In this document: one piece after another, positions 1-64,000 of the stretch
Layout: every line of letters begins with the position of its first letter
How positions within the stretch are numbered: position 1 is the first letter of the stretch
Assembly: GCA_947572415.1 (NCBI GenBank)
Contig: CANPBT010000001.1
Location: forward strand, 1 to 64,000
Source: an uncultured Clostridia bacterium
GTDB taxonomy: Bacteria; Bacillota; Clostridia; Christensenellales; Borkfalkiaceae
Length of the DNA stretch: 64,000 nucleotides
Reading direction: 5' to 3'
Notes under the pieces: model-generated
The model's database searches: none
Told to the model about the DNA's origin: nothing
Seen by the model: the letters and a program-made list of their open reading frames with translations, nothing else
Made by a program: the position numbers and the translations under genes

Positions 1-20
1 AATACCAATATATCGTTCAT
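1..20 (-). CDS. 5' end of an unidentified gene, cut by the window edge
   Basis: Only the first six codons (MNDILV) are inside the window, so the product cannot be named. A start is supported by a Shine-Dalgarno sequence GGAGAG four bases upstream of the ATG, and by a promoter at 57-85 (TTGCGT-17-TATAAT on this strand) that would give an ordinary leader of about 30 nt. The gene runs leftward out of the window. Confidence 0.55.
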
Positions 21-56
21 TTTTCTCTCCGCCAAATTACTGTTTATCGTACAATT

Positions 57-85
57 ATTATATCACGAAAAATGAAAGAACGCAA
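57..85 (-). promoter_or_regulatory. Promoter of the leftward partial gene
   Basis: TTGCGT (85-80), 17-base spacer, TATAAT (62-57), preceded by TG one base upstream of the -10 (extended -10). Position predicted from consensus only. Confidence 0.5.
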
Positions 86-129
86 CCGATTGAATTTTGC
101 GGGAAATATAAAACATATCTATATCTCAC

Positions 130-147
130 TAGGCTACGAGTAGCCTA
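130..147. repeat. 18-bp palindrome, arms TAGGCTAC/GTAGCCTA
   Basis: A perfect inverted repeat with a 2-base centre, in the gap between the partial gene and the DUF898 gene. The TAGGC/GCCTA core resembles the XRE-type dyad at 26903-26917, so an operator is possible. There is no T-run, so a terminator is unlikely. Confidence 0.35.
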
Positions 148-260
148 ATTCGTCCACGAAAAAAAGTACAGAAAAGGCACAGCTTAACGCTATGCCTAAA
201 CCTTTTTATTTGCGTTTTATTAAATTCCCTGTGGGAATTACGGTAATTTCCTCCTCTTTT

Positions 261-1028
261 TCAATCGGTTTTATTTTCCTTCATGCTTACGCTTTCCCAC
301 TTTCCCGTAAGCGCGAAAACGGCGATACACGCGATAAGCGCAACGGCCGCAAACACTCCCGCGGCAATAAAAAACGGGATTTTGGGCGCTTGAAGTATAA
401 ACGATATAACAATAATTATCGCAACGCCTACAATGCTCACGGCAATGCAGCTCGTCCTTAATCCGAATTTTTCTTTATTAACCGCGCCGAGGATAATTCC
501 TACTATGCCCATTATTAATCCCCACGGGGGCATAACGAAAGTCAGTATCAATGCGACAAGTCCGAAGCTGTGCGCTTGCCTTTTTCGGACGTAAAGTTTT
601 TGCTCGTACTCGGCGCGCTGCTCGGGGGACATAACGAGGATTGCGTCGGCTGGTTTTTCCGCTTCGACGAACTCCTGCGCGGTCTCGTCCGTAACGATAT
701 GCGTGTGCTTTGTTATCCACTTTTTCTTTTTGACCGAAAGCCAGAAAAGGTATATGCCGAGCGTTACCAGCGAAAGCAATATCCATATTATGTACTTCCC
801 GAAAAGCTGCGTGGCTTTTCCGTCGAATACAAGCCTTTTGCCGTCGATATACGTGTGTTTGCATTCCCAGCGCTGTTTCCAGCATACCATTGCGGGGTTT
901 GCAAGCGAAAGCGTGATAAGGCTGACGATAAACGATACCCAGCTTATAAGCTTGCGCACAACCGCTCCGCCCGTATAGCGTGAAGCCTCTTTTTCGGGCA
1001 GTTCTTCCGTTAAATTTTCATTTTCCAT
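261..1028 (-). CDS. DUF898-like multi-pass membrane protein
   Basis: 255 aa. Residues ~55-100 (KRLVFDGKATQLFG, then a hydrophobic stretch with TLGIY and a W/K-rich end) match the repeat unit of the DUF898 (YjgN-like) family, whose biochemical role is unknown. About five hydrophobic segments follow, three of them in the C-terminal half. The start at 1028 is chosen because AAGGAG lies 8 bases upstream; a longer reading to 1061 lacks a ribosome binding site and would cross an operator. It is divergent from the XRE regulator at 1125, and two matching dyads lie in the shared intergenic region, so that regulator probably controls it (inference). Confidence 0.75.
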   Translation of the reverse strand: MENENLTEELPEKEASRYTGGAVVRKLISWVSFIVSLITLSLANPAMVCWKQRWECKHTYIDGKRLVFDGKATQLFGKYIIWILLSLVTLGIYLFWLSVKKKKWITKHTHIVTDETAQEFVEAEKPADAILVMSPEQRAEYEQKLYVRKRQAHSFGLVALILTFVMPPWGLIMGIVGIILGAVNKEKFGLRTSCIAVSIVGVAIIIVISFILQAPKIPFFIAAGVFAAVALIACIAVFALTGKWESVSMKENKTD

Positions 1029-1050
1029 AATATTCTCCTTTTGATTAGCT

Positions 1051-1073
1051 AAAACTACCAAAATGGTAGTTTT
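1051..1073. promoter_or_regulatory. Operator dyad 1, core TACCAAAATGGTA
   Basis: Inverted repeat with 9-bp perfect arms (AAAACTACC / GGTAGTTTT) around a 5-base centre. It shares its core with the dyad at 1083-1103. Probable binding site of the adjacent XRE regulator. Confidence 0.65.
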
Positions 1074-1082
1074 GGAATAATT

Positions 1083-1103
1083 ATATTACCAAAATGGTAA
1101 TAT
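1083..1103. promoter_or_regulatory. Operator dyad 2, core TACCAAAATGGTA
   Basis: Inverted repeat with 8-bp perfect arms (ATATTACC / GGTAATAT) around the same 5-base centre as dyad 1. The two centres are 31 bp apart, about three helical turns on one DNA face. It lies just upstream of the regulator start, which suggests autoregulation. Confidence 0.65.
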
Positions 1104-1124
1104 GTCAAGTAAGGAATGAGTGTT

Positions 1125-1337
1125 ATGAAAACAATTTTAGGGGAAAGGTTAAAAGAATTGCGGGAGGACAGAGGTTACACGCAAAAACAGCTTTCCGAGA
1201 AACTTGGCATAAACAGCGTAACTTACCTGCATTACGAAAAGGAGCAACGCGAGCCGCCTTTATCTCTGCTTGCAGATATGGCGGTATTTTTCGGCGTGAG
1301 CGTCGATTATTTGCTGGGGCTTAACGACAGCGGCTGA
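1125..1337 (+). CDS. XRE-family transcriptional regulator, single HTH
   Basis: 70 aa, essentially one HTH_3 domain: LKELREDRGYTQKQLSEKLG carries the first helices and the recognition helix follows (NSVTYLHYEKEQREP). It ends with the common 'VDYLLGL' tail. ATG 1125 is preferred over 1116 because AAGGA lies 9 bases before 1125 but abuts 1116. It has no separate ligand domain. It is likely an autoregulated repressor of itself and the divergent DUF898 gene through the two dyads at 1051-1103. Confidence 0.85.
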   Translation: MKTILGERLKELREDRGYTQKQLSEKLGINSVTYLHYEKEQREPPLSLLADMAVFFGVSVDYLLGLNDSG

Positions 1338-1352
1338 CGCCGCTGTTTTTTA
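1327..1352 (+). terminator. Intrinsic terminator after the XRE gene
   Basis: 8-bp GC-rich stem ACAGCGGC / GCCGCTGT, 4-base loop, then six T. The regulator stop codon lies in the loop. Confidence 0.85.
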
Positions 1353-1364
1353 TGCGTTCGGGTA

Positions 1365-1393
1365 TTGAAATTTAAAAAAAGCCGTGTTATAAT
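1365..1393 (+). promoter_or_regulatory. glpK promoter, predicted leaderless
   Basis: TTGAAA (1365-1370), 17 bases, TATAAT (1388-1393) with TGT before the -10. Only six bases separate the -10 from the ATG at 1400, placing the predicted +1 on the start codon. Confidence 0.75.
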
Positions 1394-1399
1394 GGGGGT

Positions 1400-2878
1400 A
1401 TGGGTAAATATATACTTTCAATCGATCAGGGTACTACGAGTTCGCGCGCAATCGTATTCGATAAAGCCGCGCGCATAGTCTGTATGGCCCAGCAGGAATT
1501 CAAGCAGATTTATCCCGCGGCGGGACGGGTAGAGCATTCGCCGCAGGATATTATGGGGTCAACGATGGCTGTCATTGCCGAAGCGTTGGTTCGCGCGGAT
1601 ATATCCGCGGAGGATATTGCGGCGGCGGGCATAACAAATCAGCGCGAAACCACGCTCGTATGGGATAAGGCTACGGGCAAGCCCATATACAACGCGATAG
1701 TATGGCAGTGCCGCAGGACGGCGGACTATTGCGAAAAGCTTAAAGAAAAGTATTCGGATTTAATTTACGAAAAGACGGGGCTTATCCCCGACGCGTACTT
1801 TTCCGCAACCAAAATCAAATGGATTTTGGATAACGTGGACGGCGCGCGCGAACGCGCGGAAAGGGGCGAGCTGCTGTTCGGCACCGTCGACACTTTTTTG
1901 ATGTGGCAGCTCTCGAAAGGCGACATATTCGCCACCGACTACACAAACGCCGCGCGCACAATGCTGTTCAACATACATACCCTGGAGTGGGACGACGAGC
2001 TTTTAAAGCTCTTCGGTATCCCGCGCGATATGCTGCCCGAGGTTTTGCCGAGCGGCGGCAAATTCGGTTATACGCATAAAAGCGTGTTCGGCTCGCCCGT
2101 GCCGATTTGCGGCGCCGTGGGAGACCAGCAGGCGGCGCTGTTCGGGCAGCTCTGCACCGAAGAGGGCGATTTGAAAAACACTTACGGCACGGGCTGCTTC
2201 CTCCTGATGAACACGGGCAAAAAGGCTGTTAAAAGCCGAAACGGGCTCGTAACCACTCTGGGCGCGACCCTGACTAAAAAGCCGCCGTACGTGCTGGAAG
2301 GCTCGGTATTCGTCGGCGGTGCGGCGGTGCAGTGGTTGCGCGACGGGCTCGGAATACTTAACTGCGCCGACGAAAGCGAAAGCTACGCGGTAAAGGTTGA
2401 AGATAACGGCGGGGTGTACGTTGTGCCCGCGTTTACGGGGCTTGGCGCGCCATACTGGGACGCGGACGCACGCGGGCTCATTACGGGCATAACCCGCGGC
2501 ACGACTCGCGCGCATATAGTGCGCGCCGCGCTCGAGGGGATAGCCTATCAGGTGGAAGATATTGTGCGCGCCATGCAGCGCGATTCGGGCATAAAAATAA
2601 CCCGCCTCAACGTTGACGGCGGGGCGAGTAAAAATAATTTTTTGTTACAGTTTCAGTCGGATATATCCGATTGCGAAGTCGTTCGCCCGCAAACGGTCGA
2701 AACGACGGCGCTTGGCGCGGCGTACCTTGCCGGACTTGCGTGCGGCTTCTGGAAAGACGAGCGCGAAATCAGGGCGACGGCGAGCGGTTACAAGGTTTTC
2801 AGCCCGAATATGCCGGAGGCAACGCGCGTGAAGCTTTTAAGCGGCTGGGAAAAAGCGGTTGCAAAAGCGAGGGATTAG
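1400..2878 (+). CDS. glpK: Glycerol kinase
   Basis: 492 aa, the normal length for GlpK, which phosphorylates glycerol with ATP to glycerol 3-phosphate in the cytoplasm. FGGY kinase signatures are visible: N-terminal [16 protein letters not shown] (phosphate-binding loop), [13 protein letters not shown], the TYGTGCF phosphate-2 region and the [19 protein letters not shown] adenosine motif. No transporter or glpD lies next to it, so its in-cell role (glycerol use or lipid precursor supply) is open. It has no Shine-Dalgarno sequence and its promoter suggests a leaderless mRNA. It overlaps the convergent RHH gene by 4 bp. Confidence 0.95.
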
Positions 2879-3066
2879 TTTTCGGTTTGCTCCGTACTAA
2901 GCCCTCTCGCGCCTTTCTTGCGGTATTTCACGCACTGCGTCAGAAGATACTCTATCTGACCGTTCACCGAGCGGAATTCGTCCTCCGCCCAGCGTTCGAG
3001 CTCGGCGTACAGCTCGTCTGAAATCCTTAACGGGATTTGTTTTTTGCCGTTCTTTTTATTATCCAT
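2875..3066 (-). CDS. Arc/RHH-type small DNA-binding protein
   Basis: 63 aa. The segment [22 protein letters not shown] is the strand-helix signature of ribbon-helix-helix (Arc-like) proteins, and [15 protein letters not shown] forms the second helix. Such proteins bind DNA as dimers through the N-terminal strand. It follows the membrane protein at 3066-3632 with a TAATG stop/start overlap, so the two are probably co-transcribed. No toxin-like partner is present; the target is unknown. Confidence 0.7.
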
Positions 3067-3632
3067 TAATCAACCTGTTCTGCGGAAGAACCGTAGTATT
3101 TCAGCATTTCGTCAAGCAGCACGTACAGCTGCTTTCTTTTTATCTGTGAGCATAAAGTATAAATTTTTATATCGCCGAACGACCAGAAGAGCTGCCACTT
3201 TTTATAAAACGACAGCGTGCTCCTGTAAGCTTTGAAATTTTTTAAATAAATTTTAAGCGAAGGCATATCGTCGTCCAAAAGGTCAAGCCAGGTAGCGTCT
3301 TTTGTGAAGCTTTGTATGTCTTCCCAGGCGATAAACCCGAAATGAAAATAACCGGAGTAGTTGTAAACCCCCTTTTCGTCCGCGGTCAAAAGGAAGGGGA
3401 AGAACAGGTTGCGGAAATTCAGCGCGCCAAGGCAAAAGCTTATAAAAATTATAACTGAACTGCCGATAATCAGCGGTATTAATATATCCTTTTCGGGTGG
3501 GTATTTTATTAAACCTAACGGCAGCAGCGCGGCTAACGCGACGGCAAACGCCAAAAACGCGAACGCGGCTGCCGCGGTAAGCGCGCGGTTGCGCCTTATA
3601 TACAAATTTTGCGGTTTAGTTAATTTTTCCAT
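3066..3632 (-). CDS. Membrane protein with PH-like (STM3941-type) C-terminus
   Basis: 188 aa from ATG 3632 (GTG 3638 is also possible). Two transmembrane helices near residues 20-45 and 52-78 are followed by a soluble domain with '[25 protein letters not shown]', a pattern seen in bacterial PH-like domains of STM3941/YcxB-type membrane proteins. The function is unknown. No Shine-Dalgarno sequence is visible. It is followed directly by the RHH gene. Confidence 0.6.
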
Positions 3633-3754
3633 ATACACTATTCAAAGGTTACGAAAAGGGGTTAACGTTTCGGGATTTTCAAGCGTCAGGTCAAATATAT
3701 GCCCGCACCGGAAGCCTATATTTTAGCCTGTAACGCGAGAATTTTGCGAGCCTA

Positions 3755-4663
3755 TTAATATATGCTTCCGCTGTTTACGATAGGCTGGGCGTCGCGGTTG
3801 CCGCAGAGCACGACGAGGAGGTTGGATACCATTGCCGCCTTTCTTTCGTCGTCAAGTTCCACTATGTTGTTGTCGGAAAGCTTTTTGAGCGCCATATCCA
3901 CCATGGAAACAGCTCCGTCGACAATCTTCTGCCTTGCGGCTATTATCGCAGCCGCCTGCTGGCGTTGAAGCATTGCCGCCGCAATTTCGGGCGCGTACGC
4001 AAGGTTGTTTATGCGCGCGTCGAGTATTTCTATGCCGGCGTTGTTTACTCTGGACTGCAATTCCGCTTTCAGCACTTCGGCTATTTCCTGCGAAGAACCG
4101 CGCAGCGACTTTTCGTCGCCGTTTTCGGAAACGTCGTAAGGGTACTGTCTTGCAACCTGTCTTATGGAAGAATCGCACTGTGTGGATATAAAAGTTACGT
4201 AATTATCCACCGCGAAAACCGCCTTTGCCGTATCGCGTATGCGCCATATAACTACCACGCTTATCTCAATGGGGTTGCCCTCTTCGTCGTTTACTTTCTG
4301 TTTTTCGTTATTCAACGTCATTGCTTTAAGGCTCAACTTTCTGCCGCCTTTGCCGAATGCCGCCGCAGGATTGACCGACGTGCAGAAAGGGTTTACAAAA
4401 TAAAAGCCGTCTTTTTTAAGCGAGCCGTGGTATTTGCCGAACAGCGTGAATACGAGCGCTTCGTTGGGGGCAAGCACTTTAAAGCCGGGTATGCAGATTA
4501 TTGCAATCAGCATTAATATTGCGCCGGGAATAAAGCCTGCGCCTTCGGTAATCACCGCACCGGCAATCGCGCCGGCCACGCCGCCTAAAAAACCTACAAT
4601 TACAACGGCAAGCATAAGCCAGCCGTTTAAGCCTTTCATTTCCTTTTCTTTAACTTCGTTCAT
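3755..4663 (-). CDS. SPFH / Band 7 domain membrane protein
   Basis: 302 aa. Two N-terminal hydrophobic segments (residues ~12-60) are followed by an SPFH domain: [18 protein letters not shown], then '[24 protein letters not shown]' and '[36 protein letters not shown]', the helical end typical of stomatin/prohibitin-like proteins. These form oligomeric membrane scaffolds. The start has a good GGAGG. A 17-base-spaced promoter and a double TGATATCA site lie upstream (4684-4736). The regulator is unknown. Confidence 0.85.
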
Positions 4664-4683
4664 AAATGCCTCCGAAAGTTTTA

Positions 4684-4736
4684 TGATATCACTTTGATAT
4701 CAGTTTAATTATAGTACGAATTTTTACGGTTGTCAA
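4684..4736 (-). promoter_or_regulatory. SPFH gene promoter with double TGATATCA site
   Basis: TTGACA (4736-4731), 17 bases, TATAAT (4713-4708). Two copies of the 8-bp palindrome TGATATCA (4684-4691 and 4695-4702), 11 bp centre to centre, cover the predicted +1 region. This looks like an operator for a repressor that blocks initiation. Confidence 0.65.
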
Positions 4737-4744
4737 CGTTTTTG

Positions 4745-4773
4745 TTGAAAATTTTTTTTAAATTCGGTATAAT
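4745..4773 (+). promoter_or_regulatory. Promoter of the EEP gene, predicted leaderless
   Basis: TTGAAA (4745-4750), 17 bases, TATAAT (4768-4773), then six bases to the ATG at 4780. No Shine-Dalgarno sequence. Confidence 0.75.
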
Positions 4774-4779
4774 CGTATT

Positions 4780-5916
4780 ATGAAAGCAAAAAAGATTGTA
4801 AAAATTATAGCGATAACCCTCGCATGCGTTATAGGTGCGGTTGCGCTTATTATCGGCGGATACGTGGGATACGTGGCTGTTCAATATTACAGAATAGAAG
4901 ACAATTTTGAATTGCAAACGGAAAACGGCAGGGATAAAAAGGCGGGGTTAAACGACGTGTTTACCGTTATGACGTACAATACGGGGTTCGGCGCTTATTC
5001 GCCCGACTATTCGTTTTTTATGGATACGGGCGTAATGGACGACGGAACGGAAGTTGTAGGCAAATACGCTAAGGGGCGCGACAAAGCCGACGTAAAAAAG
5101 AACGTTGACGGGCAGACGGATATTATAAAAAACGCGGACGCGGATTTTTACTTTTTGCAGGAAGTGGACGAAAAGGCGGACAGAAGCTACGGCATAAATA
5201 TGAAGAGCGTCTTTTCCGCCGCGTTCGAAAACCGCAGCGCGACCTATGCGGAAAACTTCCATACGGCAAACCTTTTTTATCCTTTCAACGACCCTATAGG
5301 CAGAACCGACGCGGGCATACTAACGCTTTCCTCATACAATATACAGAGCGCGGTGAGGCGGTCGTTTCCGCTTACCGATAATTTTATAGACAAGCTGTTC
5401 GACCTTGACAGATGCTTCGCGGTGCATTATCTTCCGCTCGAAGGGAGCGATAAGTTTCTGGTTTTAATCAACCTCCATATGTCCGCATACGACAAGGGCG
5501 GCGCCGTGCGCGCGCAGCAGCTCGAAATGCTTAACGGCGTTTTAAAGGAGGAGCGGGCAAAAGGCAACTACGTCGTTGCGGGCGGCGACTTCAACCACTG
5601 CCTTATCGCCGATTACTTTGAAAGCGACGAGCAGGCTTTATCGCATTTCGAAAGCAGACAGCAAGTACCTGAATGGGTCAAAAATTCCGTTTTACATAAT
5701 TCCGAGCTGGCGGAGGGTTTCCGTATTGCGTCGGATAAGGACGTCGCCACGTGCCGCGGCGCGGATATCCCTTACGAAAAGGGCGTCAATTATACCAATA
5801 CGATAGACGGGTTTATCGTTTCCGATAACGTTGAGGTCGTTGCGGTGAACACGCTGAACACAGAATACGCGTTCAGCGACCACAACCCCGTGGTTTTAAA
5901 ATTTGCGTTATTATGA
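4780..5916 (+). CDS. Endonuclease/exonuclease/phosphatase-family protein, membrane-anchored
   Basis: 378 aa. Residues ~5-35 form an N-terminal membrane anchor or uncleaved signal. The EEP fold follows, with 'VFTVMTYNTGFG', 'FYFLQEVDEKADRS' (catalytic Glu), 'VAGGDFNHC' and the C-terminal 'AFSDHNPVV' (Asp-His). All metal-binding and catalytic motifs of the DNase I-like superfamily are kept. The substrate (nucleic acid, phospholipid or inositol phosphate) cannot be told from sequence; the anchor suggests action outside the membrane. The HNH gene follows with an ATGA overlap. Confidence 0.85.
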   Translation: MKAKKIVKIIAITLACVIGAVALIIGGYVGYVAVQYYRIEDNFELQTENGRDKKAGLNDVFTVMTYNTGFGAYSPDYSFFMDTGVMDDGTEVVGKYAKGRDKADVKKNVDGQTDIIKNADADFYFLQEVDEKADRSYGINMKSVFSAAFENRSATYAENFHTANLFYPFNDPIGRTDAGILTLSSYNIQSAVRRSFPLTDNFIDKLFDLDRCFAVHYLPLEGSDKFLVLINLHMSAYDKGGAVRAQQLEMLNGVLKEERAKGNYVVAGGDFNHCLIADYFESDEQALSHFESRQQVPEWVKNSVLHNSELAEGFRIASDKDVATCRGADIPYEKGVNYTNTIDGFIVSDNVEVVAVNTLNTEYAFSDHNPVVLKFALL

Positions 5917-6347
5917 AGCTGAATTTCGAACTTGTGCCCGACGGCTGCTGGTACAGCAATTTAAGAAGTATTTTATCCCCCGCGCAGTGGGACGTCGTCC
6001 GTCGCGAGGCGTATGCGCGCGCGGGCGGCAGGTGTATGATTTGCGGCGCGCCGTCGCATAGGCTCGAAGCGCACGAAAGGTGGGAGTACGACGAAGAGAG
6101 ATGCGTGCAAAAGCTTGCCGACGTGGTTGCAGTCTGTAAAAGCTGCCACGAAGTTATTCATATAGGCCGTACCCAGCTTATGGGCGGAGAAGTCCGCGCA
6201 AGCGAACACTTTATGAAAGTGAACGGCTGTACTTACGCGGAATACCGCAAAGCCCTCGGCGAGGCGAACGAAGCGCACCGCCGCCGCAACCTGGTGCCCG
6301 AGTGGAAGCTCGATCTGGGTTATCTGAAAAAATTCATACAAAGCTGA
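5913..6347 (+). CDS. HNH-type protein
   Basis: 144 aa. A zinc-finger/HNH layout is visible: 'GGRCMICGAPSHRLEAHERWEYDE' supplies CxxC and His, and 'AVCKSCHEVIHIGR' supplies CxxCH and the final His. This matches the HNH nuclease core, although the usual Asn position is not obvious. It overlaps the EEP gene by 4 bp, so it is translationally coupled. It could be a nuclease or only a zinc-binding protein. There is no methylase nearby, so no restriction system is implied. Confidence 0.65.
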   Translation: MKLNFELVPDGCWYSNLRSILSPAQWDVVRREAYARAGGRCMICGAPSHRLEAHERWEYDEERCVQKLADVVAVCKSCHEVIHIGRTQLMGGEVRASEHFMKVNGCTYAEYRKALGEANEAHRRRNLVPEWKLDLGYLKKFIQS

Positions 6348-6382
6348 AAAAGGCTTTCCTCCAGTCGGAGGAAGCTTTTTTT
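6347..6382 (+). terminator. Intrinsic terminator after the HNH gene
   Basis: Hairpin with CTTTCCTCC / GGAGGAAG core, loop AGTC, followed by seven T. Confidence 0.8.
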
Positions 6383-6470
6383 GCTTTATAATTTTGTAGA
6401 ATTATACATAATTTTATCAGCATGCGTCGGTTTTCGGCGCAATATGTTATTAATTATCAGCCCTTTTGCG

Positions 6471-6519
6471 ATACTATATATAGTATAACAGAAAAAAAAT
6501 AACATACAAGATATTGTGT
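6471..6519 (+). promoter_or_regulatory. Two NrdR-like boxes upstream of nrdD
   Basis: Box 1 at 6471-6486 is ATACTATATATAGTAT, a perfect 16-bp palindrome. Box 2 at 6504-6519 is ATACAAGATATTGTGT. Both resemble the NrdR consensus (ACACwATATATwGTGT), and the starts are 33 bp apart, close to the three-turn spacing usual for NrdR. They lie just upstream of the nrdD promoter, so nrdDG-dut is probably in the NrdR regulon. Confidence 0.7.
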
Positions 6520-6527
6520 TTTAAGGC

Positions 6528-6556
6528 TTGACAACGGGAGTTTAAAGTACTATACT
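6528..6556 (+). promoter_or_regulatory. nrdD promoter
   Basis: TTGACA, 17 bases, TATACT. The leader is ~48 nt and ends in GGAGGG before ATG 6610, so this is a conventional leadered gene. Confidence 0.8.
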
Positions 6557-6609
6557 TGATTTCACTACGATTAATTTGGAAAGACGTTACTGTTACGGAG
6601 GGAAAGCAT

Positions 6610-8736
6610 ATGAAAGTTATTAAACGCGACGGCTCTACGGTGGATTTTGATAAAAATAAAATAACGAGGGCGATAGGCAAGGCAAACGAGGCGGTCGATT
6701 TCGAGGACCGCGTGACCGACGCGCAGATAAGCGCGATAGTGGACGATATAGCTTCGCGCCACAGGCGGCGCGTGCTTGTCGAAGATATTCAGGATATGGT
6801 CGAAGAAAAGCTGATGGAGCTTCAGAAGTATCAGCTTATGAAGTCGTATATCCTTTACCGCTACGAGCGCGCTTTAATCCGTAAGGCGAATACCACGGAC
6901 GAGAGCATACTTTCGCTTATCAAAAATTCAAATAAGGACGTAATGGAGGAAAACTCCAACAAGAACGCGCGCACGGCTTCCACTCAGCGCGACCTGATTG
7001 CGGGCGAAGTTTCAAAGGACCTGACCCGCCGTATACTGCTGCCCGAATATATTTCCAAGGCGCACGACGAGGGCGCAATTCACTTCCACGACGCAGACTA
7101 TTTCTTGCAGCCGATTTTCAACTGCTGCCTTATAAATATTAAGGATATGCTCGATAACGGCACGGTAATGAACGGCAAAATGATTGAAAGCCCCAAATCC
7201 TTCCAGACGGCGTGCACCATTACCACGCAGATAATAGCTTCCGTCGCTTCTTCGCAGTACGGCGGTCAGTCGGTAAATATAGCCCACCTCGGCAAGTATT
7301 TAAGGCTCACCAAAGAAAAATACGTAAAGCAGTGCGAGGAGCAGTTCGGCGGCACGCTCGACGGAGAGACCAAGGCTAGCTTCGTCAATATGCGCTTGCA
7401 GGAATCGCTTAAAGCCGGCGTTCAGACAATACAGTACCAGATTAATACGCTTATGACCACGAACGGTCAGTCGCCGTTCGTCACGCTTTTCCTCTATCTC
7501 GACGAAAAGGACGAGTATATAGAAGAAAACGCTATGATAATAGAAGAAATCTTAAAACAGCGTTATGAGGGCATAAAGAACGAAAAGGGCGTTTACGTAA
7601 CCCCCGCTTTCCCCAAGCTTATATACGTCCTCGACGAAAACAACTGCCTCAAAGGCGGCAGATACGATTATCTCACCCGCCTTGCGGTAAAGTGCTCGTC
7701 AAAGCGCCTGTATCCCGATTACATTTCGGCGAAGAAAATGCGCGAAAATTACGAGGGCAACGTGTTCTCGCCCATGGGCTGCCGCTCTTTCCTTTCGCCG
7801 TGGAAGGACGAAAACGGCAATTACAAGTTCGAGGGCAGGTTCAATCAGGGCGTCGTTTCGATTAACCTCCCGCAGTGCGGCATACTCGCCAAGGGCGACG
7901 AGAAAAAATTCTGGGAAATTTTAGAGGAAAGGCTTAGCCTGTGCTACGACGCGCTTATGTGCCGCCACAACGCGCTTATGGGCGTGACGAGCGACGTGTC
8001 GCCCGTGCACTGGCAGTACGGCGCGATTGCAAGGTTGCAGCAGGGCGAAAAGATAGACAAGTATCTTCTCAACGGATACTCCACGATTTCTTTGGGATAT
8101 ATCGGGCTGTACGAGGTCACTAAGCTTGTAAAGGGCGTATCTCACACCGACCCCAAGGGTATGGAGTTTGCTTTGAAGGTGATGAACAGCCTGCGTGAGC
8201 ATTGCGAAAAGTGGAAGAAGGAGACGGGGCTGGGCTTCGGGCTTTACGGCACCCCCGCCGAATCGCTTTGCTACCGCTTTGCGAGAATCGACAAAGAAAA
8301 ATTCGGCGATATCCCCGACGTTACCGATAAGGGCTACTACACCAACAGCTATCACGTCGACGTGCGCGAGAATATCGACGCGTTCAGCAAATTTACGTTC
8401 GAAAGTCAGTTCCAGCAGATTTCGTCGGGCGGGGCTATATCCTACGTGGAAATACCGAATATGCGCCATAATCTTACGGCTATTGAGGACGTCGTCAAAT
8501 ACATTTACGACAACATACAGTACGCCGAATTCAATACGAAGAGCGATTACTGCCACGTATGCGGCTTCGACGGGGAAATCGTAATAAACGACGATAACGA
8601 ATGGGAGTGCCCCGTCTGCCATAACAAGGACCAGCGTAAAATGAACGTAACCCGCCGTACCTGCGGCTACCTCGGCGAAAACTTCTGGAATGTGGGCAAG
8701 ACGAAAGAAATAAAAGCAAGGGTACTTCATTTATAA
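6610..8736 (+). CDS. nrdD: Anaerobic (class III) ribonucleoside-triphosphate reductase
   Basis: 708 aa. It reduces ribonucleoside triphosphates to deoxyribonucleotides with a glycyl radical. The N-terminus is an ATP-cone ('MKVIKRDGSTVDFDKNKI'). The C-terminus holds a four-Cys zinc site (CHVCGFDG ... CPVC) and the radical site RRTCGYLG. Start 6610 is set by GGAGGG 8 bases upstream. It forms an operon with nrdG (12 bp gap) and probably dut. Two NrdR-like boxes precede it. Its presence indicates anaerobic growth. Confidence 0.97.
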   Translation: MKVIKRDGSTVDFDKNKITRAIGKANEAVDFEDRVTDAQISAIVDDIASRHRRRVLVEDIQDMVEEKLMELQKYQLMKSYILYRYERALIRKANTTDESILSLIKNSNKDVMEENSNKNARTASTQRDLIAGEVSKDLTRRILLPEYISKAHDEGAIHFHDADYFLQPIFNCCLINIKDMLDNGTVMNGKMIESPKSFQTACTITTQIIASVASSQYGGQSVNIAHLGKYLRLTKEKYVKQCEEQFGGTLDGETKASFVNMRLQESLKAGVQTIQYQINTLMTTNGQSPFVTLFLYLDEKDEYIEENAMIIEEILKQRYEGIKNEKGVYVTPAFPKLIYVLDENNCLKGGRYDYLTRLAVKCSSKRLYPDYISAKKMRENYEGNVFSPMGCRSFLSPWKDENGNYKFEGRFNQGVVSINLPQCGILAKGDEKKFWEILEERLSLCYDALMCRHNALMGVTSDVSPVHWQYGAIARLQQGEKIDKYLLNGYSTISLGYIGLYEVTKLVKGVSHTDPKGMEFALKVMNSLREHCEKWKKETGLGFGLYGTPAESLCYRFARIDKEKFGDIPDVTDKGYYTNSYHVDVRENIDAFSKFTFESQFQQISSGGAISYVEIPNMRHNLTAIEDVVKYIYDNIQYAEFNTKSDYCHVCGFDGEIVINDDNEWECPVCHNKDQRKMNVTRRTCGYLGENFWNVGKTKEIKARVLHL

Positions 8737-8748
8737 TAAGGAAAATTT

Positions 8749-9282
8749 ATGCATTATGCTAAAATAAAGTGGTACGACGTATCCAACGGCCCCGGCGTAA
8801 GGGTTTCGCTGTACGTCAGCGGTTGCCGCAACCACTGCAAAAACTGCTTCAACCCCGAAACGTGGGATTTCTGTTACGGCGAGCCTTTTACCAAAGAAGT
8901 CGAGGATAAAATAATAAAGGGGCTCGAACCCGATTACATAAAGGGCTTTACGCTTCTTGGCGGCGACCCTTTCGAGCCCGAAAACGCCGCCGTGCTCGCT
9001 CCGTTTATGGAAAGGCTGAGGAAAAAATTCCCCAACAAATCATTCTGGTGCTTTACGGGCTACGACTATGAGGCCGATTTGCTTACTGGCAAAAAAGGGG
9101 ATATCAACACGGTTATGCGCCTGTTGAAGAGTCTTGACGTGCTCGTCGACGGCAGGTTCGTAGAGGAGCTCAAGGATTTGAATCTTTTATTCCGCGGCTC
9201 GTCGAACCAGCGCATAATACTGGTTAAACCGTCGCTTAAAACCGACAACGTCGTGCTCTGGGACGAAAAAGAAATTGTGTAA
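8749..9282 (+). CDS. nrdG: Anaerobic ribonucleotide reductase activating protein
   Basis: 177 aa radical-SAM enzyme that generates the glycyl radical on NrdD. The cluster motif is 'CRNHCKNCFN' (CxxxCxxC) near residues 27-35, followed by 'LLGGDPFEPEN', the SAM-binding GGDP motif. The start has AAGGA upstream. It lies 12 bp after nrdD. Confidence 0.95.
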   Translation: MHYAKIKWYDVSNGPGVRVSLYVSGCRNHCKNCFNPETWDFCYGEPFTKEVEDKIIKGLEPDYIKGFTLLGGDPFEPENAAVLAPFMERLRKKFPNKSFWCFTGYDYEADLLTGKKGDINTVMRLLKSLDVLVDGRFVEELKDLNLLFRGSSNQRIILVKPSLKTDNVVLWDEKEIV

Positions 9283-9307
9283 GTTTTGCAATCCGGAGGT
9301 GAACGCA

Positions 9308-9745
9308 ATGAAAATCAACATAAAACTGCTTAACGAAAAGGCGATTATGCCGACTTACGGCAGCGAGTATGCGGCGGGCGCGGATTTATATGCGTGCCTC
9401 GACGGAGAGATTACGGTAAACCCGCACGCTACGGCGGTTATCCCTACGGGGCTCGCGCTTGAATTGCCCGTGGGATATGCGGGGCTTATTTACGCGCGCA
9501 GCGGGCTTGCAACCAAAAAAGGGCTCGCCCCCGCGAACAAGGTCGGCGTCGTCGACTGCGACTATCGCGGCGAAGTAAAGGTCGCGCTTTATAACCATTC
9601 GGACGCGGCGCAGACCGTAAGTCCGGGCGAGAGGGTCGCGCAGCTCGTTATAACCCCCTATATCACCGCCGAGTTCGAAGCGGCGGACGAGCTTTCCGAC
9701 ACCGTGCGCGGCGCGGGCGGCTTCGGCTCGACGGGCAGTAAATAA
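9308..9745 (+). CDS. dut: dUTP diphosphatase
   Basis: 145 aa, the usual trimeric dUTPase length. It hydrolyses dUTP to dUMP, keeping uracil out of DNA and feeding dTMP synthesis. Motifs: 'AGADLYA', 'YARSGLATKKGL', 'GVVDCDYRGEVKV', 'ERVAQLVI' and the C-terminal 'RGAGGFGSTG' P-loop-like arm. The start at 9308 is fixed by a strong GGAGGTGA. Close linkage to nrdDG makes a dNTP-supply operon. Confidence 0.95.
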   Translation: MKINIKLLNEKAIMPTYGSEYAAGADLYACLDGEITVNPHATAVIPTGLALELPVGYAGLIYARSGLATKKGLAPANKVGVVDCDYRGEVKVALYNHSDAAQTVSPGERVAQLVITPYITAEFEAADELSDTVRGAGGFGSTGSK

Positions 9746-9761
9746 TTTAAAATTCAAGTCG

Positions 9762-9797
9762 TCGCGCCGCGGAAACAATCCGCAGCGCGATTTTTTT
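9762..9797 (+). terminator. Intrinsic terminator after dut
   Basis: Stem TCGCGCcGCGG / CCGCaGCGCGA with a 7-base loop and seven T. Confidence 0.88.
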
Positions 9798-9823
9798 ATT
9801 GCGCAACGAATTTATTTTTAATC

Positions 9824-9852
9824 TTGACAGTACGTTATTTGTGTAGTATAAT
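9824..9852 (+). promoter_or_regulatory. Promoter of the ROK kinase-rex unit
   Basis: TTGACA, 17 bases, TATAAT. About 25 nt of leader with GGGAG before ATG 9884. Confidence 0.8.
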
Positions 9853-9883
9853 AGATATATAAATATCAATAGGGAGAATTTGT

Positions 9884-10822
9884 ATGGCTTTCTATATAGG
9901 CATCGACGTAGGCGGCACGACGATAAAGGGCGCGCTTATCGATGAAAAAGGCAAACTTTACGGCGAGGACAGCGTGCCCACCGCAATCGGCGACGGCGAA
10001 GAGCTGGCGGACGGCATAGCCGTCATATGCAACCGTTTTATCGCCCGCGCGGGTAAAAAGCAGGACGTTATAGGCGTCGGCATAGGCAGCCCCGGCATTA
10101 TAGATTCCGAAAACGGTACCATTGTTGTTTCGGGCAATCTGAAACTCAAAAATTTCCCGCTTTCGAAACACGTTGAGGAAAGGGTCAATCTTCCCGTTAA
10201 AATAACCAACGACGCGAACGCCGCGGCGCTCGGCGAGGCAAAGTTCGGCGCAGGCAAGGCTTATAAGGACAGCGTGCTCGTTACGCTCGGCACGGGTGTA
10301 GGCGGCGGCATAGTCATAGGCGGCAAGCTGTTCGAGGGTTATAAATCCGCGGGCGCCGAAATCGGGCATATGGTCATAGAGCACGGCGGCAATAAATGCA
10401 CCTGCGGCAGGCGCGGCTGCTTCGAAGCGTATTCGTCGGCGACGGCGCTCATAAAACGCACCAAATGGGCTATGGAGGAGGACGCAAGCTCCGCAATGTG
10501 GGAAACGTATACCTCCGAAACCTGCGACGGCAGGACGGCTTTCGATTACGCCGACACCGATATCGCCGCGAGCGAGGTTGTCGAGTGGTACATCAAATAC
10601 CTTGCGTGCGGACTTATAAACATAGCAAACATTTTCCGTCCGCAGGTAATTATGCTGGGCGGCGGCGTGTCTAATCAGGGTGAAAACCTCACGGTGCCCC
10701 TGCAAGCCATACTCGACAGGGAAGCGTTCGGTTCGTTCTACGCTCCCGTAAAAATAACTATTGCAAAACTCGGCTCCGCTGCGGGCGCATACGGCGCCGC
10801 CGCTTTGTGGTTAGAGGAATGA
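9884..10822 (+). CDS. ROK-family sugar kinase (probable glucokinase)
   Basis: 312 aa. N-terminal ATP site 'YIGIDVGGTTIKGALID', sugar-binding 'GAEIGHMVIEHGG', and the ROK zinc motif 'CTCGRRGCFEAYSS'. These are diagnostic for ROK kinases. Length and motifs fit glucokinase GlcK, but mannose or N-acetyl sugar kinases of this family look alike. The rex gene follows immediately, linking glycolytic input with NADH sensing. Confidence 0.85.
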   Translation: MAFYIGIDVGGTTIKGALIDEKGKLYGEDSVPTAIGDGEELADGIAVICNRFIARAGKKQDVIGVGIGSPGIIDSENGTIVVSGNLKLKNFPLSKHVEERVNLPVKITNDANAAALGEAKFGAGKAYKDSVLVTLGTGVGGGIVIGGKLFEGYKSAGAEIGHMVIEHGGNKCTCGRRGCFEAYSSATALIKRTKWAMEEDASSAMWETYTSETCDGRTAFDYADTDIAASEVVEWYIKYLACGLINIANIFRPQVIMLGGGVSNQGENLTVPLQAILDREAFGSFYAPVKITIAKLGSAAGAYGAAALWLEE

Positions 10823-10827
10823 ATTTT

Positions 10828-11439
10828 ATGAATAAGGAAATACCGGTAATTTCTCTTCAAAGATTGCCGATTTATCTTAATTATTTAAAATCTATCCCCG
10901 CGGACAAATCTTACGTTTCGTCGGGGCATATAGCCGATGCGTTGGGTATGGGCGAAGTGCTCGTGCGCAAAGACCTCGCCTATACCTCCGCCACGGGCAA
11001 GCCGCGCGTGGGCTATTCGGTTGAGGAGCTTATCGCCGCGCTCGAAGATTTTCTTTGCTGCAACGGCCGCCGCAACGCGGTCATAGCGGGCGCGGGCGCG
11101 CTGGGCAGGGCGGTGCTCGGTTACGGCGGGTTTTCCAATTACGGCATAAACGTAGTCGCGGCGTTCGACGCCAGCCCCGAAAAGGTCGGCAAGCAAATTG
11201 CGGGCAAGCCCGTGCACGATATAGCCGAAGCCGAACGTGAAATTAAAAGATACAATGCGGAGCTCGCGGTTGTGTGCGTGCCCGCGCAGTTCGCGCAGGA
11301 GGTTTCCGACGTTTTAATTGCCTGCGGCATAAAGGCGATACTCAACTTCGCGCCCGTACTCATAAAGGCGCCCGAGGGCGTTGTCGTGCGGCATATCGAC
11401 GTGGCGGCAAATCTCGCTATTTTGTCGAGCATGATCTGA
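10828..11439 (+). CDS. rex: Redox-sensing transcriptional repressor Rex
   Basis: 203 aa. N-terminal winged helix ('ISLQRLPIYLNYLKSI ... VLVRKDLAYTSATGKPRVGY') and a Rossmann NAD(H) domain ('VIAGAGALGRAVLGYGGF', 'FDASPEKVG'). Rex releases DNA when NADH rises and controls fermentation and respiration genes. ATG 10828 is preferred over 10819 because AGAGGA is 10 bases upstream of 10828 and too close to 10819. It is co-transcribed with the ROK kinase. Confidence 0.94.
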   Translation: MNKEIPVISLQRLPIYLNYLKSIPADKSYVSSGHIADALGMGEVLVRKDLAYTSATGKPRVGYSVEELIAALEDFLCCNGRRNAVIAGAGALGRAVLGYGGFSNYGINVVAAFDASPEKVGKQIAGKPVHDIAEAEREIKRYNAELAVVCVPAQFAQEVSDVLIACGIKAILNFAPVLIKAPEGVVVRHIDVAANLAILSSMI

Positions 11440-11451
11440 AAATAAAAAATC

Positions 11452-11479
11452 AAAGGCGGCGCCGTACGGCGCCGCCTTT
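11452..11479 (+). terminator. Palindromic hairpin after rex, probable terminator
   Basis: Perfect 13-bp arms AAAGGCGGCGCCG / CGGCGCCGCCTTT with a 2-base centre; only a weak T tract follows. Confidence 0.65.
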
Positions 11480-11528
11480 AAACATGCTTAATTAATAAAT
11501 CGCCGCTCGGCGTAATATATTATACCGT

Positions 11529-13085
11529 ATGGCACAGGAAAGGTTCAAATCGAGGGGCGGGTTTATACTCGCAAGCGTAGGCGCGGCGGTGGGGCTGGGG
11601 GATTCGCTCCGCTTCCCCGGGCTTTGCGCTAAATACGGCGGCGGCACGTTTTTAATGATTTATATAATAGCGCTGCTTTTAATAGGTATACCCGTTATCA
11701 ACGCGGAAATCGCGATAGGCAGGAAATTCCGCGCGGGCGCGCCCGTTTGTATGGCGAAATTAAACAAAAAAGCCGAGCCGCTGGGCTGGGCTTCGTGCTT
11801 CAATTCGCTGGGCGTGGCGGTAATATACGCGGGTATACTCGGCTGGATAATCGCAATGATAATCAAAATCGTCCCGCTTTGCAAGGCCTCGACTTCAATG
11901 ACCCATGCCGAAACAAGCGGCTATTTTTTTAAAAACGTGCTGGGCTCGAACATGTCTCCGCTCGTGCTTGCGTGCATACTTGCCGCGTGGGCGCTCATGT
12001 ATATGTGTCTGCGCGGCGGGGCGCAGGGGCTTGCAAAGACGGCAAAGTTCACAGTTTTAATCCCCGTCGCGCTGCTCACGTTTATGGCGGTAAGGGGGCT
12101 ACTGTACGCCGACAGCGGCAAAGCGCTTTACGCGCTGTTCGTACCCGATTTCTCGGCGCTTGGCGACGCAGAGCTCTGGATTAACGCCGTGGGGCAGGTT
12201 TTCTTTTCGCTTTCGGTGCTCGTCGGCATAATGCCCGCGTACGGCGCGTATCTGCCCGAGGGCACGAACGTGTTTACCGACAGCATAATCGTCGCAACGG
12301 CGGATTTTCTCGTTTCGATACTCTCTTCGGTGGTGTTGTTCACAACCCTTTACGGCTGCGGATTGCAGGGGGAAATTTCCGAGTCGGGCATAGGCACCGC
12401 GTTTATGGTTTACCCCGCCGCGATAACCCTCGTTTTCGGCGCGGGTAACACCGTTTTCAACGGTATTGCGGGGGTATTGTTCTATTTTTCGCTCGCGATG
12501 ATGGCGTTGCAGTCGTCGGTATCAATGATAGAGGCGGCGGCGAACCCGCTTTCGGTAAAATTCGGGCTGAACAAAAAGAAGCTTGCGGGCGTAATCTGCG
12601 CCGTCGGCGCGGCGATATGCGTCGTTTTTGCAACCTCTGCGGCGCCCGTCGCGCTCGATATTTCAGACCATTATCTCAATTATTTCAATATTCTGCTTCT
12701 CGGCATAGTCGAGTGCGCGCTTTTAGGCAGGCACGCTAAGGATATAAATCTTGCGGGCGAAATAAACCGCTACGCCAAGCGCGCGAAAATGCCCGAAAAA
12801 CCTCTCGTTTTCTCGCTGCAATATTTAAGCCCCGTCGCGCTTTCGTGTTTGCTTGCGTGGGGGATATACCACCTTATCGCCGCCGAGGGCGGGTTGTACG
12901 GCGGGTACCCCGTGTGGGCGCAGCTTGCATTCGGCTGGCTTATAAGCCTTGCGGTTTTCGCTTCGGGCTTCATAATCTGCGGAGCGGGGCGGCGCCTCGG
13001 GCGTTCGCCGCGCGTTAAAAAGCTTTCTGCGGGGCGGGCGGGTTGCACTTCGCGCCGGCGCGGCTTTCGCGTATCTGGTCGATAA
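11529..13085 (+). CDS. Sodium-dependent (NSS/SNF family) transporter
   Basis: 518 aa with about 11-12 transmembrane helices. The N-terminus 'SRGGFILASVGAAVGLGDSLRFPGLCAKYGGGTFL' is the TM1 sodium/substrate signature of neurotransmitter:sodium symporters; bacterial members carry amino acids. No Shine-Dalgarno sequence; a weak -10 (TATTAT, 11518-11523) is 5 bases from the ATG. The last ~30 residues are Arg-rich, lack family character, and lie inside the convergent glycosyltransferase gene, a 71-bp overlap. The true end may have been shifted by a late frameshift. Confidence 0.88.
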   Translation: MAQERFKSRGGFILASVGAAVGLGDSLRFPGLCAKYGGGTFLMIYIIALLLIGIPVINAEIAIGRKFRAGAPVCMAKLNKKAEPLGWASCFNSLGVAVIYAGILGWIIAMIIKIVPLCKASTSMTHAETSGYFFKNVLGSNMSPLVLACILAAWALMYMCLRGGAQGLAKTAKFTVLIPVALLTFMAVRGLLYADSGKALYALFVPDFSALGDAELWINAVGQVFFSLSVLVGIMPAYGAYLPEGTNVFTDSIIVATADFLVSILSSVVLFTTLYGCGLQGEISESGIGTAFMVYPAAITLVFGAGNTVFNGIAGVLFYFSLAMMALQSSVSMIEAAANPLSVKFGLNKKKLAGVICAVGAAICVVFATSAAPVALDISDHYLNYFNILLLGIVECALLGRHAKDINLAGEINRYAKRAKMPEKPLVFSLQYLSPVALSCLLAWGIYHLIAAEGGLYGGYPVWAQLAFGWLISLAVFASGFIICGAGRRLGRSPRVKKLSAGRAGCTSRRRGFRVSGR

Positions 13086-14172
13086 ACATCGCTTCCGCCA
13101 GCGCAAGCGACTTGGAAAGGCTGTAAGTTTTTGCGTGGTTGGCGTATACGCCGCTCATTCTCGCGCGCTCCTCGTCGTTTTCGTACCAGTAATCTATTTT
13201 TTCCGCGAGCGAACGCGGTTCGTTGTCGTTGAACAGCGAGCGCGGGTCGAGCGCAAACTGCGGCGTTGCGGACAGCGTGCTGTTGGCAATTACGGGCACC
13301 AGCCCGCACGCGATTGCTTCTATGCAGGCTATCGCCTCGATTTCCACGGTGGCGGAGTGCACGTACAAATCGCTCTGCTGTAATTTTTCAACCAGCTTGT
13401 CTTTGGGCAAAAAGTCGAACGTTACGTCGACGCCCAGCTTCTTCGCCTGCTTTTCAAGCTTTGCCCTGCACGCGCCGTTGCCTAAAAGGGTTAAGCGGAT
13501 ATTATCCTTATGCGCGGACCGGGCTATTGCGGAAATAAGTACTTTCTGGTTTTTTTCGGGCGCGAGTCTGCCCACCATTACGATTTCGAATTTGTCGTTC
13601 GCGCGCTTTTCGGCGGGCGGAATAAAGCACTTGTCGTAACCGTTTGAGATGACGTACGGCTCGCCCTTGTATCCGTGTTTTACAAGCTGGTTCGCGATAA
13701 ACGCGGAAGGGCAGTGTATGCGCGTAAACCTGTCGTAGAACGTGGTTTTAAGGTATGCGTACACAAGGTTGTTGAAAAGTCTGCTTTTGCCCAGATGCGC
13801 GTTGTAGGACACATTTTCGGGCTGAACGTGGAAAGCCGCCGTGGTGGGTATGCCCATTTCGTCGGCAAGGTCTTTGCACTTTTTTTCAAGCTGGAAAGGG
13901 AAAATGAAGTGGATTATATCCGCGCCCTCAAAGGCTTTTTTTATTTTTTCGCGGTCGAACTTGCCGAACTTTATCTGGTTTTTCGCCGAAACTTCGGAAA
14001 GCACCGGCACGTACCTTTCCTCGACCGCGCAATCCTGCTCGCCGTCCGCGCCGACGGCGACTATTTTTACGCTGTGCCCGCGGTCCCTGAGCCCGTCCGC
14101 AAATCTGCGCGCGGTCATGACCGAGCCGTTGGTCAGCGTGTCGATTAAATCTATAACTATAACAATATTCAT
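13015..14172 (-). CDS. Glycosyltransferase, GT4 family
   Basis: 385 aa with a GT-B fold. The N-terminal part has 'IDLIDTLTNGSVMTARRFADGLRDRGH'; the C-terminal nucleotide-sugar domain has 'EIVMVGRLAPEKNQKVLI' and the EX7E-type segment 'VEIEAIACIEAIACGLVPV'. The 'HFIFPFQLEKKCKDLADEMGIPTTAAFH' region resembles diacylglycerol glucosyl-/galactosyltransferases of Firmicutes, so a glycolipid role is possible but unproven. Start 14172 has AAGGAAAA upstream. It overlaps the symporter by 71 bp tail to tail. Confidence 0.85.
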   Translation of the reverse strand: MNIVIVIDLIDTLTNGSVMTARRFADGLRDRGHSVKIVAVGADGEQDCAVEERYVPVLSEVSAKNQIKFGKFDREKIKKAFEGADIIHFIFPFQLEKKCKDLADEMGIPTTAAFHVQPENVSYNAHLGKSRLFNNLVYAYLKTTFYDRFTRIHCPSAFIANQLVKHGYKGEPYVISNGYDKCFIPPAEKRANDKFEIVMVGRLAPEKNQKVLISAIARSAHKDNIRLTLLGNGACRAKLEKQAKKLGVDVTFDFLPKDKLVEKLQQSDLYVHSATVEIEAIACIEAIACGLVPVIANSTLSATPQFALDPRSLFNDNEPRSLAEKIDYWYENDEERARMSGVYANHAKTYSLSKSLALAEAMFIDQIRESRAGAKCNPPAPQKAF

Positions 14173-14244
14173 AAGCTTTTCCTTTTTTATGATATTAGAC
14201 TTATAATATAAATTGAATATAAATTTTTATAAATTAATTTTAGT

Positions 14245-14300
14245 TCCTCACCACCGCTCCGCTTTGCTACGCGGAGCCTCCCCGAAGGGGAAGCCTATAT
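14245..14300 (+). repeat. MITE-like repeat copy
   Basis: Starts CCTCACCACCG, contains the hairpin GCTCCGC...GCGGAGC, and ends with the shared CTTCCCC-type hairpin (CTCCCCgaaGGGGAAG) and CCTATA. Member of the family described at 51680-51761. Confidence 0.6.
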
Positions 14301-14343
14301 TATGGTGTTTTATATTTGCTTTTTTACCGATTATGCGATAAAA

Positions 14344-14349
14344 TATACT
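14344..14349 (+). promoter_or_regulatory. -10 box of the two-component operon, predicted leaderless
   Basis: TATACT, five bases before ATG 14355, with no Shine-Dalgarno sequence. The -35 is poor, so an activator may be needed. Confidence 0.5.
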
Positions 14350-14354
14350 TGATT

Positions 14355-15026
14355 ATGACAAACATTATGATAGTCGAGGACGACGAAAATTTAAGATTGC
14401 TTCTTTCAACCAGGCTGAAAACGCGTTACGCCGTAACCGCCGTTTCCGGCGCGACGGAGGCGTTGGAGCTTTTGGAGGACGGCAAAACCGAACTTGTGAT
14501 TACGGATATTATGATGCCCGTAATGGACGGTTACACGTTTGTAAAAACTATGCGCTCGCAGGGGTGGGATATACCCGTGATTATGCTTACGGCGAAGGAT
14601 ACCTTAAACGACAAGGGTCAGGGCTTTTCCGTCGGCTGCGACGATTACCTGACCAAACCCGTAAATTTCGAGGAGCTTGTCTGGCGTATCGACGCGCTGT
14701 TGCGGCGCAGCAAAATCGCAAACGAGGGCAAAATAGTAATAGGCGGGGTAACTGTCGACAGCTCCGAGTTTACGGTTACGCGCGGCGATACGGTGATAGA
14801 ACTGCCCACCAAGGAGTTCAGGCTTTTATACCTGCTTTTATCCTACCCGAACAAGATTTTCACAAAGGAAAATATCCTCGATAAAGTCTGGGGCTACACC
14901 TCGGAAAGCGACGAAACGACGGTAAGGACGCATATGAACAGATTGAGGAGCAAGTTTGAAAACTTCCCCGAGTTCGAGCTCGTCACAATCCGCGGCGTAG
15001 GTTATAAGGCGGTGATTAAAAAATGA
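14355..15026 (+). CDS. OmpR/PhoB-family response regulator
   Basis: 223 aa. Receiver domain with acidic pocket 'IVEDDENLR', phospho-acceptor Asp in 'LVITDIMMPVMDG', 'MLTAKD' and the conserved Lys in 'YLTKPVNFEEL'. The C-terminal winged helix ends 'RTHMNRLRSKFE...TIRGVGYK'. Start 14355 was chosen because translation upstream of it lacks receiver-domain character. The kinase gene overlaps its stop by 4 bp. The stimulus is unknown. Confidence 0.93.
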   Translation: MTNIMIVEDDENLRLLLSTRLKTRYAVTAVSGATEALELLEDGKTELVITDIMMPVMDGYTFVKTMRSQGWDIPVIMLTAKDTLNDKGQGFSVGCDDYLTKPVNFEELVWRIDALLRRSKIANEGKIVIGGVTVDSSEFTVTRGDTVIELPTKEFRLLYLLLSYPNKIFTKENILDKVWGYTSESDETTVRTHMNRLRSKFENFPEFELVTIRGVGYKAVIKK

Positions 15027-16075
15027 AGCCGCTTTTCAAAGAAGAAAAAACCGAAAAAGCGAGAGGCAAATTCTGGAAAATCTTCATTTTAAGCTTTCTC
15101 GTGCTCATATTCGCAAGCGAAGCCGTGCTCGCGCTGCTTTTGAGATATCTCGAAAACGCCGCAATTACGGAGGACGTGCTGACGGTGCCGCTGTACATAA
15201 TGCCTTTCGTCGCGCTGCTGTTTACCGTCGGGCTGTTGCACCTTGCAAAGTTACGCCAGCAAAAAGTTCAGATAATTATAGACAGTATGAACAAGGTCGC
15301 GGGGGGCGATTATTCGGTACGCATATACGAAAAGGCGAAAACGCGCGAATTCGAAATAATGTTTTCAAACTTCAACAAAATGGTTGAAGAGCTTTCTTCC
15401 GTCAAGACCCTGCGCGAGGATTTCATACGCGAGTTCTCGCACGAGTTCAAAACCCCGTTATCCTCCGTGCACGGCTTTGCCGAGCTTTTGGCGGAGGGCG
15501 GACTTTCGGAGGAAGATAGCAAAAAGTTTATAAAAATCATCGTCGACGAAACCGACCGGCTCCGCAGACTTGCAGACAACACACTGATTATTTCGAAGCT
15601 TGAAAATCAGCAGCTTGCGGGCGATACCGAAATAATAAAGCTTGACGAGCAGCTCAACGAAGCGATAATCGTGCTTGCGCGCGAATGGGAGAAAAAGAAC
15701 CTGAGCCTTTCTTCCGATTTACAGCCCATAACCGTGCGCGGTAACAGACCGCTTATAATGCAGGTATGGGTCAACCTTATTTCAAACGCAATCAAATTCA
15801 CGCCCGAGGGCGGTGAAATTACGGTAGGGCTGAAAGAGGTTGACGGGCGCGCCGAAGTTACAGTAAAGGATAACGGCGCGGGCATACCCGAAAACGAGCT
15901 GCCGCATATATTCGAAAAGTTTTACCGCGCCTCGTGCGCGCAAAAAACCGACGGCAACGGGCTCGGGCTTGCTATTTGCAAACGTATACTCGATTTGCAC
16001 GGCGGTGAAATTTCCGTAAAAAGCGTGCGGGGCGAGGGCAGTACGTTTGCCGTAATGTTGGAAATTGTCGAATAA
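15023..16075 (+). CDS. Sensor histidine kinase
   Basis: 350 aa. Two transmembrane helices (residues ~18-42 and ~52-75) bracket a very short outside loop; a HAMP-like linker follows ('MNKVAGGDYSVRIYE'). HisKA has the phospho-His in 'FSHEFKTPLSSVHGFAELL'; HATPase_c has 'NLISNAIKFTP' (N box), 'DNGAGIPENELPHIFEKFYR' and 'GNGLGLAI'. The small sensor loop suggests membrane or intramembrane sensing. Its start overlaps the regulator stop (ATGA). Confidence 0.93.
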   Translation: MKPLFKEEKTEKARGKFWKIFILSFLVLIFASEAVLALLLRYLENAAITEDVLTVPLYIMPFVALLFTVGLLHLAKLRQQKVQIIIDSMNKVAGGDYSVRIYEKAKTREFEIMFSNFNKMVEELSSVKTLREDFIREFSHEFKTPLSSVHGFAELLAEGGLSEEDSKKFIKIIVDETDRLRRLADNTLIISKLENQQLAGDTEIIKLDEQLNEAIIVLAREWEKKNLSLSSDLQPITVRGNRPLIMQVWVNLISNAIKFTPEGGEITVGLKEVDGRAEVTVKDNGAGIPENELPHIFEKFYRASCAQKTDGNGLGLAICKRILDLHGGEISVKSVRGEGSTFAVMLEIVE

Positions 16076-16136
16076 TGCTGTATTAACTGTATTAAACAAT
16101 TTCAGTATAGTACGCTGTTTATCGTATGTCAAGCGT

Positions 16137-16316
16137 ATGAATAAAAAAAATTGAGAAGCGAAAAACTGCTTCCCCGAAAGTTGATAATAAACATATTTCG
16201 TGGAATACTCTTCACGGGTGGTTTACGGGGAAATCTTTTCCGTCTATCGAAAATTTGAAGAAACTTGCGGAATTTTTCGATTGCACGGTTGATTATATTT
16301 TAGGCAGAGAAAATTG
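16137..16316 (+). pseudogene. XRE-type regulator with a frameshift in an eight-A run
   Basis: From ATG 16137 the frame stops after MNKKN. With one A fewer in the run at 16143-16150 it would continue as MNKKIEKRKTAS... for about 59 residues, ending 'LKKLAEFFDCTVDYILGREN'. That end closely matches the second HTH of the XRE protein at 48321-48761 (FDCSMDYLLGREN). The product lacks the first helices of a full HTH. It is either a decayed gene, a gene needing slippage on the A run, or a base-call error. Confidence 0.6.
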
Positions 16317-16438
16317 AAGCAGCGGCTTTATAATTTGTGCGCAATTATCCGCTTGTAAAATTTGACAATTATAATTAAACAAATCGCGCCCATACTTTTT
16401 ACAAGGGGTATTTCACCCCCTTACGAAAGGAGAAAAAA

Positions 16439-16609
16439 GTGGAAAAATTTGTTTTGGGCGTCGCGCTGGGAATGGCGGGCGGCGCGCTTATTGTCGCAAA
16501 TAACTGCAAAGTTCGCAATCTCGTAAAGAAAAATCAGGAAGAATTTATGCAGAAAGCGGAGCAGTATATCGACAGTAAGCTTGAAAAAATGGAGGGTAGT
16601 AACAACTAA
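16439..16609 (+). CDS. 56-aa membrane-associated small protein
   Basis: GTG start with AAAGGAG 6 bases upstream; the product begins MEKFVLGVALGMAGGALIVA, one Gly/Ala-rich transmembrane helix, followed by a charged helix (residues ~26-52) likely to form a coiled coil on the cytoplasmic side. The layout resembles short YtxH-like proteins. It ends before a strong hairpin at 16617-16641. Function unknown. Confidence 0.75.
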   Translation: MEKFVLGVALGMAGGALIVANNCKVRNLVKKNQEEFMQKAEQYIDSKLEKMEGSNN

Positions 16610-16616
16610 CCCAGAT

Positions 16617-16641
16617 AATGCCGCGTAAATTACGCGGCATT
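16617..16641 (+). terminator. Hairpin terminator after the 56-aa gene
   Basis: 12-bp arms AATGCCGCGTAA / TTACGCGGCATT around one base; a short T-rich tract follows. Confidence 0.7.
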
Positions 16642-16646
16642 ATTAC

Positions 16647-16675
16647 TTGTTTTATTTTTTTATATATGTTATACT
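16647..16675 (+). promoter_or_regulatory. ruvX promoter, predicted leaderless
   Basis: TTGTTT, 17 bases, TATACT with TGT extension; six bases to ATG 16682 and no Shine-Dalgarno sequence. Confidence 0.7.
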
Positions 16676-16681
16676 CATTAT

Positions 16682-17104
16682 ATGGAAAGATACGTTGCTT
16701 TCGATATCGGCGATAAAAGGATAGGCGTCGCCATTTCCGACCCTTTCAATACATATGCTCTGCCTTCGCAGACTTATTTTCGGAAAGGGTTTAAAGAGGA
16801 CGTCGCCGCGATTGCGGCGATAGCAAAGCAAAAGGGCGCAACCGTCATTATTTGCGGGCTACCCGTAAATTTCGACGGCAGCGAGGCGGTGCAGACAGAA
16901 AAAACGCAGAGGTTTATCGACGCGCTTAAACGCGAGGCGGACGTCCCCGTCGTCTGCGAGGACGAAAGGTTTACCACGAAGATGGCGCACGATACGCTTA
17001 TAAGCGAGGGTATGCGCCGCGAAAAGCGGAAAAACTACGTCGACGCGCTTGCCGCCGCAAATATCCTCGACGGCTATCTTAACAGAAAAAATAAAGGAGT
17101 TTAG
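16682..17104 (+). CDS. ruvX: YqgF/RuvX, Holliday-junction resolvase-like protein
   Basis: 140 aa RNase H-like fold protein. 'YVAFDIGDKRIGVAISDP' holds the first catalytic Asp, 'VIICGLPVNFDGSE' the second region and 'CEDERFTTKMA' the Glu/Asp region; the end has 'KNYVDALAAANILDGYL'. The family acts on branched DNA or in 16S rRNA 5'-end processing. The DUF1292 gene follows after 5 bp, the usual Bacillota arrangement (yrrK-yrzB). Confidence 0.93.
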   Translation: MERYVAFDIGDKRIGVAISDPFNTYALPSQTYFRKGFKEDVAAIAAIAKQKGATVIICGLPVNFDGSEAVQTEKTQRFIDALKREADVPVVCEDERFTTKMAHDTLISEGMRREKRKNYVDALAAANILDGYLNRKNKGV

Positions 17105-17109
17105 TAAAA

Positions 17110-17415
17110 GTGAACGAGAAAGAAGAATTGAACGAAGAAGTCGAGGACGGACTTATCGAGCTTATCGACGACGACGGAAAGGTGATAAACTTCAAGCTTT
17201 TGGACGTGACGGAGTATAAGGGCGAAAAATACACGCTGCTTCTTGCCGCCGAACCCAACGAGCAAATTGCGGAGGACGAAGTGGTTATATTCCGCCTTAA
17301 CGAGCAGGAAGAAACACTCGAGCCTATCGAGGACGAAAAGCTTTTGGAAGAGATTTTCGAGTTCTACCGGCAGGAAACGGACGGCGAAGAAGTGTATTCG
17401 GACGAAAATAATTAA
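17110..17415 (+). CDS. DUF1292 protein (YrzB-like)
   Basis: 101 aa, strongly acidic, GTG start with AAAGGAG 9 bases upstream. 'IELIDDDGKVINFKLLDVTEYKGEKYTLLLAAE' is the DUF1292 core. Function unknown; the family is almost always next to ruvX in Bacillota, as here. Confidence 0.88.
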   Translation: MNEKEELNEEVEDGLIELIDDDGKVINFKLLDVTEYKGEKYTLLLAAEPNEQIAEDEVVIFRLNEQEETLEPIEDEKLLEEIFEFYRQETDGEEVYSDENN

Positions 17416-17428
17416 GTTTGTAAAATTT

Positions 17429-17463
17429 ATCCCCCGCGGGCAGACTGCCCGCGGGGGATTTTC
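17429..17463 (+). terminator. Strong intrinsic terminator after the DUF1292 gene
   Basis: 13-bp stem CCCCCGCGGGCAG / CTGCCCGCGGGGG followed by ATTTTC. Confidence 0.85.
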
Positions 17464-17501
17464 AGACTTTCAAAAAAATCTTTTATCCGTATTAAAACCG
17501 C

Positions 17502-17663
17502 TTTACAAGTATGTAAATTTTTGTTAAAATACTATCGCTATAAAAATTCACACCCTGCGGGCGGGCGTTCCGTGACGGTAAAATCTTTCAATGCCGTAAT
17601 AAACGCCGAAAAGGCTTCGCCTTAATTGCCGCGCCGCACGGGGAGGTTAACGGAGGAATTACA
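17502..17663 (+). promoter_or_regulatory. rpsB promoter and leader
   Basis: TTTACA (17502-17507), 17 bases, TAAAAT (17525-17530) with TGT extension. The ~125-nt leader contains AAGGC/GCCTT and GCGGGCGGGCG-type elements, and ends with a GGAGG-type site. A ribosomal-protein leader controlled by S2 is plausible but no known motif was recognised. Confidence 0.5.
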
Positions 17664-18449
17664 ATGGCGGTTATTTCAATGAAGCAGCTGCTCGAAGCGG
17701 GCGTACACTTCGGGCACCAGACAAGAAAATGGAACCCTAAAATGGGCAAGTACATCTACGCGGCGCGTAACGATATTCATATTATCGACTTGCAGATTAC
17801 CGTAGGGCTCATCGAAGAAGCGTACAAGTACGTCGTGGAAAGCGTTAAAGATGGCAAGTCCGTTCTTTTCGTAGGCACCAAAAAGCAGGCTCAGGACGCC
17901 GTTAAGGAAGAGGCGGAGCGTTGCGGTATGTACTACGTAAATTCGCGCTGGCTCGGCGGTACGCTCACCAATTTCAAAACCATTCGTTCGCGTATAGACA
18001 GAATGGTCAAGCTCGAAAAAATGGAAACTTCGGGCGAATTCGAGATGCTTCCCAAAAAGGAAGTTGCAAAATTAAAAGAAGAAATGGGCAAGCTTCAGAC
18101 AAACCTTAACGGTATCAGGGATATGTCAAAGCTCCCCGGCGTAATGTTTATCGTCGACCCGCATAACGAGGATATCGCGGTAAACGAAGCGAGAAAGCTC
18201 AATATCCCCATAGTCGCAATCACCGATACCAACTGCGACCCCGACCTAATCGATTACGTTATCCCCGGCAACGACGACGCTATCCGCGCGGTTAAGCTCA
18301 TTTCGTCGGTAATAGCAAACGCCGTTATCGAATCGAATCAGGGTGAAACGCCCGTTCTCGAAATGCCCGAAACCGAGCCTACTTCCATAGAAGAAGTAGT
18401 GGCAATGGAAGAAGCGGTTGAAGTACCCGCGGAAGAAAAAGCTGAATAA
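17664..18449 (+). CDS. rpsB: 30S ribosomal protein S2
   Basis: 261 aa. The typical start '[27 protein letters not shown]', followed by '[35 protein letters not shown]' and '[26 protein letters not shown]'. The last ~30 residues are a Glu-rich tail beyond the core. It starts the common rpsB-tsf pair and has a GGAGG-type Shine-Dalgarno sequence. Confidence 0.98.
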
Positions 18450-18492
18450 GCAAAAGCTACCCGTCAATATTGAAAATAAGGAGTTTAAGATT

Positions 18493-19398
18493 ATGGCATT
18501 TACGGCAAAAGACGTTATGAATCTGCGTGAAAAGAGCGGCGCGGGTATGTTGGAGTGCAAGAAGGCGCTTACCGACGCCAACGGAGATATGGAAGAGGCT
18601 GTCAAGCTTTTGAGAGAGCGCGGCATTGCCAAAGCAGTCAAAAAGGAAGGCAGGATTGCCGCAGAAGGCGCGGTCGGCGCGTACGTATGCGAAAAGTGCG
18701 GCACGGGCGTGTTGCTTGAAATCAATTGCGAAAGCGATTTCGTTTCGCGCGGCGAAAAATTCCACGAAATAGTGGACAGCGTTGCTAAAGTCGTTGCGGA
18801 AAACAAACCCGCAGACGTTGAAGCGCTTAACGCCTGCAAGCTGGGCGACGGCACCGTTAAGGATTTTATCACCAACCAGACGGCTATCATCGGCGAAAAA
18901 ATTTCTATCCGCAGGTTTGAAATTTTCGTAACGAACGACAAGCTCGAAACCTATATCCATATGGGCGGCAAGGTCGGCGTAATGGTTGAAGCGACAGGCT
19001 TCAAAGCGGGCGAAGAGGTAACTTTGCACGACGTTGCGCTTCAGATTGCGGCGGCAAAACCCTCGTACGTTACCGAAGCGGAGGTCCCCGCAGAGGTTCT
19101 GGACAAGGAAAAGGAAATTATGCTCGTCCAGATGCAGAACGACCCGAAAAACGCGAACAAACCCAAAGAAATACTCGAAAAAATCGTTGCGGGTAAAATG
19201 GGCAAATTCTATCAGGACAATTGCCTTTTGGACCAGCTGTTCGTAAAGGACGACAGCAAAAAGGTAAAGGAAGTTATCGGCAACAAGTTCACGGTTGCAC
19301 GCTTCGTTCGCTTCGAAATGGGCGAAGGGCTCGAAAAGAAGAGCGAGAACCTTCAGGACGAAGTGGCAAAGCAGGTTGCCGCAATGAAAAAGAATTAA
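18493..19398 (+). CDS. tsf: Elongation factor Ts
   Basis: 301 aa. It is the nucleotide exchange factor for EF-Tu. 'MAFTAKDVMNLREKSGAGMLECKKALTDANGD' is the N-terminal UBA-like domain, followed by 'GRIAAEGAVGAYV' and 'NCESDFVSRGEKF'. The start is set by AAGGAG 10 bases upstream. It is 43 bp after rpsB and co-transcribed. Confidence 0.98.
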   Translation: MAFTAKDVMNLREKSGAGMLECKKALTDANGDMEEAVKLLRERGIAKAVKKEGRIAAEGAVGAYVCEKCGTGVLLEINCESDFVSRGEKFHEIVDSVAKVVAENKPADVEALNACKLGDGTVKDFITNQTAIIGEKISIRRFEIFVTNDKLETYIHMGGKVGVMVEATGFKAGEEVTLHDVALQIAAAKPSYVTEAEVPAEVLDKEKEIMLVQMQNDPKNANKPKEILEKIVAGKMGKFYQDNCLLDQLFVKDDSKKVKEVIGNKFTVARFVRFEMGEGLEKKSENLQDEVAKQVAAMKKN

Positions 19399-19408
19399 AT
19401 ACAAATCA

Positions 19409-19440
19409 GAAGCTCCCGCGAATTTTGCGGGAGCTTTTAA
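19409..19440 (+). terminator. Intrinsic terminator after tsf
   Basis: AAGCTCCCGC / GCGGGAGCTT stem with a T-rich 3' side. Confidence 0.85.
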
Positions 19441-19458
19441 AATTAATATTATTAAGGG

Positions 19459-19487
19459 TTGATTTTTGCGTACTTATTTGTTATAAT
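19459..19487 (+). promoter_or_regulatory. pyrH promoter
   Basis: TTGATT, 17 bases, TATAAT. A short leader with AGGAG precedes ATG 19515, so it is leadered. Confidence 0.75.
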
Positions 19488-19514
19488 TGACAAGATAAGA
19501 GTAGGAGTCTGATT

Positions 19515-20225
19515 ATGAAACCCAAATACAAAAGGATACTTATAAAACTTTCCGGCGAAGCGCTTGCCGGCGAAGCGGGGCACGGGCTTGACGAAAGCGT
19601 AATTTCGCGCGTGGTCGGGCAGATTGCCGAAATTCACGCGCTGGGCGTAGAAATCGCGCTGGTTATCGGCGGCGGCAACTTCTGGCGCGGGCGTCAGGGC
19701 AAGCAGATGGACAGGACTACCGCCGACCATATGGGCATGCTTGCGACCGTTATGAATTCGCTTGCAATGATGGACGCGTTGGAGCAGCGCGGTATACCCA
19801 CCCGCGTTCAGACCGCGCTCATTATGACTTCGGTTGCCGAGCCGTATATTTTGAGAAAGGCTTTGCACCACTTCGAAAAGGGCAGGATAGTTATTATGGC
19901 TTGCGGTACGGGCAACCCGTATTGCTCTACCGACACGGCTGCGGCGCAGCGCGCCTGCGAAATTCAGGCGGACGTACTGATGATGGCGAAGAATATCGAC
20001 GGCATTTACGACAGCGACCCCAAGCTCAACTCCGCCGCCGTAAAATACGACCATATAAATTATATCGACGTAATCAAAAACGGCATAAAGGCGATGGACG
20101 CGACCGCCGCGACTATGTGTATGGAAAACGACATACCGGTAATCGCATTCGGGCTTGACGTAAAAGATTCGCTTATAAAAGTTGTCTGCGGGGAAAAACT
20201 CGGCACGATAATAGATAATAAATAA
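19515..20225 (+). CDS. pyrH: UMP kinase
   Basis: 236 aa amino-acid-kinase-fold enzyme converting UMP to UDP. 'RILIKLSGEALAGE' (phosphate loop), 'VIGGGNFWRG', 'DHMGMLATVMNSLAM' and 'GTGNPYCSTDTAAAQRA' are all present. It heads the pyrH-frr-uppS-cdsA cluster. Confidence 0.98.
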   Translation: MKPKYKRILIKLSGEALAGEAGHGLDESVISRVVGQIAEIHALGVEIALVIGGGNFWRGRQGKQMDRTTADHMGMLATVMNSLAMMDALEQRGIPTRVQTALIMTSVAEPYILRKALHHFEKGRIVIMACGTGNPYCSTDTAAAQRACEIQADVLMMAKNIDGIYDSDPKLNSAAVKYDHINYIDVIKNGIKAMDATAATMCMENDIPVIAFGLDVKDSLIKVVCGEKLGTIIDNK

Positions 20226-20238
20226 AAGAGGTGTCAAT

Positions 20239-20811
20239 ATGATTGATAACGAACAGGTTGAGGAATTGCTTTTAATCCTCGACGATAAACTTACGAAAAC
20301 CGTAAACGTCCTTAAAGAGGAATACTCCGCGGTTCGCGCCGGCCGTGCAAACCCGCACGTTCTCGATAAAGTTACGGTCGATTACTACGGCGCGCTTACG
20401 CCCGTTACGCAGACGGCGAGCGTTTCCGTGCAGGAGGGCCGGTGCCTCGTTATCGCCCCGTGGGACGTTTCTATCCTCAAAGGGATAGAGAAAGCCATTC
20501 AGCTTTCGAACATAGGCATTACTCCTACGAACGACGGTAAGGTTATCCGCCTCGTATTCCCCGAGCTTACCGAGGAAAGAAGAAAGGAGCTTTGCAAGCA
20601 GGTTAAAAAGATGGGCGAGGACGCAAAGGTCGCCGCCCGCAACAACCGCCGCGACGCTATGGACGGTATTAAAAAGCTTAAAAACGACAAAACCTTATCC
20701 GAGGACGAAGCCGCGGGCGTGGAAAAGGAAGTGGAAAAAGCCGTTTCCGACGCGGTCGCAAAAATAGACGCGGCGGCTTCCGCGAAAGAAAAGGAAATAA
20801 TGACGGTTTAA
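20239..20811 (+). CDS. frr: Ribosome recycling factor
   Basis: 190 aa, slightly longer than the usual 185. 'LTKTVNVLKEEYSAVRAGRANPHVLDKVTVDYYG' and 'EERRKELCKQVKKMGEDAKVAARNNRRDAM' are the RRF helices. It splits post-termination ribosomes with EF-G. Shine-Dalgarno GAGGTG; 13 bp after pyrH. Confidence 0.98.
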   Translation: MIDNEQVEELLLILDDKLTKTVNVLKEEYSAVRAGRANPHVLDKVTVDYYGALTPVTQTASVSVQEGRCLVIAPWDVSILKGIEKAIQLSNIGITPTNDGKVIRLVFPELTEERRKELCKQVKKMGEDAKVAARNNRRDAMDGIKKLKNDKTLSEDEAAGVEKEVEKAVSDAVAKIDAAASAKEKEIMTV

Positions 20812-20815
20812 CCCG

Positions 20816-21505
20816 ATGGAAAAAAACAAAATTCCGCAGCACGTCGGCATAATTATGGACGGCAACGGCAGATGGGCGAAAAGACGGCTTATGCCCCGTT
20901 CGTTCGGGCATAAGGCGGGTATGAACAGAATGATTGACCTTGCCGAACACGCCAAGGCTACGGGCGTTAAATACCTGACGGTGTACGCGCTTTCGACCGA
21001 AAATCTTTCCCGCCGCCCAAAAGAGGAGCTCGACGGGCTTTTCGGGCTGTTCAGGAAGTATTTCGAAGTAAATATAAAAAAGCTTTACGCTGAAAATGCT
21101 CGCGTAAAAATAATAGGCGATATTGCCGCGCTGCCCGAGGATATAGCCCGTTTGCTGTACGACGGTGAAAAAAACTCACCCGAAAACGCCGAGTTTACCC
21201 TCGTTTTCGCGATAAATTACGGCGGACGCGGCGAAATAGTCAACGCCGTCAACCGTGCGGTGGAAGCGGGCAAAAAGGTCGGCGAAGAGGAATTTTCGTC
21301 GCTGCTGTACACGGACGGCGTGCCCGACCCCGACCTGATAATAAGGACGGGCGGCGAGCTGCGCGTTTCAAACTTCCTTATATGGCAGGCGGCTTATTCC
21401 GAATTCTACTTTACCGACGTGCTTTTTCCCGATTTTTCGGATAAGCAATTCGATAAAGCTTTGAAAGATTATTCCGAGCGCGAAAGGCGTTTCGGCAGCG
21501 TATAA
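20816..21505 (+). CDS. uppS: Undecaprenyl diphosphate synthase (cis-prenyltransferase)
   Basis: 229 aa. The signature 'IIMDGNGRWAKRRLMPRSFGHKAGMN' and C-terminal 'DLIIRTGGELRVSNFLIWQAAYSEFYF' define it. It builds the C55 lipid carrier for peptidoglycan. It lies 4 bp after frr and before cdsA. Confidence 0.97.
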   Translation: MEKNKIPQHVGIIMDGNGRWAKRRLMPRSFGHKAGMNRMIDLAEHAKATGVKYLTVYALSTENLSRRPKEELDGLFGLFRKYFEVNIKKLYAENARVKIIGDIAALPEDIARLLYDGEKNSPENAEFTLVFAINYGGRGEIVNAVNRAVEAGKKVGEEEFSSLLYTDGVPDPDLIIRTGGELRVSNFLIWQAAYSEFYFTDVLFPDFSDKQFDKALKDYSERERRFGSV

Positions 21506-21521
21506 AATTTTAGAGGACGTT

Positions 21522-22406
21522 ATGAAGAAGAGAGTAATTACGGGCGCGGTTTACGTCGCCGTATTCGTTGCTTTGATAGTAATCAAATGGCTTACGCCCG
21601 GCGGTTGGGGCGCGATAGGGTTCGACGCGCTGTTCTGCGCGATTTCCGTAATCGGATGTATCGAAATGCTTAAAGCTTTCAAAGTTGTGGCGTTTCCGCA
21701 GCGGGTCGTGTGCATAGCATACTGCTCGGTTATAGTTCCGCTTTATGCGATAATGGAAATTATGGCTCCCGCAAGCGGCGTGTTCGCTGCGCTGCTCTGT
21801 ACGGGCGTTTACGCGCTGATACTCGCCATATTCTGGTGGACGTCGTTCGGCGAAAGCAATCTGAAGGGCTTTTTGCTCTCGCTCTTTACGATGGGTTATT
21901 GCGGAGTATTGAGCTGCGTGCTTTCGGCGGTGAATCACCTGCGCGAAAATTCGGTTGCGGCGATACTTTTAATGTTTTTCGTCATAATGATTACCGACAG
22001 CGCCGCGCTTATCTTCGGCGTTCTCTTCAAAAAGTGGCTCCCCTACAAGCTCGCGCCTAAAATAAGCCCGAATAAGACTGTAATAGGCGGAATAGGCGGA
22101 CTGTTAGGCGGCATGGTCGCCGCAATCGGCGCGTATTATCTGTACGTGTGGCTGGGCGGATATCTTGAAACGCCGCTCGTTTACTCCGGCAGTATCCCCG
22201 CTGTTGTGGCTTTTCTTCTCATAGGCTTCGTAACGGCGATATTCGACCAGGCGGGCGACCTTTTCGAAAGCTGGATAAAGCGTAAGTGCGGCATAAAGGA
22301 TATGGGCAATCTGCTGCCCGGTCACGGCGGAATACTCGACAGATTCGACAGCATGCTCTTCAGCGGGACTATAATCTTGCTTAGTTTTGCATTAATGCTG
22401 TTATAG
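21522..22406 (+). CDS. cdsA: Phosphatidate cytidylyltransferase
   Basis: 294 aa, about eight transmembrane helices. The C-terminal signature is visible as 'KDMGNLLPGHGGILDRFDSMLFS'. It makes CDP-diacylglycerol, the precursor of acidic phospholipids. A GAGG site precedes the ATG; same operon as uppS. Confidence 0.96.
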   Translation: MKKRVITGAVYVAVFVALIVIKWLTPGGWGAIGFDALFCAISVIGCIEMLKAFKVVAFPQRVVCIAYCSVIVPLYAIMEIMAPASGVFAALLCTGVYALILAIFWWTSFGESNLKGFLLSLFTMGYCGVLSCVLSAVNHLRENSVAAILLMFFVIMITDSAALIFGVLFKKWLPYKLAPKISPNKTVIGGIGGLLGGMVAAIGAYYLYVWLGGYLETPLVYSGSIPAVVAFLLIGFVTAIFDQAGDLFESWIKRKCGIKDMGNLLPGHGGILDRFDSMLFSGTIILLSFALMLL

Positions 22407-22420
22407 TTTGACCGTATTTT

Positions 22421-22443
22421 AGCTTCCCCGTAAGGGGAAGCCT
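22421..22443 (+). repeat. Partial MITE-like repeat (CTTCCCC hairpin end)
   Basis: AGCTTCCCC gtaa GGGGAAGCCTA matches the right half of the dispersed repeat family. Confidence 0.5.
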
Positions 22444-22464
22444 ATTGTGCGCATTTCTATTAAC

Positions 22465-22488
22465 AAAAAAGCTCCGAAAGGAGCTTTT
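22465..22488 (+). terminator. Intrinsic terminator after cdsA
   Basis: AAAAGCTCC gaaa GGAGCTTTT. It overlaps the dxr -35 region. Confidence 0.8.
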
Positions 22489-22517
22489 GTCATTAAATAA
22501 AAAATTTCGGGTATAAT
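22487..22517 (+). promoter_or_regulatory. dxr promoter, predicted leaderless
   Basis: TTGTCA (19-base spacer, longer than ideal) and TATAAT (22512-22517), five bases before ATG 22523; no Shine-Dalgarno sequence. Confidence 0.6.
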
Positions 22518-22522
22518 AGTAA

Positions 22523-23620
22523 ATGAAAAAAGTTTCACTTATAGGCTGTACGGGCAGCATAGGCAGACAGGTTATCGACGTAATCGGGCGATATCCCGAT
22601 AAATTCAAAATAACCGCGCTTGTCGCGGGGCGTGACAGCGAAGCTTTCGACAGGCTTGCCGAACAATTGAAGCCCGAATACCGCGCAACCGCTTCTTCGG
22701 GTGTAATCCCCGAAGAAGCGGTTGCGGGCTGCGATATCGTCTTCAACGCCGCGGGCGGTTTTGCGGGGCTCGGTTACAGCCTCGCGGCGATTAAAGCGGG
22801 CAAAACGCTTGCGCTCGCCAACAAGGAAACACTCGTGTGCGGCGGCGACGTGGTTATGCCGCTTGCGGAAAAGGCGGGCGTGGATATTCTGCCCGTTGAC
22901 AGCGAGCATTCGGCAATCTGGCAGTGCCTGAATTTTAACGGAAACGCGAAGTTCAGAAGGCTCATAATAACGGCGAGCGGCGGCGCGTTCCGCGATTTTA
23001 CGCCCGAACAGCTCGAGGGTGTGACGCCCGAACAGGCGCTCGCTCACCCGACGTGGAAAATGGGCAAAAAAATAACGGTTGACAGCGCAACGCTTATGAA
23101 TAAGGGATATGAAGTAATCGAAGCGCATATACTTTACAAAGCGCCGTATCGCGATATTGAAACGGTAATACAGCCGCAGAGCGTCGTTCACTCGCTTGTG
23201 GAGTTTACAGACGGGGCTGTAATGGCGCAGATGAGTTACCCCACTATGGAGCTGCCCATTCAGCTTGCGTTAAGCTATCCCGAAAGGCTTTCGCTTTCCG
23301 TCGCGCCTATGGATTTCGGTACTGTTTTTTCGCTCGATTTCAAGCCGCTCCCCGATGGGAAATATCCGTGTTTTGCGCTTGCGCTCGAATGCGGCAAGGC
23401 CGGCGGGATAATGCCGTGCGTGCTCAACGCCGCCGACGAGGTCGCGGTGAGCGCGTTTTTGCAAGGCGAAATATCTTTTACGGATATCTATCGCGTAGTG
23501 GACGGGGTTGTGCAAAAAACCGTAAACGATAAAGCGGAAAGCTTCGGTCGGCTTAAACAAGCCGATGAAGCGGCGCGTGCCGCCGCGCGGGAAATTATAG
23601 GGCGCGTTGCTTCCGCATAA
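22523..23620 (+). CDS. dxr: 1-deoxy-D-xylulose 5-phosphate reductoisomerase
   Basis: 365 aa. It commits carbon to the MEP isoprenoid pathway, using NADPH. 'SLIGCTGSIGRQVIDVI' is the nucleotide-binding loop; 'ANKETLVCGGD', 'DSEHSAIWQCL' and 'MNKGYEVIEAHILY' are catalytic regions. It follows cdsA but has its own terminator/promoter boundary. Confidence 0.97.
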   Translation: MKKVSLIGCTGSIGRQVIDVIGRYPDKFKITALVAGRDSEAFDRLAEQLKPEYRATASSGVIPEEAVAGCDIVFNAAGGFAGLGYSLAAIKAGKTLALANKETLVCGGDVVMPLAEKAGVDILPVDSEHSAIWQCLNFNGNAKFRRLIITASGGAFRDFTPEQLEGVTPEQALAHPTWKMGKKITVDSATLMNKGYEVIEAHILYKAPYRDIETVIQPQSVVHSLVEFTDGAVMAQMSYPTMELPIQLALSYPERLSLSVAPMDFGTVFSLDFKPLPDGKYPCFALALECGKAGGIMPCVLNAADEVAVSAFLQGEISFTDIYRVVDGVVQKTVNDKAESFGRLKQADEAARAAAREIIGRVASA

Positions 23621-23621
23621 T

Positions 23622-23738
23622 CAGCCTTTCCCTTTCGTGGGAGGCGGCTTGACCGTCGGGTAAAGACGGATGAGGCAATAAGGCAACCTCATCACCGTTA
23701 CGCAATCGCTTCACGGAGCTTCCAAGAAGTGGAAGCCT
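23622..23738. repeat. Two MITE-like repeat copies head to head
   Basis: A reverse copy (ends GACGGATGAGGC at ~23665-23676) and a forward copy (starts ACCTCATCACCG at 23686) face each other across nine bases; the right end has the CTTCCa...tGGAAGCC hairpin. Same arrangement as at 53422-53545. Confidence 0.6.
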
Positions 23739-23755
23739 GTAATAAGGAAAATTAA

Positions 23756-24868
23756 ATGTTACTTCTCTCGGTTTCTTCTGTAATGAATACCGTTTTAGCG
23801 GTGATTCTTGCAATACTTATTTTGCTCGCTATGATAACCGTGCACGAGTTCGGGCACTATACGGCGGGCAAACTTTTAAAATTCAAAATCAACGAGTTTG
23901 CCATAGGCTTCGGCCCCAAGCTTTTCAAGCGCACGTCGAAAAAGACGGGCGAAGCTTTTTCCGTGCGTATTCTTCCGCTCGGCGGTTTCTGCGCGTTCGA
24001 CGGAGAGGAGGGCGAGGCGGAGCACCCCGACAGCTTTAACAATAAGGCGCCCTGGAAGCGAATAATAGTGCTCGTGTCGGGGCCTTTGATGAATTATCTG
24101 CTGGCGCTGCTGCTTATAATAATTTCACTGCTGTCGTTCGGGCAGATGCTTTTCAAGGTCGGCGCGGTCGCGCCCGCCGAGGGCGTTTACGCCGAATACA
24201 GTCTCAGCGAAAACGACCTTATTACCAACGTCGACGGCAAGGGCATATACCTCACAACCGACCTTATGACGGCCTTAAACGGCAAGCGCGAGGGCGAAAG
24301 CGTTTCGGTTACTGTGCTGCGCGGCGGCGAAAAACATAAAATAGAGGTAAAGCTCCGCGCCGACTGCGATTTTGAAAACTCGGCGGAAACAAGCAAGCTC
24401 TGGCGCGCGCTGGGCATAGGGATTGTCGAGGGCGAAAACGCGAACTACTGGGCGGTAGGCGTCGAAAGTCACCGCTTCGGGTTTTTCGAAACGATAGGGC
24501 GGTCGTTTGTGTACTCGTTTAAAATAGCCGGTACTATTTTCAAGGTGCTGGGCGAGCTTCTGACGGGGCATCTCGGGCTTTCGGCGATGGGCGGGCCCGT
24601 CACTACGATAAAGCTCACTTCCGAAATCGCATCGCAAAGCGTGCAGAACTTTTTCGAAATCGCCGCGTATATAGGCGTAAACCTCGCGGTTTTCAATCTG
24701 CTGCCCATACCCGCGCTGGACGGAAGCAAGGTTATATTCTGCCTTATAGAGTGGATTTTCAGAAAACCCGTGCCGCGCAAGGTCGAGGCGATTATTCACG
24801 CCGTGGGATTTTTCTTTATCCTCGGCTTTGCCGTGCTCGTCGACCTGTTACAGTTTATGCACTGCTGA
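23756..24868 (+). CDS. rseP: Site-2 intramembrane metalloprotease RseP
   Basis: 370 aa. Zinc site 'VHEFGHYTAGK' (HExxH) in TM1 and 'NLLPIPALDGSK' with the third ligand in TM3; a PDZ domain lies between (~residues 130-200). It cleaves transmembrane anti-sigma factors or signal-peptide remnants. The dxr-rseP order is typical. Start has AAGGAAAA upstream. Confidence 0.95.
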   Translation: MLLLSVSSVMNTVLAVILAILILLAMITVHEFGHYTAGKLLKFKINEFAIGFGPKLFKRTSKKTGEAFSVRILPLGGFCAFDGEEGEAEHPDSFNNKAPWKRIIVLVSGPLMNYLLALLLIIISLLSFGQMLFKVGAVAPAEGVYAEYSLSENDLITNVDGKGIYLTTDLMTALNGKREGESVSVTVLRGGEKHKIEVKLRADCDFENSAETSKLWRALGIGIVEGENANYWAVGVESHRFGFFETIGRSFVYSFKIAGTIFKVLGELLTGHLGLSAMGGPVTTIKLTSEIASQSVQNFFEIAAYIGVNLAVFNLLPIPALDGSKVIFCLIEWIFRKPVPRKVEAIIHAVGFFFILGFAVLVDLLQFMHC

Positions 24869-24871
24869 AAT

Positions 24872-24905
24872 AAGCGGCGCGCCTTTTGAAAGGCGCGCCG
24901 CTTTT
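24872..24905. terminator. Bidirectional terminator between rseP and thiT
   Basis: 15-bp arms AAGCGGCGCGCCTTT / AAAGGCGCGCCGCTT around TG, T-rich on both strands. Confidence 0.88.
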
Positions 24906-24907
24906 AT

Positions 24908-25651
24908 TCAATTGTTTTCGGCGGGTTGGTTTTGTGCCGCGTCGGGTTCGGCTGTTGGCTTTTGCTTGTTGTTTTTATCCATAATAGCGAAAAGCTTATC
25001 AAGCGCTTTCGTCTTTGCGAGCGCGTACATCGCGCCTGCCGCGATAACGCAGTCCGCCGGCAGATACACGCACTGGTAAATAAACGAGTAGACGAACATA
25101 TTCGGCGTGGGCAAATCCACCCATATAGAGTCCTGCGCGAAGTAGATAAAGCCGGATATAAGGTGGAATGTAAATCTTGCAACGTAAACGAGCGTTGTGC
25201 CCAAAACAACTTTCGCCGTAACTGGCAGCTTGCCGAACTTCGGCGCGAAGCCCATAAGCCCTATGCTCGCGAACGCGAGTACGTAGTCTAAAACGAAAGT
25301 CATCGGCGTAAGTATATACGGGTTCGTGATAAAGTCGAAAAGTCCGACGACGATACCCGCCAGAGTGCCTTTAATCGGCCCGAACTTATACGCGTAGATG
25401 AGCGGGGGGACCATTCTCGCAAGCGTAATCGAGCCGCCGTACTGCACGGGCGAAACCTTGATAAAGGACAGTGCGACCGAAGCGGCGATACATATGCCCG
25501 CGAATGCGATTTCGTTAGTGGAAAACTTTTTGCCGAATAAACACATTACGGCGAGGATTACGATTAAAAGCGCAATGGCTCCGATAGAAATCCACGTTAC
25601 GATGTCCGTCGTCTTTTCGCTGACGGCGAGAAGCTGGGAAGAAAGAAACAT
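24908..25651 (-). CDS. thiT: ThiT-like thiamine ECF-transporter S component
   Basis: 247 aa, six transmembrane helices. 'VQYGGSITLARMVPPLIYAYKFGPIKGTLAGIVVGLFDF' and 'FVLDYVLAFASIGLMGF' match the thiamine-binding ThiT family. It has extra N-terminal (residues 1-40) and Asp/Gln-rich C-terminal (~225-247) parts beyond the compact family length. A TPP riboswitch, terminator and AAAGGAG site precede it, which strongly supports thiamine uptake. It needs an EcfA/A'/T module encoded elsewhere. Confidence 0.92.
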   Translation of the reverse strand: MFLSSQLLAVSEKTTDIVTWISIGAIALLIVILAVMCLFGKKFSTNEIAFAGICIAASVALSFIKVSPVQYGGSITLARMVPPLIYAYKFGPIKGTLAGIVVGLFDFITNPYILTPMTFVLDYVLAFASIGLMGFAPKFGKLPVTAKVVLGTTLVYVARFTFHLISGFIYFAQDSIWVDLPTPNMFVYSFIYQCVYLPADCVIAAGAMYALAKTKALDKLFAIMDKNNKQKPTAEPDAAQNQPAENN

Positions 25652-25671
25652 AAAAACTCCTTTTACCGTCG

Positions 25672-25704
25672 TAAAAATATAGCGCTCCCCTATAAGGGGA
25701 ACGC
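25672..25704 (-). terminator. Riboswitch-controlled terminator before thiT
   Basis: On this strand GCGTTCCCC ttata GGGGAGCGC (one G-U pair) is followed by TATATTTTT. It is placed between the TPP aptamer and the thiT start, so it should be the off-state structure. Confidence 0.75.
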
Positions 25705-25719
25705 AAAATCATCTCTTTG

Positions 25720-25928
25720 TACTATCGCTCAACCATTACGTTGCCGATTCAAAGGGTATAATCTCAGCCTGCAGATATACTTCGCATCTCTTCGTTGCAC
25801 TTGCGTTTTTATTCAGTCGTGTACATCTGTGTACACTCCTTGCATAAAAGCCGCGTGCGCCTTGACCTGCTCGTATCTTTACGGGCTGTCAAAGTAAGTT
25901 GCGTGGGTATATGAGGCACCCCCGACGG
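25720..25928 (-). ncRNA. TPP riboswitch (Thi box) with an oversized P3 arm
   Basis: Read on the - strand: GGGGGTGCC (25923-25915), then GGCTGAGATTATACCC with CTTTGAA (ends ~25749), then CAAC-GTAATG-GTTG-AGCG (P4/P5). These are the conserved TPP aptamer segments. P3 closes with GCCT/AGGC, but its loop is about 140 nt and contains a dispersed repeat (25774-25880). Thiamine pyrophosphate should reduce thiT expression through the terminator at 25672-25704. Confidence 0.88.
25774..25880 (+). repeat. Dispersed ~105-bp element, copy A (inside TPP riboswitch P3)
   Basis: Shares long matched blocks with copy B at 36169-36274: ATACTTCGCAT, AGTCGTGTAC, TGTACACTCCTTGC, CTGCTCGTATCT. It has a central GTGTACA/TGTACAC hairpin and loosely inverted ends. 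Confidence 0.75.
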
Positions 25929-25964
25929 TATATTAAATTTGTTCGCTTTTTCAAGCGTAATTAA

Positions 25965-25993
25965 ATTATAATTAAAAACACGTTCAAAGTCAA
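25965..25993 (-). promoter_or_regulatory. thiT promoter
   Basis: TTGACT (25993-25988), 17 bases, TATAAT (25970-25965). It lies back to back with the yfbR promoter and leads into the TPP riboswitch. Confidence 0.75.
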
Positions 25994-26022
25994 TTGAAAT
26001 TTACAAAAATTTGTATTATAAT
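25994..26022 (+). promoter_or_regulatory. yfbR-like gene promoter, predicted near-leaderless
   Basis: TTGAAA (25994-25999), 17 bases, TATAAT (26017-26022); nine bases to ATG 26032, leaving a leader of ~3 nt. No Shine-Dalgarno sequence. Confidence 0.72.
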
Positions 26023-26031
26023 ACTGTCACT

Positions 26032-26616
26032 ATGAGTTACGATTTTTTTGCTTTCACGGACAGAATGAAGTACATCAAGCGCTGGCAGCTTATGCGCAGC
26101 GTGCGCGACGAGAATATTATGGAGCATTCCCAGCAGGTCGCAATGTTTGCGCATGCGCTGGCGGTTATCAACAACCGTATTTTCGGCGGCACGGCGAACG
26201 CGGAAAAGGCGGCTTTGTACGCAATTTATCACGAGTGCAGCGAGGTTATGACGGGCGATTTGCCCACGCCCATAAAATATTTCAACAGCAGTATAAACGG
26301 CGCGTATAAAAGCCTCGAAGAGCGCGCGTGCGACAAGCTGTTGAACACCCTCCCCCGCGAGCTTGGCGAAAGCTTCGAAGCGTACCTGAAGCCCGATACC
26401 GCTTGTTATGAATATACGCTTATGAAGGTTGCCGACAGATTTTCGGCATACGTAAAGTGCCTTGAAGAGCTGCGCTGCGGCAACAACGAGTTTTCAAAAG
26501 CCAAAAAGAGCATAGAAGAGGATATCCGCTCCCGCAATATCCCCGAAGCCGAATATTTTTTCGAAAACTTTATCCCCGCGTTCAGCCTGTCGCTGGACGA
26601 GCTGGAGGGGCTGTAA
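26032..26616 (+). CDS. YfbR-like 5'-deoxynucleotidase (HD superfamily)
   Basis: 194 aa. 'RMKYIKRWQLMRSVRDENIMEHSQQVAMFAH' and 'SEVMTGDLPTPIKYFN' are the YfbR signatures; such enzymes dephosphorylate dNMPs. The metal dyad that is normally His-Asp reads His-Glu here ('IYHECSEV'). Start 26032 (MSYDFF) is fixed by the promoter position. The end is followed by a shared terminator. Confidence 0.85.
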   Translation: MSYDFFAFTDRMKYIKRWQLMRSVRDENIMEHSQQVAMFAHALAVINNRIFGGTANAEKAALYAIYHECSEVMTGDLPTPIKYFNSSINGAYKSLEERACDKLLNTLPRELGESFEAYLKPDTACYEYTLMKVADRFSAYVKCLEELRCGNNEFSKAKKSIEEDIRSRNIPEAEYFFENFIPAFSLSLDELEGL

Positions 26617-26622
26617 ATAATC

Positions 26623-26659
26623 AATCAGGCTTCCGCCGTTCGGCGGAAGCCTGATTTTA
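26623..26659. terminator. Bidirectional terminator
   Basis: 16-bp arms AATCAGGCTTCCGCCG / CGGCGGAAGCCTGATT with TT centre and T-rich flanks, between the YfbR-like gene and the convergent XRE gene. Confidence 0.85.
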
Positions 26660-26663
26660 AGAA

Positions 26664-26885
26664 TTAATGTTTAGGAATATTTAAAATATCGTCGGCGGAA
26701 CAGTCTATATAATTGCACAAGCGCGATAAAGTAGCTAAGGTAGGTTGAGCCCGCCCCGAACAGTACTGCGAAATAGTCGGTTTCGTTACGCCGATAGCTT
26801 TTGCGATGTCGCTTTTTCTTTTACCCGAATTTTCTATTTCGTTTTTAAGGTTGGCGGTTATTTTTTCGTCAAGGCTTAATTCCAT
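26664..26885 (-). CDS. XRE-family regulator
   Basis: 73 aa. HTH_3: 'NSGKRKSDIAKAIGVTKPTISQYCSGRAQPTLATLSRLCNYIDCSADDILNI'. The N-terminal 12 residues form a short extra helix. It is divergent from a 33-aa ORF whose promoter spacer holds a TTAGGC dyad; another dyad abuts its own -10 (26902-26897, 11 bases before the ATG). Likely an autoregulated repressor of that small gene. It has no Shine-Dalgarno sequence. Confidence 0.85.
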   Translation of the reverse strand: MELSLDEKITANLKNEIENSGKRKSDIAKAIGVTKPTISQYCSGRAQPTLATLSRLCNYIDCSADDILNIPKH

Positions 26886-26902
26886 AAGTATAATATATTA
26901 TA

Positions 26903-26953
26903 TTAGGCAAAGCCTAAATTATGCTTGACAATTAGGCGTTGCTAAACTATAAT
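26903..26953 (+). promoter_or_regulatory. Promoter of the 33-aa ORF with two XRE operator sites
   Basis: TTGACA (26925-26930), 17 bases, TATAAT (26948-26953). Site 1 TTAGGCaaaGCCTAA (26903-26917) is a perfect dyad; site 2 TTAGGCgttGCTAAA (26932-26946) is imperfect and fills the promoter spacer. Centres are 29 bp apart. Confidence 0.65.
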
Positions 26954-26972
26954 ATAAAAAAGGAGTAGTACA

Positions 26973-27074
26973 ATGGAAAAAAATGCAAATCAAATGGCTG
27001 CGGCTGAGAGAAAATTCACTACACAAAGCGTTGTCGAAGAGCTTGAACCTTGGAAAATCAAGTATCCGTTATGA
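26973..27074 (+). CDS. 33-aa small protein next to an XRE regulator
   Basis: Starts MEKNANQMAAAERKF and ends PWKIKYPL. A strong AAAAGGAG lies 7 bases before the ATG and a consensus promoter precedes it, so it is probably real. No signal peptide or transmembrane helix. It has no recognised family. The regulator at 26664-26885 appears to control it. Confidence 0.55.
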   Translation: MEKNANQMAAAERKFTTQSVVEELEPWKIKYPL

Positions 27075-27109
27075 TTTCCGCAGCAAAGTGGCGGCTACTA
27101 TAATTTTAT

Positions 27110-27138
27110 CCCCCGTGCGCGGTACGTCGGCACGGGGG
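27110..27138 (+). other. GC-rich hairpin downstream of the 33-aa ORF
   Basis: 9-bp stem CCCCCGTGC / GCACGGGGG without a T-run on the + strand. Its right arm touches the GGGGGAGG site before the 17-codon ORF at 27147, so it could mask it. Confidence 0.45.
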
Positions 27139-27146
27139 AGGTGGTA

Positions 27147-27200
27147 GTGTATTCAATTGTAGGCAGGAACCGCATTCACGGCGGCGCTCACAAAGCATAG
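27147..27200 (+). CDS. Candidate 17-aa peptide ORF
   Basis: GTG start, product MYSIVGRNRIHGGAHKA. GGAGGTGGTA stands directly before the start. Too short to judge by codon use; kept only because of the strong ribosome binding site. Confidence 0.25.
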   Translation: MYSIVGRNRIHGGAHKA

Positions 27201-27253
27201 TATGGTTTATAAACCGCGCGGACGTATCCGCTCAAAATCAAACCGCGCTTGAA

Positions 27254-27280
27254 TTAAGTCCCTTTCGTAAACTTGTACAT
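27254..27280 (-). CDS. Candidate 8-aa mini-ORF (MYKFTKGT)
   Basis: GGAAGG about 10 bases upstream, which lies inside the end of the previous mini-ORF. Last of four tiny ORFs behind the promoter at 27505-27532. Confidence 0.3.
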   Translation of the reverse strand: MYKFTKGT

Positions 27281-27286
27281 CGGAGT

Positions 27287-27328
27287 TTACCTTCCTTTAG
27301 TTTCTACCGTTCTGGCAAAGTAAATCAT
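27287..27328 (-). CDS. Candidate 13-aa mini-ORF (MIYFARTVETKGR)
   Basis: Strong GGGAGGT 8 bases before the ATG; its stop codon region supplies the ribosome binding site of the next mini-ORF. The best supported of the series. Confidence 0.42.
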   Translation of the reverse strand: MIYFARTVETKGR

Positions 27329-27423
27329 TTTATTTACCTCCCATAAACTTTTTGCTTTTTCCCCTTACCGCTTGAAGCCTCGTCCGGCTTCTTAAAAAAT
27401 TAAACCGTGTCCCGCTTTCGCGG

Positions 27424-27438
27424 CTACTTGTATTTCAT
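27424..27438 (-). CDS. Candidate 4-codon mini-ORF (MKYK)
   Basis: GAGGTAAGCTAT before the ATG; the GAGG lies in the last codons of the upstream mini-ORF. Meaningful only as part of the series. Confidence 0.22.
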   Translation of the reverse strand: MKYK

Positions 27439-27443
27439 ATAGC

Positions 27444-27473
27444 TTACCTCATATTAATGTTGACGTCAAACAT
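27444..27473 (-). CDS. Candidate 9-aa mini-ORF (MFDVNINMR)
   Basis: First ATG-started ORF after the promoter at 27505-27532. The nearest AAGGA is rather far upstream (~16 bases). Leader-peptide-like. Confidence 0.25.
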   Translation of the reverse strand: MFDVNINMR

Positions 27474-27504
27474 TTCTTGTAAGTTATTTTCCTTTTGTAC
27501 CTTT

Positions 27505-27532
27505 ATTATAACACGGTTTTCGGGTTTGTCAA
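27505..27532 (-). promoter_or_regulatory. Strong promoter of the mini-ORF transcript
   Basis: TTGACA (27532-27527), 16 bases, TATAAT (27510-27505) preceded by TGT. Near-perfect consensus. The transcript would run leftward through 27500-27200, a stretch with no large gene. Confidence 0.75.
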
Positions 27533-27581
27533 GGGGTTTTTTAAAAATTTTTTAAAAAAATTTAAAACCGCGTCAAATCGC

Positions 27582-27610
27582 TTAACATTATTATAAAATA
27601 AGCATATAAT
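27582..27610 (+). promoter_or_regulatory. Promoter of the cation antiporter gene
   Basis: TTAACA, 17 bases, TATAAT; leader of ~38 nt with GGGAG before ATG 27655. Confidence 0.7.
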
Positions 27611-27654
27611 GGGTTGACGCTAAAATCAATAAATTTTTTTTACGGGAGATAATT

Positions 27655-29040
27655 ATGAAAGGAGTAGAGGGAGTATTTTCCATTGACAGCGGTCTGGGAT
27701 TTGTAATCATACTTGCTATCATATTGTTGTTCACTAAGGTTCTGGGGCTGGTATTCAGGAAGATAGGTCTTCCACAGGTTCTCGGCTACATAATCGCGGG
27801 CATTATCATAGGCCCCGCAATTTTCGGCGAGCTTTGCGGGTTTTCGCTTATCGGGCTCAATAAAGCCGACGGCACCGCTTCGTACAAAGCGTTGTTTCTT
27901 TTAAACGGCGACGGTTTCTCTATGGGTACGGACGGGCTTGCCATTTTCTCGAAAATCGGCGTGCTTTTGCTGATGTTCTCGACGGGGCTCGAAACAAACT
28001 TGCAGGAGCTTAAAAAGACCGGACTTGCCGCAACGCTCATCGCGTGCGTCGGCGTGGCGGTGCCCATGGTTCTGGGTATATTGATTTCCCTGCCGTTCGG
28101 TAACCTCGGGCTCGGCACCGAAAATATGTTCAACTGCATTTTTATCGGTGCAATTCTTACGGCTACTTCGGTTGCGATTACGGTTTCGGTTTTAAAGGAA
28201 CTCGGTAAAATAAGCAGTAAGCTGGGCACCACAATAGTTTCCGCCGCTATTATCGACGACGTTATAGGCATTGTCGTTCTTTCTGTCGTGACAGGTATGG
28301 CAAAGGCGGGCGACGCAAGCGATTTAACGGGCTTTGCCTGGTTTAAAGCGCAGTGGTGGGGCACGATAATAATGATAGTCGCTTTCTTTATCGTGGCTAT
28401 CGGTCTGGGCTTCGGCATTTCCTACCTTTTCAAATGGATAGATAAAAAGTGGCCCACAACTCACCGTATCCCCGTTTTCTCGCTGGTAGTATGCTTTTTT
28501 TACTCGTGGCTGGCGGAAGAGGTTTTCGGCGTGGCAGATATTACCGGCGCTTTCCTTGCGGGTATTATCCTTTCAACCGTTCACCGTGCAAGCGAGTACA
28601 CGGATAAAAAGATAGAAGTCAATACATATACGATGTTTGCGCCCGTGTTCTTTGCGAACATAGGTATAAGCAACATATCTTTCCTCGGCCTTAACGGTAT
28701 GATTTTCCTGTTCGCATTCCTAGCGGTGCTTATGGGGCTTATCGGCAAAGTCATAGGCTGCGGCGCGGTTGCAAAGTGCTTCAAGTACGGTTGGCGCGAA
28801 AGCGGAATCGCGGGCGTTGGCATGATGGCGCGCGGCGAAGTCGCGCTGATAGTAACGGCGACCGCCATGGCTGCGGGGCTGCCCGAACAGTTCATGATTA
28901 TGACCGTGCTTTTAATACTCGTATCCTCGGTGCTTACGCCCATACTTTTAAAGGTGCTGTACGCAAAAGAAAAATCCGACGGCGGCAACGGCAACGCCCC
29001 CGAAATGCTTCCCGAAACAGCGGAAACGGAACAAAATTAA
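27655..29040 (+). CDS. Cation:proton antiporter, CPA2 family
   Basis: 461 aa, about 12-13 transmembrane helices. 'RKIGLPQVLGYIIAGIIIGPAIF' is the TM1-TM2 signature, 'SAAIIDDVIGIVVLS' holds the ion-binding Asp pair, and 'VADITGAFLAGIILS' matches the family. It exchanges Na+ or K+ for H+ for pH and salt balance. No TrkA/RCK domain is attached. Confidence 0.92.
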   Translation: MKGVEGVFSIDSGLGFVIILAIILLFTKVLGLVFRKIGLPQVLGYIIAGIIIGPAIFGELCGFSLIGLNKADGTASYKALFLLNGDGFSMGTDGLAIFSKIGVLLLMFSTGLETNLQELKKTGLAATLIACVGVAVPMVLGILISLPFGNLGLGTENMFNCIFIGAILTATSVAITVSVLKELGKISSKLGTTIVSAAIIDDVIGIVVLSVVTGMAKAGDASDLTGFAWFKAQWWGTIIMIVAFFIVAIGLGFGISYLFKWIDKKWPTTHRIPVFSLVVCFFYSWLAEEVFGVADITGAFLAGIILSTVHRASEYTDKKIEVNTYTMFAPVFFANIGISNISFLGLNGMIFLFAFLAVLMGLIGKVIGCGAVAKCFKYGWRESGIAGVGMMARGEVALIVTATAMAAGLPEQFMIMTVLLILVSSVLTPILLKVLYAKEKSDGGNGNAPEMLPETAETEQN

Positions 29041-29044
29041 AAAT

Positions 29045-29079
29045 AAACGCCCGCCTGCAAGTAATGCAGGCGGGCGTTT
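29045..29079. terminator. Bidirectional terminator
   Basis: 15-bp arms AAACGCCCGCCTGCA / TGCAGGCGGGCGTTT, serving the antiporter and the convergent 76-aa gene. Confidence 0.85.
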
Positions 29080-29089
29080 CGGTTTGCCG

Positions 29090-29320
29090 TCAGTGTGATA
29101 ATACCCAGCCCCTTACGTCTTCTCTGGATATGGGGAAGAGGTTTTCGGTGGGGTATCTTGAATGTATTCCTCCGTAGGTGTAAACGAAATATCTGCCGTC
29201 GTCCGTAATATACAAAGTCTCTTCATAGCCGTAAGGGTCGCCGGGTGCACCGTAGGTGAATTTTTTGTCGATTGTTGCGAAATACGTATCGTATATAACG
29301 CCGTCGATTTCTTTTCTCAT
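29090..29320 (-). CDS. 76-aa protein of unknown function
   Basis: Acidic, aromatic-rich protein (MRKEIDGVIYDTYFATIDKK...) with a 'YITDDGRYFVYTYGG' beta-hairpin-like core; no signal or membrane segment. GGGAGTGA precedes the start and a promoter TTGACT-17-TAAAAT lies at 29379-29351 (- strand), with a short leader. Conserved-hypothetical in style; no family recognised. Confidence 0.7.
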   Translation of the reverse strand: MRKEIDGVIYDTYFATIDKKFTYGAPGDPYGYEETLYITDDGRYFVYTYGGIHSRYPTENLFPISREDVRGWVLSH

Positions 29321-29350
29321 AATTCACTCCCTTAAATCAATTACCCAAAA

Positions 29351-29379
29351 ATTTTAACATAAGCGCTGTTTTTAGTCAA
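29351..29379 (-). promoter_or_regulatory. Promoter of the 76-aa gene
   Basis: TTGACT, 17 bases, TAAAAT with TGT extension. Confidence 0.65.
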
Positions 29380-29472
29380 TATAAATTTTTTTAATAATCC
29401 GTGCGGTAAAAGTTTGTTAATTAATAAATTTATATGTTAAATTGCATAAAAATTTTTGTTAAGTAAAATTAC

Positions 29473-29501
29473 TTGACAAAAGCAAAACAAACGGTTAAAA
29501 T
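29473..29501 (+). promoter_or_regulatory. ylxM-ffh promoter, predicted near-leaderless
   Basis: TTGACA, 17 bases, TAAAAT; eleven bases to ATG 29513, giving a ~5-nt leader with no Shine-Dalgarno sequence. Confidence 0.7.
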
Positions 29502-29512
29502 CTATTAGTGTT

Positions 29513-29896
29513 ATGGATAAATTCTCTTTTATTTCCTTGTGGGACGCGTATAACGGGCTTCTGACCAGGACGCAGCAGGAAATTACGGATTTATATTTCA
29601 ATAAGGATTTAACCGTAACCGAAATCGCGGAGCAAAAGGGTATAAGCCGTCAGGCGGTTTCGGAGTGTCTTACCGGTTGCAAAAAACAGCTCGAAGAGTA
29701 TGAAGAAAAGTTGCGTTTTTTAAAGCGTATAAGGGTAATCTGTCTGGAAAAATCGTTTTTGCGGACGGACGCGGGCATGTGGGCGGAAGGCTTTAAGTCG
29801 GCTCACCCCGAGTTTACCGAAGATATAGAAAGGCTTGACGGAATACTTAAATACGACTATTCCGAAAAAGCGGAAGAGCGGTTGAAAAATCCGTAA
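29513..29896 (+). CDS. ylxM: YlxM-family DNA-binding/SRP-associated protein
   Basis: 127 aa. Sigma-70 region 4-like HTH: 'LLTRTQQEITDLYFNKDLTVTEIAEQKGISRQAVSECL'. YlxM in streptococci modulates SRP GTPase activity. It lies 11 bp before ffh, the standard pairing. Confidence 0.92.
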   Translation: MDKFSFISLWDAYNGLLTRTQQEITDLYFNKDLTVTEIAEQKGISRQAVSECLTGCKKQLEEYEEKLRFLKRIRVICLEKSFLRTDAGMWAEGFKSAHPEFTEDIERLDGILKYDYSEKAEERLKNP

Positions 29897-29907
29897 GGAG
29901 GTTTTTT

Positions 29908-31221
29908 GTGGGGGCATTTTCATCGTTATCCGAAAGATTAAATCATATTTTCTCTAAACTTACCAAGCGCGGCAGACTTACCGAGCTTGAAATAAAGACG
30001 GCAATGCGCGAGGTGCGCGTGGCGCTTTTAGAAGCGGACGTAAATGTAAAAGTTGCCAAACAATTCTGCGCGGACGTATCCGAAAAGGCGGTCGGGCAGG
30101 AAATAATAAAGAGCCTCAATCCCGCGCAGCAGGTTATAAAGATAGTCAACGACGAGCTTATTGCTTTGATGGGTTCGTCCAACCAGAAGCTTACGGTGGC
30201 GCCCAAGCCGCCTACGGTCATTATGATGTGCGGGCTTCAGGGCGCGGGCAAGACGACCCTTTGCGGAAAGCTTGCCGTAAACTTGAAAAAGGGCGGCAAA
30301 AAGCCGCTTTTGGTCGCGTGCGACATTTACCGCCCCGCGGCGATAAACCAGCTTAAAGTGGTCGGTAAAAACGCGGGCGCCGAGGTGTTCGAAAAGGGCA
30401 CGCAGAATCCCGTAAAAACCGCGCAGCAGGCCGTCGAATACGCTAAATCGATGGGTTTCGACACGGTGATTATAGATACGGCGGGTCGCCTCGAAATAGA
30501 CGAAGCGCTGATGCAGGAGCTTGAAAACATCAAAAAGGGCGTCGAGGTGTCGGAAATCCTGTTAACCGTAGACTCGATGATGGGTCAGGTTGCGGTAAAC
30601 GTTGCAAAAACCTTTAACGAACGGCTCGAAGTTACGGGCGTAATCCTTACCAAACTCGACGGCGACACGAGGGGCGGCGCATGCCTTTCGATTAAAGCCG
30701 TAACGGGTAAGCCCATAAAATTCGTGGGTGTGGGTGAAAAGCTCACCGATCTGGAGCCCTTTTATCCCGACCGTATGGCTTCGCGTATACTCGGCATGGG
30801 CGACGTGTTGACGCTTATAGAAAAGGCTCAGGAAGCGGTCACCGAAGAGCAAGCCAGGCAGATGCAGAAAAAAATGCTCGAAAACACGTTCACTCTGGAA
30901 GATTATCTGACGCAGTTCGAAAGCATGAAGAAGATGGGCGGCGCGCAGGCGATACTCGCGATGATGCCCGGCATGGGCGGCAAGGTGAAAGCCGACGACA
31001 TTGACGAAAGCAAGATAGACAGGACGAAAGCTATTATACTTTCAATGACCAAGCGCGAAAGGGTCGACCCGGCTATAATAAACTCATCGAGGAAGAAGAG
31101 GATTGCGGCGGGTTCTGGCACGAGCGTGCAGGAAATAAACCAGCTTTTAAAGCAGTTCGACCAGACCAAACAGCTTATGAAGCAGCTTAAATCGGGCAAA
31201 CGCCGTTTGCCTTTCGGTTAA
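29908..31221 (+). CDS. ffh: Signal recognition particle protein Ffh
   Basis: 437 aa. GTG start with AAGGAGG 6 bases upstream. N domain, then G domain with 'GLQGAGKTTLCGKLA' (G1), 'DIYRPAAINQL', 'DTAGRLEIDEALM' and 'TKLDGDTRGGA' (G4); M domain from ~residue 300 with 'MMPGMGGKV' and 'ERVDPAIINSSRKKRIAAGSG' for 4.5S RNA binding. It targets membrane proteins co-translationally. Confidence 0.98.
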   Translation: MGAFSSLSERLNHIFSKLTKRGRLTELEIKTAMREVRVALLEADVNVKVAKQFCADVSEKAVGQEIIKSLNPAQQVIKIVNDELIALMGSSNQKLTVAPKPPTVIMMCGLQGAGKTTLCGKLAVNLKKGGKKPLLVACDIYRPAAINQLKVVGKNAGAEVFEKGTQNPVKTAQQAVEYAKSMGFDTVIIDTAGRLEIDEALMQELENIKKGVEVSEILLTVDSMMGQVAVNVAKTFNERLEVTGVILTKLDGDTRGGACLSIKAVTGKPIKFVGVGEKLTDLEPFYPDRMASRILGMGDVLTLIEKAQEAVTEEQARQMQKKMLENTFTLEDYLTQFESMKKMGGAQAILAMMPGMGGKVKADDIDESKIDRTKAIILSMTKRERVDPAIINSSRKKRIAAGSGTSVQEINQLLKQFDQTKQLMKQLKSGKRRLPFG

Positions 31222-31276
31222 ATAAATCAATAAAAAATTTTTTAGTATTGCCTGACGGCACAAAGGAGTAATAAAA

Positions 31277-31573
31277 ATGGCAGTTAAAATGAGATTGACG
31301 AGAATGGGCGACAAGAAATCACCTTTCTACCGCGTAGTTGTAATCGATTCGCGCAAGGCGCAATCGGGCGAGTATATCGACAAAGTCGGATACGTAGACC
31401 CGCTTAAAACCCCTGCGGAAATCAACATCGACGTCGAAAAAGCAAAGGCATGGCTTGCTAAGGGCGTTCAGCCTACCGAAACGGTCAAAAGCTACCTTGT
31501 AAAGGTCGGAGCAATGGAGCCCGCTAAAAAGCTCTCTGCGCCCAAAACCAACGATAAGAAGAAAAAAGGCTAA
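31277..31573 (+). CDS. rpsP: 30S ribosomal protein S16
   Basis: 98 aa; 'MAVKMRLTRMGDKKSPFYRVVVIDSRKAQSGEYIDKVGY' is diagnostic. AAAGGAG precedes the ATG. A Lys-rich C-terminal tail follows the core. Confidence 0.98.
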   Translation: MAVKMRLTRMGDKKSPFYRVVVIDSRKAQSGEYIDKVGYVDPLKTPAEINIDVEKAKAWLAKGVQPTETVKSYLVKVGAMEPAKKLSAPKTNDKKKKG

Positions 31574-31622
31574 TATAGGACAGGCGCAATAATCCCGTAT
31601 TTCCGCGCCGAGGGAGTAATAT

Positions 31623-31859
31623 ATGTTGGAATTAATCAGATACGTAGTAGAGCAGTTTGCCGAAAAAAAGGAAGAAATCGAGTACAAGGTCGACGAAAAG
31701 GAAAACGCTATCGAGGTTACCGTTCTTCTTGCCGAGTCCGATATGGGCAAGGTAATAGGCAAGCAGGGTAAAATAGCAAAAGCTTTGCGCACGCTCGTAA
31801 AAGCGGCTACGCCCCGCGAAAGCAAGAAATATGTATTAGAAATTAAGGAAAAAAATTGA
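31623..31859 (+). CDS. khpA: KH-domain RNA-binding protein KhpA
   Basis: 78 aa single KH domain (YlqC family) with the GxxG loop in 'MGKVIGKQGKIAKALRTLV'. It works with KhpB in RNA binding and cell elongation control. It sits between rpsP and rimM as usual. Confidence 0.95.
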   Translation: MLELIRYVVEQFAEKKEEIEYKVDEKENAIEVTVLLAESDMGKVIGKQGKIAKALRTLVKAATPRESKKYVLEIKEKN

Positions 31860-31860
31860 G

Positions 31861-31905
31861 TTCACAAAAATTTACTTCTATTCTGCGAAGTAAATTTTTC
31901 GTGAA
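31861..31905 (+). repeat. TTCACAAAAATTT inverted repeat, copy 1
   Basis: Starts one base after the khpA stop. Arms of ~18 bp: TTCACAAAAATTTACTTC / GAAGTAAATTTTTCGTGAA (one bulge). It can act as a terminator on either strand. Related copies begin at 35345 and 45281, also directly after stop codons. Confidence 0.65.
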
Positions 31906-32056
31906 TTGAAAGGCTCCGCCTTTCTTTGCGCGACCATAAGGGCAAACATATAATTTAGTCGCGCAAATTCAATCTGCCGAGGCGCAGGTATGCGCAAATT
32001 GTGTGCGCTTGCAAAAAGTGTCATTTTTGCGCGCGCCGTAAATTTATTTGAATTTT

Positions 32057-32554
32057 ATGCACGAATATTTAACGGTTGCAACAATTTTAAAGCCGCAGGG
32101 CATACGCGGAGAAGTTAAAGTCAAGGCTTTGACGGACTCCGCCGAGGACCTGAAGGGCTTGAAAAAGCTTTTTATCGACGGGGCCGAGTACCCCGTTCTT
32201 TCCGTACGCGCTCAGGGCGATTTCGCCTATATGGGGCTCAAAGGCGTGGCTGACAGAAACGCCGCAGAGCTTCTGCGCGGCAAGGATATGCTTGCGGAGC
32301 GTTCGGATATGCCCGAGCTACCCGCCGGCAGATATTATATAGTGGATTTAATCGGTTGCGAGGTGTTTGGCGAGCGCGGCGATTTTATCGGCAGAGTTAC
32401 GGAGGTTACCCCCGCGAAAACGGATGTTTACACGCTTGACGCGGGCGGAAAAAACCTGACCTTTGTCGCGGCGGACGGCGTGATTTCCGAAGTGGACACG
32501 GCGTCTGGCAGAATTACCGTAAACGAAAAACGGTTCAGGGAAGTTTCTCTGTGA
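32057..32554 (+). CDS. rimM: 16S rRNA processing protein RimM
   Basis: 165 aa. N-terminal 'YLTVATILKPQGIRGEVKVKALTDS' and PRC-barrel part 'YYIVDLIGCEVFGERGDFIGRVTEV'. It aids 30S head maturation around S19. ATG 32057 is used; no clear Shine-Dalgarno sequence. trmD starts inside its stop (GTG overlap). Confidence 0.94.
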   Translation: MHEYLTVATILKPQGIRGEVKVKALTDSAEDLKGLKKLFIDGAEYPVLSVRAQGDFAYMGLKGVADRNAAELLRGKDMLAERSDMPELPAGRYYIVDLIGCEVFGERGDFIGRVTEVTPAKTDVYTLDAGGKNLTFVAADGVISEVDTASGRITVNEKRFREVSL

Positions 32555-33225
32555 AAATTACTATCTTAACGCTTTTCCCCGAGATGTTCGCGCCCCTTTT
32601 CGGCAGCGTGATAGGCAGGGCGGTAAAGGCGGGAAAACTCAATATCGAAGTGGTGAATATCCGCGACTACGCCGAAAACAAGCACTTTAAGTGCGACGAT
32701 TATCCTTTCGGCGGCGGCGCAGGTATGGTGATGATGCCCCAGCCGATAGGTTCGGCGATAAAGGCGGTTGACCCGAAACATAGGGCTCACCGCATTTACC
32801 TTTCGCCCAAGGGACAAACTTTCAAACAGGACAAGGCGTTCGGGCTTTTAGGCTACGAGCACCTTATTTTGCTTTGCGGGCATTACGAGGGCGTCGACCA
32901 GCGAATAATCGATTTGTATATCGACGAGGAAATTTCGATAGGCGACTACGTTTTAACGGGCGGCGAGCTGCCCGCGATGGTGGTTTGCGACTGTATAGCC
33001 CGCTACGTCGACGGGGTGATTTCGGACAAGTCGCTCGTGGACGAAAGCTTCGGCGAAAACGGGCTCGAATATCCGCAGTACACGCGCCCTGCGGTTTACG
33101 AGGGGGTAAGCGTGCCAGAGGTGCTTTTGTCCGGCAACCACGCGGATATAGACAAATGGCGCAGAGAGCAGAGCGGTATTTTAACCCAAAAACGCAGACC
33201 CGATTTGTTGGAAAAAAAGCTATGA
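32551..33225 (+). CDS. trmD: tRNA (guanine-N1)-methyltransferase
   Basis: 224 aa SPOUT enzyme making m1G37. 'ITILTLFPEMFAPLFGSVIGRA', 'HYEGVDQRIIDLYIDEEISIGDYVLTGGELPAM' (knot and SAM site) are diagnostic. GTG start overlapping rimM. Slightly short at the C-terminus (family often 230-250 aa). The next gene is not rplS but a small membrane protein. Confidence 0.97.
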   Translation: MKITILTLFPEMFAPLFGSVIGRAVKAGKLNIEVVNIRDYAENKHFKCDDYPFGGGAGMVMMPQPIGSAIKAVDPKHRAHRIYLSPKGQTFKQDKAFGLLGYEHLILLCGHYEGVDQRIIDLYIDEEISIGDYVLTGGELPAMVVCDCIARYVDGVISDKSLVDESFGENGLEYPQYTRPAVYEGVSVPEVLLSGNHADIDKWRREQSGILTQKRRPDLLEKKL

Positions 33226-33542
33226 AAAAGTTGCTGATAACTACCGCGGTCGCGCTCGCGCTGGCAGTGGGCGCGGTGTTAGCCGCTTATTTCGGAATTA
33301 AATCGGAATATTACGAAGTTAACATATATGAAAAAGCATGTGCTTATTTTATTTTGCCGCTCTGGGCGTTCAGTGTTGCTCCAGCATACGTATATCTGAT
33401 TGAGTGGTTGAGCGAAAAATCATTTGAACAGTCGTTCAGGTTCGGATACGTAATAGGTTTTTTTCTGCCCCTTTTAATAGCTCCCGTTCTTATGGTATTT
33501 TTTTACGTAAGCACGGTAGAAAATTTAATAAAAAAAAGATAA
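33222..33542 (+). CDS. 106-aa membrane protein between trmD and rbgA
   Basis: Starts with an ATGA overlap on the trmD stop. Three hydrophobic helices (residues ~4-24, 42-62, 75-97) and a short charged end (LIKKR). The codon use is more AT-rich than its neighbours'. In most Bacillota rplS stands here; in this window rplS has moved to 36441. No family recognised. Confidence 0.65.
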   Translation: MKKLLITTAVALALAVGAVLAAYFGIKSEYYEVNIYEKACAYFILPLWAFSVAPAYVYLIEWLSEKSFEQSFRFGYVIGFFLPLLIAPVLMVFFYVSTVENLIKKR

Positions 33543-33548
33543 AGTTTT

Positions 33549-34397
33549 ATGAAAAAAATTCAATGGTTCCCGGGGCATATGACCAAGGCAATGCGCATGA
33601 TGGAGGCTTCCGTGCCGCTTGCCGACGGCATAATTTACGTGCTCGACGCGCGCTGCCCCGCGGCTTCGTTCAACCGCAAGCTTCTGAAAATGGCGGGAAA
33701 CAAACCCGTACTGTACGTGCTCAACAAAGCCGACCTTGCGGACGAGCGCGCGGATAACTTAATGCGGCTTTTGGGCGGCAACGCCGTCAAAATAAACGCG
33801 GCGAACGCGGGCTCGAAAAGGGTAATTTCTTCTGCGATAGACAGGCTCGTTGCCGAAAAGCGCGAAAAAAGCCTTGCAAAGGGGCTTACAAAGGTTTTCC
33901 GCTTTATGGTGGTGGGCGTGCCCAACACGGGCAAAAGCACGGTTATAAACCTTCTGGCGGGCTCTAAACGCACTGTCACGGGCGACAAGGCGGGCGTGAC
34001 CCGCGGAAAACAGTGGATAAGGCTTGACGGGTTCGAGCTTCTGGATACCCCCGGCACAATGCCGCCCGCGTTCGACAACCAAAAGCTTGCCCTGCACCTT
34101 GCGTTCGTCGGCAGCATAAACGACGATATTCTCGATCCGGACGATATCGCGCTCGAACTTCTCGGCGAGCTTTACGAAAAATACCCCGCGCGGCTCGAGG
34201 AGCGGTACGGCGTTACGGGCGGCGAAAAGCTTGAAATGCTCGACTGCGTGTGCAGGCGCAGGGGCTTTATGCTGCGCGGCGGCGAGTACGACTACGAACG
34301 CGCCGAACGCGCCGTTATCGACGATTTCAGAAAGGGCAGGCTGGGCAGAATTACTCTCGATACTCCCGCAGACCTTACGGAAAGTTTTAAATTATGA
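33549..34397 (+). CDS. rbgA: Ribosome biogenesis GTPase RbgA (YlqF)
   Basis: 282 aa, circularly permuted GTPase: 'NKADLADE' (G4) precedes 'VVGVPNTGKSTVINLLAG' (G1) and 'LLDTPGTM' (G3). N-terminal 'IQWFPGHMTKAMRMM' is the RbgA signature. It drives late 50S assembly. It overlaps rnhB by 4 bp. Confidence 0.97.
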   Translation: MKKIQWFPGHMTKAMRMMEASVPLADGIIYVLDARCPAASFNRKLLKMAGNKPVLYVLNKADLADERADNLMRLLGGNAVKINAANAGSKRVISSAIDRLVAEKREKSLAKGLTKVFRFMVVGVPNTGKSTVINLLAGSKRTVTGDKAGVTRGKQWIRLDGFELLDTPGTMPPAFDNQKLALHLAFVGSINDDILDPDDIALELLGELYEKYPARLEERYGVTGGEKLEMLDCVCRRRGFMLRGGEYDYERAERAVIDDFRKGRLGRITLDTPADLTESFKL

Positions 34398-34993
34398 TTG
34401 ATAAGCTTCAATTCGAAAAACAGCTTATAAAAGACGGTTATGCCCGCATATGCGGCGTCGACGAGGTCGGCAGAGGTCCTTTGGCGGGGCCGGTAGTCTG
34501 CGCCGCGGTGATTATGCCGCTCGAAAAAATCATAGAGGGCGTCGACGACAGCAAAAAGCTTTCCTCAAAAAAACGCGAACGGCTTTCCGAAATTATACTC
34601 GAAAATGCGGTTGCATACGCCATATGCCGCGTCGAACCGCAGATAATAGACGAAATCAATATTTTACAGGCGACGCGGCTGTGTATGAAAAATGCGGTTG
34701 AAAGCCTTAAAGCAAAGCCCGATTTCGTGCTTACGGACGGCAATATGAAGCTTGATATATCCATACCGCAGAGATGCGTCGTCAAGGGCGATTCGTTAAG
34801 CTATAGTATAGGGTGTGCGTCTATCGTCGCTAAGGTTTACAGAGATAAACTTATGTGCGAATACGATAAAATTTATCCCGACTACGCCTTTGCAAAAAAC
34901 AAGGGTTACGGCACTGAAATACATATTCGCGCGATAGAACGCACGGGGATATGCGCTATCCATCGCAGGAGTTTTACGAAAAGATGGCAGTAG
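34394..34993 (+). CDS. rnhB: Ribonuclease HII
   Basis: 199 aa. Catalytic 'ICGVDEVGRGPLAGPVV' (Asp-Glu), 'DDSKKLSSKKRE', 'LTDGN' and 'SIVAKVYRD'. It removes ribonucleotides from DNA. Operon with rbgA and yraN. Confidence 0.97.
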   Translation: MIDKLQFEKQLIKDGYARICGVDEVGRGPLAGPVVCAAVIMPLEKIIEGVDDSKKLSSKKRERLSEIILENAVAYAICRVEPQIIDEINILQATRLCMKNAVESLKAKPDFVLTDGNMKLDISIPQRCVVKGDSLSYSIGCASIVAKVYRDKLMCEYDKIYPDYAFAKNKGYGTEIHIRAIERTGICAIHRRSFTKRWQ

Positions 34994-35343
34994 AAGAGCG
35001 CGACGCCGCAAATAAAAAGCTGGGCAGAAAGGGCGAAAAGCTTGCCGTAAAATATTTAAAACGCGGCGGCTATAAAATTTTGAAGCGTAACTACGTAAAC
35101 CCGTTCGGCGAAGTGGATATCATAGCGCAAAAGGAAGATACGGTTGCGTTCATAGAAGTCAAAACAAGGCTTTCAGACGTTTTCGGCGCGCCGTCGGAAG
35201 CGGTGAATTACAGTCGCAAACAAAGATATATTTCGGCGGCAAAGTACTTTTTTTACGAACGGGCTATCGATTGCACGGTACGCTTCGACATAATCGAAAT
35301 TTTTAAAGGCACGATTAATCATATTGAAAATGCATTTTATTAA
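34984..35343 (+). CDS. UPF0102 (YraN-like) nuclease-fold protein
   Basis: 119 aa. 'NKKLGRKGEKLAVKYLKRGGYKILKRNYVNPFGEVDIIAQKEDTVAFIEVKTR' holds the restriction-endonuclease-like E...D...ExK core. Start 34984 has AGGAG upstream and overlaps rnhB by 10 bp; an upstream ATG (34951) lies deeper inside rnhB. Confidence 0.9.
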   Translation: MAVEERDAANKKLGRKGEKLAVKYLKRGGYKILKRNYVNPFGEVDIIAQKEDTVAFIEVKTRLSDVFGAPSEAVNYSRKQRYISAAKYFFYERAIDCTVRFDIIEIFKGTINHIENAFY

Positions 35344-35344
35344 G

Positions 35345-35377
35345 TTCACAAAAATTTGCGTTGCAAATTTTTCGTGA
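35345..35377 (+). repeat. TTCACAAAAATTT inverted repeat, copy 2
   Basis: One base after the yraN stop: TTCACAAAAATTTGC / GCAAATTTTTCGTGA around GTT. Probable terminator of the rbgA-rnhB-yraN unit. Confidence 0.65.
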
Positions 35378-35533
35378 GATTGTTATTGTCGTAAAATTGC
35401 TTAACGCGCGTGCGAGCTTCGCGATGCTTTGCACACTTTATTGCAAAAATTTTCAGATTATAATGTGCAAAAATCAATCCGCGCTTGCAATTTTTCGGCG
35501 TTAAAATTAGAATAATGATAAGGAGTAATTTTT

Positions 35534-36160
35534 ATGGAAAAGAGAGCTTACGAAATTTTTTCGCACATGAACCGCGAGATAAGCGTCAGGATAATCCCTG
35601 GACACTTTGCAACAAAGCACTCGCATATCAGCCATTGCCTGGATATGACGGACGTAAAATCCAGACTCGACAGCGCGAAGGCTGCGGCAAAAATTCTGTC
35701 CGACAGCTTCACCGGCGTGCCCGTCGACACCATTATCACGTTGGAGCGTATGAAAATGGTCGGCGCGTTTATGGCGAATTATCTGTCGCACTCGGGGGTA
35801 AACGCCCGCCAGAACATTGCGGTAATCACGCCCGAGCTCGTCGAGGACAAGCTGATTTTAAGGGATAACTTCCTGCCGTACGTTATGAACTGCCACGTGT
35901 TGCTGCTTACGGCCTCGGCGACAACCGGTCAAACTGTGAACAGCGGCGTAGAGGGCATAAGGTACTACGGCGGCACGCCCGTCGGCGCGGCGACCGTGTT
36001 CGGCGGCGAATTCGCGTGCGACGTGCCCGTCGTCAAGCTTTTCGGTGCAAAAGACCTTAAAGGCTACGTGTCTTATCCCCCGCAGGATTGCCCTATGTGC
36101 AAAAAGGGGTTGAAGGTGGACGCGGTAGTCAACTCGTACGGGTATTCCAAAATAATATAA
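35534..36160 (+). CDS. PyrE-like phosphoribosyltransferase fold protein, degenerate PRPP loop
   Basis: 208 aa; AAGGAG before the ATG. The layout fits orotate phosphoribosyltransferase-like proteins ('DTIITLERMKMVGAFMANYL', 'CHVLLLTASATTGQTVNSGV', and C-terminal 'DCPMCKKGLKVDAVVNSYG'). In active enzymes the PRPP loop has two acidic residues before the TTG; here the segment reads TASATTGQT with none. It may have lost catalysis or use another ligand. It is alone between repeats and rplS. Confidence 0.7.
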   Translation: MEKRAYEIFSHMNREISVRIIPGHFATKHSHISHCLDMTDVKSRLDSAKAAAKILSDSFTGVPVDTIITLERMKMVGAFMANYLSHSGVNARQNIAVITPELVEDKLILRDNFLPYVMNCHVLLLTASATTGQTVNSGVEGIRYYGGTPVGAATVFGGEFACDVPVVKLFGAKDLKGYVSYPPQDCPMCKKGLKVDAVVNSYGYSKII

Positions 36161-36168
36161 AACGCATA

Positions 36169-36274
36169 TATACTTCGCATAACTTTGTTGCGCTGCACTT
36201 TGTTTAGTCGTGTACGTCTTTGTACACTCCTTGCGCAAATGCTCGCGCGCTGCGTTCTGCTCGTATCTCTGCGT
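36169..36274 (+). repeat. Dispersed ~105-bp element, copy B
   Basis: Homologous to copy A at 25774-25880 (matching blocks ATACTTCGCAT, AGTCGTGTAC, TGTACACTCCTTGC, CTGCTCGTATCT). The central GTGTACG/TGTACAC hairpin is kept with substitutions. It lies just after the phosphoribosyltransferase-like gene. Confidence 0.75.
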
Positions 36275-36338
36275 TTTTGCTAAATGTAGTAAGTAAAAAA
36301 TAGTTTTGTGAAAATTGCGACACACCCCTTAAAATGAG

Positions 36339-36440
36339 TTGCGTTTTCGTAAAATATTTGTTAATATAGTTTTCGGCTTCGGGCAGTCCGCTGTCCTTTT
36401 CAGGGCAAGAATGCCACGTTATTATTAAGGAGTAAAAGTC
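36339..36440 (+). promoter_or_regulatory. rplS promoter and leader, possible L19 leader
   Basis: TTGCGT (36339-36344), 17 bases, TAATAT (36362-36367) with TGT extension. The ~70-nt leader has hairpins GGGCAG/CTGTCC and a GGGC...GCC(C) pairing, then AAGGAG. Position fits ribosomal-protein leader autoregulation by L19; not matched to a known model by eye. Confidence 0.5.
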
Positions 36441-36785
36441 ATGAAAGGTTTGGTTGAGGCAATCGAAAAAGAAAATATGAAAAAGGAAGTGCCCGCTTTC
36501 AACGTAGGCGACACCGTAAAGGTAGGCTTTAAGGTTATCGAGGGTACGAAAGAAAGAATTCAGAACTTCGAGGGCGTGGTTATCGCCAAAAAACACGGCG
36601 GAATACGTGAAAGCTTCACGGTACGCAGAATGTCGTTCGGCGTCGGCGTCGAAAGGACTTTCCCCGTTCATTCCCCGAAAATCGCTTCGATAACCGTCGT
36701 AAGAAAGGGCAAGGTAAGAAGGGCAAAGCTTTACTACCTGCGCGGACTTACCGGCAAGGCGGCAAAAATTGCGGAAGCGAAATAA
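36441..36785 (+). CDS. rplS: 50S ribosomal protein L19
   Basis: 114 aa. '[60 protein letters not shown]' is L19. It normally follows trmD but here stands 3.2 kb downstream with its own promoter, leader and terminator. Confidence 0.98.
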
Positions 36786-36794
36786 TGTGTAATA

Positions 36795-36825
36795 AAAAAG
36801 CTCTTGCTGTGCGCAAGAGCTTTTT
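36795..36825 (+). terminator. Intrinsic terminator after rplS
   Basis: AAAAAGCTCTTGC / GCAAGAGCTTTTT with a 5-base loop. Confidence 0.88.
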
Positions 36826-36974
36826 GCGTTATAATAAGCTTCGCAACACTTCGTCAAGCATCGCCGTTTTTTCGGTTACATACTTCATGTATGCGCCCTT
36901 AAAACGGCTCGCTTTCCTTGTCTTTCTTGCTTCTTATAACGCAACACTTTTATAATTTACAAAGGATTTATGAT

Positions 36975-38492
36975 ATGTTATCTAAAATAACCAGCTTCGC
37001 GCTGAACGGGATAGAGGGTATCCCCGTCGAGGTGGAAACGGATATAAATAAGGGCATGGTTGCCTACGACCTTGTCGGTTTGCCCGACGCGGCGGTAAAG
37101 GAAAGCAAGGAAAGGGTGCGCTCCGCGATAAAAAACAGCGCGATGCGCTTTCCCGTCAATAAAATTACCGTAAATCTCGCGCCCGCCGACGTCAAAAAAG
37201 AGGGCTCGCAGTATGATTTACCCCTTGCGGTAAGCATTTTAAAGGCGAGCGACCAGCTCGCCGCGGACTGCGGTTACGTGTTTTTAGGCGAGCTCGCGCT
37301 CGACGGCGCGCTTCGCCCCGTAACAGGCATATTGCCCGTGCTCATTTCCGCGCGCGACAGAGGCTTTGAAAAATTCGTTATCCCTGCCGCGAACGCGAAC
37401 GAGGCAAGTTATATCGCGGGTATCGAGGTGTACGCATTATCCTCGCTTTCCGAGGTAGTAGCCTTTCTCACGGGCGAAAAGCAGTTCGCGCCCGTAAAAC
37501 CGCGCAGCTTTTCCGTCGCTGCGGCATCGCGTTCTTATAACTCTGACATGTCGTTTGTACGGGGACAGAAGGCCGCGAAACGCGCACTCGAAATAGCCGT
37601 TGCCGGCGGGCACAATATTCTTTTGTACGGCCCGCCGGGTACGGGCAAGACCATGCTTGCGCGCTGTATACCGACGATTATGCCCGATTTGACTTTCGAA
37701 GAAGCGCTCGAAGTTACAAAGATACACTCTGTCGCGGGCGAGCTCGGCGATGAGGGTATAGTTACGCTCCGTCCTTTCCGCACGCCCCACCATACGGCTA
37801 CCGCCGTTTCGCTTTGCGGGGGCGGCAGTACAAAAATCCGTTCGGGCGAGGCCTCGAAGGCGCATAAAGGCGTGCTTTTTCTGGACGAGCTGCCCGAGTA
37901 TTCCCGCCACGCGCTCGAATGTCTGCGGCAGCCGCTTGAAGACGGAGTGATTACAGTCACGCGCGCGGGCGGCGCGGTCACATTCCCCGCGGACTTCATT
38001 TTGTGCGCGAGCATGAACCCCTGCCCGTGCGGCAACTACGGCTCCGCCTCGCGTGAGTGCAGCTGTACGCCAGCGCAGATACACAAATACAAAAGCAAGG
38101 TTTCGGGCCCGCTTTTAGACAGAATAGATTTGCACGTCGAGGTGGACGGGGTAAGTTACGACGATTTTATTTCGGATGAGCGCGAGGAAACGAGCGCGGA
38201 AATAAAAGAGCGGGTGGAGCGCGCCCGTGCGGTTCAGCGCGAAAGGCTGGACGGCGAGGGAATGGACGTAAACGCGGGTATGGGCGAGAGGCAGGTCAAA
38301 AAATATTGCAGGCTTTCCGCGGAATGCGAGGACATACTCAAAAACGCGTTTGAAACGCTCAATCTTTCGGCGAGGGCGCGTTCGAGGATAATCAAGGTTT
38401 CGCGCACGATAGCCGACCTCGATTTTTCCGAAAATATCCGCCCCGAACATATTCTCGAAGCGGTGTCGTACCGCAGCGGCGACCTGAAATGA
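36975..38492 (+). CDS. comM: ComM/YifB-family AAA+ ATPase (Mg-chelatase-like)
   Basis: 505 aa. N-terminal Lon-protease-like fold ('DINKGMVAYDLVGLPDAAVKESKERVRSAI'), AAA+ core with Walker A 'LYGPPGTGKTM', Walker B 'VLFLDELPEYSR' and C-terminal Mg-chelatase domain ('SMNPCPCGNYG'). ComM in other bacteria is a helicase for branch migration during natural transformation. Start 36975 has AAAGGA upstream. dprA follows with an ATGA overlap, linking both to DNA uptake/recombination. Confidence 0.95.
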   Translation: MLSKITSFALNGIEGIPVEVETDINKGMVAYDLVGLPDAAVKESKERVRSAIKNSAMRFPVNKITVNLAPADVKKEGSQYDLPLAVSILKASDQLAADCGYVFLGELALDGALRPVTGILPVLISARDRGFEKFVIPAANANEASYIAGIEVYALSSLSEVVAFLTGEKQFAPVKPRSFSVAAASRSYNSDMSFVRGQKAAKRALEIAVAGGHNILLYGPPGTGKTMLARCIPTIMPDLTFEEALEVTKIHSVAGELGDEGIVTLRPFRTPHHTATAVSLCGGGSTKIRSGEASKAHKGVLFLDELPEYSRHALECLRQPLEDGVITVTRAGGAVTFPADFILCASMNPCPCGNYGSASRECSCTPAQIHKYKSKVSGPLLDRIDLHVEVDGVSYDDFISDEREETSAEIKERVERARAVQRERLDGEGMDVNAGMGERQVKKYCRLSAECEDILKNAFETLNLSARARSRIIKVSRTIADLDFSENIRPEHILEAVSYRSGDLK

Positions 38493-39565
38493 GCGGGTAC
38501 GAAAAATACGAAGAGGATATAATTATCCTTTCCGGGTTTAATGAGCTGACTTACGAAACAAAGCGCGTATTGCTGTCCGATTTTACAAATCCGTATATCG
38601 ATTTGAAAAAACACGAAAAATTTCTGATTAAAACGCTTTCCGACGGCGTATATAATAATGTGTCGGGTAAATTTTACGACCGCGCGTACCGTGACGGAGT
38701 TTTGCGCGGGCTTGCCGAAAAGGGCGTAAAATGCGTAACGTATTTTTCGGACGGCTACCCCGACAGCCTTAAAAATATTCCGTCTCCGCCCGTAATGCTT
38801 TATTGTAAGGGCGATATATCTTTACTTAAAACAAACTGTTTTTCCGTAGTCGGTTCCAGGCGCGCTTCGCCTAAGACGCTTGCCGACTGTAAAAAAATAG
38901 CGGGTGAGCTTACGCTTGCTTTCACCGTCGTTTCCGGCGTAGCCGACGGCTCCGACAGCGCGGCTGTATGCGGCGCGCTCGACTGCGGCGGGAAAGTAAT
39001 CTGCGTGCTTGCAAACGGGTTCGACAGGGTTTATCCCGCAAGCGCCGCAAACCTTTACCGCACCGTTGCCGGGAAGGGCTTGCTTATTTCCGAATATCCG
39101 CCCGACGCGGTATGTAAACCCTATCACTTCCCCGTGCGCAACAGAATAATCGCCGGGCTTTCGAGGGGCGTTCTGGTAGTCGCCGCAGCGGAAAAGAGCG
39201 GCGCGCTGATTACTGCGGATTACGCCGCGGACTACGGCAGAGACGTATTCGCGTTTCCTTACGGCATAGGTTCGCCCGCGGGCGCGGGGTGCAACGCGCT
39301 TATTAAAAACGGGGCTTATCTTACCGAAAATATACTTGACATATTCCTTAAATATGGTTTAGACTGTAATACGCAAAACCGACCTCGGCTTTCCGAAGAG
39401 GAAAACGAGGTGTATAACGTAATAAAAAGTACGGGTCAGGCGTTTTTGCCGCAGATTGCGCAAAAGCTCGGCAAACCGTCGTTCCGCCTCATCCCCTTGC
39501 TGTCCTCGCTTGAGATAAAGGGGCTTATAGTAAGGCTGGGCGGAAACAGGTATTCGGTTATTTAA
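38489..39565 (+). CDS. dprA: DNA processing protein DprA
   Basis: 358 aa. Rossmann core with 'FSVVGSRRASPKTL', 'VVSGVADGSDSAAVCGAL', 'GFDRVYPASAANLYR', 'NRIIAGLSRGVLVVAAAEKSGALITADYAADYGRDVFAFP' and a C-terminal winged helix. The usual 'SGxAxGID' reads SGVADGSD here. DprA loads RecA on incoming ssDNA. Coupled to comM; topA follows after 21 bp. Confidence 0.94.
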   Translation: MSGYEKYEEDIIILSGFNELTYETKRVLLSDFTNPYIDLKKHEKFLIKTLSDGVYNNVSGKFYDRAYRDGVLRGLAEKGVKCVTYFSDGYPDSLKNIPSPPVMLYCKGDISLLKTNCFSVVGSRRASPKTLADCKKIAGELTLAFTVVSGVADGSDSAAVCGALDCGGKVICVLANGFDRVYPASAANLYRTVAGKGLLISEYPPDAVCKPYHFPVRNRIIAGLSRGVLVVAAAEKSGALITADYAADYGRDVFAFPYGIGSPAGAGCNALIKNGAYLTENILDIFLKYGLDCNTQNRPRLSEEENEVYNVIKSTGQAFLPQIAQKLGKPSFRLIPLLSSLEIKGLIVRLGGNRYSVI

Positions 39566-39586
39566 CTATCATAGAGAGGCTATTAT

Positions 39587-41911
39587 ATGGATTTGATTAT
39601 CGTCGAATCGCCGTCCAAGGCGAAAACAATTTCAAAGTATTTAAAAGGCAAATACAAGGTCGACGCTTCGGGCGGGCACGTTCGTGATTTGCCGGAAAAG
39701 ACGCTCGGCGTCAGGATAACTTCCAACTTCGAACCCAAATACGAAATCACGCCAAGCAAAAAAGAGGTTATAAAGAGGCTTGAAGCGGAGGCGAAGAAAG
39801 CCAACAAAGTATATCTTGCGACCGACCCCGACCGCGAGGGCGAGGCTATCAGCTGGCATTTGCAGACCGTTTTAGGGCTCGACGAAAACGGCGACAACAG
39901 GATAGAATTCAACGAAATTTCGCCTACGGCGGTCAAAAACGCTTTGACCTGCCCGAGGAGAATAAACTATAACCTCGTCGACGCGCAGCAGGCGCGGAGG
40001 GTTTTGGACAGACTCGTGGGGTATAAACTTTCGCCCCTTTTGAACAACCGTATCCAGAACGGACTTTCTGCTGGCAGAGTACAGTCCGTGGCGCTTCGCT
40101 TAATCGTCGACAGAGAGCGCGAAATTCAGGCGTTCGTCCCCGACGAATACTGGACGTTTACAGCTATGCTGCAGGATACCGCGGCCAAGTACGTGCCTTT
40201 CAAGGCTGTGTACCAGTGCAAAAAGAACGGCGAAAGCATAGGCAAGGAGCTTGCCGACAAGGTTGAAGAAGCGGTTAAAAATTCGCCGTTTACCATAACC
40301 AAAGTTAAAAAAGGCGTAACCAGGCAGCACGCGCCCGCGCCTTTCACGACCTCGTCGTTACAGCAGGACGCGTCGAATAAATTCGGTATGACCTCGCCCG
40401 AAACAATGCTTGTCGCACAGCATCTGTACGAGGGTATGGACGTGGGCGGCGACCATATCGCGCTGATTACTTATATCAGGACCGACTCTGTCCGCGTTTC
40501 GAAAGAGGCGCAGGACGGCGCGCTCGAATTCATTAAAAAGGAATACGGCGAGGAGTACGCGCCCGAAAAACCCAACTATTACGCGACCAAAAAGGGCGCG
40601 CAGGACGCGCACGAGGCAATTCGCCCCATTAACCTTGCCGTTACCCCCGCAAGCGTTAAAAACGCGCTTGATAAAAAACACTACAACGTATACAAGCTTA
40701 TTTACGACAGATTTATAGCTTCGCAGATGGCGGAGGCAAAATATAACTCTATGCAGGTCGACGCCGAATCCGCCGGGTACACGTTCAAAGCGAGCGGCAA
40801 GGCGATGCTGTTTGCGGGCTATCTCGCGGCGTATCAGGAGGCGGCGAAAGCCGACGACGAGGAAGAGAGCGCCAAGCTTCTTCCCCCCGTCGAGGAGGGC
40901 GACGCGGTAAATTTAATCGAGCTAAACAAAGAACAGAAATTCACCAAGCCGCCTTTGAGGTATACCGACGCTTCGCTCGTCAAAGCGATGGAGGAAAAGG
41001 GCATAGGCAGACCTTCCACCTATGCTTCGATTATTTCGGTGCTCACAAAACGCCGTTACGTCGAAAAGGACGGCAAATATATGGTGCCTACCGAAGTTGC
41101 GTACAAAATAACCGATATGCTCGTCAAGTATTTTAACGACATTATGGACGTCGGCTTTACCGCGCATATGGAGGACGACCTCGACAAAATCGAAGAGGGC
41201 GGGTGCGACTGGCATAAAATAATCGCGGATTTTTATCCCGGATTTGCCGAACAGCTTAAAACGGCTTCCACCGAGGGCGACGAGCCTACCGACGTCAAGT
41301 GCGAAAAGTGCGGCAGCCCCATGATAAGGCGCACGGGTAAATACGGCAAGTATCTCGCTTGCTCGAATTATCCCGCATGCTCTAACATAGTCAGCGAAAG
41401 CGAAGTTGAGGTTTCGGAAATGCGTTGCCCCAAGTGCGGCGCGAATATGATTGTAAAGAGCGGGAAATTCGGTAAATTCCTCGCCTGCCCCAACTATCCC
41501 GAGTGCTCGTCGATACTGCCTATCGACGCAAAGACCACCGAGGAAAAATGCACGGAGTGCGGCACTTACCTGCTGCTTAAAAAGGGCAGATACGGCAACT
41601 TCCTCGAATGCCCCAAATGCGGCACGAAGAGGCCGCAGACCTCCGAGGACGGGGCTACGTCCGCAGAAAAAACGGAGGGAGTGTGCCCCGACTGCGGCAA
41701 GCCCATGCGCAGAATGCGCTCGAAAACGGGTAAGATATATTACGGCTGTACGGGCTATCCCGAATGCAAATTTTTGAGCTGGGATATCCCCACGGGCGGC
41801 AAGTGCCCCAAGTGCGGGAAATTCCTTATAAGGCGTGGCGAAAAAATAAAGTGCTCGGATAAGAACTGCGACTATTCCGAAGCAGCGCCCGCCGCGGAAA
41901 ATGAAGGTTAA
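39587..41911 (+). CDS. topA: DNA topoisomerase I
   Basis: 774 aa type IA enzyme. Toprim 'IIVESPSKAKTISKYLKGKYKVDASGGHVRDLP' and 'ATDPDREGEAISWH'; active-site Tyr in 'ALITYIRTDSVRVS'. The C-terminus (from ~residue 565) carries five CxxC-type zinc ribbons, more than the three typical of E. coli: starts CEKCGS, CPKCGA, CTECGT, CPDCGK and CPKCGK. It relaxes negative supercoils. The last 11 bp overlap trmFO. Confidence 0.97.
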   Translation: MDLIIVESPSKAKTISKYLKGKYKVDASGGHVRDLPEKTLGVRITSNFEPKYEITPSKKEVIKRLEAEAKKANKVYLATDPDREGEAISWHLQTVLGLDENGDNRIEFNEISPTAVKNALTCPRRINYNLVDAQQARRVLDRLVGYKLSPLLNNRIQNGLSAGRVQSVALRLIVDREREIQAFVPDEYWTFTAMLQDTAAKYVPFKAVYQCKKNGESIGKELADKVEEAVKNSPFTITKVKKGVTRQHAPAPFTTSSLQQDASNKFGMTSPETMLVAQHLYEGMDVGGDHIALITYIRTDSVRVSKEAQDGALEFIKKEYGEEYAPEKPNYYATKKGAQDAHEAIRPINLAVTPASVKNALDKKHYNVYKLIYDRFIASQMAEAKYNSMQVDAESAGYTFKASGKAMLFAGYLAAYQEAAKADDEEESAKLLPPVEEGDAVNLIELNKEQKFTKPPLRYTDASLVKAMEEKGIGRPSTYASIISVLTKRRYVEKDGKYMVPTEVAYKITDMLVKYFNDIMDVGFTAHMEDDLDKIEEGGCDWHKIIADFYPGFAEQLKTASTEGDEPTDVKCEKCGSPMIRRTGKYGKYLACSNYPACSNIVSESEVEVSEMRCPKCGANMIVKSGKFGKFLACPNYPECSSILPIDAKTTEEKCTECGTYLLLKKGRYGNFLECPKCGTKRPQTSEDGATSAEKTEGVCPDCGKPMRRMRSKTGKIYYGCTGYPECKFLSWDIPTGGKCPKCGKFLIRRGEKIKCSDKNCDYSEAAPAAENEG

Positions 41912-43193
41912 GATAGTAGGCGCGGGGCTTGCCGGCTCGGAGGCGGCGCTGTATCTCGCAAATCGCGGAGTACGGGTTGAGCTGTACGATATCAAACCCC
42001 GTTCGTTTACGCCCGCGCACTCGGATACAAATTTCGGCGAGCTCGTATGTTCGAACTCGCTTAAAGGCAGCGACCCGTACACCAACGCGTGCGGACTTTT
42101 AAAAGAGGAAATGCGCGTGTTCGGTTCGGTTATGCTCGAAGCGGCGGAAGAAAGCAAGGTGCCCGCGGGCGGTGCACTCGCCGTCGAAAGAGAGGCTTTT
42201 GCGCGGCATATTACGCGGCGAATTAAAGAAAACCAAAATATAACTGTAATTTGCGAAGAAGTTACAAGCGTGCCCGACGGGTGGGTTATTATATCCACCG
42301 GCCCGCTTACAGCAGCCGCGCTCGCCGAGGATATCCGAGGCATATGCGGGGGCGGACTGAATTTTTACGACGCTTCCGCGCCCATAGTATCGCGCGAGAG
42401 CATAGATTTTGAAAAGTGCTTTTACGGCGACAGATACGGCAAGGGCGGCGACGACTATATCAACTGTCCTCTGACGAAAGAGGAGTACGAAAGTTTCGTT
42501 GACGCGCTCATATGCGCCGACAAAGTTATTTTGCACGACTTCGAAAAGAGAGAAATTTTCGAAGGGTGCATGCCCGTCGAGGTTATGGCGGCGCGCGGCA
42601 AGGACAGCTTGCGGTTCGCCATGTTGAAGCCCGTGGGGCTTAAAGACAAGGACGGCAATAAGTATTACGCGGTGCTGCAACTTCGTAAGGAAAATAAAGA
42701 GGGCACGGCGTATAATCTTGTCGGCTTTCAGACGAATCTGAAGTTTGGCGAACAGAAGCGCGTGTTCTCGATGATACCCGCGCTTGCAAATGCGGAGTAC
42801 CTGCGGTACGGCGTTATGCACCGCAACACGTACATAAATTCGCCCGCGTGCCTCAACGCCGATTTTTCGTTGAAAAGTAAGCCCGAAGTGTTCTTCGCAG
42901 GGCAGATAACGGGCGTCGAGGGCTACGTCGAATCGGCCGCGAGCGGACTTTTAGCCGCAATACATATGTTTGAAAAAATCAACGGCAGGCAGCCGCAAAT
43001 CCCCGACAATACTACGGTTATGGGCGCGTTGTCGGCGCATATATCGGGGGCGACGGAAAATTTCCAGCCTATGAACGCAAACTTCGGTATTTTAAAGCCC
43101 GCCGAAAAAAGAATAAAGGACAAAAAGCAGCGCTATGCGTACCTTGCGGAACGCGCGTTGAAAAGCATAAAAGCGTACAAGGAGTTATTATGA
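41901..43193 (+). CDS. trmFO: Folate/FAD-dependent tRNA (m5U54) methyltransferase TrmFO
   Basis: 430 aa. N-terminal FAD loop '[27 protein letters not shown]', then '[13 protein letters not shown]', and C-terminal '[25 protein letters not shown]'. It methylates U54 in the T-loop with methylene-THF. The start lies inside topA, as in many Bacillota. Confidence 0.97.
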
Positions 43194-43726
43194 CTGAATT
43201 TCATGCAACTACTATTTGCGGAGTAAAAAAGGACGGCAAAACCGCGATAGCGGGCGACGGTCAGGTGACCATGGGCGAAAGCGTAATATTCAAAAACAGC
43301 GCGACCAAGGTAAGGCGTATCTACGGCGGCAACGTCGTTTTGGGCTTTGCCGGTTCGGTTTCGGACGCGTTTTCGCTGAGCGAGAAGTTCGAGGGTATGC
43401 TCAATAAATTTTCAGGCAACCTTATGCGCTCCGCGGTGGAGCTTGCCGAGCTCTGGCGTTCGGACAAAGCCGTAAGAAAGCTCGAAGCTTTGATGATAGT
43501 CGCCGATAAGGACACTATGCTTATAGTTTCCGGCACGGGTGAAGTAATAGAGCCCGACGACGGAATAGCGGCGATAGGCAGCGGCGGCAACTATGCCCTT
43601 GCGGCGGCGCGCGCACTGTATCAGAATACCGAATTTTCCGCAGAAGAAATAGCAAAAAAATCGCTTAAAATTGCAAGTGAAATCTGTGTATATACTAACG
43701 ATAACATTAAGGTAGAAACTATATAA
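43190..43726 (+). CDS. hslV: ATP-dependent protease subunit HslV (ClpQ/CodW type)
   Basis: 178 aa proteasome-like peptidase. '[41 protein letters not shown]' and '[30 protein letters not shown]'. The N-terminus MTEFHATTI resembles Bacillus CodW (MSSFHATTI), where the nucleophile is the residue after Met, rather than the E. coli form that begins directly with TTI. It overlaps trmFO by 4 bp. Confidence 0.95.
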
Positions 43727-43785
43727 TACGCCGCAAAAAGTAAGCGAAACGGCTTTCGCGTTAAAACTTTTTAAGGCAAATAAAT

Positions 43786-43838
43786 ACCTCATTCGTCTTT
43801 GCCTTCACGGCAAAGCCACATACCCCCAATGGGAAGGC
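43786..43838 (+). repeat. MITE-like repeat copy between hslV and hslU
   Basis: ACCTCATTCGTC, then TTTGCC tcac GGCAAA, then a CCCCcaatGGGAAGGC end; a degenerate family member that lengthens the hslV-hslU gap to 243 bp. Confidence 0.6.
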
Positions 43839-43969
43839 TATAAAAATGAATAATGCCGAAAAGCGGCAAGGTTGAATTTAGTTCAACCGTTAAGCCGCTT
43901 TACGACAAAAAAATAAAATTCGCCGCAAATGTTTTGCGTAGCAAAGCATTTGAGCGAGAAAGGAAATCT

Positions 43970-45280
43970 ATGGATTTGACACCCAAGCAGATAGTTCACG
44001 AACTCAATAAACACATCATAGGGCAGGCGGAAGCGAAAAAGGCGGTTGCAATCGCGCTTCGTAACCGTTACAGAAGGAGCTGTCTTTCCACCGAATTACA
44101 GGAAGAAATCACGCCCAAAAACATTATTATGAAAGGCCCTACGGGCGTCGGCAAAACGGAAATAGCAAGGAGGCTTGCTAAGCTCGTCAAGGCGCCTTTT
44201 CTTAAAGTCGAGGCGACGAAGTATACCGAAGTTGGCTACGTCGGGCGCGACGTCGAGTCGATGGTGCGAGATTTGGCGGAGTGCGCAATACGCCTCGTCA
44301 AGGAAGAAAAGACCGCGGAAGTGAGCTTCCGCGCTACCGCCACGGCGGAGCGCAAAATTGCAAAAGTGCTTGCGGAAGCCCGTAAAAGCGAACGGGGCGA
44401 AACCGCGAAAGAGGTTTTCGAGCAGCAGCTCGTCGACGATATACACGCGGGCAAATACGACGGTACCGTTATAGAGATAGAAGTGAACGACGTGCCCAAG
44501 CCTTTGGAGCTTTCTCCCGGCAGCGGCGCGGCGATTGATCTGGGCTCGATTTTCAGCGGTATGGGCATGCACAGAAAGAAGAAGCGCAAAATCACCGTAA
44601 AGGAAGCGAAGAGCCTTATTATCGCAGAGGAAGCGGATAAGCTTATCGATAACGACGCGGTAAACGCCGAAGCCATAAGGCGCGCGGAAAACGACGGCAT
44701 TATCTTTATCGACGAAATAGATAAAATCGCGGGCAAGGGCAACCACGGCGCTGACGTTTCGCGCGAGGGGGTTCAGCGCGACATTCTGCCCATTGTCGAG
44801 GGATGTACGGTTATGACCAAATACGGCCCCGTCAAAACCGATTATATTCTGTTTATCGCCGCGGGCGCTTTCCACGTATCCAAGGTGGAGGACTTAATCC
44901 CCGAGCTTCAGGGCAGATTCCCTATTCAGGTCGAGCTGCAAAGCCTGACGAAAGAGGATTTTATCAATATTCTGACACAGCCGCAGAATTCGATTACTAT
45001 GCAGTACTCCGCATTGCTTGCGGTGGATAATATCGATTTGCATTTCACGCCCGACGCAATCGAAAAGATTGCCGAAATTTCCGAGGACGTGAATGCGACG
45101 AGCGAGGACATAGGCGCGCGCCGCCTGCACACCGTTATGGAAAGGCTTTTGGAGGATATTTCCTATAACGCGGGCGGCAACGATTATCCCGTCGTTCAGG
45201 TCGACGTCAACGCCAGATACGTTGAAGAGCATCTTGAAAATATTATCAAGAACCGCGATTTGAAAAAATACGTGCTGTAG
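43970..45280 (+). CDS. hslU: ATP-dependent protease ATPase subunit HslU
   Basis: 436 aa. 'TPKQIVHELNKHIIGQAEAKKAVAIALRNRYRR', Walker A 'MKGPTGVGKTEIARRLA', Walker B 'IIFIDEIDKIA', sensor regions and 'DIGARRLHTVMERLLEDIS'. An in-frame stretch to 43853 is open but lacks family sequence; AAAGGA stands before 43970. It unfolds substrates for HslV. Confidence 0.96.
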   Translation: MDLTPKQIVHELNKHIIGQAEAKKAVAIALRNRYRRSCLSTELQEEITPKNIIMKGPTGVGKTEIARRLAKLVKAPFLKVEATKYTEVGYVGRDVESMVRDLAECAIRLVKEEKTAEVSFRATATAERKIAKVLAEARKSERGETAKEVFEQQLVDDIHAGKYDGTVIEIEVNDVPKPLELSPGSGAAIDLGSIFSGMGMHRKKKRKITVKEAKSLIIAEEADKLIDNDAVNAEAIRRAENDGIIFIDEIDKIAGKGNHGADVSREGVQRDILPIVEGCTVMTKYGPVKTDYILFIAAGAFHVSKVEDLIPELQGRFPIQVELQSLTKEDFINILTQPQNSITMQYSALLAVDNIDLHFTPDAIEKIAEISEDVNATSEDIGARRLHTVMERLLEDISYNAGGNDYPVVQVDVNARYVEEHLENIIKNRDLKKYVL

Positions 45281-45300
45281 TTCACAAAAATTTGCTCGCA
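45281..45300 (+). repeat. TTCACAAAAATTT repeat, left arm only, copy 3
   Basis: Begins immediately after the hslU stop (TAG then TTCACAAAAATTTGC). The right arm is missing. Confidence 0.5.
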
Positions 45301-45326
45301 AAATATTTGAGCGAAAGGATTTTTAT

Positions 45327-46571
45327 ATGATAAATATACCCAAGGGCACGAAGGACGTTCTGCCCTCAGATTCCTATAAATGGCAGTATATCGAGGATAC
45401 CGCGCGCGAGGTTGCCCGCGCTTTCAACATAAGCGAAATCCGCACGCCGACATTCGAGCATACCGAGCTTTTCAGCCGCGGCGTGGGTGAAACAACCGAC
45501 GTAGTCAATAAAGAGATGTATACGTTCGAGGACAAGGGCGGCAGAAGCATTACCCTCAAACCCGAGGGCACGGCGGGCGCGGCGAGAATGTTCATCGAAA
45601 ACGGACTTGCAAGCTCGCCCATGCCTCTTAAAGCTTTTTACGTTACGCCCGCATTCCGCTACGAAAGGCCGCAGGCGGGCAGACTCAGAGAGTTCCACCA
45701 GTTCGGCATAGAGGTTTTCGGCTCCGAAAATTATCACACCGACGCGGAAGTCATATTCGCGGCGTCTACGTTTTTAAAAAAGCTTGGCGTGAAAACGCGG
45801 CTCGAAATAAATTCGATAGGCTGCAAAAGCTGCCGCGCCGAGTATAACGCCGCGCTTAAAGGATATTTTAAACCCCACCTTGCCGAAATGTGCGAAACGT
45901 GTAACTCGCGGTTTGAAAAGAACCCGTTGCGTATGCTCGACTGCAAGGAAGAGGGTTGCAGAAAATTTACCGCGGCCGCGCCGAAAATCACAGATTATCT
46001 CTGCCCCGAATGTAAGGCGCACTTCGACGGAGTCAGAAACCTTTTGACGGATTTGGGTATCGATTATACGGTTAACCCCCGCATAGTGCGCGGGTTAGAC
46101 TATTATTCGCGTACGGTGTTCGAGTTTGTTTCCGGCGAAATCGGCGCGCAGGGCACCGTTTGCGGCGGCGGAAGATACGACGGGCTTATTGAGGAGCTGG
46201 GCGGAAAATCCCTGCCCGCTATAGGTTTTGCCGCGGGTATCGAAAGGCTCATGCTGCTTATGGACAACACGGGCGCAGCCTTCCCCGAAAGGCAAAAGCC
46301 CCGAATATATATCGCGGGTATGGACGAAAAGACGCGCGCAGCGGCTTTCAAAATAGCGGCTGAGTTACGTCTTAAAGGCGTAAATGCCGAGTGCGACCTT
46401 ATGAACCGCTCCGTAAAGGCGCAGTTCAAATATGCGGACAAGCTGGGTGCGGAGTACGTCGCCGTTATCGGCGAAACCGAGATTGTAAGCGGCGAAGTTA
46501 CTTTAAAAAATATGAAAGACGGAACGCAGTCCGCGGTTAAAACAACACAAATTTACTCATACATACAATAG
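45327..46571 (+). CDS. hisS: Histidyl-tRNA synthetase
   Basis: 414 aa class II synthetase. Motif 1 region 'IRTPTFEHTELFSRGVGETTDVVNKEMY', motif 2 'FRYERPQAGRLREFHQFGIEVFGS', His-specific 'RGLDYYSRTVFEF' and motif 3 'GFAAGIERLMLLM'; C-terminal anticodon domain. An insert with Cys pairs (~residues 165-235) is zinc-ribbon-like. AAAGGA before the start. No T-box leader is visible. Confidence 0.97.
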   Translation: MINIPKGTKDVLPSDSYKWQYIEDTAREVARAFNISEIRTPTFEHTELFSRGVGETTDVVNKEMYTFEDKGGRSITLKPEGTAGAARMFIENGLASSPMPLKAFYVTPAFRYERPQAGRLREFHQFGIEVFGSENYHTDAEVIFAASTFLKKLGVKTRLEINSIGCKSCRAEYNAALKGYFKPHLAEMCETCNSRFEKNPLRMLDCKEEGCRKFTAAAPKITDYLCPECKAHFDGVRNLLTDLGIDYTVNPRIVRGLDYYSRTVFEFVSGEIGAQGTVCGGGRYDGLIEELGGKSLPAIGFAAGIERLMLLMDNTGAAFPERQKPRIYIAGMDEKTRAAAFKIAAELRLKGVNAECDLMNRSVKAQFKYADKLGAEYVAVIGETEIVSGEVTLKNMKDGTQSAVKTTQIYSYIQ

Positions 46572-46579
46572 GAGGAGCT

Positions 46580-46894
46580 ATGGTAAAAGAAATAAACGTT
46601 AAGGAATTCGACGAGCTTTTAAAGGGTGAAAAACCCGTGGTATGCGATTTTTACGCGACCTGGTGCGGCCCCTGCAAGATGCTTGCACCCGTAATGGATA
46701 CGGTAAGCGAGCAGTTCGGGGATAAGGCGGAATTCGTAAAATGCGACGTGGATAAAAATCACGAGCTTGCGGCGCGCTACGGCATAATGTCGATACCCTT
46801 CGTTGCGGTTTTCGACAAGGGCGAGCAGAAAGCGAAAACTCTGGGATATATGTCGAAAAGCGAAGCGGAAAAGTTTTTAAACGATAACCTTTAA
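46580..46894 (+). CDS. trxA: Thioredoxin
   Basis: 104 aa with 'CDFYATWCGPCKMLAPVMD' (WCGPCK active site) and cis-Pro region 'GIMSIPFVAVF'. Disulfide reductase of the cytoplasm. Strong GGAGG; the AKR gene starts on its stop codon (TAATG). Confidence 0.96.
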   Translation: MVKEINVKEFDELLKGEKPVVCDFYATWCGPCKMLAPVMDTVSEQFGDKAEFVKCDVDKNHELAARYGIMSIPFVAVFDKGEQKAKTLGYMSKSEAEKFLNDNL

Positions 46895-47850
46895 TGAAAT
46901 TTGCCGAAGTAAGCGGTTGTAACAAGCCCGTATCAAAAATTATTTTCGGTTGCTCTGGCAACGCTATGCGCCGCGGAAAAAACTGCGACGAAATTCTTGA
47001 CGCGGCATTTTCGGCGGGGATAAACTCGTTCGACACCGCGCGCGGCTACGGGGCAAGCGAATGGACGCTGGGCGACTGGATTAACCGCCGCGGTATCCGC
47101 GACGACGTTACGGTTATTTCGAAGGGCGCGCTTCACGGTTTATTCGGAAACAATCGCGTTAATGAAAAGTGCATACGCGCCGACCTCGAAAAATCAATAA
47201 CCGCGCTTAACTGCGGCTATATCGATATTTATCTTTTGCACCGCGACAACCCGAAAGTACCCGCGGGCGAGTTTGTCGGGCTTTTGAACGAATTCAAAAG
47301 CAAAGGTTACGTAAAAGCTTTCGGCGTTTCTAACTGGACTTACGAGAGGATAAAGGAAGCCAACGCCTACGCCGAAAAACATAATCTTGCGCCGTTTACC
47401 GTTTCGGAGCCGCATTTTTCGCTTGCGGTTGCGGGGCGGTGGACGTGGATAGGCTGTACGTCGGTCACGGGTGAAAAGCACGCCGGCGAGCGGGAGTGGT
47501 ATAAAAACACCGGTTTGCCGCTGTTCGCGTTTTCGCCTCTGGGCGGCGGATTTTTGTCGGGCAGGGTGAGAGGCGACGATATAAAGCGCACGTCGAAGAG
47601 TATGCCGCACGCTATGCGCGTTACCTTTTTGTCGGAGGAAAACGCAAAAAGGCTCAGGCGTTTGGAGGCGCTTTCGCGGGAAACGGGTTTTACCGTCGCG
47701 CAAATAGCTCTTTCATACGTAATAAATTCGGGGCTGAACGCTTTTGCGATTACGGGCAGCAACAGGGTGCAAACGGTTTTGGACAGCGCCGCCGCGGCAG
47801 ATATAACGCTTACGGCGGAACAAATAAATTATCTTGAAAACGAACAGTAA
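46894..47850 (+). CDS. Aldo/keto reductase
   Basis: 318 aa (beta/alpha)8 NADPH enzyme. 'NSFDTARGYGASEWTLGDWI' (catalytic Asp and Tyr), 'VISKGAL' (Lys), 'IDIYLLHRDNP' (His), 'AFGVSNWTYERI' and 'AITGSNRVQTVLDSA' (cofactor end). The substrate is unknown. It has no Shine-Dalgarno sequence and depends on coupling to trxA through the TAATG overlap. Confidence 0.9.
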   Translation: MKFAEVSGCNKPVSKIIFGCSGNAMRRGKNCDEILDAAFSAGINSFDTARGYGASEWTLGDWINRRGIRDDVTVISKGALHGLFGNNRVNEKCIRADLEKSITALNCGYIDIYLLHRDNPKVPAGEFVGLLNEFKSKGYVKAFGVSNWTYERIKEANAYAEKHNLAPFTVSEPHFSLAVAGRWTWIGCTSVTGEKHAGEREWYKNTGLPLFAFSPLGGGFLSGRVRGDDIKRTSKSMPHAMRVTFLSEENAKRLRRLEALSRETGFTVAQIALSYVINSGLNAFAITGSNRVQTVLDSAAAADITLTAEQINYLENEQ

Positions 47851-47852
47851 AT

Positions 47853-47886
47853 AAACAGCGGCGGAGCAAAAGCTCCGCCGCTGTTT
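47853..47886. terminator. Bidirectional terminator
   Basis: 15-bp arms AAACAGCGGCGGAGC / GCTCCGCCGCTGTTT. The stop codon of the convergent 51-aa gene lies at its edge. Confidence 0.85.
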
Positions 47887-48040
47887 AAATTTCATTGAGT
47901 TCTTTTAAAAGTTCAATATGCCGTATAAGGTCGTTTACGGTACGTTCGGGTTTTTTTAACTTTTTGTCGAGTTTTTCAAGCTCCGCATTGATTTCGGTAA
48001 TCCTTTCCGCTTTGTTTTGTTCGGTAAAATCGTACTGCAT
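47885..48040 (-). CDS. 51-aa charged coiled-coil-like protein behind a structured leader
   Basis: Starts MQYDFTEQNKAERITEINAE; almost all polar/charged with heptad-like Leu/Ile (EKLDKKLKK, LIRHIELLKELNEI), so a helical, possibly coiled-coil protein. AAGGAG lies 10 bases upstream. A predicted ~180-nt leader with a long hairpin and terminator (48055-48219) precedes it, so expression is probably conditional. No known family recognised. Confidence 0.65.
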   Translation of the reverse strand: MQYDFTEQNKAERITEINAELEKLDKKLKKPERTVNDLIRHIELLKELNEI

Positions 48041-48054
48041 TTATGTAAGCTCCT

Positions 48055-48219
48055 TAAAAAATAAAAGTGTACCTCTAAAAAAGAAGTACACTCCGGAATT
48101 GCACTTTTTTGTTAGAGATTCACCACAAACCTTACAATTTTCTTACCGAAAAAGCAAGTGCAATACCTTGCAGTATTTCACTTTCACGGTAAATATATTA
48201 AATTGTAAGCTTTGTGGTG
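48055..48219 (-). ncRNA. Structured leader or small RNA with terminator
   Basis: On the - strand the RNA would begin at the base of a ~99-nt hairpin (48219-48121; arms CACCACAAA and GCTTACAATTT pair with AAATTGTAAG and TTTGTGGTG, then TTACCG/CGGTAA and AAGTG-AATAC / GTATT-CACTT inside). A second hairpin (48092-48066, AGTGTAC...GTACACT) is followed by TTTTATTTTTT and then by the ribosome binding site of the 51-aa gene. ATTGCACTT (48164-48156) can pair with either the hairpin arm or AAGTGCAAT (48106-48098). Confidence 0.6.
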
Positions 48220-48224
48220 CTTAC

Positions 48225-48253
48225 AGTTTAACATATTCCGTACGATATTACAA
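48225..48253 (-). promoter_or_regulatory. Promoter of the structured leader RNA
   Basis: TTGTAA (48253-48248), 17 bases, TAAACT (48230-48225) with TGT extension. Predicted +1 near 48218, exactly at the foot of the long hairpin. Confidence 0.6.
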
Positions 48254-48320
48254 ACAAAAAAACAAAAATTTTAAATAAAAGTCGTATTCGACAAAATATT
48301 TTATAATTCGTGTTTTTACT

Positions 48321-48761
48321 TTAATTTTCTCGTCCGAGCAAATAATCCATTGAACAATCAAAGTAATTTATTAATTTGTCAATATTAAATAAATTAGGCT
48401 CGGTTTTGCCGTTTTTCCAATCGTAAAAACTTCCTTGTGGAATTTTTGCGTCTTTACAGAGTTTGTAACCCGAGCAAGGTTTTTGCTTCATCAGATAAAC
48501 AAGACGGGTTGAAAACGGAGGACAAGGTTTAAAAATTTTTTCTTCACTTGTTTCTTTTTTACCTGTCAGATAGTCGGTGGAGCATTTAAAATAGTCCGCA
48601 ATTGAAACTAATGCCTTTAACGACGGTTCGCTTTTTCCGGAGATATAGTTGCTTACGGAAGTTTCGGTAAGTCCCGTCGCTTCAGCAATTTGTTTCTGTG
48701 TTAAGCCGCTTTCTGCTATAAAATCGGCAAATCGTTCGGCAAAGCTTATTAATATTGTCAT
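48321..48761 (-). CDS. XRE regulator with two tandem HTH domains
   Basis: 146 aa. HTH 1 (residues ~8-70: 'SGLTQKQIAEATGLTETSVSNYISGKSEPS ... CSTDYLTGKK') and HTH 2 (~80-146: 'CSGYKLCKDAKIPQGSFYDWKNGKTEPN ... CSMDYLLGREN') are both XRE type and similar to each other, an internal duplication. AGGAG before the ATG. It is divergent from the 56-aa ORF at 48895 across a symmetric promoter. The broken gene at 16137 resembles HTH 2. Confidence 0.88.
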   Translation of the reverse strand: MTILISFAERFADFIAESGLTQKQIAEATGLTETSVSNYISGKSEPSLKALVSIADYFKCSTDYLTGKKETSEEKIFKPCPPFSTRLVYLMKQKPCSGYKLCKDAKIPQGSFYDWKNGKTEPNLFNIDKLINYFDCSMDYLLGREN

Positions 48762-48782
48762 AATACTGCTCCTATAAAAAAT

Positions 48783-48836
48783 TTAATATACCTCGGAAAA
48801 ATTTACTTGCAAATAAACAGTTCCGAGGTATATAAT
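48783..48836. promoter_or_regulatory. Symmetric divergent promoter with shared TTGCAA -35 and 13-bp operator arms
   Basis: TTGCAA (48807-48812) is its own reverse complement and can serve as -35 in both directions; 18 bases away on each side stand TATAAT (+, 48831-48836) and TATTAA (-, 48788-48783). Arms ATATACCTCGGAA (48786-48798) and TTCCGAGGTATAT (48821-48833) are perfect inverted copies centred on it. Probable operator of the tandem-HTH regulator. Confidence 0.75.
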
Positions 48837-48894
48837 GTATTTGACAATATTAACCGCATACATACGATTGCGGATTAAACAAAGGATAAAGGTA

Positions 48895-49065
48895 TGTTCA
48901 GATTTTTAAACGGAAGATTGATAGGCGAAAACATTTACGCCGTTATGGATTCGCCGCCGATTAAAAATTTTTTTAACAGTATTGAATACCGTTGTTACTG
49001 TAACAAAAAAAGCTTCCGTGGGGAAGCTTTTTTGGATTGTAACGCATGTGTTGCGGGGTTGTAAC
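48895..49065 (+). CDS. 56-aa small ORF divergent from the tandem-HTH regulator
   Basis: Starts MFRFLNGRLIGENIYAVMD, Cys-rich at the end (CYCNKK ... CNACVAGL). AAAGGATAAAGGT is before the ATG. A terminator-like hairpin (49005-49033) lies inside the reading frame, so either full-length translation needs readthrough or the transcript ends without a stop codon. The first four residues (MFRF) and their codons match the tiny gene at 60781-60909. Confidence 0.4.
49005..49033 (+). terminator. Terminator-like hairpin inside the 56-aa ORF
   Basis: AAAAAAGCTTCC gtg GGGAAGCTTTTTT, a textbook intrinsic terminator by shape. Confidence 0.7.
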
Positions 49066-49075
49066 ACGGTTGTTC

Positions 49076-49104
49076 TTGTTTGATTATCGCCCGCACCGTA
49101 TAAT
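49076..49104 (+). promoter_or_regulatory. Promoter of the 49126-51674 operon
   Basis: TTGTTT, 17 bases, TATAAT; leader with GGAGGT before ATG 49126. Confidence 0.65.
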
Positions 49105-49125
49105 GATTGTAATGGAGGTAGAACT

Positions 49126-49449
49126 ATGGAAAATAATTCGGGCGGGCAAAGCCGGTTGCCAAAAATAGCGTTGGGGTTTGATATCGCAGCGGTCGGCTGC
49201 TTTTTGTTGGGGCTGGGCTGTTTTTATACGTTTATTCTTTTTCCGCTTTCGCTGCTTTTCTTTCTTGCGACGGTGGTGTTGCCGTTCGGGGCGATAATTG
49301 CGGGCATCTGCGCGCTGTGCCTCGGCAAAAAGGAAATAGGCGCAAAGGGAATAGCTATGTCGGTCGCGGCGATTGTTATACCCGTGGTAACGGTAATAGT
49401 GCTCGTCATACTTTTCAGTACGGGCGTGGCGTACATTCGTTGGATGTGA
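49126..49449 (+). CDS. Small membrane protein (DUF4190-like)
   Basis: 107 aa with three or four hydrophobic helices: 'CFLLGLGCFYTFILFPLSLLFF', 'PFGAIIAGICALCLG' and 'SVAAIVIPVVTVIVLVILF'. The pattern of paired helices with 'GAIIAGICALCLGKKE' resembles DUF4190/DUF4870-type proteins of unknown role. GGAGGT upstream. First gene of an operon with the solute-binding protein (3 bp gap). Confidence 0.65.
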   Translation: MENNSGGQSRLPKIALGFDIAAVGCFLLGLGCFYTFILFPLSLLFFLATVVLPFGAIIAGICALCLGKKEIGAKGIAMSVAAIVIPVVTVIVLVILFSTGVAYIRWM

Positions 49450-49452
49450 CAT

Positions 49453-50634
49453 ATGAAGGGCTTAAAAGTATTTTTCATAATATTGCGCGCCCTTGCGACT
49501 GCCGCCGCGGCGGCTGCGGGAATTTTCGTGCTTTACCGCTTCGAATATCTCACAGAAATCAATTCGCTCGATAATATTGTGGGGGTAATCCCCGTGGCGT
49601 TCGTATTGATGGCGGTGGGCGCCGTTGCCGCGCTCATATGGCTCAGATATTCGAAGCGCACCTCGCCGCTCGCCGTCTGCCTTGCCGTGCTTATCGCGCT
49701 GCTTTCGGCGCTGTTCCCGACCGCTCTCCGCGGCAGCTGGTGGGTTGCCGAAATAGATAACTCTGTGGGTTCGGACGGGGATATATCGGGGTATGCGCCC
49801 TTTAAGGAGGACACTTTGGCGGTGAAGCTCGGCGAAGAGCCCGAGCTGTTTCTCGACGGCGATTTGCCCGTAATGGACGGCGCGCTCGCGCTGTATCCCG
49901 TATATTCCGCTGTGGCGCAGGCAATTTACGATGAAAGCGCGTACGGCGGCGAGGTAATGTTCACAAACACAGTAAAGGCGTTCGACGCGCTTATCGCGGG
50001 CGAGCGAGACGTGATTTTTTCGGCTTCGGCTTCCGCAAAGCAACGGGCGGCAGCCGAAGCCGCGGGCGTTGAACTCGTGCTAACGCCCATAGGCAGGGAG
50101 GCGTTCGTATTCGTCGCAGGCAAGAATAACCCCGTCGAGGGACTCACGACGCGGCAGATCCGCAACATATATTCGGGCAAAACGGATAAATGGGCGACGC
50201 TCGGCTGGCGCGAGGGCGGCAGGATAATCGCTTTTCAGCGCCCCGAAGGCTCGGGCAGTCAGACGGGGCTGCAAGGCATTATGAAGGGGCTCCCCATACA
50301 CGCGCCGCGCCCGTTGCCGTCAGACGACCTCATCGGCACGAACTCGTTGATGAAACAGGTTTCGGTTGAGTGGAAGGGGGTTCAGCCCGCGCTCGGGTAT
50401 ACGTACAGGTTTTTCGGCAACACTATGTACCCCAACCCCGACGCGAAGTTTTTAAAAGTCGACGGCGCGGAACCTTCCGTTGAAAATATCCGAAACGGCA
50501 GCTACCCGTTTACCGTAAACTTTTACGCGATAACTAGCGGCGCGCCGCAAGGCAACACGAAAAAATTAATCGACTGGCTTTTGTCGGAGCAGGGTCAAAG
50601 GCTTATCGGCAAGACGGGGTACGTACCGCTATGA
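49453..50634 (+). CDS. Membrane-anchored PstS-like substrate-binding protein
   Basis: 393 aa. Three N-terminal transmembrane helices (residues ~5-27, 42-62, 72-95) are followed by an external PBP-like domain: 'EAFVFVAGKNNPVEGLTTRQIRNIYSGKTDKWATLGW' and 'RIIAFQRPEGSGSQTGLQ' are typical of phosphate-type binding proteins. There is no lipobox and no ABC permease nearby, so it may sense or bind rather than deliver to a transporter. The next gene overlaps by 4 bp. Confidence 0.8.
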   Translation: MKGLKVFFIILRALATAAAAAAGIFVLYRFEYLTEINSLDNIVGVIPVAFVLMAVGAVAALIWLRYSKRTSPLAVCLAVLIALLSALFPTALRGSWWVAEIDNSVGSDGDISGYAPFKEDTLAVKLGEEPELFLDGDLPVMDGALALYPVYSAVAQAIYDESAYGGEVMFTNTVKAFDALIAGERDVIFSASASAKQRAAAEAAGVELVLTPIGREAFVFVAGKNNPVEGLTTRQIRNIYSGKTDKWATLGWREGGRIIAFQRPEGSGSQTGLQGIMKGLPIHAPRPLPSDDLIGTNSLMKQVSVEWKGVQPALGYTYRFFGNTMYPNPDAKFLKVDGAEPSVENIRNGSYPFTVNFYAITSGAPQGNTKKLIDWLLSEQGQRLIGKTGYVPL

Positions 50635-51674
50635 ATATTTTAACCTATTTAAAAAAACAGAAATCGACTTTCGCCGAAAGCCCGTTCAACAGTGTGGACG
50701 CGCTTGTCTTGTGCTGGCTCGCTTATTTCAGCTTTCCCGATTATTTAAAGAGCGGCGAGAGCGTGGCGTTAAAGGATATTGTCGGGCGCGGGATTCTGCC
50801 CGAAGAAAAGATGTACGCGGAAGCGTATAAACTCAAAACGAGCAAAATGTTTTTTAAAAAACTGACCGAAAGCGAACGCTTTAAAACCGCGGAGCTTTGC
50901 GACTTCGTTTCGGAAAAGGACGACGAGCTCGAAAAGCAGTTTGCGGCGGTGTGCGTCAAAATTTCCGAAAACGAATACTTCCTTGCGTTCAGGGGCACAG
51001 ACCCGTCTTTTACGGGCTGGAAGGAGGACTTCAACCTGATATGCCGCTATCCCGTGCCCGCGCAAAGCGCGGCGGCGGAGTATTTCGCGCGGGAAGCGGA
51101 AAAATTCCCAGAGGCGAATTTCTATCTCGGCGGACACTCCAAGGGCGGCAATCTGGCTGAGTACTCCGCGGCGCACGCCGACAAGTCCGCGCGGCGCAGG
51201 ATAAAGGCGGTGTACAACTTCGACGGCCCTGGGTTTATAGGCGAGGTCTGCGCGGAGAGTGTAATCAAAATCGTGCCAAAATCCTCTTTCGTCGGCGCGC
51301 TTCTGGACAGGAGGAATAATTTCGGCATAATAAAAAGCCGCGCCTTCGGCTTTTTGCAACACGACCCGTTTTCGTGGACGGTCAAAGGTGACGACTTTGT
51401 ATATCTTAAAAAAAGAACGCACTCGTCGGTGCGTATCGAAAGGGCTGTCAACAGGTGGATAACCGAGCTTTCGTTCAAGGAGCGGGAAAGGGTGGTGGAG
51501 CTTGTTTACGGCGCCCTGAACACGCTCGACACCAAAGACTTCAACGTGTTTTTCAAAACTGTTTACAGGCAACTGCCCGCGCTGTACAGGCAGTACCGGC
51601 GGCTGAACGCGGAGGACAAAACTTTTTTCGTTTTAAAAATAAAGCGGTTGCAAAAGCTACTTGTAAGTAAATAG
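50631..51674 (+). CDS. DUF2974 / Mbeg1-like alpha/beta hydrolase
   Basis: 347 aa. 'FLAFRGTDPSFTGWKEDFNLIC' and the lipase-type elbow 'FYLGGHSKGGNLAEYSAAH' (Ser in GHSKGG) with 'AVYNFDGPGF' define the family. It probably acts on lipids or esters in the cytoplasm. Start overlaps the upstream gene (ATGA). Confidence 0.88.
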   Translation: MNILTYLKKQKSTFAESPFNSVDALVLCWLAYFSFPDYLKSGESVALKDIVGRGILPEEKMYAEAYKLKTSKMFFKKLTESERFKTAELCDFVSEKDDELEKQFAAVCVKISENEYFLAFRGTDPSFTGWKEDFNLICRYPVPAQSAAAEYFAREAEKFPEANFYLGGHSKGGNLAEYSAAHADKSARRRIKAVYNFDGPGFIGEVCAESVIKIVPKSSFVGALLDRRNNFGIIKSRAFGFLQHDPFSWTVKGDDFVYLKKRTHSSVRIERAVNRWITELSFKERERVVELVYGALNTLDTKDFNVFFKTVYRQLPALYRQYRRLNAEDKTFFVLKIKRLQKLLVSK

Positions 51675-51679
51675 CGTTC

Positions 51680-51761
51680 ACCTCATCCGTCTTATTCTCG
51701 ATGCGCTACGAATAAGACACCTTCCCCCTTGGGGGAAGGCAATAATAGTGACTGATGAGGT
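51680..51761 (+). mobile_element. MITE-like palindromic element, complete copy
   Basis: 82 bp with 12-bp terminal inverted repeats ACCTCATCCGTC (51680-51691) and GACTGATGAGGT (51750-51761, one mismatch). Inside are hairpins CTTATTC...GAATAAG and CCTTCCCCCttGGGGGAAGG. No coding sequence. Best-preserved member of a family with copies at 14245, 22421, 23622, 43786, 53422, 53492 and 63962. Confidence 0.7.
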
Positions 51762-51767
51762 ATATAT

Positions 51768-52178
51768 CTATTTCCTTTTACCGTCGGCGCCGTAAAGCAC
51801 CGAGTCGCTTAAAATAAATTTTTTATCGCCGTTCACCGAGTAATCGAGCCGCGCCAAAAGATAGCTTTCCTCCGTAAGCCGCCACGTTATATCGAGCGTC
51901 TTGTACGCGCCGAGCCCCTCGCTTTCCGTTCTGGATACAAGCGTCATTTTTTCGGTGTCGGTCGTGTACTCTTCGCAACAATAAAGCGAAAGGGTTACGG
52001 GTATTTTGTCGCTGAAAAGCGAAAATTCGTTCTGCGCCACCGCGGAAACGGTGCCGTCGCCGTTGCCTTTCATTCTCACGGAAATAAACGCAAAGGCGTT
52101 TTTGCCGCCCTTACAGCCGCTTGAAATGCATGCGCAGACGGCAAGCACGCAGATTGCGGCAGTTAAAAACTTTTTCAT
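51768..52178 (-). CDS. Putative lipoprotein
   Basis: 136 aa. N-terminal 'MKKFLTAAICVLAVCACISSGCKGG' has a basic start, a hydrophobic core and candidate Cys residues for lipidation, though no perfect lipobox. The rest is a beta-rich secreted domain with no known family ('MTLVSRTESEGLGAYKTLDITWRL'). It overlaps the upstream XRE-membrane gene by 4 bp, so the two form one operon. Confidence 0.65.
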   Translation of the reverse strand: MKKFLTAAICVLAVCACISSGCKGGKNAFAFISVRMKGNGDGTVSAVAQNEFSLFSDKIPVTLSLYCCEEYTTDTEKMTLVSRTESEGLGAYKTLDITWRLTEESYLLARLDYSVNGDKKFILSDSVLYGADGKRK

Positions 52179-52651
52179 TTTTTACCCCTTTTCAGAAGAT
52201 AAACAAACAGCGCCGCAAGCGCGATTATAAACGCGCCTAAAAATACCGACAGCACTATCATAGGCGTGTTCTGCGGCACCGAAATTATCCATACCGTGGC
52301 GGTGGTGTCGTACGCGGCGTCCTTAACGCAGTAAATTATTGTTATAATAAGCCCCGTTATAGCCGCGACGGTTGCGCAGGCAATCGCGATAAACGGCAAA
52401 AGCTTTTTTGCTTTCTGCAACCTCAGCTCGTTCGCGTTTGCTTCGCCTGGTTTTATGCCGCCTTCCAGAAATTCGTTCGCGTCGAGCCCGAACACGTTGC
52501 ATATGTTCAGTATCTGCGCGGAGGAGGGCGTGCTTCTGCCCGCCTCCCAACGGGTCACCGTCTGTCGGGCTACGTTTAACTTATCGGCAAACTCCTGTTG
52601 GGATAGCCCGCTGTCGCTTCTTATTTTAATCAGCTTTTCACGTATTGTCAT
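52175..52651 (-). CDS. XRE-family regulator with two C-terminal transmembrane helices
   Basis: 158 aa. N-terminal HTH 'IRSDSGLSQQEFADKLNVARQTVTRWEAGRSTPSSAQILNICNVFGLDANEFL' (residues ~9-60), then hydrophobic segments at ~85-107 and ~128-152. A membrane-bound XRE regulator, likely sensing envelope state or the co-encoded lipoprotein. Predicted leaderless: TTGACA (52687-52682), 18 bases, TAAAAT (52663-52658), six bases to the ATG. Confidence 0.85.
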   Translation of the reverse strand: MTIREKLIKIRSDSGLSQQEFADKLNVARQTVTRWEAGRSTPSSAQILNICNVFGLDANEFLEGGIKPGEANANELRLQKAKKLLPFIAIACATVAAITGLIITIIYCVKDAAYDTTATVWIISVPQNTPMIVLSVFLGAFIIALAALFVYLLKRGKK

Positions 52652-52657
52652 AAAAAT

Positions 52658-52701
52658 ATTTTAACATACTGATTGACAAATTGTCAATTTCCCATTATAT
52701 T
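52658..52701. promoter_or_regulatory. Divergent leaderless promoters over an ATTGACA-AAT-TGTCAAT palindrome
   Basis: Palindrome 52672-52688. Its arms are the -35 boxes of both genes: + TTGACA (52673-52678), 17 bases, TATATT (52696-52701); - TTGACA (52687-52682), 18 bases, TAAAAT (52663-52658). Confidence 0.65.
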
Positions 52702-52710
52702 TATGTCGTT

Positions 52711-53403
52711 ATGGAAATATTTTCGAGGACGGAACTTTTAATAGGGGAAGCGGGGCTTAAAAAGCTTTCGGCTTCGCGCGTGGCGGTGTTCGGCGCGGGC
52801 GGCGTAGGCGGCTATGCGATAGAGGCGCTGGCGCGTTCGGGCATAGGCGCGCTGGATATTATCGATAACGACGTCGTTTCGGTATCGAACATCAACAGAC
52901 AGATTCTCGCGCTTAAAAGCACCGTCGGCAAATACAAAGCCGACGTCGCAGTATCGCGTATTGCCGACGTTAATCCCGATTGCAGGGCGACCGCGCACAA
53001 GCTCTTTTATCTGCCCGAAACGCCCTTTGATTTTTCTTGCTTCGACTATATTGTGGACGCAATCGATACGGTGACGGGCAAAATCGCGATTATCGAAAAC
53101 GCTGTAAAGGCGGGCGTACCCGTTATAAGTTGTATGGGCGCGGGCAACAAGCTCGACCCGACTGCGTTCGAAGTTGCGGATATAAAGAAAACCTCCGTAT
53201 GCCCGCTTGCAAAGGTGATGCGCAGGGAATTAAGTAGGCGCGGCATAGACGGCGTAAAGGTAGTATTTTCGCGCGAAACGCCCGTTGCCCCCGCAATATG
53301 CCGTGGCGAAAACGGCAAAAGCGTGCCCGCAAGCATCGCTTTCGTGCCCTCAGTAGCGGGGCTTATTATCGCGGGCGAGGTAATAAAGGATTTGATTAAA
53401 TAG
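52711..53403 (+). CDS. ThiF/E1-like ATP-dependent enzyme (TcdA-like)
   Basis: 230 aa. 'FGAGGVGGYAIEALARSGIGALDIIDNDVVSVSNINRQILAL' is the adenylating Rossmann core (Gly-rich loop, Asp, Arg) and 'DYIVDAIDTVTGK' follows. Length and sequence fit TcdA, which makes cyclic t6A37 in tRNA from the product of the TsaB/TsaE pathway; tsaE and tsaB lie 0.4-0.8 kb downstream. The start has no Shine-Dalgarno sequence and is predicted leaderless. Confidence 0.85.
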   Translation: MEIFSRTELLIGEAGLKKLSASRVAVFGAGGVGGYAIEALARSGIGALDIIDNDVVSVSNINRQILALKSTVGKYKADVAVSRIADVNPDCRATAHKLFYLPETPFDFSCFDYIVDAIDTVTGKIAIIENAVKAGVPVISCMGAGNKLDPTAFEVADIKKTSVCPLAKVMRRELSRRGIDGVKVVFSRETPVAPAICRGENGKSVPASIAFVPSVAGLIIAGEVIKDLIK

Positions 53404-53421
53404 TGAATAATCAATATTGTA

Positions 53422-53475
53422 ACTTTCCCCTTTCGGGGAAAGTGTCCGCGCCGTGCAGGCGCGGACGAATGAGGC
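53422..53475 (-). repeat. MITE-like repeat copy, reverse orientation
   Basis: Read on this strand it starts GCCTCATTCGTC, then GTCCGCGCC...GGCGCGGAC and ends CTTTCCCC/GGGGAAAG. It faces the copy at 53492. Confidence 0.65.
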
Positions 53476-53491
53476 TTTAATTTAATATTTT

Positions 53492-53545
53492 ACCTCATCA
53501 GTCTTTGCCTTAACGGCAAAGCCAGCTTCCCCGTTAGGGGAAGCC
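53492..53545 (+). repeat. MITE-like repeat copy, forward orientation
   Basis: ACCTCATCAGTC, TTTGCC ttaa GGCAAA, CTTCCCCgttaGGGGAAGCC. It ends where the truncated gene at 53556 begins. Confidence 0.65.
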
Positions 53546-53555
53546 TACAATAGTG

Positions 53556-53730
53556 ATAAGCACCTAAAATTACGCTCAATAAAGAGCAAATCGATTGTTT
53601 AAATAACTTTGCCGACGCTAACCTTGCGGCTAATTGCGAGTTCGTAAGGGCAGCCTTTAAAACGGGCTTTATGTCGGGCGTAAGTCTTATTGTCGAGTGC
53701 CTGTGCGACGACGATATGTGCAATACGTAA
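53556..53730 (+). pseudogene. 3' remnant of a gene, head removed next to a MITE-like repeat
   Basis: Open frame ends TAA at 53730 and reads DKHLKITLNKEQIDC...FVRAAFKTGFMSGVSLIVECLCDDDMCNT with no ATG or ribosome binding site. The helix pair ending 'GFMSGVSLIVE' recalls the C-terminal end of DUF6809-type small proteins, an uncertain match. The frame continues open into the repeat at 53492-53545, so the repeat appears to have replaced its 5' part. Confidence 0.5.
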
Positions 53731-53758
53731 GGCGGTCGTAAAAATTCCTTAAAATCTA

Positions 53759-53787
53759 TTGCAAAAAATTGCCGTGCGGGGTATAAT
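53759..53787 (+). promoter_or_regulatory. tsaE operon promoter, predicted leaderless
   Basis: TTGCAA, 17 bases, TATAAT; six bases to ATG 53794. No Shine-Dalgarno sequence. Confidence 0.72.
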
Positions 53788-53793
53788 AACCGT

Positions 53794-54198
53794 ATGGCAG
53801 TTTTCTTATCCCGAAGCCCCGAGGATACTTTTAAGTTCGCGGGGGAATATGCGAATACCCTTAACCCCGGCGACGTCGTTGTTTTAAACGGCGATATGGG
53901 CGCGGGCAAAACCGTCTTTGCGAAAGGGGTGGCAAACGCGCTAGGTATAGACGACGAAATTTTGAGCCCGACCTACACTTATATGAACGACTACGGCGGC
54001 AGGCTGTACCACTTCGACTGTTACCGCCTCAAAAACGGCGCGCAGGCGGAGGGGCTGGGGCTCACCGATTATTTTTATTCGGACGGGATATGTCTTATAG
54101 AGTGGGCTTGCAATATTCGGGATGTTTTGCCCGAAAGGGTAAAAACGGTTACGATAGAAAAGACGGGTGAGGGGGAAAGGAAAATCATATATGAATAA
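53794..54198 (+). CDS. tsaE: tRNA t6A biosynthesis ATPase TsaE
   Basis: 134 aa. Walker A 'LNGDMGAGKTVFAKGVA', then 'ILSPTYTYMNDYGG', 'LYHFDCYRL' and 'GICLIEWAC' (Walker B-like). It supports the TsaB-TsaD complex that makes threonylcarbamoyl-adenosine at tRNA A37. It overlaps tsaB by 8 bp. Confidence 0.96.
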   Translation: MAVFLSRSPEDTFKFAGEYANTLNPGDVVVLNGDMGAGKTVFAKGVANALGIDDEILSPTYTYMNDYGGRLYHFDCYRLKNGAQAEGLGLTDYFYSDGICLIEWACNIRDVLPERVKTVTIEKTGEGERKIIYE

Positions 54199-54793
54199 CT
54201 TTCTTGCGATAGATACTTCCTCGCGGTATCTTACCGTGCTTGCGGTTAAGGGTGAAAAAAAGGTATTAAAGTATCTGGACGACTGCGCCATGCAGCACTC
54301 GGTAAAGCTTATGGGCGTAATAGACGCGGCGCTTAAAGAATCGGAGCTCTCGCCTGCCGGATGCGACTTTTTTGCCGCGGTGACGGGGCCGGGGTCGTTT
54401 ACGGGTATACGAATAGGTATATCTGCGGCAAAGGGATTTGCCGCCGGGGCGGACAAGCCCCTGCTTGCAATCACCTCGTTCGATTTACTTGCATATAATG
54501 TCAAAGACGAAAATTTTTATACGGTCATAGACGCGGCGCACGGTCATTATTATGCATGCGGCTACGGCAATGGCGGAGAGGTGGTTTCCCCTCCCGCGTA
54601 CGTGAGTGCGGAAGAGGTCGCAGCGTTCGGCAAGCCGTTGTACGGCTTCGAGGCGCTTCCTTTCGAAAATTATACCCGCCTCGACGCGGGCGCCTGCCTT
54701 TACGCCGCGGCGCGGCTGAACGCGCATAAAGTTTCGGATACTCTGAACGCGTTGTACGTAAGGAAGTCGCAGGCGGAGGAGGGGCGCAGATGA
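54191..54793 (+). CDS. tsaB: tRNA t6A biosynthesis protein TsaB
   Basis: 200 aa. 'FLAIDTSSRYLTVLAV' and 'AVTGPGSFTGIRIGISAAKGFA' are diagnostic of this inactive Kae1-like partner. ATG 54191 lies inside tsaE. rimI follows with a 4-bp overlap. Confidence 0.95.
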   Translation: MNNFLAIDTSSRYLTVLAVKGEKKVLKYLDDCAMQHSVKLMGVIDAALKESELSPAGCDFFAAVTGPGSFTGIRIGISAAKGFAAGADKPLLAITSFDLLAYNVKDENFYTVIDAAHGHYYACGYGNGGEVVSPPAYVSAEEVAAFGKPLYGFEALPFENYTRLDAGACLYAAARLNAHKVSDTLNALYVRKSQAEEGRR

Positions 54794-55224
54794 ATTTACG
54801 CTGCTGGAAGTATGAGGACATTCTGCGCATATCCGAACTTGAAAAGGAGTGTTTCGGCGACGAGGCGTGGAGCTACCGTATGCTCGCTTCGAGCTTCGGC
54901 ACGGAAAGCTTTATCGGCATACTTGCCGACGACGACGGGGATATCGCCGGTTACGGCGGAGTAACGGTCGCGGCGGACAGCGCTGATATAGGCAACGTCG
55001 CCGTTGCGGAGGCTTACCGCAGGGGCGGAGTGGGCGCGGCGCTGCTCAACGCGCTGTGCGATGAGGCTAAGCGCAGGGGCGCGGCGAGGGTATTCCTCGA
55101 AGTGCGCGTTTCCAACTCGGCGGCGATGCTGCTGTACCTTAAAAACGGCTTTAAAGGCGTTTACGCGCGCACCCGCTATTATCCCGACGGCGAGGACTGC
55201 CTCGTTATGACCAGAGAGTTATGA
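54790..55224 (+). CDS. rimI: Ribosomal-protein-alanine N-acetyltransferase RimI
   Basis: 144 aa GNAT. 'EAYRRGGVGAALLNALCDEAKRRGAARVFLEVRVSNSAAMLLYLKNGFKGVYARTRYYP' contains the acetyl-CoA loop (RxxGxG/A) and the C-terminal NGF motif. It is part of the common tsaE-tsaB-rimI cluster. Its stop TGA is in the same reading frame as the downstream hydrolase. Confidence 0.93.
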   Translation: MNLRCWKYEDILRISELEKECFGDEAWSYRMLASSFGTESFIGILADDDGDIAGYGGVTVAADSADIGNVAVAEAYRRGGVGAALLNALCDEAKRRGAARVFLEVRVSNSAAMLLYLKNGFKGVYARTRYYPDGEDCLVMTREL

Positions 55225-55956
55225 GGTAAACCTATTTTTATCGGCGGCGAATACGTATCTACCGTCCGCGCGGGCGACGGAAAGGACGTACTTTTGCTTC
55301 ACGGCTATATGTCGAGCAAGCAAAGCTTTTATTATCAGATTGAATATTTATCGAAAAGCTTCAAGGTGACCGCGCCCGACTTTCCGGGTTTCGGCGCAAG
55401 CGCGCCGCTCACGGCAGCGTGGTCGGTTTCGGATTATTGCGGCTGGCTTGAAAGCTTCGTAAAGGCGGCAAAGCTCGATAAGCCGCATATAATAGCCCAT
55501 TCTTTCGGGGCGCGCGTTGCCTTCAAATATCTTTGCGGCAGGCCGCAACTTGCGGAAAAGCTCGTGGTTACGGGCGGCGCGGGGCTGGTGAAGCCGCGTT
55601 CAGTCGAATATCTGCGCCGCGTGAAGGCGTACAGACGGGTAAAAAGGCTCTTCCCGAAATTTGCGGAAAAGCATTACGGCAGCGCGGAGTACCGCGCGCT
55701 TCCGCCGCTTATGCGCGAGAGCTATAAAAGCATTGTAAACGAAGATTTGAGGGAATACGCGGCGGGCGTGCAAAACAAAACGCTGCTCGTCTACGGGAAA
55801 AACGACACGGTGACCCCGTCGGGCGAGGAGGGTGAAATTTTTCATTCGCTTATCAGCGGCAGCCGCCTTGTTATTGCCGACGGCGGGCACTTCTGCTTTT
55901 CGGAAAAGCCCGAAGCTTTCAATAAAACTGTATACGAATTTTTTACGGAAAAATAA
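55221..55956 (+). CDS. Alpha/beta hydrolase with a frameshifted start region
   Basis: About 240 aa. 'VLLLHGYMSSKQSFYYQIEYLS', nucleophile elbow 'IIAHSFGARVAFKYL', acid 'LLVYGKNDTVTP' and His 'VIADGGHFCFSEKPEAFN' make a complete hydrolase. The reading frame has no ATG or GTG between the rimI stop (55224) and 55294 (TTG), yet family-like sequence (PIFIGGEYVSTVRAGDGKD) starts right after the stop. ATG 55221, overlapping rimI, would read MRKPIFIGG if T55227 were absent. Annotated with an apparent one-base insertion. Substrate unknown. Confidence 0.75.
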
Positions 55957-55957
55957 A

Positions 55958-57556
55958 ATGGGTATCTTTATTTCGGTTTCAAAGACAATTGAATGCGTCG
56001 TTATCGCGCTTTTCTTTGCGGTTATGCTGTGCGCCGCCGCTTACAGGCAGGCGGGGGTTTTGCAGTCGTGCGGATACAGCGGCGGCAAATACTTCGGCTG
56101 GCTGAAAAAGAAGGGCAACCTCGCTTACGAAAGGTTTGCGCTGCTCGCGCTTCTGTGCGCGCTCTCTTCGGCGGTCATAGCGCTCTGCTTTTCGTTTGCG
56201 GGCGAGTGGGCGGCGGTGATTTCCCTTGCGCCCTTCGCGCTGTTTTTCGTAATCTTTCTGGTTGCGGACAAAAAAATCGCGCTCCGCTCGGAGGTTACTT
56301 TAACCCCGCGCTTCAAAAGGCTTTACGCCGTGTATTTCGTTGTCGCCGCGTTGCTTTCGTATATTTTCGTAACCCTTTTAAATTTCGCGGATTACGTATG
56401 GGGCAACTCCGTATTCACGCGGCTGAGGTACTGCGCGCTCGCGCTGCTGCCGCTTTTGAATCTTTTCATACTTCTTTTTTCCAACTGTATCGCTAAAATT
56501 TACGAGGTGCCGCACAACAATAAATTCATAAAAAAGTCGAAAGCAAAGCTTGCCGCGTCGGATATAAAGGTTATAGCCATAACGGGCAGCTACGGCAAGA
56601 CGAGCACGAAGTTCATTCTAAACTCCATTTTATCGAAAAAATACCGCGTGCTCACTACGCCGCGTTCGCACAATACGCCGATAGGCGTCGCGCTCGCGGT
56701 GAATAACGCAAACCTCGGCGACTACGATATATTCATAGCCGAAATGGGCGCGCGGCACGTCGGCGACATTGCAGAGCTGTGCGAAATATGCCCGCCCGAT
56801 ATCTCGATTATAACGGGTATATGCGGCCAGCATATGGAAAGCTTTTTAACCTTTGAAAATATCGTCAAGGCAAAGGGCGAAATACTAGCCGCCACAAAGG
56901 GAACGGCGGTAATCGCGGCGGACTGCTTCGATTTGTTCGAGGAATACCCCTGCGACAAGAGAAAGTGCGGCTGCGTTTCGGATATAGCCTGTACGGCGGA
57001 GGGCACCGATTTTACCCTTACGCTGGGCGGCGAAAGCGTCGCGGCGCACACAAAGCTTTTGGGCGAACACTCGGCGTACAATATCGGGGTCGCAGCGGAG
57101 GCGGCGTACCTTGCGGGTATGACCGCGGACGAAATAGCCGACGCAATAAGCGGCATTGACTTTATCGAACACCGCTTACAGCTTATAAGCTCGGGCGGGG
57201 TGAATATTCTCGACGACGGCTATAATTCAAACGTGAAAGGCGCGCGCGCCGCGCTCGGCGTTTTGCAGCTTTTCGGCGGCGCGAAGATAGTCGTGACTCC
57301 GGGGCTCGTCGAGCTGGGCGTGCTTGAGGAAAAGGAAAATTACGAGCTGGGCAAAGCGCTTGTGGGGCTTGATTTTGTAATACTCGTCGGCGACACTTTG
57401 GTTACGCCCGTAAAAAAAGGCTATCTCGAAAACGGCGGGGATGAGGGTAAGCTCAGGGTAAAGCCCACGCTTGCCGCCGCGCAGGAGGAGATTAAAACGA
57501 TTATATCCGCGGGCGATACGGTTTTGTTTCTGAACGACCTGCCCGACGTCTATTGA
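55958..57556 (+). CDS. murF: MurF-like Mur ligase with an N-terminal membrane domain
   Basis: 532 aa, longer than soluble MurF (~450). Four to five N-terminal hydrophobic helices (residues ~5-27, 50-70, 75-98, 118-140, 155-175) precede the Mur ligase: 'IAITGSYGKTSTKFILNSIL' (P-loop), 'SHNTPIGVALAVNNANLGDYDIFIAEMGARHVGDI' (MurF-type), 'INILDDGYNSN'-like 'VNILDDGYNSNVKGARAAL'. It adds D-Ala-D-Ala to the UDP-MurNAc-peptide; ddl follows after 60 bp, matching the pathway. Confidence 0.9.
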   Translation: MGIFISVSKTIECVVIALFFAVMLCAAAYRQAGVLQSCGYSGGKYFGWLKKKGNLAYERFALLALLCALSSAVIALCFSFAGEWAAVISLAPFALFFVIFLVADKKIALRSEVTLTPRFKRLYAVYFVVAALLSYIFVTLLNFADYVWGNSVFTRLRYCALALLPLLNLFILLFSNCIAKIYEVPHNNKFIKKSKAKLAASDIKVIAITGSYGKTSTKFILNSILSKKYRVLTTPRSHNTPIGVALAVNNANLGDYDIFIAEMGARHVGDIAELCEICPPDISIITGICGQHMESFLTFENIVKAKGEILAATKGTAVIAADCFDLFEEYPCDKRKCGCVSDIACTAEGTDFTLTLGGESVAAHTKLLGEHSAYNIGVAAEAAYLAGMTADEIADAISGIDFIEHRLQLISSGGVNILDDGYNSNVKGARAALGVLQLFGGAKIVVTPGLVELGVLEEKENYELGKALVGLDFVILVGDTLVTPVKKGYLENGGDEGKLRVKPTLAAAQEEIKTIISAGDTVLFLNDLPDVY

Positions 57557-57571
57557 TACAATTAATAAATT

Positions 57572-57612
57572 AAATTCACCAAAGCTAAAAAAATAAATGC
57601 GGAGGTGAATTT
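57572..57612 (+). promoter_or_regulatory. Hairpin masking the ddl ribosome binding site
   Basis: AAATTCACC (57572-57580) is a perfect 9-base complement of GGTGAATTT (57604-57612), which contains the end of the GGAGGTGA site of ddl (57601-57608). Translation of ddl could be controlled by opening of this stem. Confidence 0.55.
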
Positions 57613-57616
57613 TTTT

Positions 57617-58714
57617 ATGCAGAGAAATATTGCGGTGATATTCGGAGGAATATCCAACGAAAACGAAATTTCGGTAATTACGGGCACGATGGCGGCAAAT
57701 GTGTTAAAAAACGCGGGCAACACGGTTATACCCCTGTATATATCGCGGCAAGGCGATATTTATACCGGAGACGGGCTTGCCGATATCGACAATTTCAAGG
57801 GTGACAAGTATACCGCTTTCCCGCGGGCGATTGTTGCAAAGGGCGGCATATATGCGCTGAATAAGCGGCTTCGCCCAAAAAAATTCGTCAGGGTCGACGT
57901 TGCGGTCAACTGCTGCCACGGCGGTTGGGGCGAGGGCGGCGGCGTGTGCGGGCTTTTCGCGCTCAACGCGATTCCGCTTGCAAGCGCGGGTATGTTCGAG
58001 TCGGCTGCGTTTATGGATAAATATTTCACCAAACTCGTGCTCGCTTCGCTGGGCGTAAAAACGGCTTCGTACGTATATATGCGCGAAGCAACCGGTTTGG
58101 ACGAGGCGGAAAAGCTCGGCTATCCTATGATAGTTAAGCCCGCGAAGCTCGGTTCGAGCATAGGCATAGAGTGCGTCGAAAACCGCGAAGAGCTTGAAAA
58201 TGCGCTCTCCTCGGCGTTTATTTACGACGACGGGGTTATAATCGAACAGTTCCTGAAAGACCGCAGGGAAATCAATTGCGCCGCATACTATGCTTCGGGC
58301 AAGGTAGTAACTTCGGAGTGCGAGGAGGCGTTTGCGCACGGGGATATTTTAAGCTACGACGACAAGTATGCGGGCGGCGGCAAGAGCGTTTTGCCCGCGG
58401 ATATACCCTTGCGAACGTCCGACGAAATAAAAGCCATAACCGAAAAAGTATATTCGAAATTGAATATGCGCGGCATAGTCCGCTTCGATTACATACTCAG
58501 CGGCGGCGAAATTTATTTAAGCGAAATAAACACCGTGCCCGGGTCGCTGTCGTATTATCTGCTGTCGAACGGGTTCAAAGATTTTTATACCGTGTTGCAG
58601 GCTGTAATCGTACAGGCGGAGGAGGACTTCAAAGCTGCCTCCGAAAAGAAAATACTCACGACCGGCATTTTGAACGATATCCGTTCGGGCGCGTACAAGA
58701 CGGGCGGCAAATAA
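57617..58714 (+). CDS. ddl: D-alanine--D-alanine ligase (ATP-grasp)
   Basis: 365 aa. 'VIFGGISNENEISVITG', 'PMIVKPAKLGSSIGIECVENREEL', 'GVIIEQFLKDRREINCAAYY', 'GIVRFDYILSGGEIYLSEINTVPGSLSYYLLSNG' are the ATP-grasp motifs. The end motif reads EINTVPGSLSYYL, not the common E(V/I)NT-PG-(F/M)T; the product specificity (D-Ala, D-Ser or D-Lac) should be treated as likely but unproven. ATG 57617 follows a strong GGAGGTGA; a GTG at 57605 lies inside that site. Confidence 0.9.
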   Translation: MQRNIAVIFGGISNENEISVITGTMAANVLKNAGNTVIPLYISRQGDIYTGDGLADIDNFKGDKYTAFPRAIVAKGGIYALNKRLRPKKFVRVDVAVNCCHGGWGEGGGVCGLFALNAIPLASAGMFESAAFMDKYFTKLVLASLGVKTASYVYMREATGLDEAEKLGYPMIVKPAKLGSSIGIECVENREELENALSSAFIYDDGVIIEQFLKDRREINCAAYYASGKVVTSECEEAFAHGDILSYDDKYAGGGKSVLPADIPLRTSDEIKAITEKVYSKLNMRGIVRFDYILSGGEIYLSEINTVPGSLSYYLLSNGFKDFYTVLQAVIVQAEEDFKAASEKKILTTGILNDIRSGAYKTGGK

Positions 58715-58748
58715 AAGGAGCGCGGACTTTAAAGTCCGCGCTCCTTTT
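58713..58748. terminator. Bidirectional terminator between ddl and the ECF gene
   Basis: Perfect 36-bp palindrome, arms AAAAGGAGCGCGGACTTT / AAAGTCCGCGCTCCTTTT, followed by T on both strands. Confidence 0.92.
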
Positions 58749-59319
58749 TGAATTCGGGCAGAAGATTGCTTTTCGCCAGCTGTTTTTTAAGCGTGGTCGC
58801 GTAGCACACCGTAAGCGCGGCGGCTATCCCGATAACTTCCTGCAACACGTTTCTTACCACGCGCACGGAAGCGTAAGCATACCCGTAATTTTTATCGGGA
58901 TATATAAGCGGCGCTATGAGGCAGTAGAACGCGAAGTACCCGCCTATTACGGCTATTGCGCCCGCAACCGAAGATATGCCCGCCCAGACGGGCTCGCGCT
59001 TTTTTGCAAGCCCCTTAAAAGCACAGTGCAAAAGCGCGGATACCGCCGCGCCCTGTACGCCGTGTATTATCAGCGATACGGGCGCCATAGCGGCGTTGCC
59101 GAAGCACATATCGTATAAAAGCGTACCCAGCCCGCCGACTATGAACGAGGCGAAGGGGTCCATAAGATAGGCGGTAAGGAAGATAATTCCGTCGCACCAG
59201 TACACGTTGCCCCACGGCGTAGGCGCGGGCGGTATAGCCGCCGTGGCGACGGTCAACGCAGTAAGCATTGCCGTATAGGTTATCCATTTAGTTGCAAAAA
59301 TCGTATTTCCGTTTTTCAT
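58729..59319 (-). CDS. ECF-transporter S component, possibly for a B6 vitamer
   Basis: 196 aa, five to six transmembrane helices. 'ATKWITYTAMLTALTVATAAIPPAPTPWGNVYWCDGIIFLTAYLMDPFASFIVGGLGTLLYDM' is the S-component N-terminal pattern. Start MKNGNT at 59319 is used; TATAAT stands nine bases upstream, so it is predicted leaderless with no Shine-Dalgarno sequence. The divergent MocR regulator suggests pyridoxal or pyridoxamine uptake (PdxU-like), an inference from context. Confidence 0.8.
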   Translation of the reverse strand: MKNGNTIFATKWITYTAMLTALTVATAAIPPAPTPWGNVYWCDGIIFLTAYLMDPFASFIVGGLGTLLYDMCFGNAAMAPVSLIIHGVQGAAVSALLHCAFKGLAKKREPVWAGISSVAGAIAVIGGYFAFYCLIAPLIYPDKNYGYAYASVRVVRNVLQEVIGIAAALTVCYATTLKKQLAKSNLLPEFKKERGL

Positions 59320-59328
59320 ACGTTGACA

Positions 59329-59371
59329 ATTATACTCTGCTTTTGATATTATTAAAATAATCAATTTGATA
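59329..59371. promoter_or_regulatory. Divergent ECF-S / MocR control region
   Basis: TATAAT for the ECF gene (59334-59329, - strand) without a good -35, as is common for activated promoters. Between it and the MocR -10 (TATAAT 59378-59383, +) lies an imperfect dyad built from TTGATA...ATCAA (59344-59364) that could be the MocR site. Confidence 0.5.
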
Positions 59372-59403
59372 CTTTTTTATAATACCAGAAAAAACGGTGA
59401 ATT

Positions 59404-60750
59404 ATGCTTACGTACGATTTAAATGGCAAAAACAAATATGCGTCGCTTTACGGCTTTATAAGGAGCGACGTGCTGTGCGGCAGACTCAAAAGCGGGCAGA
59501 GGCTTCCGTCGAAGCGGGCGCTGGCGGAAAATCTCGGCGTCAGCGTGATTACCGTGCAGACGGCTTACGAGCAGCTGCTTGCCGAGGGATACATATTTTC
59601 GAAAGAGCGCAACGGCTATTTCGTGGCGGAGGTCGACGCGGGATTTCACGGAGAGCGGACGGTGGCCTCCGTGAAAGAGGTAAAAGCCGAAAGGTACGAG
59701 GTGGACTTCGTAAAGGGTACTGCGACCGAGCTTTTCCCGTTTTCGGTGTGGGCGCGGCTTATACGCAGGGTGCTTTCCGACTGCGGCGAGCACCTTCTGG
59801 AGCGCGTGCCGTGCGACGGCGACGCGGAGCTTAAACGCGCGGTGGCAGGCTATCTTTACCGTGCGCGCGGTATAGAAGCCGACCCCGCATACGTGGTTAT
59901 AGGCGCGGGCGCGGAGTATCTGTACGGGATAATCGTGCAGCTTCTCGGCAGAGGCGCTGCGTTTGCGGTGGAAAACCCGGGCTACGGTAAAATTTCGGCC
60001 GCGTATGCGCTCAACGGCGCCAAGTGCGTTTATATCCCCGTCGGCGAAAGCGGCATGGATTGCGTCGCGGCGGCTGAAAGCGGGGCGAGCGTTTTTCACG
60101 TTTCGCCATCGCACCAGTTTCCTACGGGCGCGGTGATGCCCGTCGCCGAAAGGGCAAAGCTTTTAAAGCTTGCCAGGGAGGCGGACGGGTACGTGGTGGA
60201 GGACGATTACGACAGCGAGTTCAGGCTGACGGGCAAGCCGCTTCAAAGCATGCACAGTATCTGCCCCGACAGAGTTATTTATATGAACACATTCTCAAAG
60301 AGTCTTGCGCCGTCTATGAGAATGGGTTACATGGTCCTGCCGCCCGCGCTGTACGAAAGGTATATCGCGCTGTTCGGGCATTCGGCGTGCGTTGTTCCGC
60401 TGTTCGAGCAAAAGACGCTTGCCGCCATGCTTGACGGAGGGTGCTTCGAGCGGCATATCGGCAGACTCAGAACGCGCTACCGCGAAGTCAGGCAGGCAAT
60501 TTACGCCGCGGCGGAAGGGCTGGGCGACAGGTGCCGCATACACGATACGGGCAGCGGCTTACACTTGCTTGCGGAGTTCCCCCAAGCGCCCTCGGAGGAG
60601 TTTATCAAAAGCGCGGCAAGAGAAAGGGGGATAAACGTGAAATGTCTTACCGACTATCTACACGCGCCTGCGCCCGTAATAAAAAATTGCGCCGTCGTAA
60701 ACTACTCGGGCGCAACGCCGCAGAAAATAGCGGCTATAAAGTTAAATTAA
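59404..60750 (+). CDS. MocR/PdxR-family regulator (GntR wHTH + aminotransferase)
   Basis: 448 aa. N-terminal GntR winged helix 'FIRSDVLCGRLKSGQRLPSKRALAENLGVSVITVQTAYEQLLAEGY'; C-terminal class I aminotransferase-like domain with the PLP Lys in 'NTFSKSLAPSMRMGYMVLP' and 'VVEDDYDSEFR'. MocR proteins bind PLP and often activate B6 genes such as pdxST. Here the divergent partner is a vitamin S component. Confidence 0.92.
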   Translation: MLTYDLNGKNKYASLYGFIRSDVLCGRLKSGQRLPSKRALAENLGVSVITVQTAYEQLLAEGYIFSKERNGYFVAEVDAGFHGERTVASVKEVKAERYEVDFVKGTATELFPFSVWARLIRRVLSDCGEHLLERVPCDGDAELKRAVAGYLYRARGIEADPAYVVIGAGAEYLYGIIVQLLGRGAAFAVENPGYGKISAAYALNGAKCVYIPVGESGMDCVAAAESGASVFHVSPSHQFPTGAVMPVAERAKLLKLAREADGYVVEDDYDSEFRLTGKPLQSMHSICPDRVIYMNTFSKSLAPSMRMGYMVLPPALYERYIALFGHSACVVPLFEQKTLAAMLDGGCFERHIGRLRTRYREVRQAIYAAAEGLGDRCRIHDTGSGLHLLAEFPQAPSEEFIKSAARERGINVKCLTDYLHAPAPVIKNCAVVNYSGATPQKIAAIKLN

Positions 60751-60778
60751 AACGCCCGGCCTGTTTGGGCGGGGCGTC
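60748..60778. terminator. Probable bidirectional terminator
   Basis: ACGCCC...GGGCGT-type stem with TTTTAATT on the - strand, between the MocR gene and the convergent tiny genes. Confidence 0.55.
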
Positions 60779-60780
60779 GG

Positions 60781-60909
60781 TTAGTACCTGTTGGAATTCA
60801 TGAGCATACTCATTGCATAAAAGTATAACATATTAAGGTTATTTTCTTTTTCCTTTTCTCTTTCGTCGTTTCTTTCGTACTCGTCGTACTCGTCGCAAAA
60901 TCTGAACAT
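60781..60909 (-). CDS. 42-aa microprotein, second gene of a tiny operon
   Basis: MFRFCDEYDEYERNDEREKE... then a Met/Tyr-rich hydrophobic end (LYFYAMSMLMNSNRY). Very charged first half, amphipathic second half. AAAAAAGGAG lies 7 bases before the ATG. Located 31 bp after the 21-aa gene. No family recognised. MFRF start shared with the ORF at 48895. Confidence 0.6.
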   Translation of the reverse strand: MFRFCDEYDEYERNDEREKEKENNLNMLYFYAMSMLMNSNRY

Positions 60910-60940
60910 ATCGATACTCCTTTTTTAATATTTTCGTTTT

Positions 60941-61006
60941 TTATCTGCTGTGACGGTTGGGGTGTAAAAGACTGTTAATGTAGCGTAACCACTGTATAAA
61001 TTTCAT
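60941..61006 (-). CDS. 21-aa microprotein, first gene of a tiny operon
   Basis: MKFIQWLRYINSLLHPNRHSR: a short amphipathic helix with a basic tail. AAAAGGAGGG 6 bases before the ATG is one of the strongest sites in the window, and a near-consensus promoter precedes it. Confidence 0.6.
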   Translation of the reverse strand: MKFIQWLRYINSLLHPNRHSR

Positions 61007-61057
61007 AATATACCCTCCTTTTGGTCGTTTTGTTTGTGTCTTTGTTTTTGTACCTGT

Positions 61058-61086
61058 AGTATAGCATTTGTTAAAATGTTAGTCAA
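61058..61086 (-). promoter_or_regulatory. Promoter of the microprotein operon
   Basis: TTGACT (61086-61081), 17 bases, TATACT (61063-61058) with TGC extension. Upstream (61090-61230) is AT-rich DNA with repeated GTTA/TAAC motifs including the palindrome TGTTAATTAACA (61162-61173). Its first transcribed bases (AGGTACAAAA) match those of the mini-ORF transcript at 27498. Confidence 0.7.
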
Positions 61087-61253
61087 TAACATTCATAAAA
61101 ATTTTTAAAATTTAATTTATGTTACTTTCTAACACTATTATATGATTATAAGTAAAATAAATGTTAATTAACAAGTTTAAAATTTTATTGCTGTAATATT
61201 TTATCACAAATTAACGAAATTAACATTTTTTAATATGATTTAACACGTACGAA

Positions 61254-61288
61254 AAATCCGCGGACGCCTTTTCGGCGCCCGCGGATTT
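61254..61288 (-). terminator. Terminator after the M23 gene
   Basis: AAATCCGCGG / CCGCGGATTT outer stem with CGCC/GGCG inner stem, then TTTTT on the - strand. Confidence 0.82.
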
Positions 61289-61317
61289 ATTTAAATGGAG
61301 AGAGGGGGAAGATTTAT

Positions 61318-61983
61318 CTATTTTTCGAGAATATCGAGGTAGTCGTCGGGGTCTGCGGTTTTGCCGTTGACGCTGACTTCGAAGTGCAGGTGTTCGCCCT
61401 GCTTCATTTCCATACCGCCCGCTTCGGCAATGCTGCCTATAACTTCGCCGCGCTTTACCTTGTCGCCTTCTTTCAGCCCGGACTTTGCGTTGATATACTT
61501 ATAGGTCGTTGCAATTCCGTTGGCGTGGGTAATGGTCACGTAGTTTTCGTTGATGATGTGGTCGGTAACCACTTTCGTAACAGTTCCGTCAAGCACCGCG
61601 CAAACTTCGTCGCCGGCTTTGCCCTCGAAATCCATGCCCTGATGCACGCAGTACCTGTCAAGCGTCTGGTCGTATACGAATTCGTATTTCGACGTAACTG
61701 CCGCGCTCTTTACAGGCAGCATAAAGCTTGTATCCGAGCCGGTGGGCTTGTCGTCGTCGGGATTTTTGTCGTCGTCAGGCTTATTTCCGTCGTCGGGCTT
61801 ATTTCCGTCATCGGGCTTGTTTACGTCGCCGTTGCCGGGCTTGTTGTCGAGGATATCGTTAGTGTTGCCCTTTACGGTGAAGATAACGGTTACGGTGACG
61901 GCTGCGATTACAAGCAGGCAGGCTGCCAGAATCAGATAGTAGAGTAAAAGTTTCTTTTTGCTTTTCTTGTTTTCTTCTTTCAT
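61318..61983 (-). CDS. M23/LytM-domain protein, membrane-anchored (SpoIIQ-like)
   Basis: 221 aa. One transmembrane helix (residues ~12-35), then a low-complexity linker of repeated PDD(G/D)NKP/KPDD units (~45-80), then LytM: 'RYCVHQGMDFEGKAGDEVCAVLDGTVTKV' and 'KQGEHLHFEVSVNGKTADP' with His ligands for zinc. Size and layout resemble SpoIIQ of spore formers, but an ordinary cell-wall endopeptidase is equally possible. AAAGGAG before the ATG. Confidence 0.85.
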   Translation of the reverse strand: MKEENKKSKKKLLLYYLILAACLLVIAAVTVTVIFTVKGNTNDILDNKPGNGDVNKPDDGNKPDDGNKPDDDKNPDDDKPTGSDTSFMLPVKSAAVTSKYEFVYDQTLDRYCVHQGMDFEGKAGDEVCAVLDGTVTKVVTDHIINENYVTITHANGIATTYKYINAKSGLKEGDKVKRGEVIGSIAEAGGMEMKQGEHLHFEVSVNGKTADPDDYLDILEK

Positions 61984-62030
61984 AATAAACTCCTTTCGAA
62001 AATGATATTGACGGTATTATTGAATTTTAT

Positions 62031-62456
62031 TCAGTATCCGCCGAAAATTATCGGAGAGGCAGCCTTTACGCCGTCGTCTTTAATTGAAACGTGTAAATTA
62101 ATTTCCTCGCCGTAGAGAATAACGGAGTAAGGCAGGTCGGCTTTGCAATAATAATTTACGCTGTCGGAAAGCTCTTCCACAAACACGATTTCACCGTTGA
62201 CGCCTTTGAGGTAGTCGTCGAGGTCGAACTCCGAATAAAACGCGCATTCGCCGCAAACGTCGCTTAAAGACAGTCGTCCGAGGCTTGCCGCGGCGGAGTT
62301 GCCGAAAGTCACTTCCTTGCAGTCTTTTGAGGTGTCGCCGCAAAAAAAAGTGTAGCTTTCGCCGCCTTTAAAACACAGCCCGTCAGGTAACCACGCCAGC
62401 GTTGTAATAAGCGCGCCCGCTGCGACGGTTACGCATAACAGCTTTAAAAACCGCAT
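62031..62456 (-). CDS. Exported or membrane-anchored protein of unknown function
   Basis: 141 aa from ATG 62456, chosen because AAGGAGG stands 8 bases upstream. N-terminal hydrophobic segment 'FLKLLCVTVAAGALITTLAWL'; the rest is acidic with four or five Cys (FKGGESYTFFCGDTSKDC ... VCGECAF) that could form disulfides or bind metal. No family recognised. Upstream of the M23 gene in the same direction. Confidence 0.7.
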   Translation of the reverse strand: MRFLKLLCVTVAAGALITTLAWLPDGLCFKGGESYTFFCGDTSKDCKEVTFGNSAAASLGRLSLSDVCGECAFYSEFDLDDYLKGVNGEIVFVEELSDSVNYYCKADLPYSVILYGEEINLHVSIKDDGVKAASPIIFGGY

Positions 62457-62548
62457 TTCTGTCCTCCTTACGTAAAGCGTTATTGCCTGCTTTGAAAAAA
62501 TATATACGCAAATAAAAAAATTTTTTTGTTTATCCTCCCGCCGCAATA

Positions 62549-62583
62549 AAAAGGAGCCTTCACGCAGAGTGAAAGCTCCTTTC
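62549..62583 (-). terminator. Terminator after the zinc-ribbon gene
   Basis: AAAGGAGCttTCAC / GTGAagGCTCCTTT stem, then TTATT on the - strand. Confidence 0.78.
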
Positions 62584-62595
62584 TTTATTATTAAT

Positions 62596-62793
62596 TTATC
62601 GGCAGCCGCCGCAGGTTTTGCAATTGCCGCTGCATTTTTTGCTCTGCTTCCCCGTCGCGGAAAACATCTGCCCGCAGTAACACCGTTCGGCGGGGTTGCC
62701 GCAGTCGGGGCAGGTAACGGGCTCGTCGTATCTTTTCACTAATTCCTCAAAGCTTTTTTTGCAGCTTTTGCACACGTATTGAAGTAAAGGCAT
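62596..62793 (-). CDS. FmdB-family zinc ribbon protein
   Basis: 65 aa. 'MPLLQYVCKSCKKSFEELVKRYDEPVTCPDCGNPAERCYCG' has the CxxC...CxxC ribbon of FmdB/CxxC_CXXC_SSSS proteins, followed by a Cys-rich end (KKCSGNCKTCGGCR). Role unknown (named from amidase regulation). It lies 13 bp after corA. Confidence 0.85.
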   Translation of the reverse strand: MPLLQYVCKSCKKSFEELVKRYDEPVTCPDCGNPAERCYCGQMFSATGKQSKKCSGNCKTCGGCR

Positions 62794-62806
62794 ATCGGCT
62801 TAAAAT

Positions 62807-63808
62807 TCACTCCCGCGGTTGTTTTTTGTCTTTCTTTTTCTTCTTCTGTCTCAACGGCTTCCTGAAAGGGTTGCCCTTTAAAAGGAAAATCCCTATAACC
62901 ACCGTCAGCACCACGGTCGCCCCCATAACCAGCCAGAACCAACCCGTCTGATAAAACGCGTATCCGTCCTGCCCCGGTACGGGCATGTTCATTCCCCAGA
63001 AGCCCGCAATCATAGTGGGTATAGCAAGCAGAATGGTTATTATGGTAAGCTTTTTCATCGTGTCGTTGGCGTTGTTGGAGATGACCGAGCCGTAAGCGTC
63101 CATAGTCACGCTGAGAATATTTTTGTAAATGTTACAGGTTTCTATCGCCTGTTTACCCTCGATTATGACGTCCTCGTACAAATCCATATACTCTTCGCGC
63201 GCGGCTACGCCCTGAACTTTGAATAGCTTTTCGTGCACCCTTTCGTTCGAGTTCAGCGAAGTGGAAAAGTATACGAGCGAATTCTGCAAATCCAGAAGCT
63301 GAATAATTTCCGAGTTACGCATAGTCTTTTCCATTTCGGACTGAATGCGGCGGGTTTTACGGTCGATTTGTTTAAGGCAGTACAAAAACCTTTTTGCGTT
63401 GTTCAAAAGGAATGTAAGCGTAAAGTGCAGGGGCATATCCGTGCGCACCCGCTCTCTTCCCGTAATAAAGTCCTTTAAAACCGTGTTGCCTTTCAGGCAG
63501 ACGGTGACTATACACTTTTCGTTATAAATCACGGCGAGCGGCAGGGTGGAGTACCCGTCCGTGCCGTCGTTGTCCTCGATAAGCGGGCAGTCGACGATAA
63601 ACATGTTGTTTCCGTCGTCGAACTCCGTACGCGCACGTTCTTCTTCGTCGAGCGCGGCTTTAATCATATCTTCGGGTATGCCCGTGTAGTTGGATACGTC
63701 CTCGCACTCGTCGTCGCTGGGGTTGACAAGGTCAATCCAGCATTTTTCTTTGAAAAGTTCGATTTGCTCGGGCGCGCGTCCGTCGCCGGTAATAAAGTAT
63801 TTAACCAT
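62807..63808 (-). CDS. corA: CorA-family magnesium/divalent-cation channel
   Basis: 333 aa. Large cytoplasmic N-terminal domain and two C-terminal helices; the pore motif is intact in 'IAGFWGMNMPVPG' (GMN). A Lys-rich tail (KKKKKDKKQ) follows TM2. AAGGTGA precedes the ATG. A hairpin with a seven-T run stands directly before the ribosome binding site (63819-63850). Confidence 0.93.
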   Translation of the reverse strand: MVKYFITGDGRAPEQIELFKEKCWIDLVNPSDDECEDVSNYTGIPEDMIKAALDEEERARTEFDDGNNMFIVDCPLIEDNDGTDGYSTLPLAVIYNEKCIVTVCLKGNTVLKDFITGRERVRTDMPLHFTLTFLLNNAKRFLYCLKQIDRKTRRIQSEMEKTMRNSEIIQLLDLQNSLVYFSTSLNSNERVHEKLFKVQGVAAREEYMDLYEDVIIEGKQAIETCNIYKNILSVTMDAYGSVISNNANDTMKKLTIITILLAIPTMIAGFWGMNMPVPGQDGYAFYQTGWFWLVMGATVVLTVVIGIFLLKGNPFRKPLRQKKKKKDKKQPRE

Positions 63809-63818
63809 AACTTCACCT

Positions 63819-63850
63819 TAAAAAAATAATGCACGGAAAATTCCGTGCAT
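63819..63850 (-). terminator. Hairpin plus T-run immediately upstream of corA
   Basis: ATGCACGGAA / TTCCGTGCAT (63850-63829), then TATTTTTTT, then AAGGTGA and the corA ATG. Either the terminator of a gene beyond the window edge or an attenuator in the corA leader. Confidence 0.6.
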
Positions 63851-63961
63851 ATACAAGGCAAAGCTCATTTGTACGGAAATTTTACGGATTATTCGTTTTG
63901 TAAAAAATAATTACTACTTGGGTCCATTTAAGTATCCTTGTAAACGTATATTATCCTTGAC

Positions 63962-64000
63962 TTGCCTTCCCTCTTGAAAGGGGGAAGGTGTCTTTGCCGT
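63962..64000 (-). repeat. MITE-like repeat copy cut by the window edge
   Basis: On this strand ACGGCAAAGACACCTTCCCCC...GGGAAGGC, the central part of the dispersed family. Confidence 0.6.

Follow-up and report, generated by a model that had tools for sequence, protein, structure and literature searches.

Since eleven genes in the window (the whole stretch of 64,000 nt of DNA analysed here) carry a -10 box only a few nucleotides before the start codon, the question arises whether their mRNAs begin at or near the AUG itself, and whether this is a habit of the lineage or a property of a few genes. An earlier note had listed these eleven starts, and all of the start codons and -10 boxes were found where it had placed them (Table 1), without a Shine-Dalgarno (SD) match at any of the eleven, again as claimed. 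Its distances between -10 box and start codon (the gap) hold for ten of them; for the response regulator a better -10 box lies at gap 10, with a second one at gap 5. The -35 element that it had set at 17 nt for most sites is a TTG-type hexamer with a spacer of 17 in eight of the eleven, the exceptions being the XRE gene (spacer 18), dxr (GTCATT at 17 or TTGTCA at 19) and the ECF-S gene (only a weak TTTTAA). The base at -1 is T in ten of the window sites and A in dxr. At the sites with gaps of 9-11 (YfbR, ThiF, ECF-S, ylxM and perhaps the response regulator), leaders of 2-5 nt are more likely than none, and such mRNAs would probably be near-leaderless in practice.

Table 1. Start-proximal promoters in the window. 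Gap, nucleotides between -10 box and start codon. The last row is a weaker extra candidate outside the original eleven.
Gene	Positions	Strand	-35	-10	Start codon	Gap	Remarks
glpK-like FGGY kinase	1365..1402	+	TTGAAA 1365-1370	TATAAT 1388-1393	ATG 1400	6	Pfam
endonuclease/exonuclease/phosphatase (EEP) gene	4745..4782	+	TTGAAA 4745-4750	TATAAT 4768-4773	ATG 4780	6	
response regulator	14316..14357	+	TTGCTT 14316-14321	TAAAAT 14339-14344 or TATACT 14344-14349	ATG 14355	10 or 5	
ruvX	16647..16684	+	TTGTTT 16647-16652	TATACT 16670-16675	ATG 16682	6	
dxr	22489..22525	+		22512-22517	ATG 22523	5	conserved block GTCATTAA...CGGGTATAAT; terminator-like hairpin directly upstream
YfbR-like 5'-deoxynucleotidase	25994..26034	+	TTGAAA 25994-25999	TATAAT 26017-26022	ATG 26032	9	predicted leader 2-3 nt
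ylxM	29473..29515	+	TTGACA 29473-29478	TAAAAT 29496-29501	ATG 29513	11	predicted leader 4-5 nt
XRE (HTH_3) gene	52649..52687	-	TTGACA 52687-52682	TAAAAT 52663-52658	ATG 52651-52649	6	spacer 18
ThiF-family gene	52673..52713	+	TTGACA 52673-52678	TATATT 52696-52701	ATG 52711	9	
tsaE	53759..53796	+	TTGCAA 53759-53764	TATAAT 53782-53787	ATG 53794	6	
ECF transporter S component	59317..59357	-	weak TTTTAA 59357-59352	TATAAT 59334-59329	ATG 59319-59317	9	
SNF-family transporter	11514..11531	+		-10-like TATATT/TATTAT	ATG 11529	7/5	score 7.9, near threshold

The divergent XRE and ThiF genes are 59 bp apart, and an inverted repeat, TTGACAAATTGTCAA (52673-52687), holds the -35 boxes of both. This repeat is a plausible predicted operator for the XRE protein, and both transcripts are predicted to have no leader or a very short one.

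The frequency of such promoters was assessed in 464 kb of the genome, namely the window and twenty further stretches of 20 kb, or about 30% of the 1.57 Mb draft assembly (64 contigs). Genes were called with a home-made finder that relies on a hexamer coding score and leaves the upstream signal unused, which gave 354 genes with upstream sequence, of which 211 appear to open a transcription unit (first genes). A home-made consensus-weight score for -35 and -10 elements, with spacers of 16-18, found a promoter for 127 of these 211, and among the 127 the gap is bimodal, with a sharp peak at 6 (13 genes), 23 genes at 5-9 (the leaderless class), only 4 at 10-14, and then the ordinary leaders (100 genes at 15 or more). 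In 100 dinucleotide shuffles the expectation at gap 6 is 0.75 (maximum 6; Poisson p ~2e-12), and at gaps 5-9 it is 4.0 over the 211 upstream regions. A lack of enrichment over shuffled upstream regions was what the earlier note had named as speaking against it; the test was run and returned a strong excess, in support of the reading given there. The eleven-site observation is confirmed as real, and chance is excluded genome-wide for the class. The picture is stable over promoter thresholds from 6 to 10; the strictest leaves 57 promoter genes, 13 of them leaderless.

How common the class appears depends on the denominator: 18% of promoter genes (23/127), 11% of first genes (23/211) or 6.5% of all genes (23/354). 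The term "widespread" used in the earlier note has to be read against these rates. The window also somewhat overstates the frequency because it is richer than the remaining genome (10/30 versus 13/97 promoter genes). With 23 leaderless-class and 100 leadered genes, the two modes do stand side by side in one genome, as had been proposed. Plain pattern counts (TATAATN{5,7}ATG and TTGAN{18,20}TATAATN{5,7}ATG) against reversed-pattern and gap-25-27 controls were indecisive and were dropped; since many promoter-near ATGs are not gene starts, gene-anchored counts alone were used.

Bacterial RNA polymerase usually prefers a pyrimidine at -1 and a purine at +1. In the leaderless class the start codon is ATG in all 23 genes and the base at -1 is T in 22, compared with 67 of the 100 leadered genes (p 0.003), which fits the expectation for a transcription start site at the ATG. 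An SD is present in 0/23 versus 69/100 genes, a difference that is not independent and partly forced because the -10 box sits where the SD would be. When the six leaderless-rich genomes are pooled, a grouping made after the counts were seen, a pyrimidine stands at -1 in 60 of 63 leaderless genes versus 257 of 379 (p 6e-7), and the gap histogram holds 50 genes at 6 and no more than 18 at each of the remaining gaps up to 44.

We consider it likely, with a probability of about 0.87, that besides SD-led mRNA the lineage makes regular use of a second, leaderless mode of expression. A sigma-A promoter of ordinary type (TTGNNN, 17 nt, TATAAT) would be placed with 6 nt between its -10 box and the start codon; RNA polymerase would then start on the A of the ATG, aided by the pyrimidine at -1, and the mRNA would begin with 5'-AUG. 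Ribosomes would probably take this terminal AUG together with initiator tRNA and without SD pairing, a route that is established in other bacteria, where IF2 and initiator tRNA act at the terminal AUG (PMC10783764). While motif, spacing, enrichment, conservation and distribution were computed here, the precise 5' termini of the mRNAs and their handling by ribosomes are what we infer.

The position of the promoter was compared among relatives. In 30 genomes of the family, the -10 box of ruvX lies at exactly gap 6 in 17 and at gap 8 in one; nine have a leader with an SD and three have neither. Among the 17 gap-6 genes the start lies up to 18 nt off the aligned position and is GTG in two, and the gap is unchanged, with a mean identity of 0.85 in the -10 box compared with 0.42 (spacer), 0.39 (discriminator) and 0.29 (further up). 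At dxr, GGGTATAAT is found 4-5 nt before the ATG in all 27 clade genomes (the window and 26 relatives). These relatives were collected by protein, not promoter. Those with names belong to uncultured Clostridia; one is labelled Christensenella sp., another Candidatus Coproplasma, and the lineage is probably to be placed in an order near Christensenellales. Conservation upstream of dxr amounts to 1.21 bits per column in the last 40 versus 0.21 further up. At ruvX and dxr, the promoter-to-start spacing is hence kept while the DNA diverges.

The dxr gene also provides a counter-argument. Fourteen of the 27 genomes have a gap of 4 and thirteen a gap of 5, that is 1-2 nt below the genome's usual 6 and shorter than what sigma-A start-site selection usually prefers, which counts against a leaderless reading of this gene. 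Among more distant dxr genes, L045 has an SD leader and L056 (position 5001; a goat-caecum Clostridia assembly, dxr identity just 46%) has a different, unrelated promoter with TATAAT at gap 6. In many relatives the dxr block (CATTAA...CGGGTATAAT) abuts the terminator-like hairpin of the upstream gene, the T-run of which merges with the -35 region. The block was also considered as the mark of a regulon and rejected: the 464 kb hold no second copy, and in 245 genomes of the class the dxr-like CGGGTATAAT form occurs only in the own genome and a congener, other matches looking like chance.

Further genes of the class recur less regularly. In four genomes lepA has gaps of 6, 9, 7 and 6, while tsaE, queH and an apbE-like gene are each leaderless in a second genome; the tsaE orthologue of G470, from a different family within the order, has a gap of 6 as well. 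For glpK and pcrA, leaders occur in one or two relatives (the glpK of G447 is leadered, that of L028 has TATAAT at gap 9), and YfbR is a counter-example with orthologues that are mostly leadered. Over the sampled orthologue groups the class recurs in 6 versus 3.4 expected (p 0.06), which is only suggestive of conservation. By Pfam, the class includes RuvX, DXR, TsaE, LepA, GidB/RsmG, QueH and DAP epimerase, as well as a UvrD-like helicase, ApbE, asparagine synthase, a CLC channel and an ECF-type sigma factor.

With one pipeline for all genomes, and with samples from relatives smaller than the 464 kb of the own genome, leaderless genes make up 23/127 promoter genes in the latter, 9/62 in the same genus, 12/95 and 3/44 in the same family, 17/82, 11/64, 4/34, 3/61 and 0/52 in the same order and 3/62 and 1/80 in the same class. 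Leaderless-rich relatives thus reach 12-21%, compared with 0-7% in the other sampled Clostridia, and within the order the distribution is patchy. Which genomes are leaderless-rich is not explained by G+C content; those with 0/52 (G365, G+C 0.50) and 1/80 (G323, 0.33) flank the own value of 0.49. A 16S rRNA gene is absent from the own assembly and from nine of the ten relatives searched; the sole one found (G365) ends in a normal CACCTCCTTTCT.

Could the start-proximal promoters be real but minor, with the productive mRNAs coming from upstream promoters or read-through and carrying leaders that lack an SD? Read-through is conceivable because 10 of the 23 genes follow a same-strand gene, and four of the 23 have a second promoter-like site at a gap of at least 15. 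However, such second sites are rarer than in leadered genes (41/100), dxr sits behind a terminator-like hairpin in many relatives, and this explanation gives no reason for the conservation of an exact 6-nt gap at ruvX, so that we regard it as improbable. Considerably less probable still is that the start codons are misassigned, translation beginning further downstream, in frame, at a codon that has an SD and follows a normal leader. One gene of the class, the UvrD/PcrA-like helicase (L020 14366), does have such a downstream start with an SD-like site, but the leaderless class (1/23) shows no excess of these over leadered genes (5/100), and in DXR, RuvX, LepA and DapF the conserved N-terminal motifs start within a few residues of the methionines in question. 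Least credible of all are chance -10-like hexamers in AT-rich upstream DNA: a few of the 23 sites could be of this kind since the shuffles yield about four at gaps 5-9, but neither the count at gap 6 nor the near-absence of the class from G365 and G323 under the same pipeline agrees with it.

Leaderless transcripts as a regular second mode would be unusual for the class. Clostridia are usually viewed as almost purely SD organisms, and here about one sixth of the promoter-bearing genes are predicted to be leaderless, so that gene finders expecting an SD may misplace starts. The rarity assumed in the earlier note agrees with published data: mapped 5' ends gave about 2-3% leaderless genes in solventogenic clostridia (PMC9045289) and 15 genes were reported in C. 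difficile (PMC7438776), and a survey of 1025 genomes found leaderless genes in 56 of 209 Firmicutes genomes (mean 4.2%), concentrated in Lactobacillales and Mycoplasma (PMC3160421). Mapping in enterococci gave <1% (PMC7724050). Leaderless transcripts hence exist in mapped clostridia and enterococci, at measured levels (3% or less in clostridia) well below the predicted 12-21% of promoter genes in the leaderless-rich members here. With the leaderless genes of Actinobacteria and Deinococcus-Thermus the present ones share the -10 box at a fixed short distance, the lack of an SD, the ATG and the SD-led genes alongside (PMC3160421); they differ in phylum, in having a complete sigma-A promoter (-35 and -10) whose TATAAT is well kept, and in a G+C content of 49%. 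The survey means there are 19.2% and 39.4% (PMC3160421), versus about 11% of first genes here by the method of this analysis. Lactobacillales and Mycoplasma share the TATAAT-type signal and, in the older sense, the phylum, but belong to a different class, and the survey names no Clostridia (PMC3160421). No paper joining "leaderless" with "Christensenellales" was found in the searched literature. The kind of mRNA is thus already known, and its frequency and per-gene conservation in this Clostridia lineage appear to be new.

One could speculate further that the leaderless mode is old in part of the order, was selected at ruvX, lepA, tsaE, queH and dxr, was repeatedly lost through the gain of SD leaders, and may couple translation to the state of the ribosome. 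The last point might follow from the function of several carriers (lepA, tsaE, queH, rsmG, ruvX), which act on tRNA, rRNA or the ribosome; taken as a whole, we consider this scenario rather unlikely. A natural experiment on how and why the initiation mode switches is offered by ruvX, which in the genus of the window (L136-L141 included) is leaderless in five genomes, while in two (L137, L138) it has a leader with an SD.

Two minor observations may be added. A small sigma-70-family factor with regions 2 and 4 (L019 12219-12764, minus strand) itself belongs to the leaderless genes (TTGACA promoter, gap 9), and the divergent dapF is leaderless with gap 6. Lastly, an FMN riboswitch (RF00050, 102.8 bits; L002 7429-7560, minus strand) was the sole Rfam match in the 124 kb searched.

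Follow-up and report, generated by a model that had tools for sequence, protein, structure and literature searches.

A variant TPP-type riboswitch upstream of thiT in gut Clostridia carries a dispersed palindromic repeat within its P3 arm

The window analysed here is a 64,000-nucleotide stretch of the 1.57-Mb genome of a gut Clostridia bacterium (G000); the thiT leader and the repeat copies described lie on its minus strand. The gene thiT (24908..25651) encodes a 247-residue thiamine transporter (Thia_YuaJ) whose identity is certain (Pfam PF09515, 98.6 bits, E 5.7e-28, cut-off 25.8), and the divergent neighbour of its leader encodes a YfbR-like 5'-nucleotidase. Read along the minus strand, the leader begins with a sigma-70-type promoter-like site, TTGACT-17-TATAAT (25965..25993; 11 of 12 matches in a consensus scan). 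There follow the P1-like aptamer 5' strand UACCGUCG (25923..25930, with an invariant CGUCG core), the TPP-type block GGGGGUGCC (25915-25923), the 149-nt P3 arm (25768..25916, inserted element included), CUGAGAUUAUACCC, the P5 hairpin, and an intrinsic-terminator-like hairpin (25682..25704; 10 pairs, 7 of them G-C) consisting of GCGUUCCCC-UUAUA-GGGGAGCGC and the tail UAUAUUUUU. The last elements before the thiT ATG are CGACGGUA (25664..25671), the complement of the aptamer 5' strand, and the Shine-Dalgarno sequence AAGGAG (25657..25662), which CGACGGUA abuts on the upstream side and which also precedes thiT in relatives. The genome encodes thiamine pyrophosphokinase as well, so that imported thiamine can become TPP.

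The pyrimidine-binding half of the aptamer is canonical, with P2, P3 and the CUGAGA junction in place. The P2 5' strand GGGGUG (25917..25922) faces a 3' half (25725..25767, located by pattern match) that contains CUGAGA (25762-25767) and UACCC (25754-25758), with the P2 3' strand ACCC at 25754-25757; the interval from GGGUG to CUGAGA is 149 nt. The pyrophosphate half has been rebuilt: where canonical aptamers read GAA-CCU-GAU-[P5]-CGU-AGG, the variant reads GAA-UCG-G-[CAAC GUAAUG GUUG]-AG-CGA. P5 (CAAC/GUUG, 25740-25743 and 25730-25733) is present and covaries, its top pair being C-G in 50 leaders, G-C in 22 and A-U in one, but J4/5 and J5/4 differ from the canonical form. Two-sided changes are also found at the outer pair of P2, which covaries with the ACC[C/A] side (G-C in 69, U-A in four). 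P4 would be formed by UCG (25745-25747) and CGA (25725-25727), both of which are invariant, so that this helix lacks covariation support. The aptamer is a lineage-specific variant combining a canonical pyrimidine-binding half with a rebuilt P4/P5 half; of the 93 genus members, 74 have its 43-nt 3'-half pattern, each a single time, and the variant is nearly invariant across the genus.

The Rfam TPP model, RF00059, finds no match in the window at its gathering score (54.3 bits), nothing between 25650 and 26000 up to E = 10, and nothing genome-wide at E <= 0.001. Insert-free relatives with a short P3 fare little better, most scoring 24-37 bits and two reaching 43 and 48, all below the cut-off. 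The silence of Rfam is therefore no argument against an aptamer at this locus: much of the rejection is due to the divergent P4/P5 half, and the insert lowers the score further. A covariance model of the variant, built from insert-free relatives only (R2), recovers the aptamer of the window with 67.7 bits (E 2e-16), a score that rests on the 3' half because the alignment draws its 5' part from within the insert. The original prediction, a TPP riboswitch upstream of thiT with a dispersed repeat in P3, is borne out by what lies here. Its proposal to judge the aptamer by the Rfam model yields a rejection that extends to the short-P3 relatives, and its claim that all conserved aptamer blocks are present stands for GGGGGUGCC, CUGAGA and UACCC and fails for the P4/P5 half.

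Relatives were collected by ThiT protein search and by pattern search with the aptamer 3' half; the matches include contigs named Candidatus Coproplasma and Candidatus Scatosoma. One of 74 leaders is cut off by a contig end and 73 could be measured, each of them with a ThiT protein downstream by genomic position. When 396 genomes sampled across the order were searched, the leader turned up in three more, from two sister genera, and in no other family. P3 is 10-29 nt long in 58 of the 73 leaders and exceeds 60 nt in 13 (G000, G084, G076, G021, G024, G005, G009, G073, G091, G020, G019, G022 and G104, the last a remnant of 77 nt); two are intermediate (57 nt in G064, 45 nt in G063). The P3 of the window is thus five or more times as long as that of short-P3 genus members. 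The aptamer core is the same in relatives with and without the element, and across the insert-bearing leaders, G000 among them, the 3' half agrees with the genus pattern at every position, except in G104, which has one mismatch. The ThiT proteins themselves fall into two classes within the genus: in about a dozen species the protein is short and 65-93% identical, and in most others it is only 30-45% identical and has a longer N-terminal part, both behind the same riboswitch.

The inserted sequence is a 116-nt imperfect palindrome (25769..25884). Two further copies lie in the window: one directly after the stop codon of the open reading frame at 35534-36160 (36162..36274) and one between rplS and the open reading frame starting at 36918 (36828..36940). 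The first of these had been predicted at 36169-36274; the second had been missed. It overlaps the mechanical TTG start of the frame at 36918, whose true start may lie further in. The copies at 25.8 and 36.2 kb share ungapped blocks of 44 nt and 31 nt, each 84% alike. A covariance model (R1), trained on ten copies of which P3 arms, the window's among them, contributed eight, scores the three window copies at 115.2 bits (E 1.7e-26), 105 bits and 81.5 bits (E 6e-18), in the order given. In the whole of G000 it makes 18 matches: its three training copies from this genome (25769-25884, 36162-36274 and one on contig C5) at 105-115 bits, fourteen non-training copies scoring 52-101 bits, and a weak 30-bit fragment. 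Twelve other genomes of the genus and family have between 0 and 51 matches, G024 the most. The dispersed copies in G000 are mostly intergenic, several of them a few bases past a stop codon.

Many dispersed copies with a common fold place the element among MITE- and REP-like repeats. Membership in a known RNA family was considered and rejected, since no Rfam family matches the element near its cut-off, and a REP-type Y1 transposase (PF01797), considered as the mobiliser, was not found in the G000 genome. In a sister-genus genome (G341), adjacent tandem copies about 120-200 bases apart occur on four contigs (C12, C14, C15 and C16). The window also holds a second pair of short repeats (TACCTCATTCGTCTTTGCCTTCACGGCAAAGCC..., 43785-43826 and 53491-53532, 86% alike) with an inverted copy nearby at 53428-53483, possibly another dispersed family.

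How the element came to reside in P3 is recorded in its own phylogeny. A 66-row tree, in which dispersed elements of G000, G021 and G024 are also represented, unites the P3 copies of ten species in a single clade (99/93), separate from the dispersed copies of their own genomes, which means one main insertion, inherited and then repeatedly lost or trimmed. In nine aligned species the insert has an identical orientation and similar boundaries. Deletion has left recognizable remnants: in G104 the P3 stem persists together with the right arm of the element, GCGTAAGCGCGACAATGAGATGCGACGTATATTTGCGAG, and in G064 the P3 stem ACGTCTAC/GTAGACGT with a short remainder. The main P3 copy goes back to a single insertion in the ancestor of the clade; at least ten of the species sampled have inherited it, and two carry deletion remnants. 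The 235-nt P3 of G019 (L164) holds a second, partial element core in tandem (42 bits). An ancestral tandem dimer was considered for it and rejected: the two cores are nearly alike, and a recent local duplication is simpler.

The arm offers two ways of pairing its right end. Minimum-energy folds of ten P3 arms, computed separately, usually combine the P3 stem with a core hairpin and with a small hairpin at the element's left end, while the consensus fold of the P3-arm alignment contains the element's own left-right terminal pairing, with two-sided changes at 17 of 39 pairs. The two right-end pairings are mutually exclusive. In the remnants of G104 and G064, which lack the left end, only the P3 pairing is possible; this favours P3 pairing for the working aptamer, and we infer that it is the one used there. 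The element's terminal pairing, if it formed, would compete with it and may misfold the aptamer. When the entire leader is folded to minimum energy without ligand, the predicted structure lacks P2. The long P3 loop of the original prediction is long as claimed, but it is predicted to be built of a stem and two hairpins.

The predicted choice of a length-tolerant arm is supported, for the element lies in the arm whose length is known to vary in TPP riboswitches (PMC6414600). Tolerance or domestication had both been put forward as the fate of the repeat. Relatives with and without the element do exist, the core is unchanged between them, and the insert, where present, belongs to the repeat; the comparison speaks for tolerance and stops short of functional domestication. 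Domestication would mean that the element serves the riboswitch, anchoring or delaying its co-transcriptional folding or tuning its response to ligand, and is kept in at least ten species for that reason. Retention as a single lineage across ten species is what one would expect on this account, as are a right arm (CGCAAGCGCGACAAAGAGATGCGAAG) common to most copies and two-sided changes in the helices of the insert; an extended P3 does affect ligand discrimination in Klebsiella thiC (PMC12632268). Against this, close relatives have lost the insert wholly or in part with no change in the aptamer core, pairing covariation is to be expected of any palindromic family, and at least one dispersed copy also seems to have been kept across species (L077 of G000 groups with L334 of G104, 99/97). 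Domestication is accordingly rather improbable, although it is the strongest of the alternatives, and the insert is best regarded as a structurally accommodated passenger.

The downstream part of the leader suggests how expression might be controlled. Just ahead of the Shine-Dalgarno sequence lies CGRCGGUA, a complement of the aptamer 5' strand UACCGUCG. In 68 of the 73 leaders (the other five gave no match to the simple motif used), positions 1-8 of this pairing are paired in 66-68, and position 8 is U-A in 54, A-U in 13 and A-A in one. Over 12 positions there are 648 pairs, against 625 +/- 3 when shuffled, with none of 2000 shuffles as high. The covariation reflects few independent switches (three pairs on starred branches), and a tree-aware sign test is not significant. 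The G000 leader is predicted to close in this helix, between 25923..25930 and 25664-25671. A local P1 between UACCGUCG and CGAUAGUA, the latter just past P5, suits G000 by eye and was rejected: its outer part is not kept in relatives, whereas the Shine-Dalgarno-adjacent partner is. The terminator-like hairpin is statistically weak in itself (one found, against 0.4 in shuffles); a hairpin at the same position is also found in the leaders of relatives.

A mechanism consistent with these features can be outlined. The distal end of P3 would make no contact with the ligand, which would allow the arm to tolerate an insert, and the insert would fold as a domain of its own (P3 stem, small hairpin and element core hairpin), leaving the aptamer core intact. 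Ligand-stabilised folding of P2 would permit the downstream terminator to form; in transcripts that read through, UACCGUCG and CGRCGGUA would close a long-range, P1-like helix and hinder ribosome binding. The thiT leader is, on sequence evidence, most likely a TPP-type riboswitch that represses thiT when thiamine pyrophosphate is plentiful. The explanation as a whole (a TPP-type variant riboswitch, one ancestral P3 insertion, a tolerated passenger and an expression platform deduced from pairing) can be held with good confidence.

The rebuilt P4/P5 half raises the question of the ligand: thiamine or its monophosphate might be bound in place of TPP. The terminal phosphate is contacted directly, in canonical aptamers, by one C and one G of the P4/P5 arm, the other contacts being mediated by Mg (PMC6414600). 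If P4 is UCG/CGA, J5/4 has changed from CGU to AG and J4/5 from GAU to G, and this next to a canonical pyrimidine-binding half. The two phosphate-contacting bases are presumably those just after P5, in J5/4, and would then be altered in the variant. The near-invariance of the variant across the genus points the same way, as does the presence of canonical or near-canonical TPP aptamers (50-70 bits; L034-L040) in seven other genus members. Where canonical loci were inspected, such aptamers precede thiF/thiG-type genes: ThiF and ThiG are confirmed downstream at L034 (G078), and thiF/thiG-type open reading frames were read by eye at L035 (G032) and L037 (G018). (Two sub-threshold matches to Gut-1 RNA, 33 and 32 bits against a cut-off of 50, were seen in another family, ahead of a canonical TPP aptamer, at L026 462-539 and 734-811.) On the other side, the only gene seen with the variant is thiT, which is usually TPP-regulated, and thiamine pyrophosphokinase is at hand. 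The variant pattern is, moreover, absent from all seven members with canonical aptamers; with no genome found to have both forms, the variant looks like a replacement, not a second sensor. A change of ligand is on balance unlikely. The fuller proposition, that the variant senses thiamine or its monophosphate, controls thiT partly through the long-range Shine-Dalgarno helix and has in one clade adopted a mobile palindrome as a peripheral folding domain, is likewise unlikely. The best reading of the P3 repeat is an old insertion accommodated by a length-tolerant arm.

Independent insertion, with the P3 loop as a preferred target and each species acquiring its copy separately, finds its argument in the host tree. 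In a YfbR tree of 61 rows (a single gene of about 195 residues), all placeable element-bearing leaders fall in one 27-row clade (100/98), where they are scattered among short-P3 species, and the insert state changes at least 6 times; the same clade holds the G064 remnant as sister to the insert-bearing G020. The copy of G022, moreover, clusters with dispersed elements and caps a long P3 of a different kind. Yet the ten P3 copies form a clade apart from the copies of their own genomes, orientation is shared and boundaries are similar in the nine aligned species, and deletion remnants exist. As a general account, separate acquisition has little to recommend it: for the main group it is largely excluded, the copy of G022 may be a separate insertion, and that of G020 may be one too, less certainly, since it lies outside the ten-copy clade in the best tree but its grouping with the ten is not rejected (p-AU 0.34). 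That the element inactivated the riboswitch and left a decaying pseudo-riboswitch, as the silence of Rfam and the outsize P3 might suggest, is very improbable, for the 43-nt 3' half keeps the genus pattern as described above, and the 5' core, the terminator-like hairpin and the complement beside the Shine-Dalgarno sequence are retained as well.

The insert-free, insert-bearing and remnant states of these leaders document a mobile repeat entering a riboswitch and staying through many speciations. They also expose a blind spot: the standard Rfam model misses or under-scores these thiT riboswitches, for which the long P3 and the different phosphate-binding half are each partly responsible. The variant itself amounts to a compact natural experiment on the parts of the TPP aptamer needed for phosphate recognition. 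Keyword searches of the open-access literature found neither a P4/P5-variant TPP aptamer nor a case of a dispersed repeat lodged within an aptamer helix of a riboswitch.

Among known systems, the closest is the TPP riboswitch itself (THI element, RF00059), with which the thiT leader shares the P2/P3 half with GGGGUGC, CUGAGA and UACCC, a P5 hairpin with a UAAU loop, the position before a thiamine gene and a terminator-like hairpin downstream. It differs in its rebuilt P4/P5, in scoring below the gathering cut-off even in the insert-free relatives tested, in a P1 5' strand that pairs beside the Shine-Dalgarno sequence in place of a conserved local 3' strand, and, in the window, in a repeat-derived P3 of 149 nt. 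The element resembles REP/BIME and MITE-type repeats in its length (about 115 nt), its imperfect palindromic symmetry, its dispersal at copy numbers of 0-51 and the mostly intergenic location of the G000 copies, often a few bases past a stop codon; it differs from them in that no REP-type Y1 transposase (PF01797) was found in G000 and no Rfam family matches it. The pneumococcal BOX element of the trp leader (PMC3049150) is another palindromic repeat of dispersed occurrence that is transcribed together with a riboswitch leader, but it lies between two T-box riboswitches, whereas the thiT element lies inside an aptamer helix. The long-P3 TPP riboswitches of plants and of Klebsiella thiC (PMC6414600, PMC12632268) likewise extend the distal end of P3 and leave the binding core unchanged; what sets the thiT extension apart is that it belongs to an identifiable family of dispersed repeats and that relatives show the arm with the insert, with a remnant of it and without it.
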